DNA of 57,542 nt from the NCBI RefSeq assembly GCF_026672275.1, contig NZ_JANQCD010000030.1, forward strand, positions 1 to 57,542, in the 5' to 3' direction. The notes beneath the pieces were generated by a model. The model was not told where the DNA came from. It did no database searches and saw only the letters and a program-made list of their open reading frames with translations. Position numbers and translations under genes: made by a program. This document shows, in pieces, positions 1-57,542 of this stretch; position 1 is the first letter of the stretch, and each line of letters opens with the position of its first letter. The DNA comes from Marinifilum sp. D737. GTDB taxonomy: Bacteria; Bacteroidota; Bacteroidia; Bacteroidales; Marinifilaceae.

Positions 1-1
1 T

Positions 2-153
2 GTTTAAAGTCCTCCTGAAAAACTGCGAGCAACATCTTGATTCCATTGGCATCAGCTAATTTTTATTACGTAACTTCGGCTATGCAATAAAAAATAGAGC
101 TTCGCCACTGAAAACCAATAAGTCACTCTCGAAATCCCAGTAGGACTCTAAAC
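2..153. repeat. Possible MITE-like inverted-repeat element
   Basis: Positions 2-17 and the reverse complement of 138-153 match at 14 of 16 bases (GTTTA-R-AGTCCT-M-CTG). The roughly 120 bases between them contain no open frame of note. Terminal inverted repeats around a short non-coding core resemble a miniature transposable element, but no target-site duplication can be seen because the left end sits at the window edge. Confidence 0.3.
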
Positions 154-268
154 AACTTCAATGTGTAATACCTAATTGGGAATAATCAATCTAATATTTC
201 CAAAATTCCAGTAATAATCTGTCAAGCTATTTTAGGAAGGGTCATAGAGGAAAGAGGTTAAAGCATGA

Positions 269-667
269 ATGCCAATAGTCAAAGACATTCCGAACTAAGC
301 CAATAGTATTTTGCACTTAGCCAAAGACTTTCTGAGCTTAGCCAGAGACAGTCCGTCCTAAGCCAGTCATATTCCGAGCTTAGCCAGAGACAGTCCGTCC
401 TAAGCCAGTCATATTCCGAGCTTAGCCAGAGACAGTCCGTCCTAAGCCAGTCATATTCCGAGCTTAGCTAGAGACAATCCGCCTTTAGCCAATCACTTTC
501 CGGCCTTAGCCAAAGACAATCCGCCTTTAGCCAATCACTTTCCGGCCTTAGCCAAAGACTTTCCGCCGCTCCGCTGCCATCTTCCGCCGCTCGGTTGAAG
601 CTTTCCGCCACTCGGTTATGGCTTTCCGCCGCTCCGCTGCCATCTTCCGCCGATCGGTTGAAACTTT
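269..667. repeat. 21-bp minisatellite, about 19 units
   Basis: Nineteen consecutive 21-bp units run without spacers. The middle part alternates two variants, one starting ccgagcttagccagaga and the other ccgtcctaagccagtca, giving a 42-bp higher-order repeat. Towards 667 the units diverge to a ccgccgctccgctgcc type. On the minus strand the array is open for nearly its full length and would read as heptads with a Trp-Leu core (DWL, LWL), interrupted once by TAG at 468-470 in place of TGG. There are no unique spacers, so this is not a CRISPR array. Confidence 0.85.
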
Positions 668-965
668 CCGTTGTAGCTACACTATAAAATATAAGATCAC
701 AAATAAAAACATACAACACTAAACCTCAATAGTTTGCAGATAGGTTGTTTTTGGAAGCATTTCTTCTTTAAGCGATTGGCGGAAGTGAATAGGTGCTTGA
801 CAAAAAAAGTCAAGCAGAAAGGGGTATAATCTAGGCGAATGGCAGGGCTTGATTTATTTGCATGGTAAATTATCAATTGCCAGCGATGATATTGCAGCTG
901 TGTTAGGGATAGCAGCGGAAAGCCCACAGCGAAGCGAGGACTTGTAGCGGATAGCCCGACCCGAA

Positions 966-1007
966 GGGGAACACCGATTATTAATTAGTATTAGTTATTG
1001 ATGCGTT
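966..1007 (+). repeat. 42-bp direct repeat, copy 1
   Basis: It matches 1260-1301 at 38 of 42 bases, starting ggggaacacc and ending attgatgcgtt. The two copies bracket about 250 bp that contain hairpins and an alr-tail relic, which looks like duplication of the region beyond the alr stop codon. Confidence 0.8.
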
Positions 1008-1039
1008 CCACTTTCAATAACTAACTAATTATATATCGG
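974..1039. repeat. Long imperfect palindrome
   Basis: The outer arms start CCGAT and end ATCGG. The inner arms AGTTATTGA and TCAATAACT are perfect 9-bp complements. The whole forms a stem of roughly 28 bp with a loop of about 12 bases. It overlaps 42-bp repeat copy 1. There is no T-tract, so a transcription terminator is unlikely. Confidence 0.65.
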
Positions 1040-1227
1040 CATTTCAATTTAATATTTCTCTGTTTCGCCACTGGCTCACACAGAAATTTAAATGGTATAA
1101 CACCCTCAAATAAGTTGATTTTGATATTCTCACTTTGGGTGAGATTATCAATATTTTTGAGAACAACCGGCTTTTACTGATAATCCCACTTGGAGTGGGA
1201 ATATCAGGAGAAGTACTATTAAAGAAA

Positions 1228-1263
1228 TTATTCTTGCAGGTAAACGCGCTTAACGCGACGGGG
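1228..1263 (-). pseudogene. Relic of an alanine racemase 3' end
   Basis: Read on the minus strand this stretch encodes PRRVKRVYLQE followed by TAA. The intact alr gene ends SRRVKRIYLQE-stop 113 bp away. Codons differ synonymously, so this is not a recent copy. Only the last eleven codons remain. A hairpin like the one beyond the intact gene follows. It suggests that alr was once duplicated, or that an element brought its own copy of the gene end. Confidence 0.7.
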
Positions 1264-1301
1264 AACACCAATTATTAATTAATATTAGATATTGATGTGT
1301 T
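1260..1301 (+). repeat. 42-bp direct repeat, copy 2
   Basis: Second copy of the repeat at 966-1007, with four mismatches. Its first bases overlap the alr-tail relic by four bases. Confidence 0.8.
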
Positions 1302-1340
1302 GATTTTTGATAATCCCACTTGGAGCGGGAATATCAGGAG

Positions 1341-3812
1341 TTACTCCTGAAGATAAATGCGTTTTACGCGGCGCGAAACGGTGGTAAGTATTTCGTAAGG
1401 TATGGTATCGAGCTGATTGGCCATTTGGCTTACGGGATAATCGTCGCCGAAAATGGTAACCGTGTCGCCTTCCTTGGCTTGCACATGGCTAAGGTCTATC
1501 ATGCTCATGTCCATGCACACATTGCCCACCACGGGGCAAAGCTTGCCATTTACCAACACTTTGCCAAGGCCATTGCTTAACTTGCGGCTGAAACCATCGG
1601 CATAACCAATTGGAATAACGCCTATGCGGGTATCTTTTTCGAGTACGCCCTTGCGCCCGTAACCAATGGTATTTTCTTTCGATACGGTTTTAATTTGCGA
1701 GATGGTGGTTTTAAGGGTGCTAACATTCATGAGCTTGTCCTGATGCACTGCACTTACGCCATACAAACCAATGCCCAGGCGCACCATTTCGAATTGTGCA
1801 TGGGCAAAACGCTCAATTCCTGCAGAGTTTAGGACATGGCGATCGATGGCATAAGGAAAATGCTGGCGTATTGTATCGCTCCATTGCTTGAACAGTTGTA
1901 TTTGATGACGGGTGTAATCGTCGTGTTGCTCCTCGTCGGCACCGGCCAAATGCGAGAATACCGATCGGATATAGAAATGATCGTTGTTCTGAATTTGTGC
2001 AGTTAATTCGTCGAGCTCAGCTTGCATAAAACCCATGCGATGCATTCCGGTATCGAGCTTTATGTGTATGGGATAGTTTTTGACCACATTTTTACGCAAA
2101 GCCTGCTGAAATTCGTGTAATATTTTCAGGTTGTAGATTTCGGGTTCCAGATTGTACTCAATCATGGTTTCGAAACTATGCGGCTCGGGATTCATCACAA
2201 TAATGGGGATGTTGACTCCTGCATTACGCAATTCCACTCCCTCGTCGGCAATGGCCACTGCCAGGTAATCGACCCTGTGGTACTGCAAAAGATTGGCAAT
2301 TTCTACCGATCCGCTTCCATAGGAGAATGCCTTTACCATTACAGTAAGCTTGGTTTGGGGTTTAAGCAGCGATCTGAAATAATTCAGGTTGTGTACCATG
2401 GCATTTAAATCGACCTCGAGAACGGTTCTGTGTGCCTTAAATTGCAAGGCTTTCGATATTCGTTCGAAGTGAAAATCCCTGGCTCCTTTTATCAGGATGA
2501 CCTCATCGTGAAACTTGCTTCGGTTAAATTGCGACAGAAACAAATTGGTATCCTGATAGAATATTGCATTATCGCCAAACAAATCGGCCTGCATGGATAT
2601 GCGCTCGCCAATTCCAATGATGCGATCGATTTTTTGCTTGGCAACCAATTTTGCCACCGCCTTGTACAATCGTTTATCGGTGTATCCCGATTGGTAGATA
2701 TCGGACAGGATGATGCATTTTTTCTTATCGGTTTGCTGTTGGTTCATTAAATCGATGGCAATCTCGAGCGATCCCAAATCGGAATTGTAGTAGTCGTTGA
2801 TTAGAGTGCAATTGCCAAATCCTTCCTTAATTTCCAATCGCATGGCAACCGGTTCAAGCTTTAGCATTTCCTGTTTCAAGTCCCTTTCATCGAGGCCCAG
2901 CACCAATGCGGTAACATAGGTAGTAATGGCATTATCTACAGATGCACGATCGGTAAAAGGAATTGTAAACTCGCTGGTATTTTTTCCAACCTGAATGGTA
3001 ATGCGTGTTCGATTGCCGATCTGTTTCTCCTTTAGAATTCGGCAAAATGCATGTTTATTCCTGGCCCAGGTATATTGCTTCTGATTGGGTTCAAGATTTA
3101 CCACAAAAGAATTCACCACCAAAGTATCATCGGAACAGTACACCACTTTCTTACATGATGCAAACAACTTTAACTTTTCGGATAGTAAATGTTGTTTGTT
3201 CTCAAAGTTTTCGCGATGTGCCTGGCCAAGGTGTGTAAATACCCCGATGCCTGGTTGAATAATTTCGGCCAATTGTTGCATTTCTTCGGGTTGAGAAATT
3301 CCCGCTTCGAAAATCCCCAAATTCGCATTGGAATTCAGATTCCAAACCGATAATGGTACTCCAACCTGGGAGTTGTAGCTTTTGGGACTACGAACTACTC
3401 GGTAGGTATTCTGCAAAACCTGATTCAACCACTCCTTCACAATGGTTTTTCCATTGCTTCCGGTTATACCGATAACGGGAGAATTGAAATGCTTGCGATG
3501 CCTGGCTGTAAGTGTCTGAAGTGCTTTTAATGTATCCTCGACACGAACAAAAGAAGCATTTGTATATTTTTTTAGGCTTTCATCATCCTTACTGATTACA
3601 AAAGCCCGGACGCCTTTCTGGTACAAATCTGAGATGTATTTGTGTCCGTCGTGGCGATCGCCCACAATGGCAAAAAATACAGTTTCCTCAGGCAAGTATA
3701 AAGATCTGCTGTCAATTGATATGGATTGAATTTCATAATCGGCATTGCCAATTGTTTCCCCACCAACAATTTGGGCTATCAATCCTATGGAGTACAATTG
3801 TTCAGATCTCAT
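1341..3812 (-). CDS. Bifunctional MurF ligase / alanine racemase
   Basis: This 823-residue fusion is typical of Bacteroidota. The N-terminal half is a Mur ligase: Mur N-terminal domain around residues 1-95, ATP-binding loop GITGSNGKT at 115-123, then middle and C-terminal ligase domains to about 450. It adds D-Ala-D-Ala to UDP-MurNAc-tripeptide in the cytoplasm. The C-terminal half is a fold-type III PLP alanine racemase, with the PLP lysine in VMVKAFSYG and the catalytic Tyr in TIGYGRKG. The fusion couples production of D-alanine to its use in the peptidoglycan precursor. The gene is followed by a hairpin and a degenerate second copy of its own last codons. tdk lies 40 bp upstream on the same strand. 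Confidence 0.95.
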   Translation of the reverse strand: MRSEQLYSIGLIAQIVGGETIGNADYEIQSISIDSRSLYLPEETVFFAIVGDRHDGHKYISDLYQKGVRAFVISKDDESLKKYTNASFVRVEDTLKALQTLTARHRKHFNSPVIGITGSNGKTIVKEWLNQVLQNTYRVVRSPKSYNSQVGVPLSVWNLNSNANLGIFEAGISQPEEMQQLAEIIQPGIGVFTHLGQAHRENFENKQHLLSEKLKLFASCKKVVYCSDDTLVVNSFVVNLEPNQKQYTWARNKHAFCRILKEKQIGNRTRITIQVGKNTSEFTIPFTDRASVDNAITTYVTALVLGLDERDLKQEMLKLEPVAMRLEIKEGFGNCTLINDYYNSDLGSLEIAIDLMNQQQTDKKKCIILSDIYQSGYTDKRLYKAVAKLVAKQKIDRIIGIGERISMQADLFGDNAIFYQDTNLFLSQFNRSKFHDEVILIKGARDFHFERISKALQFKAHRTVLEVDLNAMVHNLNYFRSLLKPQTKLTVMVKAFSYGSGSVEIANLLQYHRVDYLAVAIADEGVELRNAGVNIPIIVMNPEPHSFETMIEYNLEPEIYNLKILHEFQQALRKNVVKNYPIHIKLDTGMHRMGFMQAELDELTAQIQNNDHFYIRSVFSHLAGADEEQHDDYTRHQIQLFKQWSDTIRQHFPYAIDRHVLNSAGIERFAHAQFEMVRLGIGLYGVSAVHQDKLMNVSTLKTTISQIKTVSKENTIGYGRKGVLEKDTRIGVIPIGYADGFSRKLSNGLGKVLVNGKLCPVVGNVCMDMSMIDLSHVQAKEGDTVTIFGDDYPVSQMANQLDTIPYEILTTVSRRVKRIYLQE

Positions 3813-3852
3813 TTAACAAGGCTTTGAATAAATGTCTTAATGATTTAAAATT

Positions 3853-4443
3853 CTATTTTGCTTCTGAATGATTTATGGCTTTGGTGTAGCACTCACGACA
3901 AAGCGGTTCGTACTCGTCCCTCTCACCCAATAAAACCAATTTTTCGGCTTCTGATAATCTGTGAGAGTAATTGGCCAGATTTCCACAACGCATACAAATT
4001 GCATGCACTTTGGTTACATATTCGGCACAAGCCATTAAGCTTGGTATTGGTCCAAATGGTTTTCCTTTAAAATCCATATCCAAACCAGCAACAATTACCC
4101 TTACACCCTGGTTTGCCAATTCGTTGCAAACATCCGACAAACCTTCATCGAAAAATTGTGCTTCATCAATTCCAACCACATCAACATTGCTGGCCAATAG
4201 TAAAATATTAGCAGAGGTTTCTACAGGAGTTGATCGAATAGAGTTTGAGTTGTGCGATACCACCTCATCTTCGGAATAACGAACATCGATATGAGGTTTA
4301 AAAATTTCTACGTTCTGTTGCGCAATCTTAGCACGATTCAAGCGACGGATTAATTCTTCTGTCTTACCAGAAAACATCGAACCTACAATCACCTCAATCC
4401 ATCCCTGTCGACCAGCTCTGTTTATATCATTTTCAAGAAACAT
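3853..4443 (-). CDS. tdk: Thymidine kinase, type II
   Basis: Phosphorylates thymidine with ATP in pyrimidine salvage. The 196-residue protein has the P-loop GSMFSGKT at 21-28, the catalytic Glu within DEAQFF at 93-98, and a structural zinc site formed by Cys150/Cys153 (CMRC) and Cys182/Cys185 (CREC). Length and motifs fit the tetrameric, zinc-containing bacterial TK1-like family. It shares the strand of alr-murF and may be co-transcribed. A -7-like element (CAAAAATA on the plus strand, 4571-4578) lies upstream but has no well-spaced -33 partner. Confidence 0.95.
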
Positions 4444-4671
4444 CTATTATAGTTTAGGTAGTTTATTGCCACTTATCATTGTATTCCAATTCAATTGGAA
4501 GGCATTCAATGCGTAAATGACATTGTTATGCGATTATTTAAAAAATTCAAATGGTTGTTACATCGATATACAAAAATAGGAAAAGAATCTTAGCAGAGAG
4601 AAAACAATCAAATCAAAAAAATCTCGTTTCTTTGTATAGATTTAATTTAAATCAATAATAAGCTCATTAAG

Positions 4672-5364
4672 ATGGATCATAAATTACTACTTCAGCTGCT
4701 CCAAAATAAAACAGAGGAAATTCAAAAGCTTTTGGGTCATTTCAAGAACAATCCTGATGATTTGAACAAAGGTTTGAATCTTTTGGCAGATCGAATTGAA
4801 AGCCTTTCCAAAGAATTTGAATTCATGAAGGATGGTTTTTCTAAAGTAAATTCTTCTGTTCCCAAAGAGGAAAAAGTAGATTTGTTAAATGCTGAAAGTA
4901 GCGAAGCCAAAGTGATTCATGGTGAAGAAAAAAAGGAGTCAATTACGGAGGTAATCAAAAAAAGTGTGGAGATAAAAACTGAAACAGAAACTGTATCAGA
5001 AAATTCAACAGAAGAAAAATTGGAATCCATTGTAATTAGCTCGGAAAAAGCAAAAGAAGAAAAAACTGATACAGACGAAATACTAAATGACCAACTGCAA
5101 AAGAAATCAACAGAGGTAATTGGTGAAAAATTAATCAACAACAAGCTTAGCGATATCCAAACTGCAATTGGTATTAACGATCGTTTTTTATTTATTCGCG
5201 AACTATTTGAAAACAATACGGAAGCATACAATTCCATTATCAAATTCATTAACGAAACAAATAATTTTAGTGTTCTTGAGGAACACTTTAAAAACAACAC
5301 CAACTGGGATTTCGAAAATCCTACGGTAATTCAGTTTATGGAACTTACTAAAAGAAAATTCTAA
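4672..5364 (+). CDS. Conserved Bacteroidota hypothetical protein
   Basis: Unknown function, 230 residues. Residues 1-60 look helical (LLQLLQNKTEEIQKLL). Residues 65-150 are a Glu/Lys/Ser-rich, probably disordered linker. Residues 155-230 form a compact helical domain with INDRFLFIRELF and NWDFENPTVIQFMELTKRKF. From memory, that C-terminal pattern recurs in uncharacterised Bacteroidota proteins. No signal peptide or membrane segment is visible. The gene ends three bases before rsmI, so the two are very probably co-transcribed. Confidence 0.8.
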   Translation: MDHKLLLQLLQNKTEEIQKLLGHFKNNPDDLNKGLNLLADRIESLSKEFEFMKDGFSKVNSSVPKEEKVDLLNAESSEAKVIHGEEKKESITEVIKKSVEIKTETETVSENSTEEKLESIVISSEKAKEEKTDTDEILNDQLQKKSTEVIGEKLINNKLSDIQTAIGINDRFLFIRELFENNTEAYNSIIKFINETNNFSVLEEHFKNNTNWDFENPTVIQFMELTKRKF

Positions 5365-5367
5365 AAA

Positions 5368-6081
5368 ATGTCAAAATTATACCTTATTCCTACTCCAATC
5401 GGAAATTTGGAGGATATGACCATACGATCCATTAATACTTTAAAGAGTGTCGATTTAATTTTGGCAGAAGATACCAGAACTTCCGGTTTTCTTTTAAAAC
5501 ATTACGAAATTAGCAAGCCCCTTTTGTCTCATCATAAATTTAACGAACACAAAACCTCCGAAAATATTGCCAACAGAATTTTGGCTGGCGAATCGGTTGC
5601 CCTGATTTCTGATGCAGGTACTCCAGCAATATCTGATCCTGGTTACTTCCTGGTAAAACATTGTGTTGAGCAAGGAATTGAGGTGGAATGTTTGCCTGGT
5701 GCAACAGCTTTTGTTCCTGCCTTGGTAAACTCTGGATTGCCTAATGACCGATTTTGCTTCGAAGGATTTCTTCCTCAAAAAAAAGGAAGGCAGAGTAAGC
5801 TAAATGAACTGGCAGAAGAAAGCAGAACCATGATTTTTTACGAGTCGCCTCATCGATTGGTAAAAACTCTACAGCAATTCGCCGAAGCATTTGGTGAAGA
5901 AAGAAAAGCTTCTGTTTCGAGAGAGTTGACCAAACTACACGAAGAAAATGCAAGGGGGACATTAGCCGAATTAATTGCTCACTTCAGCTCCAAAACAGTA
6001 AAAGGTGAAATTGTTATCGTGCTAGAAGGAAAAACTGTCGTAAAGAAAAAGAAGGAGTATATTAAGAAAGATCGACAGTAA
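5368..6081 (+). CDS. rsmI: 16S rRNA C1402 2'-O-methyltransferase
   Basis: RsmI methylates the ribose of C1402 in 16S rRNA, near the P-site, with S-adenosylmethionine. The 237-residue protein belongs to the tetrapyrrole methylase fold. It starts with LYLIPTPIGNLEDMT and carries AEDTRTSGFLLKHY, SDAGTPAISDPG and LPGATAFVPAL, all hallmark segments of the family. The C-terminus is lysine-rich (KKKKEYIKK). It directly follows the hypothetical gene upstream. Its stop codon sits two bases before a heptamer repeat array. Confidence 0.95.
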   Translation: MSKLYLIPTPIGNLEDMTIRSINTLKSVDLILAEDTRTSGFLLKHYEISKPLLSHHKFNEHKTSENIANRILAGESVALISDAGTPAISDPGYFLVKHCVEQGIEVECLPGATAFVPALVNSGLPNDRFCFEGFLPQKKGRQSKLNELAEESRTMIFYESPHRLVKTLQQFAEAFGEERKASVSRELTKLHEENARGTLAELIAHFSSKTVKGEIVIVLEGKTVVKKKKEYIKKDRQ

Positions 6082-6082
6082 G

Positions 6083-6145
6083 CAGTGAACAGTGAACAGT
6101 AAACAGTGAACAGTGAACAGTGAACAGTGAACAGTGAACAGTGAA
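6083..6145 (+). repeat. Heptamer array, 9 x CAGTGAA
   Basis: Nine perfect-phase 7-bp units run from 6083 to 6145; only unit three differs (CAGTAAA). The array starts two bases past the rsmI stop codon and lies between two convergent genes. Such arrays usually grow and shrink by strand slippage. Being outside coding sequence and beyond both stop codons, it could affect only transcript ends. Confidence 0.95.
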
Positions 6146-6175
6146 CAAAGTTACGAAACTTCTAGCTTAGAGCGC

Positions 6176-6230
6176 AACTGATAACTGATAACTGATAACT
6201 GATAACTGATAACTGATAACTGATAACTGA
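6176..6230 (+). repeat. Heptamer array, 7.9 x AACTGAT
   Basis: Seven perfect AACTGAT units plus six of seven bases of an eighth. The array ends two bases before the stop codon of the PorP/SprF gene. It is separated by 30 bp from a different array of the same 7-bp period. Confidence 0.95.
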
Positions 6231-6232
6231 AT

Positions 6233-7297
6233 TTAGTCTTCGTGTGAAAACTTAGGACAGGAGATGGCCTTATCACCTAGTTTCTTGACTTTTTGGCGAC
6301 GTTTTAACTTGCGAATTTCTCTTGGGTTTGAATAGTTGTAGTTGTAGGTTAAGGACACCTCTAAACCACCTCTACTGGATGATGCTACCTGCAAGTCTGA
6401 TACATTGATATCATAGGTTAGCATGATTTTTAATCGTTTTCTCTCGTAACCAAATGCAGGAATGATATCCTGGGTAAATCGATACCACATTCCGTAATGA
6501 AAAATTGTACCTCTGTTACCGAAAAGAGTCATGAAGTTTGCCCCGGCAATCCACTCATTGGCATTCTTCTCGGTTGTATACATGATTTCAGGTTTGAAAT
6601 ACATTCTTGGACTAATCCTACTTTCAGCACCTGCATGCCATGCAAATCGCCTTTTAAGGTTATTGGTACTATAGTTGATATCCTGACTTTCGTATCGATA
6701 AAATGATTCCTTTGGTTCGTTGATATGACTTACAGAGGTTCCCATGAAATATTTTGTTTTCCCTCTAAAATAAGTCATTTGCATACCCAATGAAAAGTCC
6801 ATATAGAATAGCGATTGAGAAATAAAGTCCTCTCCCGTATCTCCACCTTCCAATTGCTCACCAAATGTTAGCTTACTCAAGTCTACTGATTTATTAATCA
6901 TTTCGATCCCTGCGCCAGCATGTATGAACAGCGTATTCCCGGCATTTAAACTCTTGTTAAGAGAAGAAGCAAACATGACCTGGGTAGTTTTTAATCCCCC
7001 ATCACCGGCTTTATCATTAAAGATCATACCACCAACTCCAATCCATGATGAACTTAGCAATTGAGTTGACAATTTACCATCCACATAAACAGCCTGGGAA
7101 ACAAAAGGAATGGTAACACTATTCCACTGATTACGATAATTTATCCCTCCGCGAAGGTTGTAATCAGAATTTCCAGTAAGCGCAGGATTTAACAATAAGG
7201 GGATAGAATAGAACTGAGAAGAGTGTACACGTTGAGCCGAGAGCTTAAAAACTCCCAAAATTATAATCAACAGGAAAATAAGAATACACTTTCTCAT
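6233..7297 (-). CDS. PorP/SprF family T9SS outer-membrane protein
   Basis: A 354-residue outer-membrane beta-barrel of the PorP/SprF family, by family knowledge a partner that holds type B T9SS substrates at the cell surface. The signal peptide covers 1-22 and ends KLSAQ. The mature protein opens HSSQFYSIPLLLNPALTGN, the family N-terminal signature, and then shows alternating strand patterns throughout. I chose ATG at 7297 rather than GTG at 7303, since MRKCILIF is a normal signal-peptide start. It lies downstream of the 860-aa sorting-domain protein, the usual pairing, but with a 210-bp gap and its own promoter-like sequence. Confidence 0.9.
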   Translation of the reverse strand: MRKCILIFLLIIILGVFKLSAQRVHSSQFYSIPLLLNPALTGNSDYNLRGGINYRNQWNSVTIPFVSQAVYVDGKLSTQLLSSSWIGVGGMIFNDKAGDGGLKTTQVMFASSLNKSLNAGNTLFIHAGAGIEMINKSVDLSKLTFGEQLEGGDTGEDFISQSLFYMDFSLGMQMTYFRGKTKYFMGTSVSHINEPKESFYRYESQDINYSTNNLKRRFAWHAGAESRISPRMYFKPEIMYTTEKNANEWIAGANFMTLFGNRGTIFHYGMWYRFTQDIIPAFGYERKRLKIMLTYDINVSDLQVASSSRGGLEVSLTYNYNYSNPREIRKLKRRQKVKKLGDKAISCPKFSHED

Positions 7298-7336
7298 ACA
7301 CACTCATTTGGGTTTGCCATTTACCCCTAAAAACCA

Positions 7337-7368
7337 CAAATTTATTGGCATAAACCCCCAAAAACAAA
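7337..7368 (-). promoter_or_regulatory. Putative promoter of the PorP/SprF gene
   Basis: On the minus strand TTTG (7368-7365) is followed after 20 bases by TAAATTTG (7344-7337), which matches the Bacteroidota -33/-7 consensus TTTG...TAnnTTTG. Transcription would start some 30 bases before the ATG, so the PorP/SprF gene could be expressed separately from the operon upstream. Confidence 0.5.
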
Positions 7369-7507
7369 AAATATGAAAATGGGTAATATTACCTTATTAC
7401 CCAGACTTTATAATATTTTATTTGACAATATATCTATCCACTTTGGCGCTTTAAATATAACTAATCAATTTGAAAAACTATCATCAATAAAAATCGATTG
7501 GTCAAAT

Positions 7508-10090
7508 CTATCTCAACAGAGTAATATTACCCTGTTTTTGCATTTGGCTTCCGTCCTTAAAGGAAACTTTCAAGAAATAGACATAAACATCCATATCCAC
7601 GTTTTGTCCTTTGTAGGTACCATCCCATCCATCACCTTTACTGCGATGCATGTGAACTGACTGGAATATTCTATGACCTAATCTGTTATAAATAGTCAAA
7701 CTCATAGTTTCCACTTCTTCTACATCACCCGCAAGTTCAAGTTTGTCATTTTTTCCATCACCATTAGGTGAAAAACCTGTTGGTAAATAAACATTGAATT
7801 GACTTCCATTGGTTGATACATTTATTGTATCTCTACCAATACAACCAAACTCATTAGTTACCTCTACACGATATTCTCCAGCTTGACTTACTTGAATAAC
7901 TTGATCAATTTCGCTTGGCTTAATTTCAACATCTGTATTAACATACCACATGTAGGATACAAAATCTTCACCAGCATCCAAGTTAACCACCTGACCGTTT
8001 GTTAAGACAATATCATCACCTAAATCTACTTCCGGAGTTGGATTGAAGGTAACTTCAATACAATCTTCCTCGGTATTTCCGTTTTGATCGGTTACATAAA
8101 CACAGTATTTACTGCTCTTTTCAACATATATTCCTTCGTCCGTTGATTCTGAAGGAGTCCAGCGATAAGTTGGAGTAAAGTCTGCATTATTGGTTTTAAT
8201 TTCAGGAGTCAAGTAAATTTTCTCTCCCAAACAAACATTATCAATATCAGCACCCAAATCAACAGCAAACTTACCTTCTCGCTTGGTAATGCTTATTTCA
8301 TCTGTTCCAACACAGCCCTGAGCACTAGTTACACGAACAGAATATACATTTTCATGGCTTACGGTAATGGTTTGAGTAGTTTCACCATTTGGCAACCATT
8401 CATAAGATCCACCAACACCACCATCTCCGGCATCAAGTGTTGCACTTTCCTCATCAAACAGAACAATATCTTCACCCAAATCAACAATTGGTAATGCATG
8501 AACAGTAATCGTAATTTGATCGGTTTGCTCATTTCCTGTATCATCGCGAACTGTTACCGTATAAAGTCCAGATTCGCTAACTGTTAATGTTGAAGTTACC
8601 GCACCATTTGACCATAAATAGGTATAGTTTTGAGAAATTGATGGATTTGGATTTAAAACAATCTCATCACCCACACAGATATCCTGATCATCACCTAAGT
8701 CAATTGCAAATACATCATTCACACTTGTAATCACAATCTCATCGGAAGCCGAACAACCATTAGCATTAGTAACCGTTACACCATAGGTATTGCTCGTATT
8801 TACCTGAATGGTTTGAGATGTTTCACCAGTAGACCATAAATAATCTGCCCCGGCATTTCCTGCATCAAGTGTTAAGACCTCTGCATCGGCCAATTGATAA
8901 TCAGGTCCCAAATCGACTGTTGGAGCTTTCCAAACAGTTACATTAACAAATGCCGACGATTGTTTTCCTGTATTGGTATCGGTAACTGTAACAGAATAAA
9001 CACCTGTCTCTCTCACCTCTAGTGTATTATTTACAGAACCATCGGACCATAAATAAGTGTAGGTTCCATCAAAATCAATTTCCGGAGTTAACACTCTGCT
9101 TTCTCCCTCACAGAAACTCAAATCAGCTCCTAAACCAACCGAGAAGGATTCTACAACTGTAACATTCGCATAAACGGTATCACCGGCACAATCAAATGCA
9201 CTTCTTTCTATGAGTTTCACCTGATAATCTCCTGGTTTTACTGCCCACTGAACATCGAAGCTCAATTGACTATGGAAGTTATCGCTTAAACGACTTGCAC
9301 TTTCGTTGAGTACTGTTGCTCCAGCTGGAACAAAAATCTCGTATTTTTCACTCTTCTCTATGGTTGCTGTATATGCATGAATGGTTCCAGACTGAATTAC
9401 TGGTTCGTAGTCGCCAAATGCAGTATTTGGCAATGCCATTACATCAACCTCCAAAGTTTGATTTGCCAAATCTTCCTCGACTGGTATTCCGCTCAAAGTT
9501 TTTGCTTCAACAAGCAATATTTCTGCCCTGTGCGTTTTACCTGTTGTATTCGGAATCTCCAAATCAAAAGTAAATGAATTGGTATAAATTTCATTTGCAC
9601 CTTCTGGCAATTCAGCAGGAGCTCTGTCAATGGAATACTTAAATGTCCAAGGTTTAGGTCCGGTATAATTAACCGTTACACTCAGCTTCCCATTTGTATC
9701 ACCACCATTGTTTTTAGCACAAACATATGGCACCTCAAGATCTTCGAATACTGCTGTTGGACTTGCATCGTCTACCACTACAAGCATGGTTAGGGCATCT
9801 CCAAAACAGTGTGTGCCGATATCTTCAGGATAAACTTTTACTTCGTAAGTACCCGGATCGCTAAACTGATAATCACCTGATATATGAGTATTTGAAGCCA
9901 AAAATACAGTTGAACTCGAACCCAAAGCAGTATTTGTAACAGACCAGTGGTACTTAATACCATCAATTTTATCAACTTTAAAATTAAGCTGTGTTCCCTT
10001 TACCACATACTGCTGCGCCACAGCCGCTAATCCTCCCATGAGGATCAGCAGTGCGGTAAACAGTGTTTTATGTAGTAAGGTTTTGAACAT
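7508..10090 (-). CDS. T9SS type B substrate, Ig-like repeat protein
   Basis: An 860-residue secreted protein. Signal peptide 1-25. Residues 26-110 are an Ig/PKD-like domain and about 111-230 a second domain ending ALPNTAFGDY; together they match the layout of the six small proteins encoded just upstream. A third domain follows to about 318. Then come three tandem modules of about 150 residues, each made of two Ig-like units of the SprB-repeat type (DLG-D...C-GE...YLWS-G). The last ~95 residues are the gliding-motility-associated sorting domain: LPTGFSPNGDGKND, WDGTYKGQNVD, and an end in GNITLLR. This type B domain directs export by the type IX system and retention with a PorP/SprF partner, encoded next. 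It is the only sorting domain in the island. Confidence 0.92.
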   Translation of the reverse strand: MFKTLLHKTLFTALLILMGGLAAVAQQYVVKGTQLNFKVDKIDGIKYHWSVTNTALGSSSTVFLASNTHISGDYQFSDPGTYEVKVYPEDIGTHCFGDALTMLVVVDDASPTAVFEDLEVPYVCAKNNGGDTNGKLSVTVNYTGPKPWTFKYSIDRAPAELPEGANEIYTNSFTFDLEIPNTTGKTHRAEILLVEAKTLSGIPVEEDLANQTLEVDVMALPNTAFGDYEPVIQSGTIHAYTATIEKSEKYEIFVPAGATVLNESASRLSDNFHSQLSFDVQWAVKPGDYQVKLIERSAFDCAGDTVYANVTVVESFSVGLGADLSFCEGESRVLTPEIDFDGTYTYLWSDGSVNNTLEVRETGVYSVTVTDTNTGKQSSAFVNVTVWKAPTVDLGPDYQLADAEVLTLDAGNAGADYLWSTGETSQTIQVNTSNTYGVTVTNANGCSASDEIVITSVNDVFAIDLGDDQDICVGDEIVLNPNPSISQNYTYLWSNGAVTSTLTVSESGLYTVTVRDDTGNEQTDQITITVHALPIVDLGEDIVLFDEESATLDAGDGGVGGSYEWLPNGETTQTITVSHENVYSVRVTSAQGCVGTDEISITKREGKFAVDLGADIDNVCLGEKIYLTPEIKTNNADFTPTYRWTPSESTDEGIYVEKSSKYCVYVTDQNGNTEEDCIEVTFNPTPEVDLGDDIVLTNGQVVNLDAGEDFVSYMWYVNTDVEIKPSEIDQVIQVSQAGEYRVEVTNEFGCIGRDTINVSTNGSQFNVYLPTGFSPNGDGKNDKLELAGDVEEVETMSLTIYNRLGHRIFQSVHMHRSKGDGWDGTYKGQNVDMDVYVYFLKVSFKDGSQMQKQGNITLLR

Positions 10091-10109
10091 TTATTTCAAG
10101 TCTTAATTT

Positions 10110-10826
10110 TTAGTTTAAAGTAAGATTTGTGATAACTGGTTTAGTATGAACTGTAATTGTTCTTGAGTTATCAGCATTAACTGTAACATCAGCACCATCA
10201 TTTGTTTTAGCAGCAGTAATTACTACTGTATAGTCAACATCAGCACCAGTTTCATTTACGAAATTGTTGTTGATCGTAAGATCATCTCCATTGTTCAAAT
10301 TAGGAACTGTAGTTGGCCCCTGAACAACTGCATTTGAGGCATCCCTAATTTCATAGGTTACTTCAAATGGTCCTACTCCACCAGTAAATGCTAATTCGAA
10401 TAAACTTTGATCTGCCAGACCACCCGAAACTCCACCATTCAAATCAGAACAGGTTATTACATTTGTAGCAGCAGCCGCAAAGTTCACGAATGCTTCAGCT
10501 GCAATCGTTACATCTACATAAACAGCTTCAGAGATACAGGCATTATCATCAACTACTTGGGATTTCAATCGGTAAGTTTGCCCTACTGTAAAATTAACAG
10601 CATCCCAATTTATCGCAAGAGTTACTCCTGTTTCTCCTGTTAAATCAATTACAGCTACATCAGCTCCATCAACTAACTGCCATACATAGTGATCAGCAGT
10701 AGTCCCTGCCTGTGGATTAGCCGTATAGGTATGATCCGAACCAGAAGTTACAGTTTGATTTTGCTGAGCATTTGCCATACCGGCAAATGCAACAACACAA
10801 ATGATTAATGATAGTATTTTTTTCAT
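10110..10826 (-). CDS. Small secreted two-domain Ig-like protein (subunit 6)
   Basis: Function unknown, 238 residues. Signal peptide 1-20 (ends GMANAQ). N-terminal domain: GSDHTYTA, YVWQLVDG, then a Cys in DDNACISEAVYV. Second domain: TCSDLNGG, then beta-rich sequence to the end. The tail is TKPVITNLTLN, the P-x-I-x-x-hydrophobic form shared across the island. There is no sorting domain and no lipobox. It lies 19 bp from the 860-aa gene and 10 bp from the next subunit, so it belongs to one operon. Of the small proteins it is closest in layout to the N-terminus of the 860-aa protein. I infer a structural role at the surface. Confidence 0.85.
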   Translation of the reverse strand: MKKILSLIICVVAFAGMANAQQNQTVTSGSDHTYTANPQAGTTADHYVWQLVDGADVAVIDLTGETGVTLAINWDAVNFTVGQTYRLKSQVVDDNACISEAVYVDVTIAAEAFVNFAAAATNVITCSDLNGGVSGGLADQSLFELAFTGGVGPFEVTYEIRDASNAVVQGPTTVPNLNNGDDLTINNNFVNETGADVDYTVVITAAKTNDGADVTVNADNSRTITVHTKPVITNLTLN

Positions 10827-10836
10827 TTTCTATAGA

Positions 10837-11589
10837 TTAAAAAGCAATGTCAACAATTGTTGGAAGTGCAGTTGCAGTCCAAGTGTGAGTTACAGGAGTA
10901 CTTGTGAAATCCTTAATGGCTCCATTACCGTCTTTCAATTGATAAACATTAATGATAAAGTTTTCTGTTACTTTTGCATCAGCACTTAATAAATCTGCTG
11001 CAGGAATAGTGATTGTATAAGTACCTGCACCAGTAGTTGCACCAGCCAAATCAACATTTAACCACTTCTTAGCTCCTGTTCCAATAGCATATTCAATTTG
11101 AGCTTGTTTTCCAGATTCATGAACTAAGTAATCACCAGTAAGAGTCACTTCAAAACTTACATTTGAACCTGATATATTTACAGCACAATCTTCTGAAGTT
11201 GCATTAACAAACGCAAAATCCATGGTTGAAACTGAAGTTACAACTACTCTTAAAGTTTTATAGTTGTAACAATTCTTAGCATCAGTCTGCTTTACTCTTA
11301 AGTAATATGTAGCTGGAGAAACCGCTGGTTCATTCCATGTTATCGTTAGATCTTTGGTCAAATTGGTTCCTGCAGAAAATGTATAAGTATTTGCAGCAGC
11401 TACTACCGGAGTAGTACAATTCTCATCTGAAAATACTTCCCATTTAAAATCATCAGTACCTGTTACTTTATAGGTATGAGTAATTCCTGAATAAACATTG
11501 TGAGTTGCAGTCATCAATTCTCCATTTTGACCAAATGAAGAGTAACTTGCTACTACACACATCAAAATTGCTATTAATAGTTTTTTCAT
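10837..11589 (-). CDS. Small secreted two-domain Ig-like protein (subunit 5)
   Basis: Unknown function, 250 residues. Signal peptide 1-20 (ends SSFGQ). First domain: GITHTYKV, FKWEVFSD, then Cys in DAKNCYNYKTLRVVV. Second domain: EDCAVNISG and GTYTITIPAADL. The tail ALPTIVDIAF is nearly identical to ALPIVDLGED, which opens an internal Ig-like module in the 860-aa protein of the same operon. The chain therefore seems to end right after the first strand of a domain it lacks. No sorting domain. Gaps of 10 and 25 bp to its neighbours place it in the operon. Confidence 0.85.
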   Translation of the reverse strand: MKKLLIAILMCVVASYSSFGQNGELMTATHNVYSGITHTYKVTGTDDFKWEVFSDENCTTPVVAAANTYTFSAGTNLTKDLTITWNEPAVSPATYYLRVKQTDAKNCYNYKTLRVVVTSVSTMDFAFVNATSEDCAVNISGSNVSFEVTLTGDYLVHESGKQAQIEYAIGTGAKKWLNVDLAGATTGAGTYTITIPAADLLSADAKVTENFIINVYQLKDGNGAIKDFTSTPVTHTWTATALPTIVDIAF

Positions 11590-11614
11590 AGTTTGTAAGT
11601 ATAATTAGTTCTGT

Positions 11615-12325
11615 TTAATATTCAATATCGCTAACAGTAGGCAAAGCAAATATTGTTCTCGAATGAACTCCTTTACCAGCTACAATATTTAGTGTACCAC
11701 CATATTTATTCGTTGCCGAAATAATGGTTATATTATTAATTGTTTCATTATTTTCATCTTCAACAATGCCTAATACATTAAGCATTTTGTCTGCATAATT
11801 AATTGTCGCAGTACGGTCTGCAGTATCACCATCTAAACGATAGTTCACCGTAACTGGATATTGCGATTCGGCCAATTCTGTCCCCGAATCAAACATTGCT
11901 ATCAATTCTGTAGCAAAACTATTGTCAGCATCAGGACAGTCATCTGATGCCAGTTCTTTGAATTCTATTGTCGGTGAAGACACAATTGTGTACTTCCAGG
12001 CTTTTATATTGGTACAACCATTTGTACCCGTTGCATATAAAGTAATAAAGTAATCACCTTGGCTTAACCATTCTACGTTTATGGCATTGCTTTCACCTAT
12101 TACAGGTGTCAATTTGCACTGAGTTGAGGCATCAGCCTCTATTGTAAGAGCTGTATTGGTATATACTTTCCATTCATATGTTTGAACTTCGGCATTAGCC
12201 GGCACATGATATTTTACCTTAGAATTAAGCACAACAGTATAAGCACCCTGCCCGCTTGCCGAAGCAAGCGAGAGGATGATTACGGCAAATGCCATAAATG
12301 TCTTATATATTGTGTTTATTTTCAT
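11615..12325 (-). CDS. Small secreted two-domain Ig-like protein (subunit 4)
   Basis: Unknown function, 236 residues. Signal peptide about 1-25 (ends ASASGQ). First domain: NSKVKYHV, YEWKVYTN, Cys in TNGCTNIKAWKYTIV. Second domain: SDDCPDADNSF, where the CPD signature matches the larger subunits. The tail is ALPTVSDIEY. It bridges the two halves of the set, with the CPD signature of subunits 1-3 and the ALP tail of subunit 5. The start is six bases from the stop of the gene upstream, which indicates translational coupling. Confidence 0.85.
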   Translation of the reverse strand: MKINTIYKTFMAFAVIILSLASASGQGAYTVVLNSKVKYHVPANAEVQTYEWKVYTNTALTIEADASTQCKLTPVIGESNAINVEWLSQGDYFITLYATGTNGCTNIKAWKYTIVSSPTIEFKELASDDCPDADNSFATELIAMFDSGTELAESQYPVTVNYRLDGDTADRTATINYADKMLNVLGIVEDENNETINNITIISATNKYGGTLNIVAGKGVHSRTIFALPTVSDIEY

Positions 12326-12331
12326 TAACTA

Positions 12332-13240
12332 TTAATTCCCACCCATTGTACCAATTGTTGGCATTGTACTAAATGTATGAGTTGCGTTATTATCTGCAGT
12401 TTCATTATCAGTTGCAGAAGTTACAAGATCTTGAGTTCCTAAACTATTAATTGTTAATACTACATCAGCCGTTGCAATTTCATTATCAACAGTTACAGTA
12501 ACTAAAATGTAATCCTGAGTTCCACCAACTGTAACAATTGAACCAGCAGTTAATTCTGTACCTGCAGCATCAACAACTTTAGTAATACTAGCTCCAGCTC
12601 TTAAAGCATCGAATGTAACTTGCCATCCGTTAGTAGTATTTGTAAACTCACGATTCACACGATATACAAGTTTAGAAGTTCCTAAGCTATAGTTATCCGG
12701 ATCCATATTTACAATTGGGCTAATGGTTGTCTGATCAGGACACGTCTTATTCGTGATATCATTAGCTGGATCAGAAGGATCAACAGAACCTGGAGTAGCT
12801 GAACCGGTTACATCGGCAATCATAGCATTAAATTCACCAGACTGAACAACAATTTGGATACCCTTTACATTGGAACAACCATCTTTTTCAACATTAACGA
12901 ATAAATAGTATGTTCCTGTAGCAGTTCCATTCCAAACAATCTTTACTTCATTAATTCCTGTTCCTGTTAAATTACCATCATTCCCTGCTACAGTCGCTCC
13001 ATCTGGTGTAGAAAGAGTAAAATGTGCAAAATCTCCATCAGTAGAAGTAATTGCTGCTGCATCTATTGTAGCTGCTCTCGAAATATACCAAGTTGTCGTA
13101 CTTGCTGCATCAATATTATCGAAGTTATAGTTATGAGTAGAACCAGGATAAGGTTTCTCAAATGTACTTTGGGCTTTAGCAAGCTCTGTAGAGCTTACTA
13201 AAACAACCATTGCTATTAATAATTTATAAATATTTTTCAT
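12332..13240 (-). CDS. Small secreted two-domain Ig-like protein (subunit 3)
   Basis: Unknown function, 302 residues. Signal peptide 1-23 (ends LAKAQ). First domain: PYPGSTHNYNF, TTWYISRA, Cys in KDGCSNVKGIQIVV. Second domain: KTCPDQTTISPIVNMD, TSKLVYRVNRE, QDYILVTVTVDNE. The tail is THTFSTMPTIGTMGGN. The second domain closely resembles the C-terminal domain of the 943-aa protein (SQIQFRVNR, TDYILFTIDINN), which shows common origin. No sorting domain. Six bases separate it from subunit 4 and 17 from subunit 2. Confidence 0.87.
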   Translation of the reverse strand: MKNIYKLLIAMVVLVSSTELAKAQSTFEKPYPGSTHNYNFDNIDAASTTTWYISRAATIDAAAITSTDGDFAHFTLSTPDGATVAGNDGNLTGTGINEVKIVWNGTATGTYYLFVNVEKDGCSNVKGIQIVVQSGEFNAMIADVTGSATPGSVDPSDPANDITNKTCPDQTTISPIVNMDPDNYSLGTSKLVYRVNREFTNTTNGWQVTFDALRAGASITKVVDAAGTELTAGSIVTVGGTQDYILVTVTVDNEIATADVVLTINSLGTQDLVTSATDNETADNNATHTFSTMPTIGTMGGN

Positions 13241-13257
13241 GTCTTATATTTTTAAAA

Positions 13258-14112
13258 TTATTCACCTACGAAATCACCAATTTTAGGCATCAAGTTAATC
13301 ATATGAGTATCTGACCCAAGAGTTAAATCATCCAAACCAGTAACGTCATCAGATGCACTAGTCATTGTTAGTGTAAATGTAGGATTAGTTCCCGGAGTGT
13401 TCTTCATAATCACGGTAACTGTAACACTATCTCCTGTTTCTCCAGAAATAGATCCTGTTTTATCACCTGTTGCAGCAGGTGTCGCATCAATTGTAAAAGG
13501 AACGGTTGCATTGTCACAACTTACAGTATAGGCTCCGCTCCATTGATTTGTAGAACTTTCACGAGTAATTGTAAACGTCATACTAGTTGTTCCAGCTTCA
13601 TAATGCGTATAATCAGTTAAATTTGAAACATCTGTATTTACAACTGGTTGTAAATTTGTTAAATCAGCACAAGTTGGCAAAGCAGCAGCAGCAACAGCAA
13701 CATTAAAATCATTAGCTTGAGGCATAATATGTACAGCCTTATAGTTACCAACACCACATGAGCTACCATCTGCCGTAACATTCAAAAATAAATAAACTCC
13801 ATTTACGCCATAATTAGTATAAGCATCTGCATCCCAAGTAATTTGAATTGAAGCTGCCCCTTCAGTTGCTCCAATACTACTAGATGCATTTCCTATAAAA
13901 ACACCAAAATCTGAAAGCTTAACTGGAGTTGCAGAATAGGTACTCGACTCGGTAACATAGAATTCATAAGCTGCATTCGCCTCTACATTATTAAAAGTAT
14001 AAGTATGCGTTGCTCCAGCATAAGGCTTAACAGCAGAACTTTGAGCGAATGTTTGGTTAGCAAAGGACATAAAGCCTAAACAAACAATTAATGATAATAA
14101 TATCCTTTTCAT
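13258..14112 (-). CDS. Small secreted two-domain Ig-like protein (subunit 2)
   Basis: Unknown function, 284 residues. Signal peptide 1-23 (ends QTFAQ). First domain: PYAGATHTYTFNNV, YEFYVTESS, Cys in GSSCGVGNYKAVHIMP. Second domain: PTCADLTNLQPVVNTD, TSMTFTITRES, DSVTVTVIMKNTPGTNP. The tail is THMINLMPKIGDFVGE. It is closely related to subunit 1, with shared GxxPTFT segments and MP-x-IG-x-F tails, so the two are probably tandem duplicates. It sits inside the operon with gaps of 17 and 35 bp. Confidence 0.87.
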   Translation of the reverse strand: MKRILLSLIVCLGFMSFANQTFAQSSAVKPYAGATHTYTFNNVEANAAYEFYVTESSTYSATPVKLSDFGVFIGNASSSIGATEGAASIQITWDADAYTNYGVNGVYLFLNVTADGSSCGVGNYKAVHIMPQANDFNVAVAAAALPTCADLTNLQPVVNTDVSNLTDYTHYEAGTTSMTFTITRESSTNQWSGAYTVSCDNATVPFTIDATPAATGDKTGSISGETGDSVTVTVIMKNTPGTNPTFTLTMTSASDDVTGLDDLTLGSDTHMINLMPKIGDFVGE

Positions 14113-14147
14113 ATCTATTTTATTTATTGCGTTATCTATTGATTTTA

Positions 14148-15005
14148 TTAATTAAATGTACCAATTACTGGCATCTTTTCGATCGTGTGTGTTACTGCAG
14201 ATGGTAAGTTCTCTGGTGTAACATTAGTTAATGCATCAACTACACTCGTTGGGGTTATGGTAAAAGTTGGGATTTCACCAGGAACATTATTAACAACAAT
14301 AGTTAGGGTTTTAGTATTACCACTAAGATCATCTACAGAAACAGATGTGGTTCCATTATTTGTAGTAACATCTACATCTGAACCATTAAAAGTATAAGTA
14401 TAATCACCAGACCCTACTTGAACAATATTAAAGTCAAGATCCCAATCATTATCATTTCCTGCTTTTTCGAATGTAAATGTTAAAGTTGATTTTCCAGCAT
14501 TATATACATAAGCTGGATTAGTTGTTGGTGCAACAACTGCTTGCAATCCTGTTAAATCAGGACATGAAGTTCCATCAAGATCCGAATCCGCTAATTGCAA
14601 TGTAAAATTATTATTAATTGGAGTAATCCCTACGGCATTATAGTTTTCACATACACCTGTACCTGAAATTTTCACAAATAGATAAACCTCAGTATTAACC
14701 GTAGCAGTCGTTGGCCATTCAACAGTTGCTACTGCAGTTCCTGAAGGTGTATCTGTACCCACAGTTCCAGTTGTTGACGAAGTAATATAACCAGTTAATC
14801 CGGCATTAACAGCCCCAATTCCTATATTAGACGTACTAATATAAAACTCATAGTCTAATCCATCTGTAATCCCACTAAAAGTATAAGTGTATGTATTACC
14901 AACAAATGGACGTAATTTTTCACCATCTGCATTTTGTGCAAAGACCTGAGAGGAGATCATTAAGATTCCCAAACAAATTAAAAGCGAGTGTAATAGCTTT
15001 TTCAT
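14148..15005 (-). CDS. Small secreted two-domain Ig-like protein (subunit 1)
   Basis: Unknown function, 285 residues. Signal peptide 1-23 (ends SQVFAQ). First domain: PFVGNTYTYTFSGI, YEFYISTS, Cys in GVCENYNAVGITP. Second domain: TSCPDLTGLQAVVAPT, KSTLTFTFEKAG, TLTIVVNNVPGEIPTF. The tail is THTIEKMPVIGTFN. CPDL-GLQAV also occurs in the C-terminal domain of the 943-aa protein encoded immediately upstream, so neighbours in the operon are also nearest in sequence. No sorting domain or lipobox. Confidence 0.87.
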   Translation of the reverse strand: MKKLLHSLLICLGILMISSQVFAQNADGEKLRPFVGNTYTYTFSGITDGLDYEFYISTSNIGIGAVNAGLTGYITSSTTGTVGTDTPSGTAVATVEWPTTATVNTEVYLFVKISGTGVCENYNAVGITPINNNFTLQLADSDLDGTSCPDLTGLQAVVAPTTNPAYVYNAGKSTLTFTFEKAGNDNDWDLDFNIVQVGSGDYTYTFNGSDVDVTTNNGTTSVSVDDLSGNTKTLTIVVNNVPGEIPTFTITPTSVVDALTNVTPENLPSAVTHTIEKMPVIGTFN

Positions 15006-15039
15006 AGCATATAGTTTTATAGTTATTTTTTATCTTTTA

Positions 15040-17871
15040 TTATTCAAATCCCACTATTTGTGGTATTATTTTCAAATTGTGTTGTATTGTTATCGCATCT
15101 TTTATTGCGCTATCAGTTCCTCCATCAGAAATTGTAAAATCAATAGGTAATATCGTACCAACAACATTATTAATATCTATTGTAAAAAGGATATAGTCTG
15201 TTCCTGCATCTGCATTTACAACACCCGATGCATTAGTTGTGGTTCCAAAACCACTTATCAAAACTTCATGTACAGTAACCCCAGTTCCTCCTATTGAATA
15301 ATTAAAAGACCAAGCTCCAGTATCACACAATCGATTCACTCTAAATTGTATTTGCGATGTCCCAGGTGAATAGGTATTGCCTGAAGGCTCAATTACTGCC
15401 TGCAAGCCATTCAAATCCGGACAATGTGTTCCATTTGTAAATCCAGCATCGGTTTCTGGGTTCGTAGTTCCTGTTACATCAACAAGCGAAATGTTATTTT
15501 CTTTTATTACCGTAACATCGAAACTACAAGTTGCCTCATTGCCTGCTGCATCTGTTACTTCAAAAGTATTGGTTGTTGTTCCAACTGGGAAAATCGCACC
15601 TGATGCCAACCCAGCTGTTTGAACTGTAGTTGCTCCTGCACAATTATCGACTCCTACAGGTGTTGTATAAGTTACAACTGCACCACATGAACCTGCATCT
15701 GCAGGTTGGGCAATATTTCCAGAACAACTTATTGTTGGATCTTGATTATCAGTTACCGTAACAACTTGCGTATCCGTAGAAGTTAAACCTGCATTATCGG
15801 TTACTGTCCAGGTTACTGTTGTATTGCCTAATGGGAAAGTTACCGGGGCATTATTTGTCACAGATGCCACACCACAATTATCTGATGTTGTTGGGGTTCC
15901 CAAAGCAACCGAACTTGCATCACACGATCCTGCATCAGAGTTTACATTCACATCTGCTGGTGCAGTAATCGCAGGATTAACATCATCAATAGCAGTTATA
16001 GTCTGGCTTACATTAATACTGTTACTTGCATCATCAGTTACTGAATATATTCTTGTTACAATATAAGGAGATGCTGTTGTACCTAAACCTCCATTATTTG
16101 AATCAGAAACCCAAGCTACAGTTGGTGTAACTGTACAATTATCTGCTTCATCTGTTACAACCGTAATATCTGGCGTTGGCACTTTACTAATACACTTTAC
16201 TGTAATAGGGGAAGGATTCGAAGCAGTAGGAGACACATTATCCCCTAATACATTCATTTCATACGTAGCTTCATTACCAGCCTCATCTGTAGCTGTAAGT
16301 ATCACTTTTTCGCCTCCAAATACTTTTGTGCCTGCAGCAGGATTTTGAGTAATCACAAGATCTGCATCACAATTATCAATTGCATCAACGCCTACTGTAT
16401 AATCTGGCAAGGTAAAATCACAAGCGCTTCCCAAATCAATTGTGTTTGCAGGAAGGGTAGATTTGATGAATTGTGGAGGCTCTACATCTGAATTAACAGA
16501 ATAAAATTGTATACCATCAATTAAATTCCCTGAACTTGATGATGGACTAACTGTTTCAATTTGGAAACGCACTTTACCTCCTGGCAATGAGCTTGGAACT
16601 GTATAAGATCCTGAATGAACCACCCAAGCATCACCAATATCATTAGTAATTGTTGCTATATTCGAAAGAGTTCCTCCAACAGGACCAATTCGTAAACGTA
16701 TTGTTTCTGAGCTGCTATTTCTATACCTGTAAGTAATGGCCCACACCATTTCGGCTCCAGGGTTTACATCCAAATCTTGATACATGGTATTGGCACCTTT
16801 TGAATTCAATTCACAAAATTGTCCTCCATCCGGTGTGGAAACACCTAAAAAGCCCGATCTCCAGATCTCAATTCCATGGGGAGTGCTACTCCATCCATTT
16901 ACGGTTGAATAAACTTTCCAATCTTGTGTTAATACAGGTTCATTAAAAGTCCAATTCTCAATTGTTGTTTCACAAGGAGATACAACATAAATTGAAAACA
17001 ATTCTGAATATCCACCAATACCACAAGCATTTGTCCCTCTAACTTTTAATTCTCCCGAAGTTGCATCAGCAGCAAAGTTTACTGTAATCTCATCACCATT
17101 ATTTGTGATATTCGCACCAGTTCCTGAATATTCCCAATCATAATTTGTGGCATTTGTTACTGCTGGTATTCTGTATATAACCCCAGTCTGACCTGATTGA
17201 ACAATTGCATCTCCTGTAATATCACCAGCATCTGATGGCGAAGTAAGAACAGTAGTGGTTATGCCTGCATAGGTAGCTATACAACCATTAGCATTAGTAA
17301 CTTCAACAGTTACCTCCTGACCGTTTGTTAAACCTGTAGTAGAATAAGTAGAACCATCTCCATTTTGAACACTACTTCCGTCAACTTTAAAGTTATAATT
17401 TGTCCCACCATTAGCTGTAAAGGTCACATTATCACCAGCACAAATTGTATTATCCGAATCACTACTGGTTAATGTACCTGGTGGTAAAGCATGAACATAA
17501 ACTGTTAAAGTTATTACATCTGAAGAACAGCCAGGGGTTGTTTCCACAATCTCAACTGTGAAAGTTCCTGCACTTGTCCATGTATAAGAAAAAATATCTT
17601 TGAAGTAATTTGATTTATCCGCATCCGGATGAACAGGGTGATTAACTGCATCTGTGGCATCAATTGAATGTGTTACAACAGATACCGGCATAGTAACTGG
17701 AGAAGTATTTACTTTCCATTCAACGGTAGATGCATCAAAACCATACATATGGTAGTCCACAGTTTGTCCTACACAAACATGCTGCTCAGTAGCTTGTCCC
17801 CAACCATTAGTTAGGCCAAAAACAAAAATGAATAGTAAGAAGATTGTTATATGGCGTAAAAATCTTATCAA
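15040..17871 (-). CDS. Secreted multidomain HYR/Ig-like adhesin-type protein
   Basis: Function unproven, 943 residues. Signal peptide 1-26 (ends GWGQ). Domains in order: Ig/PKD-like 27-130 (VTVYVHALPPG end), two further Ig-like units to about 300, a jelly-roll, carbohydrate-binding-like domain about 300-470 (ENWTFNEP, WRSGFLGV, GNLIDGIQFY), four HYR domains about 470-790 (AIDNCD, ATDEAGNEAT, TVTDNAG), and a C-terminal domain of the small-subunit type (HCPDLNGLQAVIEP) ending HNLKIIPQIVGFE. There is no sorting domain. It is the first gene of the eight-gene run. The start is TTG; no ATG or GTG precedes the signal peptide after the upstream in-frame stop. It is a plausible distal or tip component. 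Confidence 0.88.
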   Translation of the reverse strand: MIRFLRHITIFLLFIFVFGLTNGWGQATEQHVCVGQTVDYHMYGFDASTVEWKVNTSPVTMPVSVVTHSIDATDAVNHPVHPDADKSNYFKDIFSYTWTSAGTFTVEIVETTPGCSSDVITLTVYVHALPPGTLTSSDSDNTICAGDNVTFTANGGTNYNFKVDGSSVQNGDGSTYSTTGLTNGQEVTVEVTNANGCIATYAGITTTVLTSPSDAGDITGDAIVQSGQTGVIYRIPAVTNATNYDWEYSGTGANITNNGDEITVNFAADATSGELKVRGTNACGIGGYSELFSIYVVSPCETTIENWTFNEPVLTQDWKVYSTVNGWSSTPHGIEIWRSGFLGVSTPDGGQFCELNSKGANTMYQDLDVNPGAEMVWAITYRYRNSSSETIRLRIGPVGGTLSNIATITNDIGDAWVVHSGSYTVPSSLPGGKVRFQIETVSPSSSSGNLIDGIQFYSVNSDVEPPQFIKSTLPANTIDLGSACDFTLPDYTVGVDAIDNCDADLVITQNPAAGTKVFGGEKVILTATDEAGNEATYEMNVLGDNVSPTASNPSPITVKCISKVPTPDITVVTDEADNCTVTPTVAWVSDSNNGGLGTTASPYIVTRIYSVTDDASNSINVSQTITAIDDVNPAITAPADVNVNSDAGSCDASSVALGTPTTSDNCGVASVTNNAPVTFPLGNTTVTWTVTDNAGLTSTDTQVVTVTDNQDPTISCSGNIAQPADAGSCGAVVTYTTPVGVDNCAGATTVQTAGLASGAIFPVGTTTNTFEVTDAAGNEATCSFDVTVIKENNISLVDVTGTTNPETDAGFTNGTHCPDLNGLQAVIEPSGNTYSPGTSQIQFRVNRLCDTGAWSFNYSIGGTGVTVHEVLISGFGTTTNASGVVNADAGTDYILFTIDINNVVGTILPIDFTISDGGTDSAIKDAITIQHNLKIIPQIVGFE

Positions 17872-18405
17872 ATGCTCTTGTTTAGTGTATAAATATAGTA
17901 CTTACCGCGCTTAAAATAAGCTATTTTTTTCCAATTTATAAACATCTATACGACAATTGTTAAAAAGTGTTTACTTATTTTTTGATTAATTTCATCTTAA
18001 CAGATTTTTTTATCCGTTATTGACAAATATTAATCATTTTTAAACAAGCTTTCATGAAGCAATACCTCCCTCTCATCAATAAGATAAAACTACTCATCTA
18101 CAAGTTAATATCACTAATCAACAAAAACAAAATATTGACACAATAAAAAATAATTCCAAACGTAGAGTCATTTACTTAAGGGGTGACAAATATACGCAAC
18201 ACAAGTAAAAAAAGAAGATCATATTATCTTAAATTTAGGAATCCATTCCAGAATCTCACCAATCACATCTTGTTTTACACTAAAAAACAAAACGGGTAAA
18301 GTAGCAGGTAGAATTGCCTTGAAAAGAAAAGCACTTCATGACCATTCGGTATCCTAAACAACTTATGTGATAATTTTTCTAAAGTAATAATTCTTCAAAT
18401 AAATA
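17872..18405. other. AT-rich gap upstream of the eight-gene run
   Basis: This 534-bp stretch carries no gene. It should contain the operon promoter. A perfect -7-type element (minus strand TATATTTG, 18194-18187) is present but lacks a TTTG at the expected distance. Between about 18230 and 18370 short minus-strand frames read LFRIPNGHEVLFFS and ILPATLPVLFFSVKQDVIGE in different frames, possibly a decayed gene fragment; I cannot identify it. Confidence 0.5.
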
Positions 18406-19320
18406 TTAATCATGAAATAAGCCTATTGGATTGGGAGCATCAACCAGATCAATAGTAACTATGTTTGAGTAGGTAACACAACCCGCCCCCTTACTTGCTT
18501 GACGAACAAAAAAAGTTGTTTGTGTAATTGAACCGATATTTGAAGTATAATCCAAACTCTCTGCATTTTCAATTAAAGTCCAACTCATCAAGTCGGTTTT
18601 AGGATCAGAATTTAATTTTGTTGTGTAGTACCATTGGTAGGTAAAACTGGTTTCATTGCCTGAGGTAGTCGCAGGACTAACATTCAAAAAAGGATCCAAT
18701 TCGTTTCCTTCACAAATTTCCTGATCACTTGATATTTCACCTCCTGAAAAATTCTCTCCACAAATTGCCTGATAAATAGGATTGGTCATCAAGTCTGTTT
18801 CACCTCCAAAATTACAGTTGTTCTGATAATCAGTCAAACCATCATTACTGGCAGCTCCATCACATTGTAATACAGGATAAAGATTTGGATTCAAATGATT
18901 ACCATCATCCGATCCATCAATCGATCCAAGTATGTATACATTTGACGGATCAGAACTAGTAAATCCCCCTTGATTTGTATCTGATCCCGTATGAATAAAA
19001 TCACCAAGAACAATTAAAGTACCTCCTGCCTCAATCGTCATTTTATTTTCGGTAATCAAATCTCCTTCAACAATCAGAACACCATTATTTTGAATCACCA
19101 CATCAGAATTATTATCAACAACCAAGTTTCTTACCATTAATTTTCCGGTACTGGTAATGGTAAGTAAATTTTTATTCAAATTTAAATCGGGATTAGCATT
19201 CGAACGACGATCATCCTCAGTAGAAATGGTTATTGGAGTCTGACCTGGAGGTGGAACGATACCTGCTATATTTAAAAACGCTGCACTAATTAGAGTAATA
19301 ATTACACAAATCTTTTTCAT
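18406..19320 (-). CDS. Secreted repeat protein with Ig-like C-terminus
   Basis: Unknown function, 304 residues. Signal peptide about 1-19. Residues 45-115 repeat short strands of the kind LTITSTGKLMVRNLVV, VVIQNNGVLIVEGDL and MTIEAGGTLIVLGDF, a right-handed beta-helix-like pattern. Residues 190-300 are an Ig/PKD-like domain (DQEICEGNELDPFL, FTYQWYYT, AGCVTYSNIVTIDLV). The tail NPIGLFHD matches the C-terminal motif of the neighbouring secreted proteins. No sorting domain. It lies between two adhesin-like genes on the same strand, 135 bp after the 1196-aa gene with a terminator between. Confidence 0.8.
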   Translation of the reverse strand: MKKICVIITLISAAFLNIAGIVPPPGQTPITISTEDDRRSNANPDLNLNKNLLTITSTGKLMVRNLVVDNNSDVVIQNNGVLIVEGDLITENKMTIEAGGTLIVLGDFIHTGSDTNQGGFTSSDPSNVYILGSIDGSDDGNHLNPNLYPVLQCDGAASNDGLTDYQNNCNFGGETDLMTNPIYQAICGENFSGGEISSDQEICEGNELDPFLNVSPATTSGNETSFTYQWYYTTKLNSDPKTDLMSWTLIENAESLDYTSNIGSITQTTFFVRQASKGAGCVTYSNIVTIDLVDAPNPIGLFHD

Positions 19321-19380
19321 ATCTCTAGGGGGTTACTATGTTACATCGTCTTAATTTAATTAAATTAAATCACATATACG

Positions 19381-19423
19381 AAAAAGCGATGAATTTGTTT
19401 AAGAAGTACAAATTCATCGCTTT
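19381..19423 (-). terminator. Intrinsic terminator after the 1196-aa gene
   Basis: A perfect 16-bp stem (19383-19398 with 19408-19423) and a 9-base loop. On the minus strand it runs into five T residues. It separates the 1196-aa gene from the 304-aa gene. Confidence 0.85.
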
Positions 19424-19455
19424 ATTATCATACGTTAATTATAGGCTATCTACCC

Positions 19456-22400
19456 CTAATAGAAAATCCCAATTGGTTTTGGCTCTGTTTTTACCTGAAT
19501 ATCCAGGCTGGATTGACATGATTTTGAATCTCGTACTGTAATGGTATAGACTTGAGGTACTAATCCATTCAAATGATCTGTATTCAAGGCAGTATTATGA
19601 CTCCAAAGATAGTCATACTCAGCTCCGGTAATACGAGGAGTTCCTCCCGAGGCTTCAACGCTAATTTCTCCATCTGTTCCATCCGAACAAAGATTTGATT
19701 CTATTGCTTTCAGAGATACAATAGGATTTGGATTCACCTGAATTCCACTCACACTTTGACTTGCACTACAATTATTATCGGAAACTACCTCCAATGTGTA
19801 TGTTCGCGATGTTAATACATTGGTCAATGGAACTGCTTTTACATTAAGCCCAGTACCTGTAATTTCTGAGGAAGGATTCCAATTGTAGGTCGGATTGCTA
19901 GCATTAGACACATTGGCAGTCAAATTAATCTCGGCTCCACTACACACCTCGGTTTGATCAGCTGTTAAACTATTAATAATCGGTGTAGGTTTAATTGTTA
20001 CCACAACATCATCCGAAGATTCACATGCTTTTCCAACTCCGTCGGAAACAGTAAGGGTGTATGTATATACACCTGCAGGAACATTAGGTGATATTGTAGG
20101 ATTCTCGCTATTCAAATCCATATCGGTTAATCCTAAGGCTTTGTCACAAGTCCATTCATATACAATTCCCCCAGTCCCATTTAATGTTCTGGATTTTTCT
20201 TTTTCACACATTTCAAAGTCGGCACCCGCATTGGCTTTTAAATCGGTTGGTAACGGAATATTAATTGCAACATCCTTGGAGCTACAAGAAAATTTATCCT
20301 TTATCGTAATATTATGAGCCCCTACCGTGTAGGTCCCCTGAAACTTATTCTCATTTTGAAAAGCTCCACCATCCAAAGCGTATAAATAATTAAGAGGATC
20401 CAAGCCGTCTTTTAATTCAATAATAATTGTAGAAATAGCATCACCTCCTCCACAAGTTACATTGGAAATTGCATTGGCTTTAATTTCTCCAACATCCAGT
20501 ATATCTATCTTTTTTCGGAAATAATCAGAAGCGTCGGTACTACAAGGACAACCTCTCAACACCTCAAACAAAATATCTTTGGCACCAGAAACCTCGTTAC
20601 TGGCCATATAATAAATCTTAATATCAGATTGACCAGGAGCAAATGTAACATCTTCAGGAAAGTTCCCAATTTTGGTTCCATCCTCGGTAACTTCAAAATA
20701 ATCAACTCCATTAACAGCCGTTCCTGAAATATTTACATGAAAGGTATATTCTTCATCCAAGTTTTCTTTTCTTGAAAAACTAATGTAACTCTTGTCACAA
20801 CCACGATACATCACCGACTTGTCACCATCCAATCCATCCAGTTTATTTTCAACTGTTACCTCGTTGGATTTGAAACTTTTGGCTTCAAGAAATACTGCTG
20901 AATCCCAGCTGCCATCACCCACATCTCCAACGGCAAGTTTTATATGGTACGTTTTACACATTTCAACTTTATAAGTTGCAGTTAAAACTACAGTATGCCC
21001 ATCATATTCTATGGCATAACCACCATTACCGATATACTTTCTTTGAATTCGCCCTCCGGCACTATACTCTGTTCTATCAGCAAACTGTCCATTATCCACA
21101 TAATATTTTTCATTTACAGGATTACATGAAGCGCTGGGAATCGTACTATATTCCTGATAATAAAATTCTCTTCTAGATCTGTCCCAATAAGCTCCATTGG
21201 AATCATAAACATCATTAACATTATAACTTAACCCCTGGTAGGTACCAAAACTATATCTCCCTTCTACTCCTCTACCATGAACGTTATTAATGGCAACAGG
21301 CGTAACACCATCAGGCAACAAAGCAATGTTCTTAGCTGAGGCTCTACTTCCATCTCCAATGCCAGGACCACTTAAAAAGAATCCAAAAACATCATTAAAA
21401 TTACCACATGCAAATTCTAAAAACTCCTCTGATGCAAACACATAACGAAACTGAAGCATATCTCCTGCCGGGGTAAAGTCAAATTCGAGGACTGCAGCAT
21501 CTTCTGTATTTCCTGCAGATATTCCATTTAAATCCGAATCTCCATTAACGCCTGATAAATCGCTGGAAGTTCTGTCACTACTATTGGGACCAACAGCATT
21601 GCTCACATCTCCAGTTGAAAGAATAACCCCCTCTGACAATGAAAAATCTGAATCTCCTTTATTAAAATAACCTATCTGTCTGCTATCTCCGGTAAAGGTG
21701 ACATTATCAGCAGTTAAACATCCAGTCACCAAAACATTCTGCACTAAATCTTCAGGAGAAGTTCCGATACTTGCATCCTGTGTATTAATTTTTATGGATG
21801 CAGTTGATGGTTTATCGTCATCCACAATGGTTATTGTCTCTTGCTGAGAACCATTTTCATTGGCATTGGTCACTCCTACAATATCAACAATTACATCCCT
21901 ATCTCCATCGTTAGTATTGTTATCAATTGCTGTTAAAACAATAGTCTTTGAAAGACTTCCCGCAGGTATCACAATTGTATTTGAGCAATTGTAATCAACA
22001 GAGGGTGCAGTACCTGTAAATCCTAAATTAACAGTAATATCATTCACTGAAACTTCATCTAAATTAGCAGTAATACTAACATTTCCTCCATTTTCGTCAA
22101 CCGTTGAACTACTTGTTACTAAACTTACAACAGGCATCTTTGGGAGAATATTTAAGGTATAATCTTCTACTTCTCCATAAAAGTGACTTGATTGACAAGG
22201 ATCTGAATTATTATTATAATCCAATTTCACTCTCATTCGCGTTTTACCTAATACTGCATTTTCAGGTATAGTTATAATAACAGCAGCACTATTTCTACCA
22301 TCGCTAACATTTATCTCTTCATTACTATCATTAAAGTCTCCATCCTGATTCCAATCTACCCAAAGTCTCAAATAAACTGGATATCCCCAAGAATTTACCA

Positions 22401-23046
22401 CTTCAATATTCGCAGTATAATCACTTCCTCTTACCACATTAGCAGTCATACTTGAGAAATCACCATAAGCCTCACAATTACTAGAATTATCAATGCTTCC
22501 AATTTGCAAACGACTCAAATAAAATATATTTCCTCCCCACCAATCAGTAGCGCACTGAACATTAGGCTCGCAATAAGAAGCACCAACAGAAACAACTTCA
22601 ATTATTGCTTCCCAACCTATCTGGGTATTTTTCCAATTTGAATTAAATTTAAATGTAATTGAATTACTTGATGAAGTTATTTCTCCAGGATCATTTCTAT
22701 CTTGATATGAGCCTATAAATAAACTCCCTGTATTTAAACCGTCATAAATTGAGAGAATATCATTATTTTTCCTTAATCGAAAAGAAGTAAACCTTACTTT
22801 TATAATTGTTCCAATTGGAGATGTTAAAGTTAAAGTACTATTTTCATTATCCCCATAGTTGCCAAATTTTCCTCCAGAATCATAAAAATAATCTCCCGTT
22901 TTTACACTTACAGGTGAAGCATCTCCCATCTTAATATGATTAGTTTGAGCTAACACAGATAAAGTTGCAAATGGCAGAAGCAATACTATTAATATAACTT
23001 TAAAATATGATGTGAAATAAAACTTGGTATACAAAGGACTATCCAT
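19456..23046 (-). CDS. Secreted CUB/GEVED/choice-of-anchor L protein
   Basis: A 1196-residue adhesin-like protein. Signal peptide 1-34 (ends SVLAQ). Domains: CUB-like about 35-155 (YDSGG, ILSIYDG), GEVED about 160-305 (WVDWNQDGDFND, GEVEDYTLNI), Calx-beta about 306-415 (VDENGGNVSITANL), choice-of-anchor L about 416-740 (NVLVTGCLTADNVTFTG, EGVILSTGDVSNAVG, FRYVFASEEFLEFACG), then SprB/PKD-like repeats (NVTCGGGDA, GADFEMCEKEKS, PTPIINSLTADQTEVCSG). It ends EPKPIGIFY. Proteins of this type usually carry a T9SS sorting domain; this one does not. It has its own terminator, so it is a separate unit from the eight-gene run while sharing the tail motif. Confidence 0.9.
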   Translation of the reverse strand: MDSPLYTKFYFTSYFKVILIVLLLPFATLSVLAQTNHIKMGDASPVSVKTGDYFYDSGGKFGNYGDNENSTLTLTSPIGTIIKVRFTSFRLRKNNDILSIYDGLNTGSLFIGSYQDRNDPGEITSSSNSITFKFNSNWKNTQIGWEAIIEVVSVGASYCEPNVQCATDWWGGNIFYLSRLQIGSIDNSSNCEAYGDFSSMTANVVRGSDYTANIEVVNSWGYPVYLRLWVDWNQDGDFNDSNEEINVSDGRNSAAVIITIPENAVLGKTRMRVKLDYNNNSDPCQSSHFYGEVEDYTLNILPKMPVVSLVTSSSTVDENGGNVSITANLDEVSVNDITVNLGFTGTAPSVDYNCSNTIVIPAGSLSKTIVLTAIDNNTNDGDRDVIVDIVGVTNANENGSQQETITIVDDDKPSTASIKINTQDASIGTSPEDLVQNVLVTGCLTADNVTFTGDSRQIGYFNKGDSDFSLSEGVILSTGDVSNAVGPNSSDRTSSDLSGVNGDSDLNGISAGNTEDAAVLEFDFTPAGDMLQFRYVFASEEFLEFACGNFNDVFGFFLSGPGIGDGSRASAKNIALLPDGVTPVAINNVHGRGVEGRYSFGTYQGLSYNVNDVYDSNGAYWDRSRREFYYQEYSTIPSASCNPVNEKYYVDNGQFADRTEYSAGGRIQRKYIGNGGYAIEYDGHTVVLTATYKVEMCKTYHIKLAVGDVGDGSWDSAVFLEAKSFKSNEVTVENKLDGLDGDKSVMYRGCDKSYISFSRKENLDEEYTFHVNISGTAVNGVDYFEVTEDGTKIGNFPEDVTFAPGQSDIKIYYMASNEVSGAKDILFEVLRGCPCSTDASDYFRKKIDILDVGEIKANAISNVTCGGGDAISTIIIELKDGLDPLNYLYALDGGAFQNENKFQGTYTVGAHNITIKDKFSCSSKDVAINIPLPTDLKANAGADFEMCEKEKSRTLNGTGGIVYEWTCDKALGLTDMDLNSENPTISPNVPAGVYTYTLTVSDGVGKACESSDDVVVTIKPTPIINSLTADQTEVCSGAEINLTANVSNASNPTYNWNPSSEITGTGLNVKAVPLTNVLTSRTYTLEVVSDNNCSASQSVSGIQVNPNPIVSLKAIESNLCSDGTDGEISVEASGGTPRITGAEYDYLWSHNTALNTDHLNGLVPQVYTITVRDSKSCQSSLDIQVKTEPKPIGIFY

Positions 23047-23350
23047 AAAAATACATTTTAGGAGTTGTTCAAAAATAGAGCTCCCAAAAATAGAAGAATA
23101 ATCTTATTTTTAATCTCTTATCAAACTATTTTTGTTTATTTTTTATTAATTACACCAAAGAATAAATAAATCCCTAAAAACTGTAGAACAAGCTAAAAGA
23201 TTAGAATCAAGAAATTCATTACTTATTTTAATCTCAATTTCATAATAATATTATATTATACTGAAAAACTAAAAGTTTTATTCGCACATCTTTAGTTTTC
23301 GCAAAGAGTAAACTACATTTGCATTTAACTGAATTTCTTTAGCTGTAAAT
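23047..23350. other. Divergent promoter region
   Basis: An AT-rich 304-bp spacer between the divergent 1196-aa gene and the nucleotidase gene. TACATTTG at 23314-23321 is a good -7 element for the plus-strand gene; TTTA 19 bases upstream is a weak -33. On the minus side CAAAAATA occurs twice (23070-23077, 23085-23092), each the complement of TATTTTTG, without clear -33 partners. Nothing else is recognisable. Confidence 0.5.
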
Positions 23351-24046
23351 ATGAATAAATACAAACACATCTTCTTCGATCTGGACAGAACCTTATGGGA
23401 TTTTAATGCAAATTCCGAAATTACCTTAAACCAATTGTACCGAGATTACCAATTGCAAAATATTTTTGGAAGCTTCCTGTTTTTTAAATCACGATTTGAA
23501 TATCACAACGGCAAACTTTGGAATGCTTATTACCAAAACAGAATCAAGAAAGAAGATTTGATGTATAGAAGATTCTATCTGTGTTTGAAAGAATCGGGAG
23601 CAGACGATTTGGAATTGGCGAAAGAAATTGCTCAGGATTTTATTGAAATAAGCCCTTTGCAAACCAAAACCTTTCCCAAGGCACATGAAATGCTACAACA
23701 ACTAAAAGAAAAAGGCTATCAATTGCACATTATCACCAATGGATTTAACGAGGTACAATTCAAGAAACTCACAAACTGTGAACTCATATCCTATTTCACA
23801 GAAATCATAACATCCGAAGATGCCGGGGCAAACAAACCCTCACCTTTGATATTCGAATATGCATTACAAAACACGGGCGCCACAACAAGTAATAGCCTTA
23901 TGGTTGGAGACGACTTGAAAACGGACATTGCAGGAGCAAGAAAATCAAATATAGACCAGATCTATTTCAATTCGAATAAAACCAAGCATGACAGTGATGT
24001 AACTTACGAAGTGAACCAATTGATAGAAATCACAAAAATTCTGTAA
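23351..24046 (+). CDS. YjjG-family HAD nucleotidase
   Basis: A cytoplasmic HAD hydrolase of 231 residues, probably a 5'-nucleotidase that removes non-canonical pyrimidine nucleotides. Motif I is FFDLDRTLWDF (nucleophile Asp and acid Asp in DLDRT) at about 9-19. A helical cap follows (about 20-100). Motif II is IITNGFNEVQ, motif III includes the Lys in ANKPSP, and motif IV is VGDDLKTDIAGARK. The DRTLWDF variant and length fit the YjjG type in Bacteroidota. The exact substrate cannot be read from sequence. Confidence 0.85.
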   Translation: MNKYKHIFFDLDRTLWDFNANSEITLNQLYRDYQLQNIFGSFLFFKSRFEYHNGKLWNAYYQNRIKKEDLMYRRFYLCLKESGADDLELAKEIAQDFIEISPLQTKTFPKAHEMLQQLKEKGYQLHIITNGFNEVQFKKLTNCELISYFTEIITSEDAGANKPSPLIFEYALQNTGATTSNSLMVGDDLKTDIAGARKSNIDQIYFNSNKTKHDSDVTYEVNQLIEITKIL

Positions 24047-24129
24047 AAAACGCTCAAGCCTTACAATTTAAAATCACTTTTTAAGATATTTTAACAATTC
24101 ATAAGCAAAAACTGCCGAAGAGCATGTTT

Positions 24130-24156
24130 TTTGCAATAAAACAAAACCTATATTTG
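24130..24156 (+). promoter_or_regulatory. Promoter-like elements of the ncRNA
   Basis: TATATTTG at 24149-24156 matches the Bacteroidota -7 consensus exactly. TTTG at 24130-24133 is the nearest -33 candidate, with 15 bases between, somewhat short. The inferred start is near 24163. Confidence 0.5.
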
Positions 24157-24162
24157 CAGCGG

Positions 24163-24363
24163 TAATTGTGACGGACAGGCTTGGTAACCCTTCCGTTCTT
24201 TCAACATCATTAAGTTTGTATGTAACTTCCATAAAAATTCTAATGGGTTAGTAAAAGTTACAGGGTTAATAGATATACAAATGGTTAATAAAATATAGAG
24301 TAAACTATACAAACGATGTTGAACTTAAGGCTGTGTTTAGGGGACACAGCCTTCTTCTTTTTT
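24163..24363 (+). ncRNA. Structured ~200-nt non-coding RNA, candidate 6S-like
   Basis: No open frame, but a -7 promoter element upstream, extensive pairing, and a strong terminator. Helices seen: ACGGA (24171-24175) with TCCGT (24192-24196); TTCAACATC (24200-24208) with GATGTTGAA (24315-24323); GTTTGTAT (24214-24221) with ATACAAAC (24307-24314), which stacks on it across a 5-base bulge; GTAACTT (24222-24228) with AAGTTAC (24255-24261); and CCAT (24229-24232) with ATGG (24243-24246). GGTTAATA occurs twice in the internal loop. Length and the long closed rod with a large internal loop would suit 6S RNA, but I see no diagnostic sequence and keep the identity open. It has none of the RNase P, tmRNA or SRP RNA signatures. 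Confidence 0.65.
24327..24363 (+). terminator. Intrinsic terminator of the ncRNA
   Basis: A perfect 10-bp stem AAGGCTGTGT / ACACAGCCTT with loop TTAGGGG, then CTTCTTTTTT. It ends a transcript of about 200 nt with no coding frame. Confidence 0.9.
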
Positions 24364-24382
24364 ACCTTATCCACAAATATAA

Positions 24383-24524
24383 GGTCCACAAATGGACACA
24401 TATTCACTCGAATTTACACTAATTTATGTAAGCTATTTGTCTTAATCCACGAATATTTTTTTTAATCCTCGAATACACTCAAATACACACGAATATTTGT
24501 AGGGATTAATTTGTAGACCTTTAT
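24383..24524. repeat. AT-rich dispersed repeat, left cluster
   Basis: GGTCCACAAATGGACACA (24383-24400) recurs at 26485-26502 with two mismatches. CACACGAATATTTGTAGGGA (24486-24505) is an exact inverted copy of 26519-26538. Variants such as TCCACGAATA and TCCTCGAATA fill the rest. The cluster borders the broken GxxExxY gene; a matching cluster lies on the far side of the next gene. Confidence 0.7.
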
Positions 24525-24905
24525 TTAAAGGATAATTCTTTTATACTGAAGTCGAGTTGTGCCAAAATTAATGAGTAATGCTATTTTCTTTCTTGTGGCC
24601 TTCAAATAATTTAAGGTCTGAGCAATGTGTTCTGAATGAATTGAATCTGTAGCTTTTAGTTCTACGATAACTTCATTAAAACATAAAAAATCAGCAATGT
24701 ATTTCTTTTGCAAAATATTACCTCTGAATGAAATTTCCAATATTTTTTCTTTTTCAAATAGGATGAGTTTTTCGTCAAGTAAAATTGCCAAGGCTTCTTG
24801 TTAAACAGCCTCAAGAAAACCACATCCTAATTCATTATGGACTTCCATTGCTGCACCAATAATTTGATAACATTCATCTTTGAAGGGGAATTCTTCAGAA
24901 ATCAT
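24525..24905 (-). pseudogene. GxxExxY protein, interrupted by a nonsense codon
   Basis: Read from ATG at 24905 the frame gives MISEEFPFKDECYQIIGAAM, then EVHNELGCGFLEAV, stop, then QEALAILLDEKLILFEK and on to KRIIL. The TAA at 24803-24801 replaces the Tyr of G-F-L-E-A-V-Y, the motif that names the family. After the stop the frame stays open for 92 codons and keeps the nuclease-like residues (Asp in IADF, E-L-K in VELKAT) of the PD-(D/E)XK fold. It is therefore one gene of 126 codons with a single-base nonsense change, most simply TAT or TAC to TAA. The family's function is not established. AT-rich repeats border it. Confidence 0.85.
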
Positions 24906-25017
24906 TTGTGTTTTAATTTGAGTTCATTTATGGACTTTTTTTCGCCCTCCATCTGTCTATACTAATCCACAGATAAGAATATCAGTAGGAATTATTAGAG
25001 TGAATTTGTGGACTATC

Positions 25018-26286
25018 TCAAGTTTTTCTTTTCTTTTTCTTGGCTGCAGGAAATAGCACATTATTTAGAATCAATCGGTAACCTGCCGAATTCTTTTTCA
25101 AATTCAAATCAGTTGGAGGATCACCAACCAAATGCTGGTAATCTTCAGGATCATGTCCTCCATAAAAAGTCCAGGTTCCTTTACCAAATTTTCCATGTAT
25201 ATACCTAGCCTCTCCTGCCGATTTATTCTCTCCCATGATCAAAACTCCGGGCTTAATCAAATCCTTTTTAAAAGCTGTGGTCTGCCCCATGAATCCCTTA
25301 ATCATATTTTTATGATTTTGACACAACATTGTAGGAACCGGATCCCATTTGGCTGAAAAATCAAACAGGGTAAAATAATCTTCATCACGTCTTACCTTTC
25401 GAGTTAAGGTTACATCAATATCCGAAAACTCATACACATATGGATTGGTTTCCAACTTAAAATCAGTAAATGCAAAAGTTTTATTATAATCTAACTTTTC
25501 CTGAGCATGCTCATCAATGGGATCACCATCAAAAACATGATTGCAAATATCCGTTTTATCTGCTGCAAGGGTAATATCGAAAGTATCGGTAGCCGAACAC
25601 ATGGCAAATAAAAAGCCACCATTCTCAACAAATTTCCGAATGTTTTGCAAAACTGCCTTTTTTAAATCTGACACTTTTGAAAATCCATACTTTTGCGCTC
25701 TTGCCAAATTATCTTTTACCTCATCCTTATACCATTGCATATTTCGATAAGAAGCATAAAATTTACCGTGCTGCCCGGTAAAATCCTCATGATGCAAATG
25801 AAGCCAATCATAATCAGATAACTTATCACTTAAAACCTCATCGTCGTAGATAATGTCGTAGGTAATTTCTGCATAAGTTAGTGCTAAAGTTACCGCATCA
25901 TCCCAAGGCTTTTTTCCCTTGGGAGTATAAACGGCAATTTTGGGAGGCTTCTCTAACTTAACGGCGTCCATATTTTCTTCGGGAGAAGAAATCTCATTCA
26001 TGATCTGCGATACATTGGCATCGGAAATTACAGCATAACTAACGCCACGAATTTTGCATTCATCCTCAATACTTTTGCTTAATGGCAAGAGAAAAGAACC
26101 ACCTCTATAATTCAACAACCAGTGTATTTCATGATTGTTTTGCAAAGTCCAATAAGCAATTCCGTATGATTTTAAATGATTCTTTTGTGAATTATCCATA
26201 GGAATAAGCAGACTTGCCGCGAAGCCAGGAATATAGGCTAAAAGGAAAAAAGTTAGAATTAGATATGATTTTGAAAAACCCTTCAT
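25018..26286 (-). CDS. Exported conserved protein of unknown function
   Basis: A 422-residue protein. Signal peptide 1-23 (ends GFAA). The mature part begins LLIPMDNSQKNHLKSYGIAYW, a start I recall from Bacteroidota proteins often labelled asparagine synthetase B. I see neither an N-terminal nucleophile Cys nor the SGGxDS pyrophosphatase loop, so that label is not supported. Residues 120-260 (KIAVYTPKGKKPWDDAVTLA, LHHEDFTG, GGFLFAMCSATDTFDIT) and 340-400 (GVLIMGENKSAGEARYIHGK, GTWTFYGGHDPEDY) suggest a class I glutamine amidotransferase-like Rossmann fold. The C-terminus is basic (AAKKKKRKT). Location is probably the periplasm. AT-rich repeats flank it. Confidence 0.75.
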   Translation of the reverse strand: MKGFSKSYLILTFFLLAYIPGFAASLLIPMDNSQKNHLKSYGIAYWTLQNNHEIHWLLNYRGGSFLLPLSKSIEDECKIRGVSYAVISDANVSQIMNEISSPEENMDAVKLEKPPKIAVYTPKGKKPWDDAVTLALTYAEITYDIIYDDEVLSDKLSDYDWLHLHHEDFTGQHGKFYASYRNMQWYKDEVKDNLARAQKYGFSKVSDLKKAVLQNIRKFVENGGFLFAMCSATDTFDITLAADKTDICNHVFDGDPIDEHAQEKLDYNKTFAFTDFKLETNPYVYEFSDIDVTLTRKVRRDEDYFTLFDFSAKWDPVPTMLCQNHKNMIKGFMGQTTAFKKDLIKPGVLIMGENKSAGEARYIHGKFGKGTWTFYGGHDPEDYQHLVGDPPTDLNLKKNSAGYRLILNNVLFPAAKKKKRKT

Positions 26287-26603
26287 AAGTCGAATCGAAA
26301 ATTGATTTAATTCGAAAGTACAAAATCACAATCTAAGGAAAAAGTGAATCCTCCAATTAAGTTCATAAAAGCAAGTCTATGAATACACACACAAATAAGT
26401 GTTTATTTCAGATTCGTGTAAATTGGAGTGTATTTGTAAATAAATAATAAAACCATCAAAATCAATTATCAGATATCTTAAACAGGTCCACAAATGAACA
26501 CGAACAAACACAAATAATTCCCTACAAATATTCGTGTGAATTTGTAGATAAATAAAAAGTAATTAATTATTTAAGAGGATTTGTGGAGATCCATGGAAAA
26601 CAT
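26287..26603. repeat. AT-rich dispersed repeat, right cluster
   Basis: A 317-bp gap with no gene. GGTCCACAAATGAACACG at 26485-26502 and TCCCTACAAATATTCGTGTG at 26519-26538 pair with the left cluster at 24383-24524, the second as an exact 20-base inverted copy. Further degenerate units (ATTCGTGTAAATTGGAG, GGATTTGTGGA) are present. No promoter for the exported gene could be picked out. Confidence 0.7.
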
Positions 26604-28139
26604 TTAAAATGGAGCAGCATCCTCAAAATCGCTTCCGCCAACAAGACCCGCATTTGGATCTTCGAACCCTCCTCCTGGATCCTGATTCATACTCGAGCTA
26701 AAGGTTTTCACCTCTTCAGGACCTTCATCTCCAAATGGATTCAAACTTTCGCCTTCCAAATCCATAAATCGAGCCAATTGATTACGGAATCGCAATTGAA
26801 TTTCGCCTACCGCACCATTACGGTGCTTTGCGATAATGATATCAGCAATACCAATTAATGAGTTTCCTTCAGCATCTTCAGTAATACCATAACGTTCCGG
26901 ACGGTGAATAAATAGTACCATATCGGCATCCTGCTCAATCGCTCCAGACTCACGAAGGTCGGAAAGCATTGGCTTCTTCGCATCACCGGTACGCTGTTCA
27001 ACACCACGATTCAACTGAGAAAGTGCAATTACCGGAATATTCAACTCCTTTGCAATGATCTTTAACTGACGTGAGATTAAAGATACCTCCTGCTCACGAT
27101 TCCCTCTCATGTCGGAACCTGCTGTCATCAGCTGCAAGTAGTCAATAATCACACAACCAATATCGTATTTGGCCTTTAGTCGACGACATTTCGAACGCAA
27201 TTCATAAATAGACAAACCAGGTGTATCGTCAACATAAATCGGAGCATCAACCAAATCCTTAATCTTCACATGCAATTGTTCCCATTCGAAATCTTCCAGC
27301 TTACCATTTCTTAGCTTCTCTGAACCCAACTCTGTTTCACTGGAGATCATACGTTTCACCAACTGATCACCACCCATCTCCAGAGAGAATATCGCAATTG
27401 GCGCTTTGTGTTCAACCGCCATATTTCTAGTCATGGAAAGTACAAAAGCTGTTTTCCCCATAGAAGGACGAGCAGCAATAATTACCAAGTCAGATTTCTG
27501 CCATCCAGAAGTGATTCTATCCAAAGCCGTAAATCCGGAAGGCACCCCACTTAATCCATCAGGACGTTTTCCAGCTTCTACAATTTGGTTGATTACCTCA
27601 TCGGCCAATGGACGAATGTGTGCTGATTCCTTTTTGATATTTCCCTCTGCAATATCAAAAACTTCCTGTTGAGCTTTGTCCAACAAATCCGCAACATCAA
27701 TACTATCATCGAAGGCTTGATTTTGAATATCGGAAGAAACCCGAATTAACTCACGTTGAATGTGCTTCTGAGCAATAATACGAGCATGAAACTCGATATG
27801 AGCGGCTGACGCTACACGGTTTGTAAGCTGAGTAATATAGAATGGTCCACCAACATCATCCAAGGTTCCTTCTCGCTTTAACTCTTCAGTTACTGTAAGA
27901 ATATCTATAGGTTCTTCCTTGGTAGAAAGATTCATAATTGCCTTATAAATCTTTTGGTGAGCATCTTTGTAAAAAGAATCGACTTTTAACAAATCACCAA
28001 CCGAAATAATTGCGTCTTTCTCTAACATTAAAGCACCCAACACGGCTTCTTCAAGCTCTACTGCCTGAGGTGGCACTTTTCCGTACTCAAGATCAATTTT
28101 ATTTTTCGATTGATTTTTATAATTGTTTGCTCCAGCCAT
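26604..28139 (-). CDS. dnaB: Replicative DNA helicase DnaB
   Basis: The hexameric fork helicase, 511 residues from ATG at 28139. An upstream TTG at 28163 would add eight residues; the ATG start MAGANNYKNQSK is preferred. The N-terminal DnaG-interacting domain runs about 15-120 (PPQAVELEEAVLGALML). The RecA-like motor follows: Walker A ARPSMGKTAF, Walker B VIIDYLQLM, then SQLNRGVEQR and the RGNRE region. The acidic, Gly-rich C-terminus (PNAGLVGGSDFEDAAPF) is a common extension. No intein or insertion is present. Confidence 0.96.
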   Translation of the reverse strand: MAGANNYKNQSKNKIDLEYGKVPPQAVELEEAVLGALMLEKDAIISVGDLLKVDSFYKDAHQKIYKAIMNLSTKEEPIDILTVTEELKREGTLDDVGGPFYITQLTNRVASAAHIEFHARIIAQKHIQRELIRVSSDIQNQAFDDSIDVADLLDKAQQEVFDIAEGNIKKESAHIRPLADEVINQIVEAGKRPDGLSGVPSGFTALDRITSGWQKSDLVIIAARPSMGKTAFVLSMTRNMAVEHKAPIAIFSLEMGGDQLVKRMISSETELGSEKLRNGKLEDFEWEQLHVKIKDLVDAPIYVDDTPGLSIYELRSKCRRLKAKYDIGCVIIDYLQLMTAGSDMRGNREQEVSLISRQLKIIAKELNIPVIALSQLNRGVEQRTGDAKKPMLSDLRESGAIEQDADMVLFIHRPERYGITEDAEGNSLIGIADIIIAKHRNGAVGEIQLRFRNQLARFMDLEGESLNPFGDEGPEEVKTFSSSMNQDPGGGFEDPNAGLVGGSDFEDAAPF

Positions 28140-28322
28140 ATACTTCTTAAATAATTTATTCAACAGATTTCAACACTTTCTCTCTCTCACTTAATCATTC
28201 AAATTCGTGTCGAAAAATTTGAGAATGCAAAGATAAAGATAGAAAATTAAAATGCCATAATTTGATTTTTTTTGCTCTTTAAAACGAGTATTTTTAAGCC
28301 ACATTTATCAAGAACACAAAAT

Positions 28323-29138
28323 ATGCTTTGCTTTCCAAATGCCAAAATAAATTTAGGTCTTAACATTATTGAGAAAAGACCTGACGGATTTCACAATATA
28401 GAAACTGTTTTTTACCCAATTCCACTATGCGATGCCCTGGAAATTGCTGAAAGCGATTCTTCAGAACAATATGAATTTACATCATCAGGAATTCCTATTG
28501 ATATTGATCCTTCGGAAAACATTGTGATTAAAGCTTTTGATTTAATTGCTTCAAAATTCAAGATCCCTCCAACAGCAATTCATTTGCACAAAAACATCCC
28601 ATTTGGTGCCGGGCTTGGTGGTGGATCGGCTGACGCTGCATACATGATTAAAATGCTGAACGATTTTTACAAACTAGGCATGAACTTCCAACAAATGGAA
28701 GAGTATGCAGTTCAAATCGGTAGCGACTGCCCTGTATTTATTAGAAATCAACCGGTTTTTGCCGAAGGCAAAGGTGAAATTTTCTCGCCAATACAGCTCG
28801 ATTTAAGCAAATACCATATCGTCTTAATAAAACCTGATATCCACATTAGTACTCCAGAAGCTTATTCGGGTACTTCTCCTAAAAAACCAGAAAAATCGGT
28901 AAAAGAATTAATCAGTTTTCCATTAACAAAATGGAAAGAGAATATTATCAATGATTTTGAGAATAGCATTTTCCCAAATCATGCTGAGCTTGAAACTTTA
29001 AAAGAAGAACTTTACGAATCGGGTGCTATTTACGCAGCAATGTCGGGAAGTGGCTCAAGCATTTTTGGCCTATTTGAAAAAGAGCCAACGATTTTGGAGA
29101 ACTGGAAAAAGTATTTTACCTGGAAAAGTAAACTATAA
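28323..29138 (+). CDS. ispE: 4-diphosphocytidyl-2-C-methylerythritol kinase
   Basis: IspE phosphorylates CDP-ME in the methylerythritol phosphate pathway to isoprenoids. The 271-residue GHMP kinase starts MLCFPNAKINLGL, with the conserved Lys8. The ATP-binding loop PFGAGLGGGSADAA is at 93-106, and the catalytic Asp is in IGSDCPVF. The C-terminal GHMP motif is AAMSGSGSSIFGLF. A longer TTG-initiated frame exists from 28272, but ATG at 28323 gives the standard start. The gene is divergent from dnaB and convergent with the biotin carrier gene. Confidence 0.94.
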   Translation: MLCFPNAKINLGLNIIEKRPDGFHNIETVFYPIPLCDALEIAESDSSEQYEFTSSGIPIDIDPSENIVIKAFDLIASKFKIPPTAIHLHKNIPFGAGLGGGSADAAYMIKMLNDFYKLGMNFQQMEEYAVQIGSDCPVFIRNQPVFAEGKGEIFSPIQLDLSKYHIVLIKPDIHISTPEAYSGTSPKKPEKSVKELISFPLTKWKENIINDFENSIFPNHAELETLKEELYESGAIYAAMSGSGSSIFGLFEKEPTILENWKKYFTWKSKL

Positions 29139-29144
29139 ACAAAC

Positions 29145-29174
29145 AAAAAGGGATTGTCATTACAACAATCCCTT
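29145..29174 (-). terminator. Terminator between ispE and the biotin carrier gene
   Basis: Stem AAGGGATTGT / ACAATCCCTT (29148-29157, 29165-29174) with a 7-base loop. The minus-strand exit has five T residues, so it best serves the biotin carrier gene; it may also stop ispE transcripts. Confidence 0.75.
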
Positions 29175-29195
29175 AATATTTTCATATCAGAAAGA

Positions 29196-29504
29196 TTACT
29201 CAATCTCTACCATTAACATTCTGTTAGGGACTTTTACTCCTTCTTCAACATGAATCTTTTTAATAACACCGTCGAAAGGCATTTCGATCAGATTCTTCAT
29301 CTTCATCGCTTCAAGAATCATTAAGCTTTCTCCAGCCTTTACTTCCTGCCCTTCTTTTACGAAAATTTCAACAATTGTTCCCGGAATGAAAGACAGAAGG
29401 TTCTTAGGATTTGGTCTTTCCCAATTTTTTCTATTCTCAAACTTCTTGGTTAACTCTGTTTTGTATACAGTACCATCAACGTTGAATTCTTTTAAATTTT
29501 CCAT
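29196..29504 (-). CDS. Biotin carboxyl carrier protein
   Basis: A 102-residue biotinyl-domain protein that carries carboxyl groups in an acyl-CoA carboxylase or decarboxylase. The biotinylation site is Lys68 within EAMKM. The second half has the flattened beta-barrel pattern (SFIPGTIVEIFVKEGQEVKAGE, PFDGVIKKIHVEEGVKV). The first 35 residues (FNVDGTVYKTELTKKFENRK) are a short N-terminal extension. It lies 12 bp after the carboxyltransferase gene, so they form one operon. No biotin carboxylase gene is in the window. Confidence 0.9.
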   Translation of the reverse strand: MENLKEFNVDGTVYKTELTKKFENRKNWERPNPKNLLSFIPGTIVEIFVKEGQEVKAGESLMILEAMKMKNLIEMPFDGVIKKIHVEEGVKVPNRMLMVEIE

Positions 29505-29516
29505 AACGAATAATTT

Positions 29517-31061
29517 TTAGAATGGAGGAATACCGTGTTTTTTCGCAGGTCTTCTATCAACCTTATTGTTCGAAACCTCAATTGAGTGTAACAACATGTT
29601 ACGAGTCTCTTCAGGCTCGATAACAGTATCAATATAACCTTTAGCCGCTGCAACATAAGGATTAGCAAACTTCTCTTTATATTCAGCAACTTTTTCTTTA
29701 CGCATTGCTTCAGGATCTTCAGCATTCATAATCTCCTTACGGAAGATAATGTTAGCAGCTCCTTCAGGTCCCATTACCGCAATTTCAGCAGTTGGCCATG
29801 CAAACATGAAATCTGCCTTCATATGACGAGAGTTCATTGCAATATAACCTCCACCGTATGCTTTACGGATAATCACTGTAATCTTAGGCACTGTTGCTTC
29901 TGAATACGCATAAAGAATTTTCGCACCATGACGAATAACACCCATGTGCTCCTGATCAACACCTGGTAAGTAACCTGGCATATCCTCAAGAGTTACAATT
30001 GGAATATTAAATGAATCACAGTAACGGATAAAACGAGCAGCTTTATCAGATGAATCACAATCCAATACACCTGCCAATACCATAGGCTGATTTGCTACAA
30101 AACCTACAGTTTCACCATTCATTCTACCGAAACCAATAACGATATTTTTCGCAAAGTTCTCCATGATTTCGAAGAAATCAGAATCATCAGAAATTGCTTT
30201 GATTACGTTACGGATATCATATGGCTGAGTTGGGTCAGCTGGTACAATTTCCTCAATTTTGTATTCTGGTTTTGGTGGCTTTGGTGGGAAAGCTTTAGCT
30301 TTTTTACCGTTGTGCCATGGAATGAAGGTTAGGAGCTTCTTAATTTGTTCGAAGCATTCGTACTCGCTTTGAGCATAGAAATGAGCATTACCTGTAATTT
30401 CGCTATGTACTCTAGCTCCACCAAGTTCTTCCATACTAATTTCTTCACCCAAAACAGTTTTAATTACCTCTGGACCGGTAATGAACATCTTTGAGATGTT
30501 TTCAACCACAAACACAAAGTCGGTAAGTGCAGGAGAATAAACAGCTCCACCAGCACAAGGACCAAGAATTACAGACAACTGAGGAATAACACCAGATGCT
30601 AAGGTGTTACGGAAGAAGATTTCACCATATCCGGCAAGTGAGTTAACACCTTCCTGAATACGGGCTCCCCCTGAGTCGTTAATACCAATCAATGGTACAC
30701 GCATTTTTAACGCATGATCCATGATTTTAGTGATTTTTCTCGCATGCATAAGACCAAGAGAACCCCCAGCTACAGTAAAATCCTGTGCAAAAATACAAAC
30801 AGGCTCACCGTAAATAGTACCGGTTCCAATGATAACTCCATCACCATGAAGTTGCTTCTTTTCCATGCCAAAGTCGCGGGCTTCATGCTCTACAAATAAA
30901 TCATATTCATGGAAAGAGTCCTCATCCAAAATAGATGTTACCCTTTCACGAGCAGTCAATTTCCCCATTGCAACTTGCTTCTGAATGGCTTTCTCACCAC
31001 CACCTTGAAGCACTTTTTCTTTTCTCTTTCTAAGATCAAGAATGTTTCGTTTCAATGACAT
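29517..31061 (-). CDS. Acyl-CoA carboxylase carboxyltransferase (beta) subunit
   Basis: A 514-residue crotonase-fold carboxyltransferase of the propionyl-CoA carboxylase / methylmalonyl-CoA decarboxylase type. N-terminal half: HGDGVIIGTGTIYGEPV, GINDSGGARIQEGV, GPCAGGAVYSPAL. C-terminal half: VANQPMVLAGVLDCDSSDKA, LEDMPGYLPGVDQE, RKAYGGGYIAMNSRHMKAD. The end KKHGIPPF is typical. With the biotin carrier downstream it interconverts propionyl-CoA and methylmalonyl-CoA. Without the biotin carboxylase or a membrane decarboxylase subunit in view, the direction cannot be decided. The 200 bp upstream show nothing I recognise. Confidence 0.92.
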   Translation of the reverse strand: MSLKRNILDLRKRKEKVLQGGGEKAIQKQVAMGKLTARERVTSILDEDSFHEYDLFVEHEARDFGMEKKQLHGDGVIIGTGTIYGEPVCIFAQDFTVAGGSLGLMHARKITKIMDHALKMRVPLIGINDSGGARIQEGVNSLAGYGEIFFRNTLASGVIPQLSVILGPCAGGAVYSPALTDFVFVVENISKMFITGPEVIKTVLGEEISMEELGGARVHSEITGNAHFYAQSEYECFEQIKKLLTFIPWHNGKKAKAFPPKPPKPEYKIEEIVPADPTQPYDIRNVIKAISDDSDFFEIMENFAKNIVIGFGRMNGETVGFVANQPMVLAGVLDCDSSDKAARFIRYCDSFNIPIVTLEDMPGYLPGVDQEHMGVIRHGAKILYAYSEATVPKITVIIRKAYGGGYIAMNSRHMKADFMFAWPTAEIAVMGPEGAANIIFRKEIMNAEDPEAMRKEKVAEYKEKFANPYVAAAKGYIDTVIEPEETRNMLLHSIEVSNNKVDRRPAKKHGIPPF

Positions 31062-31261
31062 AATCTGTACATTTAGTTAGAAAATATATATTTCTATATA
31101 TGTTGAATTCCGTGCAGCACACAAAATTCCAAGCTACAACGTTAGTAATTTTTGCGCTAGAAAAAAATTCTGGCGTAAAATACCCATACAGAGCAGCTAT
31201 ATAAAATAAGCTCTTTACATTGATTATCAAAACTTTTCCTAAAAAACTATTTAGAACAGTT

Positions 31262-32338
31262 CTATTTAGGGGCGATTCGATATAAGTACAAAGCGACACA
31301 TGTAAAAACAATATTTGGCAACCAAACTGCTAACATCGGGTTCATACTACCATTGGTAGCAAAAACAACCGAAATTTGTAAGAAAAGTATAAACGAGAAA
31401 CTTAACAGCAAACCAATTCCCAAATGAAGTCCCATTCCTCCTCGAATTTTACGAGATGCAAGTGACGCACCAATTAAAGTAAGGATGAATGTTGAAAATG
31501 GATTAGCCATTCTTTTATATTTCTCAATCTTATAAGCATTAATATTACTGTCTCCTCTCATAGTCTGCTGATCGATATAATCGTTCAGCTCGGTATAGTT
31601 CATTGCCTCAACTAAATATTTTTTGCGCCCAAATTCCTTTGGACCAAAACTTAAAGTTGTATCTATTTTTTTACCGTGTTCAAAACTCTCTTTGTCACCA
31701 TCAATGTTTCTGATAAAGTAATCATTAATGGTCCACTTATTTTTTTCTTTATTCCATTTAATATTTCTCGCCGTCAGTTTCGATTTCAACTCTTTCCCTT
31801 CGAAATTCTCCAATGAAAATCGGTAACCTGTATTGCTTCCTGTATCCCAGTTATGCATATAAATAAATACACCTGGTTCAATCTGGCGATGAATATTTCG
31901 TTCCTTGTTTCGGAACTTCTTTTTTATGTAGGTTTCGTTAAATTCTATTCTTTTTGCATTTGCCGGCGGAATAATGAAATTACTCAATGCAAAAGAGAAC
32001 ACACCAATAATTAATGATGCTATAAAATAAGGAAACATCATTCTCCTAAAGCTAATCCCACTACTAAGTATGGCAATAATTTCGGTATTATAAGCCATTT
32101 TAGAAGTAAAGAATATTACTGCAATAAAGGTGAATAAGGCACTAAATAAGTTCGCAAAATAGGGTATAAAATTCAAGTAATAATCAAAAAGAATCGCATT
32201 AAGTGGTGCCTCTTTGTCGATAAATTCATCAATATGCTCCGAAAAATCGAAAATAACTGAGATACTAATGATTAGAACAATCGCAAAAAAGAATGTACCC
32301 AAAAACTTTCGGATAATATATAGATCTAATTTCTTCAA
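31262..32338 (-). CDS. LptF/LptG-family permease
   Basis: An inner-membrane subunit of the lipopolysaccharide transporter, which with LptB extracts LPS from the inner membrane. The 358-residue protein begins KKLDLYIIRKFLGTFFFAIV, the family signature, with three N-terminal membrane segments (about 12-32, 55-78, 98-120). A periplasmic jelly-roll about 125-255 and three C-terminal segments (about 270-355) follow. The start is TTG at 32338; no ATG lies nearby. LptF and LptG cannot be told apart here. Confidence 0.9.
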   Translation of the reverse strand: MKKLDLYIIRKFLGTFFFAIVLIISISVIFDFSEHIDEFIDKEAPLNAILFDYYLNFIPYFANLFSALFTFIAVIFFTSKMAYNTEIIAILSSGISFRRMMFPYFIASLIIGVFSFALSNFIIPPANAKRIEFNETYIKKKFRNKERNIHRQIEPGVFIYMHNWDTGSNTGYRFSLENFEGKELKSKLTARNIKWNKEKNKWTINDYFIRNIDGDKESFEHGKKIDTTLSFGPKEFGRKKYLVEAMNYTELNDYIDQQTMRGDSNINAYKIEKYKRMANPFSTFILTLIGASLASRKIRGGMGLHLGIGLLLSFSFILFLQISVVFATNGSMNPMLAVWLPNIVFTCVALYLYRIAPK

Positions 32339-32457
32339 AACCTGTTTTTTATTTTCTGATACTCTCGGAAAACCCGAATTTAAATTTGCCGAATTAAAAG
32401 TAAAACTTATTCTTCAAATATCAATTACAACTGACTTATTGTAAGATTTTTTAACAC

Positions 32458-33588
32458 TTATAAACGTGTAGCCAACTTTTTAACCATGATATCTTTCCAT
32501 GCTGCAAAAGTTCCAGCATTAATTTGCTCTCTTGCCTCACGAACCAACCACAAGTAAAATGCTAAGTTGTGGATACTACAAATTTGAGATCCCAATAATT
32601 CACCAGAATGTACCAAATGGCGCACATATGCTTTGGAATAAGCTGAATCAACAAAAGAAGTTCCATTTGGATCGAGTGGCGAAAAATCATCAGCCCATTT
32701 CCTATTCTTAATATTAATGATACCTTCACTTGTAAAGATCATACCATTTCTACCATTTCTGGTTGGCATCACACAATCGAACATATCTACCCCGCGTGAA
32801 ATGGCTTCCAAGATATTTACAGGAGTTCCCACTCCCATTAGGTATCGAGGTTTATCTTCTGGCAGAACATCATTCACCACTTCAATCATGGAATACATTT
32901 CCTCTACAGGCTCGCCTACAGCCAAACCTCCAATTGCATATCCTTCACGATCAAGCGAAGCAGCATGTTCAGCAGCTTTAATTCTTAAATCATCGTAAAC
33001 ACAACCTTGTACAATGGGAAACAATGTTTGTGAGTAACCATATTTAGGATCAGTTTCATCGAAACGTTTTACACATCTCTCCAACCAACGCTGGGTAAGT
33101 TCCAGGGAGTTTTTAGCATATTCATAGGTTGATGTTCCCGGAGGACATTCATCAAATGCCATAATAATATCGGCACCAATGGTTCTTTGAATATCCATTA
33201 CATTTTCCGGCGTAAAGAAATGTTTCGATCCATCAATATGCGAGCGGAACATTGCTCCCTCTTCTGTCAATTTTCTATTGTCAGCCAAAGAAAATACCTG
33301 AAATCCTCCACTATCAGTCAATATAGGTCTTTCCCATCCATTAAACTTATGCAATCCTCCTGCTTTTTCAAGAATATCCAAACCAGGACGCAAATACAAG
33401 TGATAAGTATTTCCCAAAATAATTTCAGCATTGATATCATCACGAAGTTCACGCTGGTGTACTCCTTTTACCGAGCCTAGTGTTCCCACAGGCATAAATA
33501 TCGGAGTTTGTATTTTTCCATGATCTGTTGTTAACTCTCCTGTTCTTGCAGAAGACTTTGGATCGGTTTTGTGTAATTTAAAATCCAT
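32458..33588 (-). CDS. tgt: tRNA-guanine transglycosylase
   Basis: Tgt swaps G34 for preQ1 in queuosine tRNAs. ATG at 33588 gives 376 residues beginning MDFKLHKTDPKSSARTGE; a longer ORF from 33645 adds residues not expected in the family. The catalytic Asp motifs are DSGGFQVFSL and GVDMFDCVMPTRNGRNG, and the tRNA-binding loop is present. One oddity: where most bacterial Tgt proteins have the zinc site C-x-C-x2-C, this one has SFVDSAYSKAYVRHL; only the His (SIHN) remains. I recall the same loss in other Bacteroidota. LptF/G lies downstream on the same strand. Confidence 0.94.
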   Translation of the reverse strand: MDFKLHKTDPKSSARTGELTTDHGKIQTPIFMPVGTLGSVKGVHQRELRDDINAEIILGNTYHLYLRPGLDILEKAGGLHKFNGWERPILTDSGGFQVFSLADNRKLTEEGAMFRSHIDGSKHFFTPENVMDIQRTIGADIIMAFDECPPGTSTYEYAKNSLELTQRWLERCVKRFDETDPKYGYSQTLFPIVQGCVYDDLRIKAAEHAASLDREGYAIGGLAVGEPVEEMYSMIEVVNDVLPEDKPRYLMGVGTPVNILEAISRGVDMFDCVMPTRNGRNGMIFTSEGIINIKNRKWADDFSPLDPNGTSFVDSAYSKAYVRHLVHSGELLGSQICSIHNLAFYLWLVREAREQINAGTFAAWKDIMVKKLATRL

Positions 33589-33642
33589 ATTGACTGTTTT
33601 AAAACTGCAAAATCCAAGAATCGGTTTTTGCAAAATCGGCAG

Positions 33643-33650
33643 CAAAGATA
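33643..33650 (-). promoter_or_regulatory. -7 promoter element of tgt
   Basis: Minus-strand TATCTTTG followed by C, an exact TAnnTTTG match, about 55 bases before the ATG at 33588. No TTTG at the expected -33 distance is visible. The position also argues against the longer frame that begins at 33645. Confidence 0.45.
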
Positions 33651-33795
33651 CTAATAAATCTTAATCATGAATATAATAGGCGCTACAGACCAAAAACAAC
33701 AATCTTTAAAACAGTTTTTTTCAATAAAAAATGCCTTCATAGGCTCTATTTATCATAGATTCGTTTAAATTTGGACTGCACAAAAAAATATAAAA

Positions 33796-34920
33796 TTGGA
33801 AACATATTTTTATCACCCTCTCACACCAATTCAATGGTTTTTAATTATCGGATTGGTTCTTACATTTCTTATAGATTTAATCTATTCAATTTTCTATTGT
33901 AGAAAATTAAAAATTAAGGACAATTCATACATTCATTCCGAAACAATTCCTGTTTCAATAATTATATGTGCTAAAAATCAAGCACAATATTTAGAAAAGA
34001 ATCTTCCCGGATTATTAACACAAGACTATCCCGAATATGAAATAATAGTTGTTGATAATGGAAGTGTTGACGATACTGAAGATGTACTGATCAGGTTGAA
34101 AAATATATATCCACACCTTAAATCAACACAAATTCCAATCGACGAAAAATTCAAACACAATAAGAAACTTGCAATAACAATTGGTGTTAAAGCAGCAAAG
34201 TACAACCAGGTTATTCACCTAAATCCAAATGGTTTTCCCAACAGCAAAACATGGCTATCAAACACAGTTGTAATTGCCCAAGGTAAACTATACAATGCCT
34301 ATAGCAATTTCGAATATCAAAAAGGATTCTTTTATAACTTCATAAGGTATGATATTATTAAGCAAACCATTAAGATATCTGCATTTACAAGTATAAATAA
34401 GTTGTACGCAGGCAATTCTTTTAACATGAGTTTTTTGAAGTCTGACTTTCTTGAAAACAAAGGATATGCAGGAAATGCACATTTCGAAGCAGGCTACGAT
34501 CACATTTTAAGCATGGATTTAGCTAAGAAGTCTGATTATACATTCTCCACAAATCCTGATAGCAAAATCACTATCGACGCAAAAAACCATTATAATATCT
34601 GGAAAACGATTAACAAGTATTACTTCAAGAGCAGAAAGTACATTCCATATAAAAGAAAACTACTGCTGGATTTAGAACCAATAGCACATTTTCTATTCGT
34701 AATTCTTCTTATTCCAGCCTTGATAAAAACACAACTATATTTTTCATTACTTGCAATATGCATGGTCAAAATTTTTATAAAAGGATACTGTTTTAAAATT
34801 TCAACAAGGCATTTGAGAGAAGAGAATTTATTTTTATCTTCGTATGTATATGTCTTATTAAGACCTCTGTATAAATTGCTATTTTATATACAAAGTTACA
34901 TATACAGTAAACGATCATAA
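33796..34920 (+). CDS. Membrane-bound GT2-like glycosyltransferase
   Basis: A 374-residue family 2 glycosyltransferase-like protein. One membrane segment at about 12-34, a GT-A domain about 50-280 with SIIICAKNQAQYLEKNLPGL and VVDNGSVDDT, and membrane helices about 305-365. Where active enzymes carry an acidic DxD (usually TDAD), this protein has LNPNG at 142-146, so both metal-binding Asp residues are replaced by Asn. It may be inactive or use a different site. The start is TTG at 33796, the only one after the upstream in-frame stop. Its TAA overlaps the ATG of the sigma factor by one base, implying coupled translation. Confidence 0.82.
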   Translation: METYFYHPLTPIQWFLIIGLVLTFLIDLIYSIFYCRKLKIKDNSYIHSETIPVSIIICAKNQAQYLEKNLPGLLTQDYPEYEIIVVDNGSVDDTEDVLIRLKNIYPHLKSTQIPIDEKFKHNKKLAITIGVKAAKYNQVIHLNPNGFPNSKTWLSNTVVIAQGKLYNAYSNFEYQKGFFYNFIRYDIIKQTIKISAFTSINKLYAGNSFNMSFLKSDFLENKGYAGNAHFEAGYDHILSMDLAKKSDYTFSTNPDSKITIDAKNHYNIWKTINKYYFKSRKYIPYKRKLLLDLEPIAHFLFVILLIPALIKTQLYFSLLAICMVKIFIKGYCFKISTRHLREENLFLSSYVYVLLRPLYKLLFYIQSYIYSKRS

Positions 34921-35534
34921 TGGAAATAAATCCGAATCTCTCAGAAAAAGCCCAATACGACTATAGGCTGGTAAAAGCTTCAGTTAATGGCGATCAAAAA
35001 GCATATGAAGAGCTTTTTAAAAGATACAAGGACGCCATATTTTTCATGTTATTAAAAATGGTTAATAACAAAAACGACGCTGAAGATTTAACTTTTGAAG
35101 CTTTCGGTAAAGCTTTCCGTAATATCAGACAATACTCTCCCAAATATGCTTTCAGCACATGGTTATTTAAAATTGCGTCGAACAATTGTATTGATTTCCT
35201 AAGAAAGAAGAGAGGAAATACAATATCCATTGATGGAAAAGACGATGCTGAAAACGAAAGAACCATAACGCTTGAATCAAGTGGTCTTAATCCTGAACAA
35301 GAATTTGTTAAGAAACAGAAAGCAAAAATAATGCGGAATGAGGTTGGCAAGTTAAAAGAACGTTATCGCCGACTAATTGAACTTCGTTATTTTGAAGAGT
35401 TTTCTTACGAAGAAATTGCTCAAGAGCTAAAATTGCCAATAGGAACTGTAAAAGCACAATTGTTTAGGGCTCGTGAATTGCTTTTCAACAACCTTAAAGA
35501 TTCTGAAGTAAAAATCGAGAAGAAAAAGAAATAA
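34920..35534 (+). CDS. Sigma-70 family RNA polymerase sigma factor
   Basis: A 204-residue ECF-size sigma factor. Region 2 covers about 25-95 (YEELFKRYKDAIFFMLLKMV, DAEDLTFEAFGKAF, FSTWLFKIASNNCIDFLRKK). A linker follows (about 96-135). Region 4 covers about 140-190 (LKERYRRLIELRYFEEFSYEEIAQELKLPIGTVKAQLFRARELL). No anti-sigma factor is adjacent. It belongs to a type I recall as conserved across Bacteroidota. TAATG overlap with the glycosyltransferase puts it under that gene's control. The tail is lysine-rich. Confidence 0.92.
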   Translation: MEINPNLSEKAQYDYRLVKASVNGDQKAYEELFKRYKDAIFFMLLKMVNNKNDAEDLTFEAFGKAFRNIRQYSPKYAFSTWLFKIASNNCIDFLRKKRGNTISIDGKDDAENERTITLESSGLNPEQEFVKKQKAKIMRNEVGKLKERYRRLIELRYFEEFSYEEIAQELKLPIGTVKAQLFRARELLFNNLKDSEVKIEKKKK

Positions 35535-35570
35535 TTTTTTTGTTGGAAAACGATGAATGCGAATTAGTTC

Positions 35571-35578
35571 TATCTTTG
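35571..35578 (+). promoter_or_regulatory. -7 promoter element of rsmG
   Basis: TATCTTTG, an exact TAnnTTTG match, 21 bases before the rsmG ATG. TTG upstream (35543-35545) is a little too far for a standard -33. Confidence 0.45.
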
Positions 35579-35599
35579 CCAACCTAAAATAAAATTGGC

Positions 35600-36220
35600 A
35601 TGGAAATCATCGAAAAATATTTTACAGATTTAACTGAGGAACAAAAAGATCGTTTTGCTCAGCTTAAAGATTTGTATACCCACTGGAACAATCAAATCAA
35701 TGTCATTTCGCGTAAAGACATTGATTCTTTATACCTACATCATGTTTTGCATTCATTATCGATTGCCAAAGTAATGAAGTTTGAACCTGGAACAAAGATC
35801 ATGGATGTTGGCTGCGGAGGAGGTTTTCCAGGAATTCCATTGGCTATTCTTTTTCCTGAATGCGATTTTTACATGGTAGATTCCATTGGAAAAAAGATAA
35901 AAGTAGTAAACGAAGTAGCTGCAGCCTTAAAATTAAAAAATGTAAAAGCAGAACACACTAGAGTTCAACAGGTAAAAGAAAAATTCGACTTTATTGTAAG
36001 TAGAGCCGTTACTGCATTTCCAAAATTTGTGAACATGGTTCGCAAAAATTCTTCACCAAAAGATAAAAATAGTTTGGCCAATGGTATTCTTTACATCAAA
36101 GGAGGAGATTTTCAGAAAGAAATAGCCGGATACGGCGATAAAGTGCAGCTTTTCGACTGTACCAACTTCTTCGAAGAGGAGTTCTTTGAGACTAAAAAAG
36201 TTGTACATCTTGAGCTTTAG
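35600..36220 (+). CDS. rsmG: 16S rRNA G527 N7-methyltransferase
   Basis: RsmG methylates N7 of G527 in 16S rRNA. The 206-residue Rossmann methyltransferase has WNNQINVISRKDIDSLYLHH near the N-terminus, the SAM-binding loop IMDVGCGGGFPGIPLAIL at about 75-92, VDSIGKKIKVV and the conserved SRAVTAFPKF. Length is normal. It sits between the sigma factor and rpmH, all on the plus strand, and has its own -7 element. Confidence 0.95.
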   Translation: MEIIEKYFTDLTEEQKDRFAQLKDLYTHWNNQINVISRKDIDSLYLHHVLHSLSIAKVMKFEPGTKIMDVGCGGGFPGIPLAILFPECDFYMVDSIGKKIKVVNEVAAALKLKNVKAEHTRVQQVKEKFDFIVSRAVTAFPKFVNMVRKNSSPKDKNSLANGILYIKGGDFQKEIAGYGDKVQLFDCTNFFEEEFFETKKVVHLEL

Positions 36221-36242
36221 GAAAAATATTTTGCATCATCCT

Positions 36243-36272
36243 TTTGTTAGATTAAAAAAAAACTTATTTTTG
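36243..36272 (+). promoter_or_regulatory. Promoter of rpmH
   Basis: TTTG (36243-36246), an 18-base spacer, then TATTTTTG (36265-36272) exactly match the Bacteroidota housekeeping promoter. Transcription would begin near 36279, about 45 bases before the L34 ATG. It is the clearest promoter in the window. Confidence 0.75.
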
Positions 36273-36323
36273 CAGTCCAAAATCAACGCATATAATAACT
36301 TTATTCGATAAAAATTTTTCGCG

Positions 36324-36482
36324 ATGAAAAGAACATTTCAACCATCAAATAGAAAGAGAAGAAATAAGCACGGTTTCAGAGAGAGAATGTCTTCTGTAAG
36401 CGGAAGAGCAGTACTATCTCGTAGAAGAGCTAAAGGCAGAAAGAAAGTTTCTGTTTCAAGCGAGCGCAGACACAAAGCTTAA
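36324..36482 (+). CDS. rpmH: 50S ribosomal protein L34
   Basis: A 52-residue, strongly basic ribosomal protein. It starts [20 protein letters not shown] and continues [20 protein letters not shown], the classical L34 pattern. It has its own strong promoter and terminator, so it is a single-gene unit, separate from dnaA here. Confidence 0.97.
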
Positions 36483-36509
36483 TTTTACAATTAAGTAACC
36501 GATATACAG

Positions 36510-36541
36510 AAAGTAAAGAATTCAAATTCTTTACTTTTTTG
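36510..36541 (+). terminator. Terminator of rpmH
   Basis: Inverted repeat AAAGTAAAGAATT / AATTCTTTACTTT (36510-36522, 36525-36537) followed by a T-run. Confidence 0.8.
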
Positions 36542-36665
36542 TATTTTAAGGTTTCAACCTTTCTAAAATTGATTGAGTTCCAAGGGAGCTCTTTTTTTTT
36601 GCCTTTTTTTGTAAGAATGAAGCTGCAATTCCAGTAGCTCATTTCTTAAATCTAAAAATCTCTGC

Positions 36666-36673
36666 TATTTTTG
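36666..36673 (+). promoter_or_regulatory. -7 element upstream of the PASTA gene
   Basis: TATTTTTG matches TAnnTTTG exactly; TTTC at 36642-36645 is a weak -33. It would drive the PASTA-RluA-ddl operon with an untranslated leader of about 90 bases before the ATG at 36771. Confidence 0.45.
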
Positions 36674-36770
36674 TAGAACGCAAAAACTACTGAAATAATA
36701 AGTATTTTTTGTCGTTAATGAACTATTGACTTTTAATGACGATAGCCAACCCAAAAGAAAACAGACTCGA

Positions 36771-37598
36771 ATGAAATCAACTAATTTTTTTAAAAGCAGA
36801 TTCTTTTTAATTCAGTTAGGCATTGCTTTACTAATAACAATTGCTATTGTATGGATTACTCTTTCAGGATTAAAATGGTATACACATCATGGCGAAAAAT
36901 TAACCGTTCCAAATTTGTATGGAACAAGCCTCGAAGATGCTGCCAAAACAATAGATGAAGAAAATCTGCGATTCACTGTTTACGATTCAATTTACAATCC
37001 GAAATATGAGCCGGGAACTATTTTGGATCAAAGACCTGTGGCCGGAGCTATTGTAAAACGAAATCGAAATCTGTTTTTAACCATTAATGCGCACCAACCA
37101 GAACAGGTACGTTTCCCAAATTTAGTTGACAATTCGTTCCGTCAGGCTTACGAGTTACTTATTACCAATGGATTTAAAATTGGTCGATTAGAATATGAAA
37201 AAAGTCAATTTTTCAACTTGGTACTTTACCCTAAATACAAAGGCGATTCAATCGGATCAGGAAGCATGATAGATAAAGGTGCAACCATTGATTTGGTATT
37301 GGGAAGAGGTAATACATTCGGAGTTTTGGCTCCCAATTTAATGGGAAAAAACAATACCCAAGCCAAGGAGAAAATAATCATGTCAAATTTAAATGTTGGC
37401 AAGATACAATTCGATGAATCAGTTAAAAGTCAAATTGATTCTATACAAGCAAAAGTATTCAAACAATATCCAGCTTACAACGAAAATCGAAAAATTCGTC
37501 CAGGGAACAATATTGATCTTTGGCTGACAAAAGATACTCTTAAGCTTCAACATGCAGATTCGCTGCTTCAACAAAGATTAGGCAAATTGCTTTATTAA
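36771..37598 (+). CDS. PASTA-domain membrane protein
   Basis: A 275-residue protein with one N-terminal membrane anchor (about 10-35, LIQLGIALLITIAIVWITL) and three PASTA domains facing the periplasm: about 45-105 (LTVPNLYGTSLEDAAKTI), 110-180 (VRFPNLVDNSFRQAYELL) and 185-260 (VLAPNLMGKNNTQAKEKI). PASTA domains bind peptidoglycan-related ligands. There is no kinase or transpeptidase domain. A TTG-started frame from 36726 exists; ATG at 36771 is preferred. Co-transcribed with the RluA synthase (15 bp) and ddl, a grouping I recall from Bacteroidota that suggests a cell-wall role. Confidence 0.9.
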   Translation: MKSTNFFKSRFFLIQLGIALLITIAIVWITLSGLKWYTHHGEKLTVPNLYGTSLEDAAKTIDEENLRFTVYDSIYNPKYEPGTILDQRPVAGAIVKRNRNLFLTINAHQPEQVRFPNLVDNSFRQAYELLITNGFKIGRLEYEKSQFFNLVLYPKYKGDSIGSGSMIDKGATIDLVLGRGNTFGVLAPNLMGKNNTQAKEKIIMSNLNVGKIQFDESVKSQIDSIQAKVFKQYPAYNENRKIRPGNNIDLWLTKDTLKLQHADSLLQQRLGKLLY

Positions 37599-37613
37599 AA
37601 CACAGCAAAAGTA

Positions 37614-38669
37614 ATGACACAAGAACCAAAAGATAATATCAACCCGGAAGAGGAATTAGATAATAATCAGGAAGTATTCGAACATTTTCGTTTTGAAGTT
37701 GATCCTGGACAAAGCATGCTTAGGATCGACAAATATTTGGTAGACCGAATGCAGAATGCTTCACGAAATAAAATTCAGGAAGCTGCTGATGCCGGATGTA
37801 TCAATGTTAACGACAAACCTGTTAAGCGTAACTACAAGGTAAAACCGAACGATATTATCACCATTGTTTTGAGCTATCCTCCACGCGAGATTGAAATCAT
37901 TCCTGAGGATATTCCTTTAAATATTGTATATGAAGATGAAGCCTTCCTGATTGTTAATAAAAATCCAGGTATGGTGGTTCATCCATCTTACGGACATTAT
38001 TCCGGGACTTTGGTAAATGCCCTTGCACATCATCTGAAAGATTTGCCACTTTTTAATTCAAAGGATCCTAGACCAGGTTTGGTACATCGTATCGATAAAG
38101 ATACATCTGGTATTTTGGTAATTGCAAAAACCGAAGAAGCCAAAACCAAACTTGCATTACAATTCTTCAACAAAACCAGTGATAGAAAATATCGCGCTTT
38201 GGTTTGGGGAAATTTGGAAAACGACGAAGGAACAATTACTGGTCATATTGGAAGAAATTTAAAAAACAGAAAAGTTATGGATGTTTTTCCTGATGGAGAA
38301 TATGGAAAGCATGCTGTAACTCACTATCGAGTACTGGAAAGATTGGGATATGTAAATTTAGTGGAGTGTATTTTGGAAACAGGACGAACTCACCAAATTC
38401 GCGCTCACTTCAAGCATATCGGCCATCCTCTTTTTAATGATTCTGATTATGGTGGAGATCAAATCTTAAAAGGAACTACCTTTACCAAGTACAAACAGTT
38501 TGTTCAAAATTGTTTTAAAATTTGTCCAAGACAAGCATTACACGCTAAAACTTTAGGTTTCGATCATCCTACAACAGGAGAATACATTTCTTTCAATTCG
38601 GAGATTCCTGAAGACATGAGCAGTGTAATTCAAAAATGGAGAGATTATACAGCTAGCAGAGAAGAATAA
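37614..38669 (+). CDS. RluA-family pseudouridine synthase (RluD-like)
   Basis: Isomerises uridines in 23S rRNA. The 351-residue protein has an N-terminal S4 RNA-binding domain about 35-95 (RIDKYLVDRMQNASRNKIQE), then the RluA catalytic domain with the Asp in RPGLVHRIDKDTSGILVIAK and the motif ETGRTHQIRAHFKHIGHPL. The 30-residue N-terminal extension is acidic. Which uridines it modifies cannot be read directly; RluD-type is most likely. It lies in the PASTA-ddl operon. Confidence 0.92.
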   Translation: MTQEPKDNINPEEELDNNQEVFEHFRFEVDPGQSMLRIDKYLVDRMQNASRNKIQEAADAGCINVNDKPVKRNYKVKPNDIITIVLSYPPREIEIIPEDIPLNIVYEDEAFLIVNKNPGMVVHPSYGHYSGTLVNALAHHLKDLPLFNSKDPRPGLVHRIDKDTSGILVIAKTEEAKTKLALQFFNKTSDRKYRALVWGNLENDEGTITGHIGRNLKNRKVMDVFPDGEYGKHAVTHYRVLERLGYVNLVECILETGRTHQIRAHFKHIGHPLFNDSDYGGDQILKGTTFTKYKQFVQNCFKICPRQALHAKTLGFDHPTTGEYISFNSEIPEDMSSVIQKWRDYTASREE

Positions 38670-38686
38670 CAAAGTACTATACACCC

Positions 38687-39661
38687 ATGAAAAGAAACAT
38701 TGCTGTAATAGCAGGAGGAGACTCAGCCGAGATTGTAATTTCACTTCAAACGGCCGATCATATTTTCAATACTCTTGATAAAGATCTTTACAATCCATAC
38801 TTAATTGAATTAAAAGAATTAGAGTGGAATGTAAAAATTGAGAATGAATCCTACCCTATCGATAAAAATGATTTTAGTTTTACCAAGAATGGAATTAAAA
38901 CAACATTCGATTTTGCATACATTGCAATTCATGGTACTCCAGGCGAAAATGGGATTCTTCAGGGATATTTACAACTATTAAGAATTCCACACTCAACTTG
39001 TGATGTTTTAAGCAGTGCATTAAGTTTTAACAAACATGCCTGTAATTCTTACCTAAAAAGCTTAGGTTTCGATTTTGCAAAATCGGTTCTCCTAAAGAAA
39101 GATGAAGAATATTCTATTGAAGAAATTCATGCAAAATTAGGAATGCCTTGCTTTGTTAAACCAAATGCTGATGGTTCAAGCTTTGGAATTTCAAAGGTAA
39201 AACAAGTTGAGAACTTAAATGAAGCCATTGAAAAAGCATTTAAGGAAGGGAAAGAAGTTATTATAGAAGAGTTTATTGATGGATTAGAATTCACTTGTGG
39301 TTTGGTAAAAACCAGAAAAGAGAGTTTAGTATTTCCCGTTACCGAAGTACTTCCAAAGAAAGAATTCTTCGATTTCGAAGCCAAATATGATCCAAATATG
39401 GCGGAAGAAATTACACCAGCACGAATTTCTGAAGAGTTGTCAGATAGAATTCAAACCATATCTTCCCAAGTTTACGATGCCCTAAAATGTAAAGGCATTG
39501 TTCGCGTAGATTATATGATCAAAGAAGATGAAATTTTTATTCTGGAAGCCAATACTGTTCCAGGTATGACTGCCAACAGTTTTATCCCTAAACAGGTTGC
39601 TGCTATGAATCGTGAATTAAAAGACATCTTAACTTTAGTTATCGAAAATGAATTCCTATAA
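38687..39661 (+). CDS. ddl: D-alanine--D-alanine ligase
   Basis: Makes the D-Ala-D-Ala dipeptide that MurF, encoded at the left of the window, adds to the peptidoglycan precursor. The 324-residue ATP-grasp protein opens NIAVIAGGDSAEIVISLQTA, and has AIHGTPGENGILQGYLQLL, the ATP-binding CFVKPNADGSSFGISKV, VIIEEFIDGLEFTCGLV and FILEANTVPGMTANSFIPKQ with metal and substrate residues. It is the third gene of the PASTA-RluA operon, 17 bp downstream. Confidence 0.96.
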   Translation: MKRNIAVIAGGDSAEIVISLQTADHIFNTLDKDLYNPYLIELKELEWNVKIENESYPIDKNDFSFTKNGIKTTFDFAYIAIHGTPGENGILQGYLQLLRIPHSTCDVLSSALSFNKHACNSYLKSLGFDFAKSVLLKKDEEYSIEEIHAKLGMPCFVKPNADGSSFGISKVKQVENLNEAIEKAFKEGKEVIIEEFIDGLEFTCGLVKTRKESLVFPVTEVLPKKEFFDFEAKYDPNMAEEITPARISEELSDRIQTISSQVYDALKCKGIVRVDYMIKEDEIFILEANTVPGMTANSFIPKQVAAMNRELKDILTLVIENEFL

Positions 39662-39942
39662 GCATTTTAAAATAGCTTAAACCACTGATTAGGAAAGTTT
39701 TATAAATTCACAGAAAAATGAAAAAAAATGTATTTTTTTTCATTTTTTTTTACGCGTACGAAAGGCCTTATTTTTAGGGATTCTTTCCTTTTTTATGAAA
39801 ATAACTACCTGAAAACTAAGCTAAAACTATTAGAACATCACGAACTTTTTACAAACTTATACGTAATAGGATATAGATTTTAATGGATTATTTTTCAATT
39901 CATTATTTCATAGTTAAATTTTAGGGTTAGTAATAGAACATT
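39662..39942 (+). other. Gap after ddl; weak ncRNA candidate
   Basis: The gap between ddl and gcvP has no gene. A poor promoter-like pair, TTTT (39747-39750) with an 18-base spacer then TATTTTTA (39769-39776), precedes about 165 bases that run to the strong terminator at 39943. One hairpin, AATGGATT / AATTCATT near 39885-39907, is visible. It could be a small RNA or simply the 3' untranslated end of the ddl operon. Confidence 0.3.
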
Positions 39943-39976
39943 ACAAGGAGGCAGGGGCAGCCTCCTTGTTTTTTTT
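39943..39976 (+). terminator. Strong intrinsic terminator
   Basis: Perfect 10-bp stem ACAAGGAGGC / GCCTCCTTGT, loop AGGGGCA, then eight T residues. It lies 280 bp after the ddl stop codon. Confidence 0.9.
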
Positions 39977-39990
39977 GCCCTTTTGCGAAT

Positions 39991-40020
39991 AAAAAAATCC
40001 GATGAGAAACTCACCGGATT
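39991..40020 (-). terminator. Terminator of gcvP
   Basis: On the minus strand, stem AATCCGGTGAG / CTCATCGGATT with one G-U pair and a three-base loop, then a run of T residues. The gcvP stop codon is 28 bp upstream of it. Confidence 0.85.
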
Positions 40021-40047
40021 TATATATCAAATTATCTTATTGACTAA

Positions 40048-42936
40048 TTAGTCTGCATCAATGTACTCTTCGTTGTATACTTCCAAAGGTGCACATGTAC
40101 ACATTAGGTTACGATCACCAAAAGCATCATCCACACGACCAACTGTTGGCCAGAATTTGTTATCAGCAACCCATTTTAATGGATACACCGCCTTCTGACG
40201 AGTATAAGTGTGATTCCACTCATCTGCAGTTAACACTTTGTGAGTATGAGGAGCATTTTTCAATACATTGTCAACAGTATCAGCAACACCATCTTCAATT
40301 TCCTTCATCTCTTCATTGATCTTAGCCAATGCTTCAATGAAACGATCCAATTCTTCCAATGGCTCACTTTCGGTTGGCTCAACCATTAATGTTCCGTGTA
40401 CAGGGAATGACAATGTTGGAGCATGGAATCCATAATCCATCAATCGCTTAGCAATATCAGTATCAGTAATTCCTACTGACTTGTTGAACTCACGACAATC
40501 GAAAATCATTTCGTGACCAACGCGTCCGTTCTCACCTGTATAAAGAATCTTAAAGCCTAATTTTTGGAATGAAGAAGACAAGTAATTGGCATTCAAAATC
40601 GCCATTTTAGTGGCCTCAGTCAAACCTTCAGCACCTAACATTGCAATGTAACCGTAAGTAATTGGCAATACGCTTGCAGAACCAAACGGAGCAGCAGCTA
40701 CAGCAGTAATTGCATTTTCCCCACCAGTTTTCACACATTTGTGAGATGGTAAGAATTGTACCAAATGTTCAGCAACGCCAATTGGACCAACACCAGGACC
40801 TCCACCACCGTGAGGAATTGAGAATGTTTTGTGTAAGTTCAAGTGACAAACATCAGCGCCAATTAAACCTGGATTAGTTAAACCAACCTGGGCATTCATG
40901 TTTGCACCATCCATGTACACCTGACCACCATTCTCATGAATAAGATTCATCATTTCCTTAATTCCGGTTTCGAATACACCGTGAGTAGATGGATAGGTAA
41001 TCATGTAAGCACATAAATCTTCAGCATGCTTTTCAGCTTTTGCTTTCAAATCATCAAACTCAACATTACCATTTTCATCACATTTTACAATAACAGGTTT
41101 CATTCCTGCAACTGTTACTGAAGCTGGATTAGTTCCATGAGCCGAAGAAGGGATCAAAACAACATTTCTGTGTCCTTCTCCACGAGAGATATGGTATTCA
41201 CGAATCACCATCAGACCAGTGTACTCACCAGCAGCCCCTGAGTTAGGCTGCAAAGTACATCCAGCAAAACCTGTAATTTCCGACAACCATTTTTCAAGTT
41301 CAGAAATCATATCGGTATAACCTTCAACCTGATTCATTGGTACGAACGGGTGAATTCCTCCAAATTCAGGCCAGCTCATTGGCAACATCGAAACTGCAGA
41401 ATTCAATTTCATTGTACAAGATCCCAATGAAATCATAGAAGTATTCAAACCGATATCTTTCTTCTCAAGATTTTTCATGTAACGCATCATTGCAGTTTCT
41501 GAACGATAGCGGTTGAAAACGTCAAGAGTTAAGAAATCACTTGTTCTTGAGAATTTACCATCAAAGTAAACCTTCTCTTCTACTTCTTTTGCCTCAACTT
41601 CTTTACCAGCAGCTTTAGCAAAAATATTTAAAATGGTATTGATCTCTTCTTTGCTGATTTTTTCATCAGAAGAGATACCTACAGTTTTTTCATCAATGTA
41701 ACGGAAGTTCATTTCAGCCTCTAAAGCTGCATTTCTGATATCTTCCATTGCAACTCCTTCAGGAAGCACAACCTCAATTGTATCAAAGAAGTTTTCTATA
41801 TTTTGTGTGTATCCTAAAGCTTTTACTCCTTCAGATAATTCACCTGCACCAGCATGGATGTGTTTAGCAATTCTGTTTAAGCCTTCAGATCCATGGTATG
41901 CTCCGTAGAAACCTGCCATAGTTGCCAACAATGCCTGAGCAGTACAAATATTAGAAGTTGCTTTTTCACGCTTAATATGTTGCTCGCGAGTTTGTAATGC
42001 CATACGAACTGCATGATTTCCCTGAGCATCTTTGGTTACCCCAATAATACGCCCTGGAACATTACGTTTGTAGGCTTCACGACATGCTAAATAAGCAGCG
42101 TGAGGTCCACCATATCCCATTGGAATACCAAAACGTTGAGTTGTACCAACAACGATATCAGCTCCCCATTCACCTGGAGGGGTTAACAATACCAAACTCA
42201 TTAAATCTGCAGCAACCGAAACCAAAGCTTCAGCAGCGTGAGCTTTCTCTACGAAATCAGCATAATCTTCGATACTACCGTTTGCAGCAGGATACTGTAC
42301 AATAGCACCAAAAACAGTTTCATCAAACTCGAATGATTTATAATCACCAACAATTAACTCAATTCCAAGAGGATTTGCACGTGTATTTAATACATCAAGA
42401 GTTTGAGCATAGATGTTTTGATCTACAAAAACTTTATTAGCTCCAGCTTTTTTCTTAGCGCGAGAACGAAGTCCCATCATCATGTACATCGACTCGCCAA
42501 CAGCAGTAGCTTCATCCAAAAGAGAACAGTTAGCCAATTCCATTTTGGTTAAATCCAACACCATTGTCTGGAAGTTCAAAAGAGCTTCCAATCTACCTTG
42601 AGAAACCTCTGCCTGATATGGAGTATAAGGAGTATACCAACCTGGATTTTCTAAAATATTTCTTTGAATTACAGCAGGAGTAATTGTATCGTAGTAACCT
42701 TGTCCAATAAAAGTTCTGAACAATTTATTCTTAGCAGCAATTCCTTTAATCTTCGCAAAATATTCATACTCCGATAAAGCTTCTGGTAAATCCAGATCTT
42801 TTCCCAATCTAATATCCGAAGGGATAGTTTCTTCGATTAGGGCTTCCAATGATGGAGCACCTACAGTTTCCAACATGGTCTCAATATCGCCGTTGCGAGG
42901 ACCAATGTGACGAGAAACAAACTTTTCGCTTGCCAT
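40048..42936 (-). CDS. gcvP: Glycine dehydrogenase (glycine cleavage P-protein)
   Basis: The PLP-dependent P-protein decarboxylates glycine and passes the aminomethyl group to the lipoyl H-protein. At 962 residues it is the single-chain form with both halves: N-terminal [22 protein letters not shown] and [22 protein letters not shown]-terminal [11 protein letters not shown], and the PLP lysine in [19 protein letters not shown]- and T-protein genes are not in the window. I looked for a glycine riboswitch in the 248 bp upstream and saw no match. Confidence 0.96.
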
Positions 42937-43184
42937 ATTGTTGTTTATTTAGTTGTTGTTGTTTATAAATAAATTTGATTGTAAAAGTAGCAAAAGATTT
43001 AAATTTTCAAGTAGTAAAATAAGCTTTTAAAACGCTGTTTTTTAACATTCCTTCGCAAGTAGAACAATCAACTTAACCTTTTGTTTTTTAGATTAATACA
43101 AAGATGACTTTTGTCATATTTTAACTTGGGTTTTTAATCTCGAACATGTTAATAATTTTGTTTAGTCTATCAACAATCATTAAA

Positions 43185-43216
43185 AAAGAAAAAGCCCCTT
43201 CAAAAAGAAGAGGCTT
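43185..43216 (-). terminator. Terminator of the metallo-hydrolase gene
   Basis: Stem AAGCCTCTTC / GAAGGGGCTT with one G-U pair and a five-base loop on the minus strand, then a T-rich run, 20 bp past the stop codon. Confidence 0.8.
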
Positions 43217-43235
43217 TATATCTATGAAACTAAAA

Positions 43236-43883
43236 TTATAATCCTTTCAGAAACACATTGTTGTTGCGTTCGTGACCAATTGTTGTCGATGGACCATGAC
43301 CAGGATAAACCTCTACATCATCAGCAAGAACCAATAGTTTCTCCTTGATTCCTCCGATTAATTGTTCGTAATTTCCGTAAGGAAGATCTGTTCTACCAAT
43401 ACTTTCGCGAAATAAAACATCACCAGCAATCACAAATTTTTGTTCTTCGTTGTAAAACACAACATGTCCCGGCGAATGTCCCGGTACATGCAATACTTTT
43501 AATTCAGAATTTCCAAATTTGATTACATCACCATCTTTAATTGCTTCGCCCATTGCAGGAGGTTCGACAACATTCTCAAGTCCTAAACGCACCGCATAAT
43601 TAGGAGCTTCTGCCAACAAAAATTCATCATCTTTATGAGCACAGGTTAGTAAATTAAACGTGTCTTTCATAAACTGATTACCCAAAACGTGATCGATGTG
43701 CAGGTGAGTATTTAATTGTTTTACCAACTTTAACCCTTTTTTTTCCACAAAATCGATTAATTTTTTTCCTTCTTCTTCGAAAAACACTCCACAGTCAATT
43801 AAAACTGCTTCTCCTGTTTCATCATGTAATATATAGGTATTTTCTTGCCAGTGATTAAACACCAATGTTTCTATCGTAATCAT
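43236..43883 (-). CDS. MBL-fold metallo-hydrolase (glyoxalase II-like)
   Basis: A 215-residue metallo-beta-lactamase-fold hydrolase with the metal motif THLHIDH at about 60-66, the later His in HVPGHSPGHV, the bridging Asp in IAGDVLF and the final His in YPGHGPSTTIG. It resembles the glyoxalase II-like group that hydrolyses thioesters, but the substrate-binding C-terminal domain of true GloB is missing, so the substrate is open. Confidence 0.9.
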   Translation of the reverse strand: MITIETLVFNHWQENTYILHDETGEAVLIDCGVFFEEEGKKLIDFVEKKGLKLVKQLNTHLHIDHVLGNQFMKDTFNLLTCAHKDDEFLLAEAPNYAVRLGLENVVEPPAMGEAIKDGDVIKFGNSELKVLHVPGHSPGHVVFYNEEQKFVIAGDVLFRESIGRTDLPYGNYEQLIGGIKEKLLVLADDVEVYPGHGPSTTIGHERNNNVFLKGL

Positions 43884-43951
43884 ATTTGTTATTTTTTGTA
43901 GCCCAAATTTACATTTATTTCAACGAACTAGAAATATGTAATGATGAAAAT

Positions 43952-44530
43952 CTAATGAGAACTAGTTCCTCTTAACTCAAAGCGATCCATTACTTCATAA
44001 ACTGGTCCCTGTTGAGTAAGTTTACTTTCCATTAAAACAAATTCTGATATAAGTATTTCTTCATCTCTCCAACTTTCATGAGATTCCAGGATACTTTTTA
44101 CTTTATCAGGATTTTTAACACCATATTTTATTCTGCCAATGGTTAGGTGTGGTGAAAATCTGGTATCAGGAAATTCAACTATATTTTGCAAATGCTTCAA
44201 AATTTCATCTCTCAACTGATACATCATATCATCAGTATTAACACCTATCCACAACACTCTTGCTCTGTTAATAGATGGGAATGCACCCAAGGAGTTTAAT
44301 TGAATTCGAAAAGGGAGAAATTTTGCTGCACATGTCCTTAATCGATTTTTTATCAATTCTATTTTTCTTATATCAGTTGCACCAATAAACCCAAAAGTAA
44401 TATGTAAGCCTTTAAAATCAACCCACTTTATCCACTCATCCTTTAAATCTACCTGAACTTGTCGAAAAATCGCACGAATTTGATCGGTATTATTTATCTT
44501 TATTGCTATGAAAATACGTTTGGTTTCCAC
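43952..44530 (-). CDS. thpR: RNA 2',3'-cyclic phosphodiesterase
   Basis: A 192-residue 2H phosphoesterase. The two catalytic motifs are LHITFGFIG (about 43-51) and PHLTIGRIK (about 128-136). The N-terminus KRIFIAIKI is typical. It hydrolyses 2',3'-cyclic phosphate ends of RNA. The start is GTG at 44530; no ATG fits. An inverted repeat ATACCAAT / ATTGGTAT (44555-44562, 44579-44586) lies in the spacer to the divergent elbB. Confidence 0.9.
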   Translation of the reverse strand: METKRIFIAIKINNTDQIRAIFRQVQVDLKDEWIKWVDFKGLHITFGFIGATDIRKIELIKNRLRTCAAKFLPFRIQLNSLGAFPSINRARVLWIGVNTDDMMYQLRDEILKHLQNIVEFPDTRFSPHLTIGRIKYGVKNPDKVKSILESHESWRDEEILISEFVLMESKLTQQGPVYEVMDRFELRGTSSH

Positions 44531-44649
44531 TTGAATCTATGAGTTAAATAATTTATACCAATATTACATCAAAGTAAAATTGGTATTATAGTTTCGAGTC
44601 CACAAATTATACAAAATAATCTGCATCTAAATATTTAAATCATATCAAC

Positions 44650-45303
44650 ATGAACTCAAAGAAAAAATTTGCTGTCGTATTAGCTGGTTCGGGCGTTTAC
44701 GATGGGTCTGAAATTCACGAAGCTACTTTAATATTATATGCCATTTCGAAAAATGGTGGCGAATACGATATTTTTGCTCCTAATATCGATCAATATCATG
44801 TTATCAACCACATTACTGGCGAGGAAATGGCCGAAAAAAGAAATGTATTGGTTGAAGCGGCTCGTATTGCACGAGGGAATATTAAAGATTTAAAGGAATT
44901 CGATGCTAAGGATTATGATTCTATTCTTTTCCCTGGCGGATTTGGCGTTGCAAAAAACCTATGTACATTTGCTTTTAAAGGTCCTGAATGTGATGTAAAT
45001 CCAGATGTTGAGACTGCATTGAAAGCCATGTATGAAGCTGGAAAACCAATTGGAGCATTGTGTATTGCACCTGCCCTAATTGCTAAAATACTTGGCAAAG
45101 TTGAAGTTACCATCGGACAAGATATGGGAACTGCAGAGGCAATTACATCTTTAGGTGCAACACATGTGAATACTGGTCATGGTGAAATTGTTTTCGATAA
45201 AAAAAATAAAATTGTAACCACACCATGTTATATGCTTGATGCAACAATTGCTCAAATTGGTGAAGGAGCCGAAAATGTTGTAAAAACAATAATGGCTCTA
45301 TAA
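44650..45303 (+). CDS. elbB: ElbB-family glyoxalase-like protein
   Basis: A 217-residue DJ-1/PfpI-superfamily protein of the ElbB type, linked by family knowledge to isoprenoid biosynthesis and described as a glyoxalase. It has VVLAGSGVYDGSEIHEATL at the start, DYDSILFPGGFGVAKNLCTF and the conserved Cys in IGALCIAPALIAKI. Length fits. It is a single gene with a strong terminator downstream. Confidence 0.93.
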   Translation: MNSKKKFAVVLAGSGVYDGSEIHEATLILYAISKNGGEYDIFAPNIDQYHVINHITGEEMAEKRNVLVEAARIARGNIKDLKEFDAKDYDSILFPGGFGVAKNLCTFAFKGPECDVNPDVETALKAMYEAGKPIGALCIAPALIAKILGKVEVTIGQDMGTAEAITSLGATHVNTGHGEIVFDKKNKIVTTPCYMLDATIAQIGEGAENVVKTIMAL

Positions 45304-45335
45304 TAATTGACACAGAAAGTTCAGAATATTAAAAT

Positions 45336-45375
45336 GGAAGTACGCATAGTTTACAAATGCGTACTTTCTTTATTA
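45336..45375 (+). terminator. Terminator of elbB
   Basis: Perfect 10-bp stem AAGTACGCAT / ATGCGTACTT (45338-45347, 45357-45366), 9-base loop, then TTCTTTATT. Its 3' arm contains an ATG that could be mistaken for the start of the next gene. Confidence 0.8.
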
Positions 45376-45383
45376 TTGAAACA

Positions 45384-45929
45384 ATGAAGAACAGAAATAC
45401 CAAAGATCCTGGCGAAAACCATATTTACCCTTTTATTATATCGAATATTTTAGTGTTTGTAGGGATATTTTTCAGCTTAAATTCTGCTCCCGAAGTAGCT
45501 ATTATTTTATACTCCATGTCGCTTAACTTGTTTATTCACTGGCTTGGATTTTACAGTTCTACAAAAAAGAAAATTGCTCGTTTTTCTGAGTACTATAATA
45601 ATTTAATGATTGGCATTTTCTGTGTTTCATCGGTAATTCCAGTTTTTATATTAATGATATCATTGGTCTTGGAATTCCCCGTTTCGAATTGGACCCTTTT
45701 ATTGATTTCGCTACTACTGAGTTTTGTTTTCAAGTTTAGCTTGCACAAATACTTTTCATGGGAATCGGTAACCGAAAAACTGATGAACCGGTACAGAATG
45801 AGTATTGAACAAGAACGAGACGATCATTTTAAGATTCTTAAAGCACATCTCGATACCAATCCTGAAAAGTTTAAGGAATATATTGAGAAATCGCAGCTAT
45901 TCGATGATAGAATTGAAAAACTATTCTAA
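45384..45929 (+). CDS. Hypothetical four-helix membrane protein
   Basis: Unknown function, 181 residues from ATG at 45384. Four hydrophobic segments: about 15-33 (FIISNILVFVGIFFSL), 40-58, 78-103 (IGIFCVSSVIPVFILMISLV) and 110-128 (WTLLLISLLLSFVFKF). A charged C-terminal helix follows (about 135-181). The earlier ATG at 45357 lies inside the elbB terminator stem and is rejected as the start. No family recognised. Confidence 0.7.
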   Translation: MKNRNTKDPGENHIYPFIISNILVFVGIFFSLNSAPEVAIILYSMSLNLFIHWLGFYSSTKKKIARFSEYYNNLMIGIFCVSSVIPVFILMISLVLEFPVSNWTLLLISLLLSFVFKFSLHKYFSWESVTEKLMNRYRMSIEQERDDHFKILKAHLDTNPEKFKEYIEKSQLFDDRIEKLF

Positions 45930-45993
45930 TTATTTCAGGAAATAAGCATTGCGCACATATTAAAAGGATTTCCGAACTGTGCAGAAAATTTAC

Positions 45994-46674
45994 CTATGTG
46001 TTCGGAACCATTTCTTTTGCGCTCGAAAACTTCCTTTTGGAACGTAGCGGATAAGGCGGTGGCAACTCCCTGTTTTTAATTCGATCTAAAATTTCTTCTA
46101 CCATCCAATCTTTTCCTAAAGGGTCGTACTCTGCCTTTAACGAAGTTCCAAACATCGCTGCAATTGATTGCCAAAACACGGCTGTTACCGATCCTTTTAA
46201 CTCCTTTAAATGATAATAACTACTATTTCCCGATTCTCGGTCAATCAGTTTCATTAATAGCTTTCCCTGGGAAATCTTCAGTTTCATTAATGGCTTTTTG
46301 TACTCTTTCATCAAGCCTTTGTATTCTTTCCTGATTAATTTCCTGCGTTCCTTTTTACTATGCACATTTTTCAATTGTTCATTTAGTCGAACAATGGTAT
46401 TGTTGGCTTCTTCGGCATATGGGTAAACAATTCTTACATTGCGAACCGTACGCCAATATTTGCGTGTACTGCGGTAATGTTTTCTTTTTCTTTTCTTGTA
46501 TCTTTTAACATTTATTTCATCGAGGTTTACATGCAAATTTGTATCAGCAAAAACCACAGTATCCGGCACAAAATTGGTTCTAACTTCAGCATAAGTTTTT
46601 GCATTTGATTCTGCACCCAACAAAATCAAAATACCACACATTATTAATATGCCTAATCCAATTAATTGCTTCAC
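45994..46674 (-). CDS. DUF4294-type exported protein
   Basis: A 226-residue protein of unknown function that matches the Bacteroidota DUF4294 pattern. N-terminal signal sequence about 1-24 (LIGLGILIMCGILILLG). Residues 65-110 hold WRTVRNVRIVYPYAEEAN and the conserved core continues with LMKLIDRESGNSSYYHLKEL, GSVTAVFWQSIAAMFG and SLKAEYDPLGKDWMVEEIL. Very basic stretches (KRYKKRKRKHYRSTRK). The start is GTG at 46674. It is divergent from the gamma-glutamyltransferase gene. Confidence 0.82.
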   Translation of the reverse strand: MKQLIGLGILIMCGILILLGAESNAKTYAEVRTNFVPDTVVFADTNLHVNLDEINVKRYKKRKRKHYRSTRKYWRTVRNVRIVYPYAEEANNTIVRLNEQLKNVHSKKERRKLIRKEYKGLMKEYKKPLMKLKISQGKLLMKLIDRESGNSSYYHLKELKGSVTAVFWQSIAAMFGTSLKAEYDPLGKDWMVEEILDRIKNRELPPPYPLRSKRKFSSAKEMVPNT

Positions 46675-46725
46675 AATTCAAAGTTAATCTTTCTATCTTT
46701 AAAGAAATTACCAAAACATACTATC

Positions 46726-48414
46726 ATGCAAAAATTTATTCCCCTGTTTCTATTGCTGATTTTTTCGATAAATGGTATTGCTCAAGATCGAATAACAGGA
46801 TTCAATTTTGCAACTCGCTCAGAAGTAATTGCTCAAAATGGAATGGCTTGTACCAGTCAACCATTGGCAACACAAGTGGCACTTGAAATTCTCAAATCGG
46901 GTGGGAATGCGGTTGATGCAGCCATTGCTGCCAATGCAACTCTCGGATTAATGGAACCCACTGGATGTGGAATTGGTGGTGATATTTTTGTAATTCTTTG
47001 GGATGCAAAAACAAAAAAATTGTACGGATTAAATGGAAGTGGCCGCTCACCCAAATCACTTACGCTAGATTATTTAAAGCAAAATACCAATGGAAAAATA
47101 CCCGCATATGGCCCACTACCTGTTTCGGTTCCAGGTTGTGTTGATGGCTGGTTTTCCATTCACGAAAAGTTTGGTAATATGGATATGAAAGAGATTCTTA
47201 AACCAGCTATTCGATATGCACGCGAAGGCTTTCCTGTTAGCGAACTCATAGCCTATTACATGAACCGTTCAGCAGAAAAGCTGAAAAAATATCCAGGCTT
47301 TGCAGAAACCTATATGCCAAATGGAAAAATGCCAAAAAAAGGAGAAGTTTATAAGAATCCATACCTGGCAAACACCTATGAAAAAATAGCCAAAGGTAGT
47401 CGGGATGCATTTTACAAAGGCGATATTGCCAAAAGCATTGCAAAGTACATTAAAGAACAAGGCGGATTTCTTTCTTACGAAGATTTAGCCACACACAAAT
47501 CGGAATGGGTTGATCCTATATCAGTAAATTATAGAGGATATTCGGTTTGGGAATTGCCGCCAAACGGACAGGGAACTGCCGCCCTTCAAATTCTTAATAT
47601 CTTAAAGTATTACGATATTGCCAAGATGGGATTTGGCTCAACGGATTACTTACACACTTTTATTGAAGCAAAAAAGTTGGCATTCGAAGATCGTGCAAAA
47701 TTCTACACCGATCCTGATTTTTCAAACATTCCTATAAAAGCATTAATTTCAAACGAATATGCATTGGAGCGAAAAGAATTAATCGATCCTAATAAAGCTG
47801 CTAGAGAATATCCTGCTGGAGAATTGGAACAAGGCAATACAATTTATCTTACCGTTGCTGATAAAGAAGGCAATATGGTATCACTAATTCAAAGTAATTA
47901 TCGAGGAATGGGATCGGGAATGACACCTGAAGGTCTTGGTTTTGTTCTTCAGGACAGAGGGGAACTTTTTAGTCTGGATGAAGGTCATGCGAACGTGTAT
48001 GCTCCCGGGAAAAGACCATTTCATACCATCATTCCTGCCTTTATTACAAAAGATGAAAAACCATACATCAGTTTTGGTTTGATGGGTGGTGCCATGCAAC
48101 CATAGGGACATGCTCAGGTAGTAGTTAACCTAATTGATTTCGGAATGAACCTGCAGGAAGCAGGAGACGCACCACGAATTCGACATGAAGGTTCGTCGCA
48201 GCCAACTGGCACAAAAATGAAAGATGGTGGCTGGGTAAACCTTGAATCGGGTATTACATATCAAAGCATAAGAGAATTAATGCAAAAGGGCCATAAAATA
48301 AAATATAGCACTGGTGGATTTGGTGGATATCAGGCCATAATGTTTGACGAAAAAAACAGTGTATATTATGGTGCTTCTGAATCAAGAAAAGATGGTCAGG
48401 CTACTGGTTACTAA
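46726..48414 (+). pseudogene. Gamma-glutamyltransferase, amber-interrupted
   Basis: An Ntn-hydrolase of 562 codons that would cleave glutathione-type gamma-glutamyl bonds in the periplasm. Signal peptide 1-20 (MQKFIPLFLLLIFSINGIAQ), from ATG at 46726. The large-chain part has GGNAVDAAIAANATLGLMEP and GCGIGGDIF. The autocatalytic Thr is in GNTIYLTVADKEGN. At 48103-48105 TAG replaces CAG, the Gln in the family motif GGAMQPQGH; the frame continues GHAQVVVNLIDFGMN to DGQATGY and a normal TAA. The truncated product would lack about 102 residues of the small chain. One C-to-T change explains it. It could be a true pseudogene or a base-calling error. Confidence 0.88.
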
Positions 48415-48543
48415 AACTTGATTAATCAACATTTATTTACATAAGTGGCATTTTTAATTAAATACACAAAAATCCCCTATTTATCTAGATTAATAGGTAT
48501 TTGTGGAGATTTTAAAAAACATGAAATTTACTTAAGACTATTT

Positions 48544-48574
48544 TTTGGGATGCACTTAATTTTTACTTCTTTTG
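48544..48574 (+). promoter_or_regulatory. Putative promoter of arginine deiminase gene
   Basis: TTTG (48544-48547), 19-base spacer, then TTCTTTTG (48567-48574), seven of eight with TAnnTTTG. The inferred start is about 48 bases before the ATG. Confidence 0.5.
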
Positions 48575-48628
48575 CAAATCACAATATAGTACAACAAACA
48601 AGTTTAAAAAAGACATAACAGATCGGGC

Positions 48629-49918
48629 ATGACTAAGTATGTAGAATTAAATGTTAGATCGGAGATTGGTGAATTAGAGGGAGTAATCCTTCATACTCCG
48701 GGTGCAGAAGTCGAAAATATGACTCCTGAAAATGCCGAAAGAGCACTTTATAGCGATATTTTGAACCTTGCTGTTGCAAGAGAAGAATACAAGCAGCTAA
48801 GTGGTGTTTTAGGAGAAATTGCACAAACTTACCAGGTTAAAGATCTTTTGGCTAATGTTCTGAAGAACGACAAAGCAAAAGAGGCTGTTATTGATAAAAT
48901 TTGCCTAATGGAACCTCAGGTAGGTGTAAAAGGCAATACCTATTGTATTAAAGATTATTTGTTGGATCAGGATGCAAATGAATTGGCTACTCTTTTAATT
49001 GAAGGTGTGCCACTAAAGCGAGATAACCTTACCAAATTTTTGAGCAAGGAACGTTTTGCAATGCGTCCGCTTCACAATTTCTTCTTTACTCGCGATGCTT
49101 CAATGTCGGTATTGAACGAAGTATTGATTGGTAAAATGGCTAATGGCGTTCGCGATCGCGAATCATTAATCATGCAATCAATTTTCGATTATACTCCAGG
49201 CTTTAATACAAAAACGGTAAATCCAATCGATAATCCATCAGTGGATCCTAATTGTATGATTGAAGGCGGCGACGTTCTTATCGCTCGCGATGACATCTTG
49301 GTTATTGGTAATGGAACAAGAACTACAACTCAAGGAATTGATTTTATTCTTGCTCAGCTATTATCGCAAAAAGAGGAAAAACAACGTCACATTTTGGTAC
49401 AGGAATTACCAAGTCAACCAGAATCATTCATTCACCTTGACATGGTATTTACACTGTTAGATGTTGATAAATGTATGGTTTACGAACCATTAATCATGCG
49501 TCCAAACAAATATCAAACTGTACACATAACGATCCAAAATGGAAAAGTGCTTGATATTAGAAGAGAAAACAACCTTCTTGAAGCATTAAAAAAATTAGGT
49601 ATGGATCTTAAGCCAATTTTCTGTGGTGGAAATGGTGATCCTTGGAACCAGGAAAGAGAGCAATGGCACAGTGGTGCGAACTTCTTTGCTGTAGGTCCTG
49701 GTAAAGTGGTTGGTTATGGTCGAAATATCCATACCATGGAAGCGATGAACAAAAATGGTTTCGAAATTCTTCGTGCAAAAGATATCATTCGTCATAAAGT
49801 TGAACTTTCAGATTACGAAAAATATGTAATTACCATTGAAGGTTCTGAACTACCTCGTGGTGGTGGTGGTGCACGATGCATGACAATGCCAGTACGTCGT
49901 AAACCAGTTAATTGGTAA
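48629..49918 (+). CDS. arcA: Arginine deiminase
   Basis: Converts arginine to citrulline and ammonia. The 429-residue guanidino-modifying enzyme has an intact set of family motifs: HNFFFTRDASM, CMIEGGDVLIARDD, the catalytic His in SFIHLDMVFTLLD, and the nucleophile Cys417 in GGGGARCMTMPVRR. The start SEIGELEGVILHTPGAEVE is typical. No carbamate kinase, ornithine carbamoyltransferase or antiporter gene is adjacent, so any link to ATP production cannot be judged here. It has its own promoter and terminator. Confidence 0.94.
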   Translation: MTKYVELNVRSEIGELEGVILHTPGAEVENMTPENAERALYSDILNLAVAREEYKQLSGVLGEIAQTYQVKDLLANVLKNDKAKEAVIDKICLMEPQVGVKGNTYCIKDYLLDQDANELATLLIEGVPLKRDNLTKFLSKERFAMRPLHNFFFTRDASMSVLNEVLIGKMANGVRDRESLIMQSIFDYTPGFNTKTVNPIDNPSVDPNCMIEGGDVLIARDDILVIGNGTRTTTQGIDFILAQLLSQKEEKQRHILVQELPSQPESFIHLDMVFTLLDVDKCMVYEPLIMRPNKYQTVHITIQNGKVLDIRRENNLLEALKKLGMDLKPIFCGGNGDPWNQEREQWHSGANFFAVGPGKVVGYGRNIHTMEAMNKNGFEILRAKDIIRHKVELSDYEKYVITIEGSELPRGGGGARCMTMPVRRKPVNW

Positions 49919-49940
49919 GAAATTACACAAAATACCATAT

Positions 49941-49967
49941 AAAGGAATCCCATTCGGATTCCTTTTT
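49941..49967 (+). terminator. Terminator of arcA
   Basis: Perfect stem AAAGGAATCC / GGATTCCTTT, loop CATTC, followed by T residues. Confidence 0.88.
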
Positions 49968-50005
49968 TTATTTTTGTTCCGCAATAAAGAATACAGAACA
50001 ATAAA

Positions 50006-50542
50006 ATGAGAAAATTAAAGAACAGCGAATTAGATCGCAAAAGCCTGGAAGAATTTAAAGCATCAGATAAAACTCCAATTGTTATCGTATTGGATAATGT
50101 GAGGAGTCTAAATAATATTGGTTCTGTATTTCGTACTTCGGATGCCCTTTTGATTGAAGCTGTTTATTTATGTGGCATTACCGCAACTCCTCCACACAGA
50201 GAATTGCACAAAACAGCATTGGGGGCAGAAGATTCGGTACAATGGGAATATTTTAAGAACACCGAGGATGCGGTTACAAAATTAAAAGAAAATGGATTTG
50301 ATATCTACTCTGTTGAGCAAGCTGAGAATAGCGTATCTCTGGAAAATTTCGAGACCAATCCTAACAAAAAATATGGATTAATTTTTGGCAATGAAGTGAA
50401 AGGAGTACAACAAAAAATTGTTGATGCCTCTGACGGATGTATTGAAATCCCTCAATTTGGAACCAAACACTCCTTCAATATTTCGGTAAGTTGTGGTATT
50501 GTTCTTTGGGACTTGTTCTCTAAAATGAACTATCAGAAATAG
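50006..50542 (+). CDS. TrmH/SpoU-family RNA methyltransferase
   Basis: A 178-residue SPOUT 2'-O-methyltransferase, just the catalytic knot domain. Motif 1 is LDNVRSLNNIGSVFRTSDAL, motif 2 YGLIFGNEVKGVQQ, motif 3 IPQFGTKHSFNISVSCGIVLWDL. There is no N-terminal RNA-binding domain, which resembles tRNA 2'-O-methyltransferases of the TrmH type; the target is uncertain. It ends one base before the stop codon of a convergent gene. Confidence 0.88.
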   Translation: MRKLKNSELDRKSLEEFKASDKTPIVIVLDNVRSLNNIGSVFRTSDALLIEAVYLCGITATPPHRELHKTALGAEDSVQWEYFKNTEDAVTKLKENGFDIYSVEQAENSVSLENFETNPNKKYGLIFGNEVKGVQQKIVDASDGCIEIPQFGTKHSFNISVSCGIVLWDLFSKMNYQK

Positions 50543-50543
50543 C

Positions 50544-51335
50544 CTAAAGGTTAAATTCTAAAGTAATAATCGTTCCTGGAAAAGCCTTCTCATACTCTTT
50601 TGAGAAGGTTCGTTGTTTTACCTGTTTCCAAACTGCTGTTCCCGACAAGATCTGAATCTTTCCTTGGTTTTGTTGAACAAATTGCCTGATGGTAAACAAA
50701 CCAATTCCTTTGTGATTCCTCTTAAACGTAGTGGTTCCATTTTGCACAGCCCATTCAACAGCTGCTATGGGATGATTGCTTGAAGATATATCAACAAATG
50801 ACTTCCCTTTGTTAACAATGGTAACAAACAACTTCTTGTTGTATACCGAAAAATAATGCGATATAAAAACCTCACGACATTTACTATGCACAAAGGCATT
50901 TCTGAAAACCTCGGCAACACAAAGTTCTATTGCCATTTTCAAATGCTGATTTAAGCTAATATCCGGTCTTTCAGGAAATATTTTGGTTTCCAGATACTCT
51001 GATAAAGCTCCTTCGTCTGGACTTGTAAAATTCTGACATTTGATTAAGTGCTTCCATAAATCTTTCTTGGCAGCACCATTCACCAATTTTTTTGTATTAA
51101 ATAGGTTATCAATTGGTTCCTGAATTCCAATTAAGCGCGGCTTATTTTTCTTCTTCTCCAAGCCAGAAATTAAACAACCTAAAACTGAAAACAAGTTAGA
51201 TTCAATAACTTTTGTTTCCTCAAAGTTAAATACGATTTCTTCACCATAGCATTTTTTTGTTTGATGATACAAATCGGTAAAAAATACTACACCCTGAAAG
51301 TTATTTGTTAGCTTCTGAGGAATTGTAATCTCCAT
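50544..51335 (-). CDS. STAS-like / HATPase regulatory protein
   Basis: A 263-residue cytoplasmic protein that joins two signalling folds. Residues 1-75 have the STAS-like pattern (VFNFEETKVIESNLFSVLGC). Residues about 125-263 are a GHKL ATPase domain of the anti-sigma kinase type, with N-box ELCVAEVFRNAFVHS and G-box NHKGIGLFTIRQFV. The usual D-x-G-x-G G1 box is not evident (INKGKSF-like VNKGKSFVDISSS instead). In partner-switching systems these folds are usually separate proteins; here one chain holds both. No partner phosphatase or sigma factor is adjacent. The role is inferred. Confidence 0.75.
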   Translation of the reverse strand: MEITIPQKLTNNFQGVVFFTDLYHQTKKCYGEEIVFNFEETKVIESNLFSVLGCLISGLEKKKNKPRLIGIQEPIDNLFNTKKLVNGAAKKDLWKHLIKCQNFTSPDEGALSEYLETKIFPERPDISLNQHLKMAIELCVAEVFRNAFVHSKCREVFISHYFSVYNKKLFVTIVNKGKSFVDISSSNHPIAAVEWAVQNGTTTFKRNHKGIGLFTIRQFVQQNQGKIQILSGTAVWKQVKQRTFSKEYEKAFPGTIITLEFNL

Positions 51336-51412
51336 CTTTTTATCCTTGTTTAATTCCTAAATAAGAATCGTCTAAGATAAAAAAATAGAATAAATATTTT
51401 AGGTATCTAAAC

Positions 51413-51443
51413 AAAAAAAGCGATCCTAAAAAGGATCGCTTTT
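51413..51443 (-). terminator. Terminator of the TPR lipoprotein gene
   Basis: Perfect 12-bp stem AAAAGCGATCCT / AGGATCGCTTTT with a four-base loop; the minus-strand exit is T-rich. Confidence 0.9.
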
Positions 51444-51464
51444 CATATATCTTGTAATTTTTAA

Positions 51465-53189
51465 TTACTCAACGATAGCTTTGAATTTAGCATCTTCAAA
51501 TACTTTAGCAAATTCCATATCAGACTTCGCTACTGATTTTAAAGAAGCATCTTTAGCTACTGCAGTTTCAAGGTTAGTGAAAACTAAGTTATTGTTATCA
51601 GTTCTCGCACCTACTACAGCTTTTAGGTAGTATACCATTGCAGCATCGCTAGTGTTAGCGTTTAATTTTTCAAGAGCTACATTGTTCTTACCAGCTAAAA
51701 TGTTAGCTAAAGCAGCGTTTACTGATGGACAATCACCGAAGTGCTTCACAGCAGTATCGTAATCAGCTTTCATGATAGCAACAATACCTTGGTTGTAGTT
51801 AACTTCTTTACCAGCACCAGTTGCAGCACCAAAAAGAACTTCTGCTTCAGCAACATTACCGTTTACTAACTCAACAGCACCTAAGTTGTTTTTCACAACT
51901 GGGTTGTTTGCAGAAAGTTTATCAGCTTTTTCGAAGTTAGATTTAGCGTCAGCTACTTTACCCATACCGAATAAGATCATACCTGCATCGTTATAACCTC
52001 TCCAGTCTTTAGAGAATTGCTTCTTAGCTGATTCGTAAATTTTCAATTTATCGTCAGCAGACTTCACTAAAGTAGCAGAATATAATAATTCTTCAACGTT
52101 TAGTTCAGAAGGGTTGTTCATACCAAGATCTTTCAATTCAGCGTCAGACTTACCAATAAGGTCAACGTTAACAGTGAATTTAGCTCTTCTTAATTTAGGA
52201 AGTACTTCTTTCTTAACATCGTCGAAAGCAGCAGAAATGTTTCTGATTTCTTTTTCACGTACTTCAGGATCTGAGTACATAGAAAGAACACGTAGAATCA
52301 ACTCTTTATCTTGGATGTTAGAAGCTTTCATTAATTTTTGGAAACCTTCCCAGTCTTCTGGAGTAACTTTAGATTTGAAGAAATCATCAGCTGCATACTC
52401 AGTCATTTTACCTCTCTTCATTTCTTTCTTGATGTACTTAGAAGAAGAAACTTCACGCTTACCAGCTAATTTCTCGTTCCAATCTTGCTTACCATCTGGA
52501 GATGCATATGCAGAAACTTCAACTCCTTTGTATTCTTTCTTTTCGTCAGCTTTAACTGCGTCTAAGTAAGCTTTAAGAGCTTTAACATCTTCAGCTTTCA
52601 TTTCTGACCAACGAACTTGTGAGCTGTTGATTAGGTAGTGAAGATCTGCCTCTTGTGTTTCTGGAATAATTCTTTGGAATGCATCTTTACCCACGATATT
52701 CATTGGGTTATTTTGTACCAAAGTAGCAGTAGCAACTACACCATCAGCAATTTTGTAAGGATCGAATTCAACTGATTGCTCACCTTTGCTAGCAGTCATT
52801 CTAACTTCTAAGTCAGAAATTCTCATTGCTTGCTCGTAAGGAACTTTACCTGTATAGGTAATAGTTTTTCCAGTTTCAAAAGGAACTACAGTATTGTTTC
52901 CTTGAACTTTCTCGCCTTGTAAAGTTTTTGATGCGAATGCTTTTTCACCACCTTCGAACTTCAAAACAGGAGTTGCAACAAGAACGGCTTTTTTATTAAA
53001 ATATCCGCCTGGAATGTTAACAACAACTTTTACATCAACCATATCAGCGTGTGCTTCCAAAACTTCAGGAGTCACCTGATACTTGATATCGCTTGCTTCT
53101 TTCTTCATTTTATTAAGACCAGCACAGCTTGTAAGTACCAATCCTGCTAAAGCCAAAGAAGCTAAGGAAATAACCTTTGATCTTTTCAT
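51465..53189 (-). CDS. Lipoprotein with OmpA-like segment and TPRs
   Basis: A 574-residue envelope lipoprotein. Signal peptide with lipobox LTSC, so the mature N-terminus is the Cys at about 22. Residues 25-180 are beta-rich (VDVKVVVNIPGGYFNKKAVL). Around 225-260, VSAYASPDGKQDWNEKLAGKRE resembles the peptidoglycan-binding loop of OmpA domains. Residues about 380-540 contain TPR-like helical pairs (AGMILFGMGKVADAKSNFEKA, NNLGAVELVNGNVAEAEVLF). Lysine-rich and codon-regular, as in well-expressed genes. A role in envelope or secretion assembly is possible but not shown. No neighbour on the strand helps. Confidence 0.8.
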   Translation of the reverse strand: MKRSKVISLASLALAGLVLTSCAGLNKMKKEASDIKYQVTPEVLEAHADMVDVKVVVNIPGGYFNKKAVLVATPVLKFEGGEKAFASKTLQGEKVQGNNTVVPFETGKTITYTGKVPYEQAMRISDLEVRMTASKGEQSVEFDPYKIADGVVATATLVQNNPMNIVGKDAFQRIIPETQEADLHYLINSSQVRWSEMKAEDVKALKAYLDAVKADEKKEYKGVEVSAYASPDGKQDWNEKLAGKREVSSSKYIKKEMKRGKMTEYAADDFFKSKVTPEDWEGFQKLMKASNIQDKELILRVLSMYSDPEVREKEIRNISAAFDDVKKEVLPKLRRAKFTVNVDLIGKSDAELKDLGMNNPSELNVEELLYSATLVKSADDKLKIYESAKKQFSKDWRGYNDAGMILFGMGKVADAKSNFEKADKLSANNPVVKNNLGAVELVNGNVAEAEVLFGAATGAGKEVNYNQGIVAIMKADYDTAVKHFGDCPSVNAALANILAGKNNVALEKLNANTSDAAMVYYLKAVVGARTDNNNLVFTNLETAVAKDASLKSVAKSDMEFAKVFEDAKFKAIVE

Positions 53190-53304
53190 AACAACTACTT
53201 AATTATTTTAACTTTTAAAATTATATTCTAGTTCAAAAACAAATTTAAGAAAATTTTATGCAAATTAAATTTATTCCGTCTTTTTATTTGGATTTTCAGG
53301 GCTT

Positions 53305-53940
53305 TCAGAGAATTATCCTATTTAAACCTTGTTTACATTCGGTTTCGAAAATTGCCTTGGTAATTTTCTCATAATCACTTTCTTGATTAACAAAGTCGAT
53401 ATTATTGGTATCAATCACCAAAAATTTATGACCTTGTTGTTGTTTAAAGAACTCAAAATAACTGTCTTGTATCTTTAATAGATATTCAGCAGTAATCTCT
53501 TGTTCATATTCTCTTCCTCTCTTTTTGATATTCGATAATAGTTTCTCTACATTGGAATGCAGGTAAACATACAAATCGGGTTTAGGTAAGGAATTGTAAA
53601 TGATATGAAAAAACTGACGATACAAAGTATATTCATCATCCTGGAGAGTTTGCTTTGAGAATATCAAGGATTTCATAAAATAGTAATCCGAAATGGTAAA
53701 AGATTTAAACAAATCACGCTCGCTTAATTCTTTCTTCAGCTGATTGTATCTATCTGCCAGGAACGACATTTCCAATGGAAAGGAGTATTTATCAGGATCT
53801 TTATAAAATTTTGGCAAAAAAGGATTTTCAGCAAACTGCTCTAGTATCAGTTTAGCATTCCGCTCCTCTGATATTTTATGTGAAAGAGTCGTTTTCCCGG
53901 CACCAATATTACCTTCAATTACGATAAAATTATAATCCAT
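53305..53940 (-). CDS. Deoxynucleoside kinase
   Basis: A 211-residue dNK-family kinase from ATG at 53940 (MDYNFIVIEGNIGAGKTTLS); a frame from 53991 adds 17 unlikely residues. P-loop GNIGAGKT at about 10-17, then SFLADRYNQLKKE, the DR-containing substrate region around YYFMKSLIF, and the lid IKKRGREYEQEI. It phosphorylates deoxyadenosine, deoxyguanosine or related nucleosides; which one cannot be told. Together with tdk it points to active deoxynucleoside salvage. Confidence 0.9.
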   Translation of the reverse strand: MDYNFIVIEGNIGAGKTTLSHKISEERNAKLILEQFAENPFLPKFYKDPDKYSFPLEMSFLADRYNQLKKELSERDLFKSFTISDYYFMKSLIFSKQTLQDDEYTLYRQFFHIIYNSLPKPDLYVYLHSNVEKLLSNIKKRGREYEQEITAEYLLKIQDSYFEFFKQQQGHKFLVIDTNNIDFVNQESDYEKITKAIFETECKQGLNRIIL

Positions 53941-54095
53941 TAAAAATGTATTTGCGTTTTTGGAGTCATAAAAATAGAAAATGAAGGGCAAATATCAGGC
54001 TTTTTTAAAAAAAGAAAGAGCCAATTTTGATAAAAAAAATCAACACCAACTTCTTAATTCTATAGTCAGTTATTTTTGAGCAAGTTAGAAATATC

Positions 54096-54584
54096 TTATA
54101 ATTGCTTTCCTTTTCGTTTGCATTCCCGATCTTTTCTATTGCCTAAAATGTTACCCACAATCATCCCAACACCAGCACATAAGAAAAAAACAGTCGGATT
54201 AAAATGATAAAACATCCCATAAGTTAATAACAAGCCAAAAACAACTCCTACCAATGCAAATATGGCTGAGTAGGTATAAGTAAAATGATGGATTTGATAA
54301 ACTCCATGCTGATTTTTCAAGTGTTTTAAAAGTTTTTCTACGCGCTTTTCATATTCACTTCTATTTACACCAGATTTGTTGATCAAACGATCCAAATCAT
54401 CAATGATTTTTTCCAGCTCTACTTTTGCATATTTACAATCCAAGCAAGACGTTTGACTATTCAAAAATTTGGCAATGCGTTTCAATTTCTCAATCTGATA
54501 AAATCGAAAATCTTTTACAGATATAAAATCCTTTACTTGTTCATCTACTTTTTCAGATATCTGATCTACCCAATTGTTTTCCAT
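54096..54584 (-). CDS. Hypothetical membrane protein
   Basis: Unknown function, 162 residues. Residues 1-100 are helical and charged, with two Cys in NSQTSCLDCKYA. Two membrane segments at about 105-124 (YSAIFALVGVVFGLLLTYGM) and 129-148 (TVFFLCAGVGMIVGNILGN). The C-terminus is basic. No family recognised. It lies between the nucleoside kinase and pnp on the same strand, beyond the pnp terminator. Confidence 0.65.
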   Translation of the reverse strand: MENNWVDQISEKVDEQVKDFISVKDFRFYQIEKLKRIAKFLNSQTSCLDCKYAKVELEKIIDDLDRLINKSGVNRSEYEKRVEKLLKHLKNQHGVYQIHHFTYTYSAIFALVGVVFGLLLTYGMFYHFNPTVFFLCAGVGMIVGNILGNRKDRECKRKGKQL

Positions 54585-54627
54585 CTCTTCCTTTCATTTA
54601 CATTGCTAAAATAGACAAAGCATATAC

Positions 54628-54660
54628 AAAAAAAAATCCCGGGAATAATTTCCCGGGATT
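54628..54660 (-). terminator. Terminator of pnp
   Basis: Perfect 11-bp stem AATCCCGGGAA / TTCCCGGGATT, four-base loop, and nine T residues on the minus strand. Confidence 0.92.
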
Positions 54661-54679
54661 AAGAATAAAAATATATCGA

Positions 54680-56824
54680 TTATTTATTTTCTTCTTTTTT
54701 CTTTCTTTCTGGTTTTGGTAATAATACTTTTCTTGAAAGTTTAAGTTTACCAGATTTTGCATCGATATCGATTAATTTAACTTCTAATTCCTGGCCTTCT
54801 TTCAACACTTCATCTACTGTTTGTAGTCTTCTGTGTTCTATTTCAGAAATATGAAGCAATCCATCCTTACCTGGAAGAATTTCAACAAAAGCACCAAAAG
54901 TAACAATTGATTTTACCTTTCCTTTGTAGATCTCTCCAACTTCAGGAACAGCAACAATACCTTTTACTCTTGCTACAGCAGCATCGATTGATTCTTTGTT
55001 ATCTGCAGAGATATCAACCACACCTTTGCCATCAACTTCTTCAATTACAATAACTGCACCAGTTACTTCCTGAATTTCCTGAATGATTTTTCCACCAGGT
55101 CCGATAACAGCACCAATCATATCCTTAGGAATATCCATAGAAACGATACGTGGAGCATGTGGTTTCAAGTCTTCTCTCGGCTCCTCAATAGTTTCACCAA
55201 TCTTATCTAAAATATGAAGACGACCTTGACGAGCTTGTTCTAAAGCCTGAGCCAATACTTCATAAGGAAGGCCATCAACTTTAATATCCATTTGAGTAGC
55301 TGTAATACCATCTCTGGTACCAGTTACTTTAAAGTCCATATCTCCAAGGTGATCTTCATCACCTAAGATATCAGAAAGAACAGCATATTTTTCAGCACCT
55401 GCAGTAGAAATTAATCCCATTGCGATACCGGTAACAGGCTTCTTAATCTGAATACCTGCATCCATTAATGCTAAGGTACCAGCACAAACAGTAGCCATTG
55501 AAGAAGATCCATTTGATTCTAAAATGTCAGATACAACACGAATTGCATATGGAGAATCAGCTGGAATCATTCCCTTTAATGCACGGAAAGCAAGGTTACC
55601 ATGACCTACTTCACGACGGCTAATACCACGTGAAGGGCGAGCATCTCCAGTTGAAAATGGAGGGAAGTTATAGTGAAGAACGAACTTTTCTTTTCCTTGG
55701 TACAATACGTCATCTACAATCTTTTCATCAAGTTTAGTACCTAATGTAACTGATGTCAATGACTGAGTTTCACCACGAGTAAATACTGCAGAACCATGAG
55801 CGCCAGGAAGGTAATCGATCTCAGACCAAATAGGACGAATCTCATCAGTTTGACGACCATCTAAACGCAATCTATCTTCTAACACCATATTTCTCACCGC
55901 TTCTTTTTCCACATCGTGGTAGTAACGGCCAATAAGTGTCATATTTATTTCTTCTTCCTCTTTTCCTTCAGAGTATTCAGTAACAAACTCTTCTTTAACA
56001 GCTGCAAAATCTTCAGCACGCTGGTGTTTGTTTGCATTCTTACGACGAGCAACTTCAAGTACTTTATCGTAAGTTTTGTCAATGATTAACTGACGTAATT
56101 CTTCATCATTATTTTCATGACAATATTCTCTCTTTTCAGTTTTACCAACTTCCTCAGTCAATTCAATCTGAGCCTGGCACTGAACTTTAATAGCTTCGTG
56201 AGCAATTTTGATAGCTTCTAGCATTTCAGCTTCCGAAACTTCATCCATCTCACCTTCCACCATCATAATATTTTCCATAGTAGCAGCAACGATCATATCA
56301 AGATCTGCAGCTTCTAATTCGGTACGAGTTGGGTTAATTTTAAATTCACCATCAACTCTTGCCACACGCACTTCTGAAATTGGCTCCATGAATGGAATAT
56401 CAGAAACTGCAAGTGCAGCTGAAGCAGCCAAACCAGCCAATGCATCAGGCATGGTATCTGCATCTGCAGAAATCAAACTGATAGATACAAAAGTATCAGC
56501 ATGATAATCTTCTGGGAATAATGGACGTAGAGCACGGTCCACAAGGCGGGATACTAAAATTTCGTAATCAGAAGGTCTACCTTCACGTTTCATGAATCCA
56601 CCAGGGAAACGTCCTAATGCACTAAATTTTTCTTTGTAATCAACAGACAAAGGCATAAAGTCAACATCAGGTTTTGCGTCCTTAGCGGATACTACTGTTG
56701 CCAACAACATGGTCTTACCCATTTTTACTACTACAGATCCATCAGCTTGTTTTGCCAATTTCCCTGTTTCAATTGTGATGGACCTTCCATCACCCAATTC
56801 AATTATTTTTTCGATCACTTTCAT
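54680..56824 (-). CDS. pnp: Polyribonucleotide nucleotidyltransferase
   Basis: PNPase degrades RNA 3'-to-5' by phosphorolysis. The 714-residue protein has two RNase PH domains ([39 protein letters not shown]), a helical linker, a KH domain with [16 protein letters not shown] at about 565-625, and an S1 domain about 635-700 ([20 protein letters not shown]). The end is lysine-rich. rpsO lies upstream on the same strand with a hairpin in the 100-bp gap, the classic rpsO-pnp arrangement. Confidence 0.97.
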
Positions 56825-56883
56825 CTTTTGTAGTTTATTTCAAACTTCATTTTTGGATAAGCAACAAGGTGTCGCCAATATAT

Positions 56884-56915
56884 AAAAAGCAATCCCGATT
56901 GCTCGGGATTGCTTT
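56884..56915 (-). terminator. Terminator-like hairpin between rpsO and pnp
   Basis: Perfect 13-bp stem AAAGCAATCCCGA / TCGGGATTGCTTT, loop of four, minus-strand exit with five T residues. It may end rpsO transcripts or act as a processing site in rpsO-pnp messages. Confidence 0.85.
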
Positions 56916-56924
56916 AATATGATA

Positions 56925-57194
56925 TTATTTACGAATATTTAAAGCTTTGATAATAGCTCTGTATCTTTCAATATCTTTTGCTTTTAAGTAATCAAGAAGG
57001 TTTCTTCTTTTACCTACTAGCAATTGCAGTGCACGTTGGGTACTGTAATCTTTTCTGTTGTTTTTCAAGTGCTCAGTTAAGTGAGCGATACGGTAAGAAA
57101 ACAAGGCAATCTGAGATTCTGCAGTCCCAGTGTCTTTGTTAGACTTCCCGTACTTTTCGAAAAGCTCTTGCTTTTTCTCTGCTGATAAATACAT
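56925..57194 (-). CDS. rpsO: 30S ribosomal protein S15
   Basis: An 89-residue helical primary binder of 16S rRNA. It shows KYGKSNKDTGTAESQIALFS, RIAHLTEHLKNNRKDYSTQR and LLVGKRRNLLDYLKAKD, the canonical S15 sequence, at full length. It is followed by pnp on the same strand. Confidence 0.97.
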   Translation of the reverse strand: MYLSAEKKQELFEKYGKSNKDTGTAESQIALFSYRIAHLTEHLKNNRKDYSTQRALQLLVGKRRNLLDYLKAKDIERYRAIIKALNIRK

Positions 57195-57250
57195 AATTCT
57201 TATTTTAAAATTAAAATTGTTTTAAAAGATTGTTATTCACAATCAATTTG

Positions 57251-57280
57251 CAAAATTAAGCAATATTTTCTACAAAGCAA
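57251..57280 (-). promoter_or_regulatory. Putative promoter of rpsO
   Basis: Minus-strand TTG (57280-57278), 19-base spacer, then TAATTTTG (57258-57251), an exact -7 match. The inferred start is about 50 bases before the rpsO ATG. Confidence 0.5.
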
Positions 57281-57460
57281 TTTCTAAGGGGAAAAACATC
57301 CTATGAATTGAAGGAATTTTACTGAAAGTTAATATGATATGAGGACCTTATCATATTTTTTTGAGAATTAGTTTAACTCTTACGTTTTTTCAATCTTGCT
57401 TGGCATTCATTAAACTCTTATCACAAGTGATTATTTGGCTAGTAGTTTTAAGTTTAGAGC

Positions 57461-57501
57461 AAAAAAAAAGAGTCTCACTCCTCTTGGAATAAGACTCTTT
57501 T
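57461..57501 (-). terminator. Terminator of the rRNA operon
   Basis: Stem AAAAGAGTCT / AGACTCTTTT (57492-57501 with 57466-57475 on the plus strand), 16-base loop, minus-strand exit with a T-run. It lies immediately after the 5S rRNA end. Confidence 0.85.
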
Positions 57502-57504
57502 AAA

Positions 57505-57542
57505 GGTTGGCGTCGACCTACTCTCCCACATTTCTGCAGTAC
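57505..57542 (-). rRNA. rrf: 5S ribosomal RNA, 3' end (partial)
   Basis: The reverse complement reads GTACTGCAGAAATGTGGGAG and then AGTAGGTCGACGCCAACC, the conserved 3' third of bacterial 5S rRNA. The rest lies outside the window. It is followed by a terminator, as expected for the last gene of an rRNA operon running leftwards. Confidence 0.9.

Follow-up and report, generated by a model that had tools for sequence, protein, structure and literature searches.

A single operon of Marinifilum sp. D737 probably encodes one ordered, non-repeating surface fibre, in which the C-terminal tail of each protein would form a strand joint with the N-terminal domain of the next and only the base bears a type B signal of the type IX secretion system (T9SS). 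The gene layout, its conservation and the modular pairing of each tail with the following N-domain are solid observations made on the window (the whole stretch of 57,542 nucleotides that was analysed) and on related loci.

Gene layout of the locus

Positions 6233-23046 of the window hold eleven long open reading frames, all on the minus strand, with the coordinates and sizes that the first-pass annotation had given. Along that strand, two adhesin-like genes stand upstream of M943. They encode R1196 (1196 aa, 19456-23046), a probable alternative tip adhesin with CUB, GEVED and choice-of-anchor L domains, an SprB-repeat/Ig-like C-terminus and the tail ...EPKPIGIFY, and Q304 (304 aa, 18406-19320), a probable alternative tip protein with the tail ...APNPIGLFHD and no match in Pfam, the sole scan run on it. 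M943 (943 aa, 15040-17871) is a long HYR/PKD spacer that begins with an acceptor-like domain (...EQHVCVGQTVDYHMYGF...) and ends in ...KIIPQIVGFE. It is followed by the small two-domain subunits S285 (285 aa, 14148-15005, tail ...EKMPVIGTFN), S284 (284 aa, 13258-14112, ...MPKIGDFVGE) and S302 (302 aa, 12332-13240, ...MPTIGTMGGN), the small subunit S236 (236 aa, 11615-12325, ...ALPTVSDIEY), the small two-domain subunit S250 (250 aa, 10837-11589, ...ALPTIVDIAF) and the base-proximal small subunit S238 (238 aa, 10110-10826, ...KPVITNLTLN). The run closes with the base, B860 (860 aa, 7508-10090), which combines tandem Ig/PKD modules with a type B sorting domain, and with an outer-membrane carrier of the PorP/SprF family (356 aa, 6233-7303). 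Open reading frame coordinates and domain scans thus bear out the run of M943, six small exported proteins, B860 and PorP/SprF that was originally described; the intergenic gaps from the 943-aa gene through the 860-aa gene measure 6-35 nt, and nine of the eleven proteins (R1196 to S238) end in a short tail past the last domain. A scan for promoters and terminators gave counts not above those of shuffled sequences.

Assignment of the 860-aa protein as a T9SS type B anchor with PorP/SprF adjoining it was upheld by scores above the cut-offs for its sorting domain (PF13585, 59.5 bits; TIGR04131, 48.8 bits) and by matches of the 356-aa protein to PF11751 (134.5 bits) and TIGR03519 (168.9 bits). Among the window proteins scanned, a known T9SS signal was found in B860 only; Pfam and NCBIfam scans found no sorting domain in M943, the six small proteins or R1196. 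The Marinifilum sp. D737 genome has one SprA match (2841.5 bits), 10 type B domains and 9 PorP/SprF matches. All seven matches of the small-subunit profile in this genome (7/7) fall inside the locus, and no small subunit occurs in 8 regions taken around other PorP and type B genes of the genome, so that the chain is special to this locus within it. A second type B gene (about 770 aa), which the base profile reached, was rejected as part of the system, its neighbourhood in three genomes (L085-L087), judged from the list of open reading frames, being free of small subunits.

Small subunits, their tails and the base

The small proteins share one plan, with an N-domain near the end of the signal peptide, then a C-domain, then the tail. 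In an alignment of 39 diverse small subunits, a Gln after the signal-like stretch and one Cys are invariant (39/39), and conservation is 90% or higher at two Trp, at another Cys and at the tail proline; judged by eye, the signal-peptide-like stretch ends in this Gln and no lipobox Cys is present in any of the 39. No Pfam or NCBIfam model matched the six small proteins at E ≤ 0.05, and neither the small-subunit profile nor S302 matched a sequence in the PDB.

Over 124 non-redundant junctions, the tails share a strand-like pattern: counting from the tail proline (P), a hydrophobic residue occupies P−4 in 96%, and hydrophobicity alternates downstream, with 75% at P+5 (n = 124), 23% at P+6 (n = 124), 66% at P+7 (n = 116) and 23% at P+8 (n = 94). 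The same P−4 residue occurs in 99% of 72 modules inside bases, where the alternating strand lies earlier, at P+2 and P+4. From M943 to S238 each gene has a different tail, which changes with the next gene, and R1196 and Q304 share one tail type. The tails do not literally copy the start of a module inside the anchor, as had been suggested: ungapped scores against B860 were no better than those of internal 10-mers of the small proteins, such that 95% of 1301 internal 10-mers scored as high as ALPTIVDIAF, and the best of the nine tails (R1196, 22%) and the best small protein (S238, 30%) did not stand out above chance. Literal similarity was accordingly rejected.

The base itself carries the architecture of the small subunits. 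Residues 2-222 of B860 match the small-subunit profile and run on, by way of a tail-like ALPNT..., straight into the next strand B, i.e. form a cis joint. In the tandem modules inside the base, the segment P.VDLG (strand A) leads into strand B; the separate N-domains begin after that point.

Recurrence in Marinifilaceae and beyond

We compared 24 loci picked for holding the base (the window, L020-L025, L028, L029 and L070-L084; contig ends truncate several of them on the upstream side), the named relatives being Marinifilum, Labilibaculum and one other member of the Marinifilaceae. In all 24, tailed genes are followed by the base and then PorP/SprF, with PorP cut by a contig end in L021 and a base that looks frame-broken in L079; together with the domain assignments, this supports the view that the 860-aa protein is the base and PorP/SprF its carrier and anchor. 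Uncut loci have four to seven separate small genes by hand recount (the automatic count also included cut or unrelated frames), and L084 has three plus one double. In six relatives, the base is 63-93% and PorP 77-98% identical to the window counterpart; the small genes are between about 30% and 77% identical, where they have a clear counterpart at all.

At E ≤ 1e-6, the small-subunit profile matched in 25 of 56 genomes of the family, and in 23 of these 25 the base and PorP occur together (22 belong to the 24 loci, and one is G058). Of the remaining two, G005 has a divergent locus (L129) with its own type B gene and PorP, the three elements lying together but with most of the tailed chain after PorP and not before the base, and G072 (63% complete) runs off its contig. 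The other 31 genomes have neither a small-subunit match nor the base with PorP. Seemingly base-less chains in G072 and on contig 117 of G071 run off contig ends, and stray profile matches in G057 and G059 are N-termini of M943-like proteins. Hence, wherever the assembly allowed a look, there was no family locus with small genes lacking the anchor and PorP/SprF, the finding that had been named as one that would speak against the fibre.

Across the order, a small-subunit match at E ≤ 1e-6 occurs in at least 56 of 295 genomes, counting that of the window, with up to 9 candidates scored per genome. Among 20 distant Bacteroidales loci, 13 have a type B gene in a search with the window's signal, and in 9 of these 13 the N-terminus of the type B protein itself matches the small-subunit profile; a fourteenth candidate, in L092, scores 32.7 bits with TIGR04131, under the cut-off of 35. 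Two loci (L091 and L100) are cut by contig ends, and four (L097, L105, L106 and L107) have no type B gene in the proteins tested. PorP is present in at least 4 of the 20, the PorP model having been run on part of the neighbours. In L102, a 193-aa protein consisting of one profile-matching N-domain and TIGR04131 stands behind two tailed genes; L099 has a 197-aa protein that is similar by eye and has no profile match. A search of 395 genomes of the phylum at E ≤ 1e-8 (up to 6 candidates scored per genome) gave matches outside the window's genome in open frames of more than 1500 aa, which are therefore likely to be cis tandem-Ig proteins. In Marinifilaceae, the system amounts to a family of cassettes that can be swapped; a simpler form occurs elsewhere in Bacteroidales.

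Coupled inheritance of tails and following N-domains

Tails are inherited together with the N-domain of the next protein. Over 124 junctions, the partial correlation between tail and next N-domain, given the tail's own body, is 0.324 (permutation p = 0.0005); single comparisons with the next C-domain (partial r = 0.15), the N-domain after next (0.14) and the upstream N-domain (0.19) were above permutation too. In a joint regression on the tail over 98 junctions, the next N-domain retains a coefficient of 0.28 (p = 0.001), with −0.10 for the next C-domain and 0.01 for the N-domain after next. The coefficients of the tail's own body and own N-domain (0.27 each) match that of the next N-domain, indicating that the tail's own history counts as well. 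When bodies are similar, tail similarity is 0.75 for pairs with a similar next N-domain (99 pairs) and 0.36 for pairs with a different one (91 pairs).

The trend is most pronounced in S236, in which the C-domain is conserved and the N-domain and tail are swappable. Among S236 orthologues from 17 non-identical loci, the upstream tail correlates with the N-domain (r = 0.75) and the tail with the next N-domain (r = 0.72), compared with 0.20 for the N- and C-domains of one protein, 0.17 for N-domain and tail and −0.02 for upstream tail and C-domain; the own C-domain shows intermediate values with the tail (0.53) and with the next N-domain (0.42). The S236 N-domain comes in three kinds, which match the kind of the upstream tail in 21 of 21 loci (tails grouped by eye), and the S236 tail mostly matches the kind of the downstream N-domain. 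One exception is L081: it has a tail in common with a locus in which the next N-domain belongs to another cluster. Between L070 and L074, DNA identity is 96% in the N half, 99% in the C-domain and 57% in the tail, followed by a different next gene; the break is at the start of the tail and not in the intergenic gap. Comparison of the window S236 with its M. breve counterpart (L028) gives 91% in the C-domain, 50% in the N half and 67% in the tail. On this S236 pattern, the swapped unit spans the gene boundary and comprises a tail and the next N-domain.

The S238 tail recurs on otherwise diverged base-proximal proteins of several relatives. At least three types of tail are found in front of bases that are almost identical, and hence the pairing is not strict. 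In L084, S236-like and S238-like proteins are fused in one 453-aa frame with two copies of the profile. When single positions of the tail were tested for covariation with those of the next N-domain (148 junctions; effective number, about 76-77), the signal was no clearer than in the controls. The top pairs include tail positions P+5 and P+7 with a position in strand B of the following domain, but the peaks of the own N-, next C- and own C-domain controls were almost equally high and a single Phe-Phe subfamily accounted for most of the strand B signal, so that covariation was not used.

The distal end

The first-pass annotation placed the 943-aa protein at the distal end, and this is probably not the case, because M943 has an N-domain like those of the small subunits and both genes upstream of it end in tails. 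M943-like N-termini of five relatives (G009, G030, G057, G059 and G072) match the small-subunit profile at E ≤ 1e-6, a threshold that the window's own M943 N-terminus does not reach. The upstream tails are P.P.GI(F/Y)-like, and a DNA pattern for this tip tail found R1196 and Q304 only in the whole window genome. Ten or more relatives' loci have one to four upstream genes with similar tails; L084 has an M943-like gene and no tip gene on that strand in 9 kb upstream. In L071, a tip-like and an M943-like protein are fused (1775 aa) and the M943-like N-domain is missing. Four upstream proteins that were scanned have CUB, GEVED, PA14, GLEYA or C-type lectin domains, on which ground these proteins are placed as tips. 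Judging from these sequence features, R1196 and Q304, not M943, are probably distal, in which case they would compete for one tip place.

Predicted structures

Neighbouring proteins were folded with AlphaFold as read-through single chains, and secondary structure and pLDDT were read from the models. In the first job (mean pLDDT 78), a strand at 206-215 takes in residues 206-212 of the internal tail (201-212) together with three residues of the linker; along this strand pLDDT drops from about 72 to 48. The free terminal tail (433-444) is coil. In the second (an S238-like subunit and the base, mean pLDDT 69), the tail strand predicted beforehand did not form beyond 204-205, and the cis joint of the base, taken as a positive control, likewise gave no strand, at low confidence. 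The models thus carry little weight for or against strand insertion. For the most part, the N-domains come out as well-predicted beta domains that themselves have a short first strand, and in the second job the base N-domain (pLDDT about 82-91) folds without a donor. In Foldseek, model 1 had a fragment of GhpA as its top match and several more in the top 20, at a TM-score of about 0.3, which reflects only a general likeness among tandem Ig-like folds.

Proposed mechanism and alternative explanations

Under the proposed mechanism, each subunit would pass the inner membrane by Sec, with a first domain that lacks the opening strand (A) of the PKD/Ig-like fold; the C-terminal tail of the upstream product would supply strand A in trans, so that the fibre would amount to an Ig chain cut between strand A and the remainder. 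The earlier proposal of a head-to-tail order that follows gene order, with each tail paired to the next N-domain, gains support from co-inheritance and from the fusion of neighbours; insertion of the strand itself we infer, and consider likely. The order would be the tip (R1196 or Q304, interchangeable and ligand-binding), M943, S285, S284, S302, S236, S250, S238 and B860. Tails would pair in the periplasm, where the chain would be pre-assembled; the type B signal of the base would be taken up by SprA with the PorP/SprF carrier, and the base would pass on the whole chain, itself staying attached to PorP/SprF in the outer membrane. Of these steps, export in trans is the boldest and most tentative, and adhesion, too, is conjectural.

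Co-inheritance could also arise if tails and N-domains move together simply as DNA neighbours, in a diversifying set of separate secreted Ig-like proteins that never touch. Through linkage, a tail can be inherited along with the gene that follows it, and crossovers may simply favour the conserved C-domains, which provide homology for them; the segment scan fits this reading, with a modest peak for tail and next N-domain (correlation 0.50) over broadly similar values for other donor segments (0.36-0.47). However, the N- and C-domains of S236 are DNA neighbours as well and are nearly uncorrelated, the L070/L074 break falls at the tail start, the next C-domain contributes nothing beyond the next N-domain, and neighbours occur naturally fused; we therefore regard recombination without contact as improbable.

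Contact might, alternatively, involve no true donor-strand complementation, the N-domains being complete and the tails joining an outer edge strand or docking as peptides. The short first strand in the AlphaFold domains and the donor-free fold of the base N-domain are consistent with such docking, whereas the absence from the separate N-domains of the first segment found in the base's own modules, and the spacing from the tail proline to the following strand motif (a median of 15 residues in a rough count of motifs), which resembles the cis joint, argue against it, so that we hold it unlikely, if somewhat less so than the foregoing. Instead of forming a joint, the tails might be short signals that an export or processing enzyme reads for sorting or anchoring, in line with their C-terminal position and the TS.I(Y/F/W)H-like motif shared by tails in several distant loci; given that the tails from M943 to S238 all differ and follow the next gene, and that the known T9SS signal is confined to the base among the window proteins scanned, this seems very improbable.

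The strand-joined fibre may be one case of a general Bacteroidales mode of export in trans, a broader reading that we consider evenly balanced. Through a C-terminal strand, signal-less proteins would attach to an adaptor, which may consist of no more than an acceptor domain and a type B signal; the resulting non-covalent chain would pass through SprA and be moored by PorP/SprF, with its order set by gene order, an exchangeable tip, and cassettes of a tail plus the next N-domain swapped by recombination. If the proposed fibre is borne out, the T9SS can export proteins without its signal through a strand-coupled adaptor, and a bacterium writes the order of a non-repeating fibre into gene order, which would be a new way of building and exporting a surface appendage. 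It would also give a reading for genes without a Pfam or NCBIfam model and a natural set of separate protein joints. The predictions are that surface display of every subunit depends on the base, that tails bind the next N-domain best and that tip genes are interchangeable.

Comparison with known systems

In the available text of the open-access literature, preprints being outside this scope, we recognised no description of proteins lacking the T9SS C-terminal domain that are strand-joined to a T9SS base. Type B substrates stay bound to their carrier on the cell surface, according to PMC9143113, PMC12635249 and PMC12618676; those of F. johnsoniae are described as exiting with their carriers and staying on them, through a translocon that is a 36-strand barrel with a lateral opening (PMC10994853, PMC12635249). 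The SprB/SprF pair of Flavobacterium johnsoniae and PG1035/PorP of Porphyromonas gingivalis resemble the window in combining a type B base with PorP/SprF, which is downstream here; PorP adjoins the base (24/24 loci, one of them cut by a contig end) and SprA is present in the window's genome. In those pairs, as far as the available descriptions go, the substrate itself bears the signal, whereas in the window nine signal-less proteins precede one signal-bearing base. The window PorP has a conserved C-tail (...AISCPKF...) with one conserved Cys, and PMC12635249 describes a Cys-x-Cys in the SprF C-tail linking to GldK; by analogy, a link of the window PorP to the track or ring through this Cys is possible.

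Among fibres, type V pilins are protease-activated lipoproteins, mostly forming one repeated pilin. Donor-strand joining has been proposed for the type V (FimA/Mfa1) pili of Bacteroidales (PMC4789730, PMC5789003), as it is here for the window chain, and both belong to Bacteroidota. The window chain differs in that it has a T9SS base and lacks both a lipobox Cys and a repeated subunit, and no FimA/Mfa-type pilin domain was matched by Pfam or NCBIfam in the locus proteins scanned. Chaperone-usher pili follow the donor-strand principle with incomplete Ig-like subunits and with tip, shaft and base in order. Their donor is an N-terminal extension, whereas the proposed donor of the window fibre is a C-terminal tail, and none of the 11 locus proteins matches an usher or chaperone. 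GhpA, the grappling hook of Aureispira, stands with the tandem-Ig adhesins; its matched entries are stretches of one very large protein, whereas the window chain is split over many genes. Thus, donor-strand fibres and type B anchors are each known, and the system as a whole departs from each of them in at least one defining feature.

Conserved cysteines and type B proteins

Across an alignment of 39 diverse small subunits (N-domain, C-domain and C-terminal tail), two cysteines are conserved, one late in the N-domain and the other at the start of the C-domain; they may be joined by a disulfide, which would stiffen each subunit.

In two distant Bacteroidales loci, a small protein with a T9SS type B sorting domain, of 193 aa in L102 (261-842) and 197 aa in L099 (9125-9718), lies behind two tailed genes. 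The sorting domain leaves these proteins scant space beyond one N-domain, and they are candidate minimal export adaptors. Part of the N-terminal region of the base, the 860-aa type B protein, is shared with a second, lone type B protein of ~770 aa in L085-L087, which adjoins an ABC transporter pair and has no small subunits beside it.

Variant loci and the PorP C-tail

The locus is rearranged in L129 (G005, 1858-12989), with PorP preceding most of the tailed chain. L084 (G014) carries, at 10166-11746, a gene like that of the 943-aa HYR/PKD protein; over the 9 kb upstream of it, that strand has no tip-like gene. In L079 (G003, probably Marinifilum fragile, L032), the base gene (oriented 16000-18512) appears to be split near its start into two frames; this break is either a sequencing error or a real loss.

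Among relatives' loci, the C-tail KLGDKAISCPKF of the PorP/SprF-family protein (window 6233-7303) is strongly conserved. Some other PorP proteins in the window's genome end in RCPKF or KCPHF. The C-tail of the window's protein and its relatives contains a single cysteine, whereas SprF, the Flavobacterium johnsoniae carrier, has Cys-x-Cys at the same place, according to PMC12635249.
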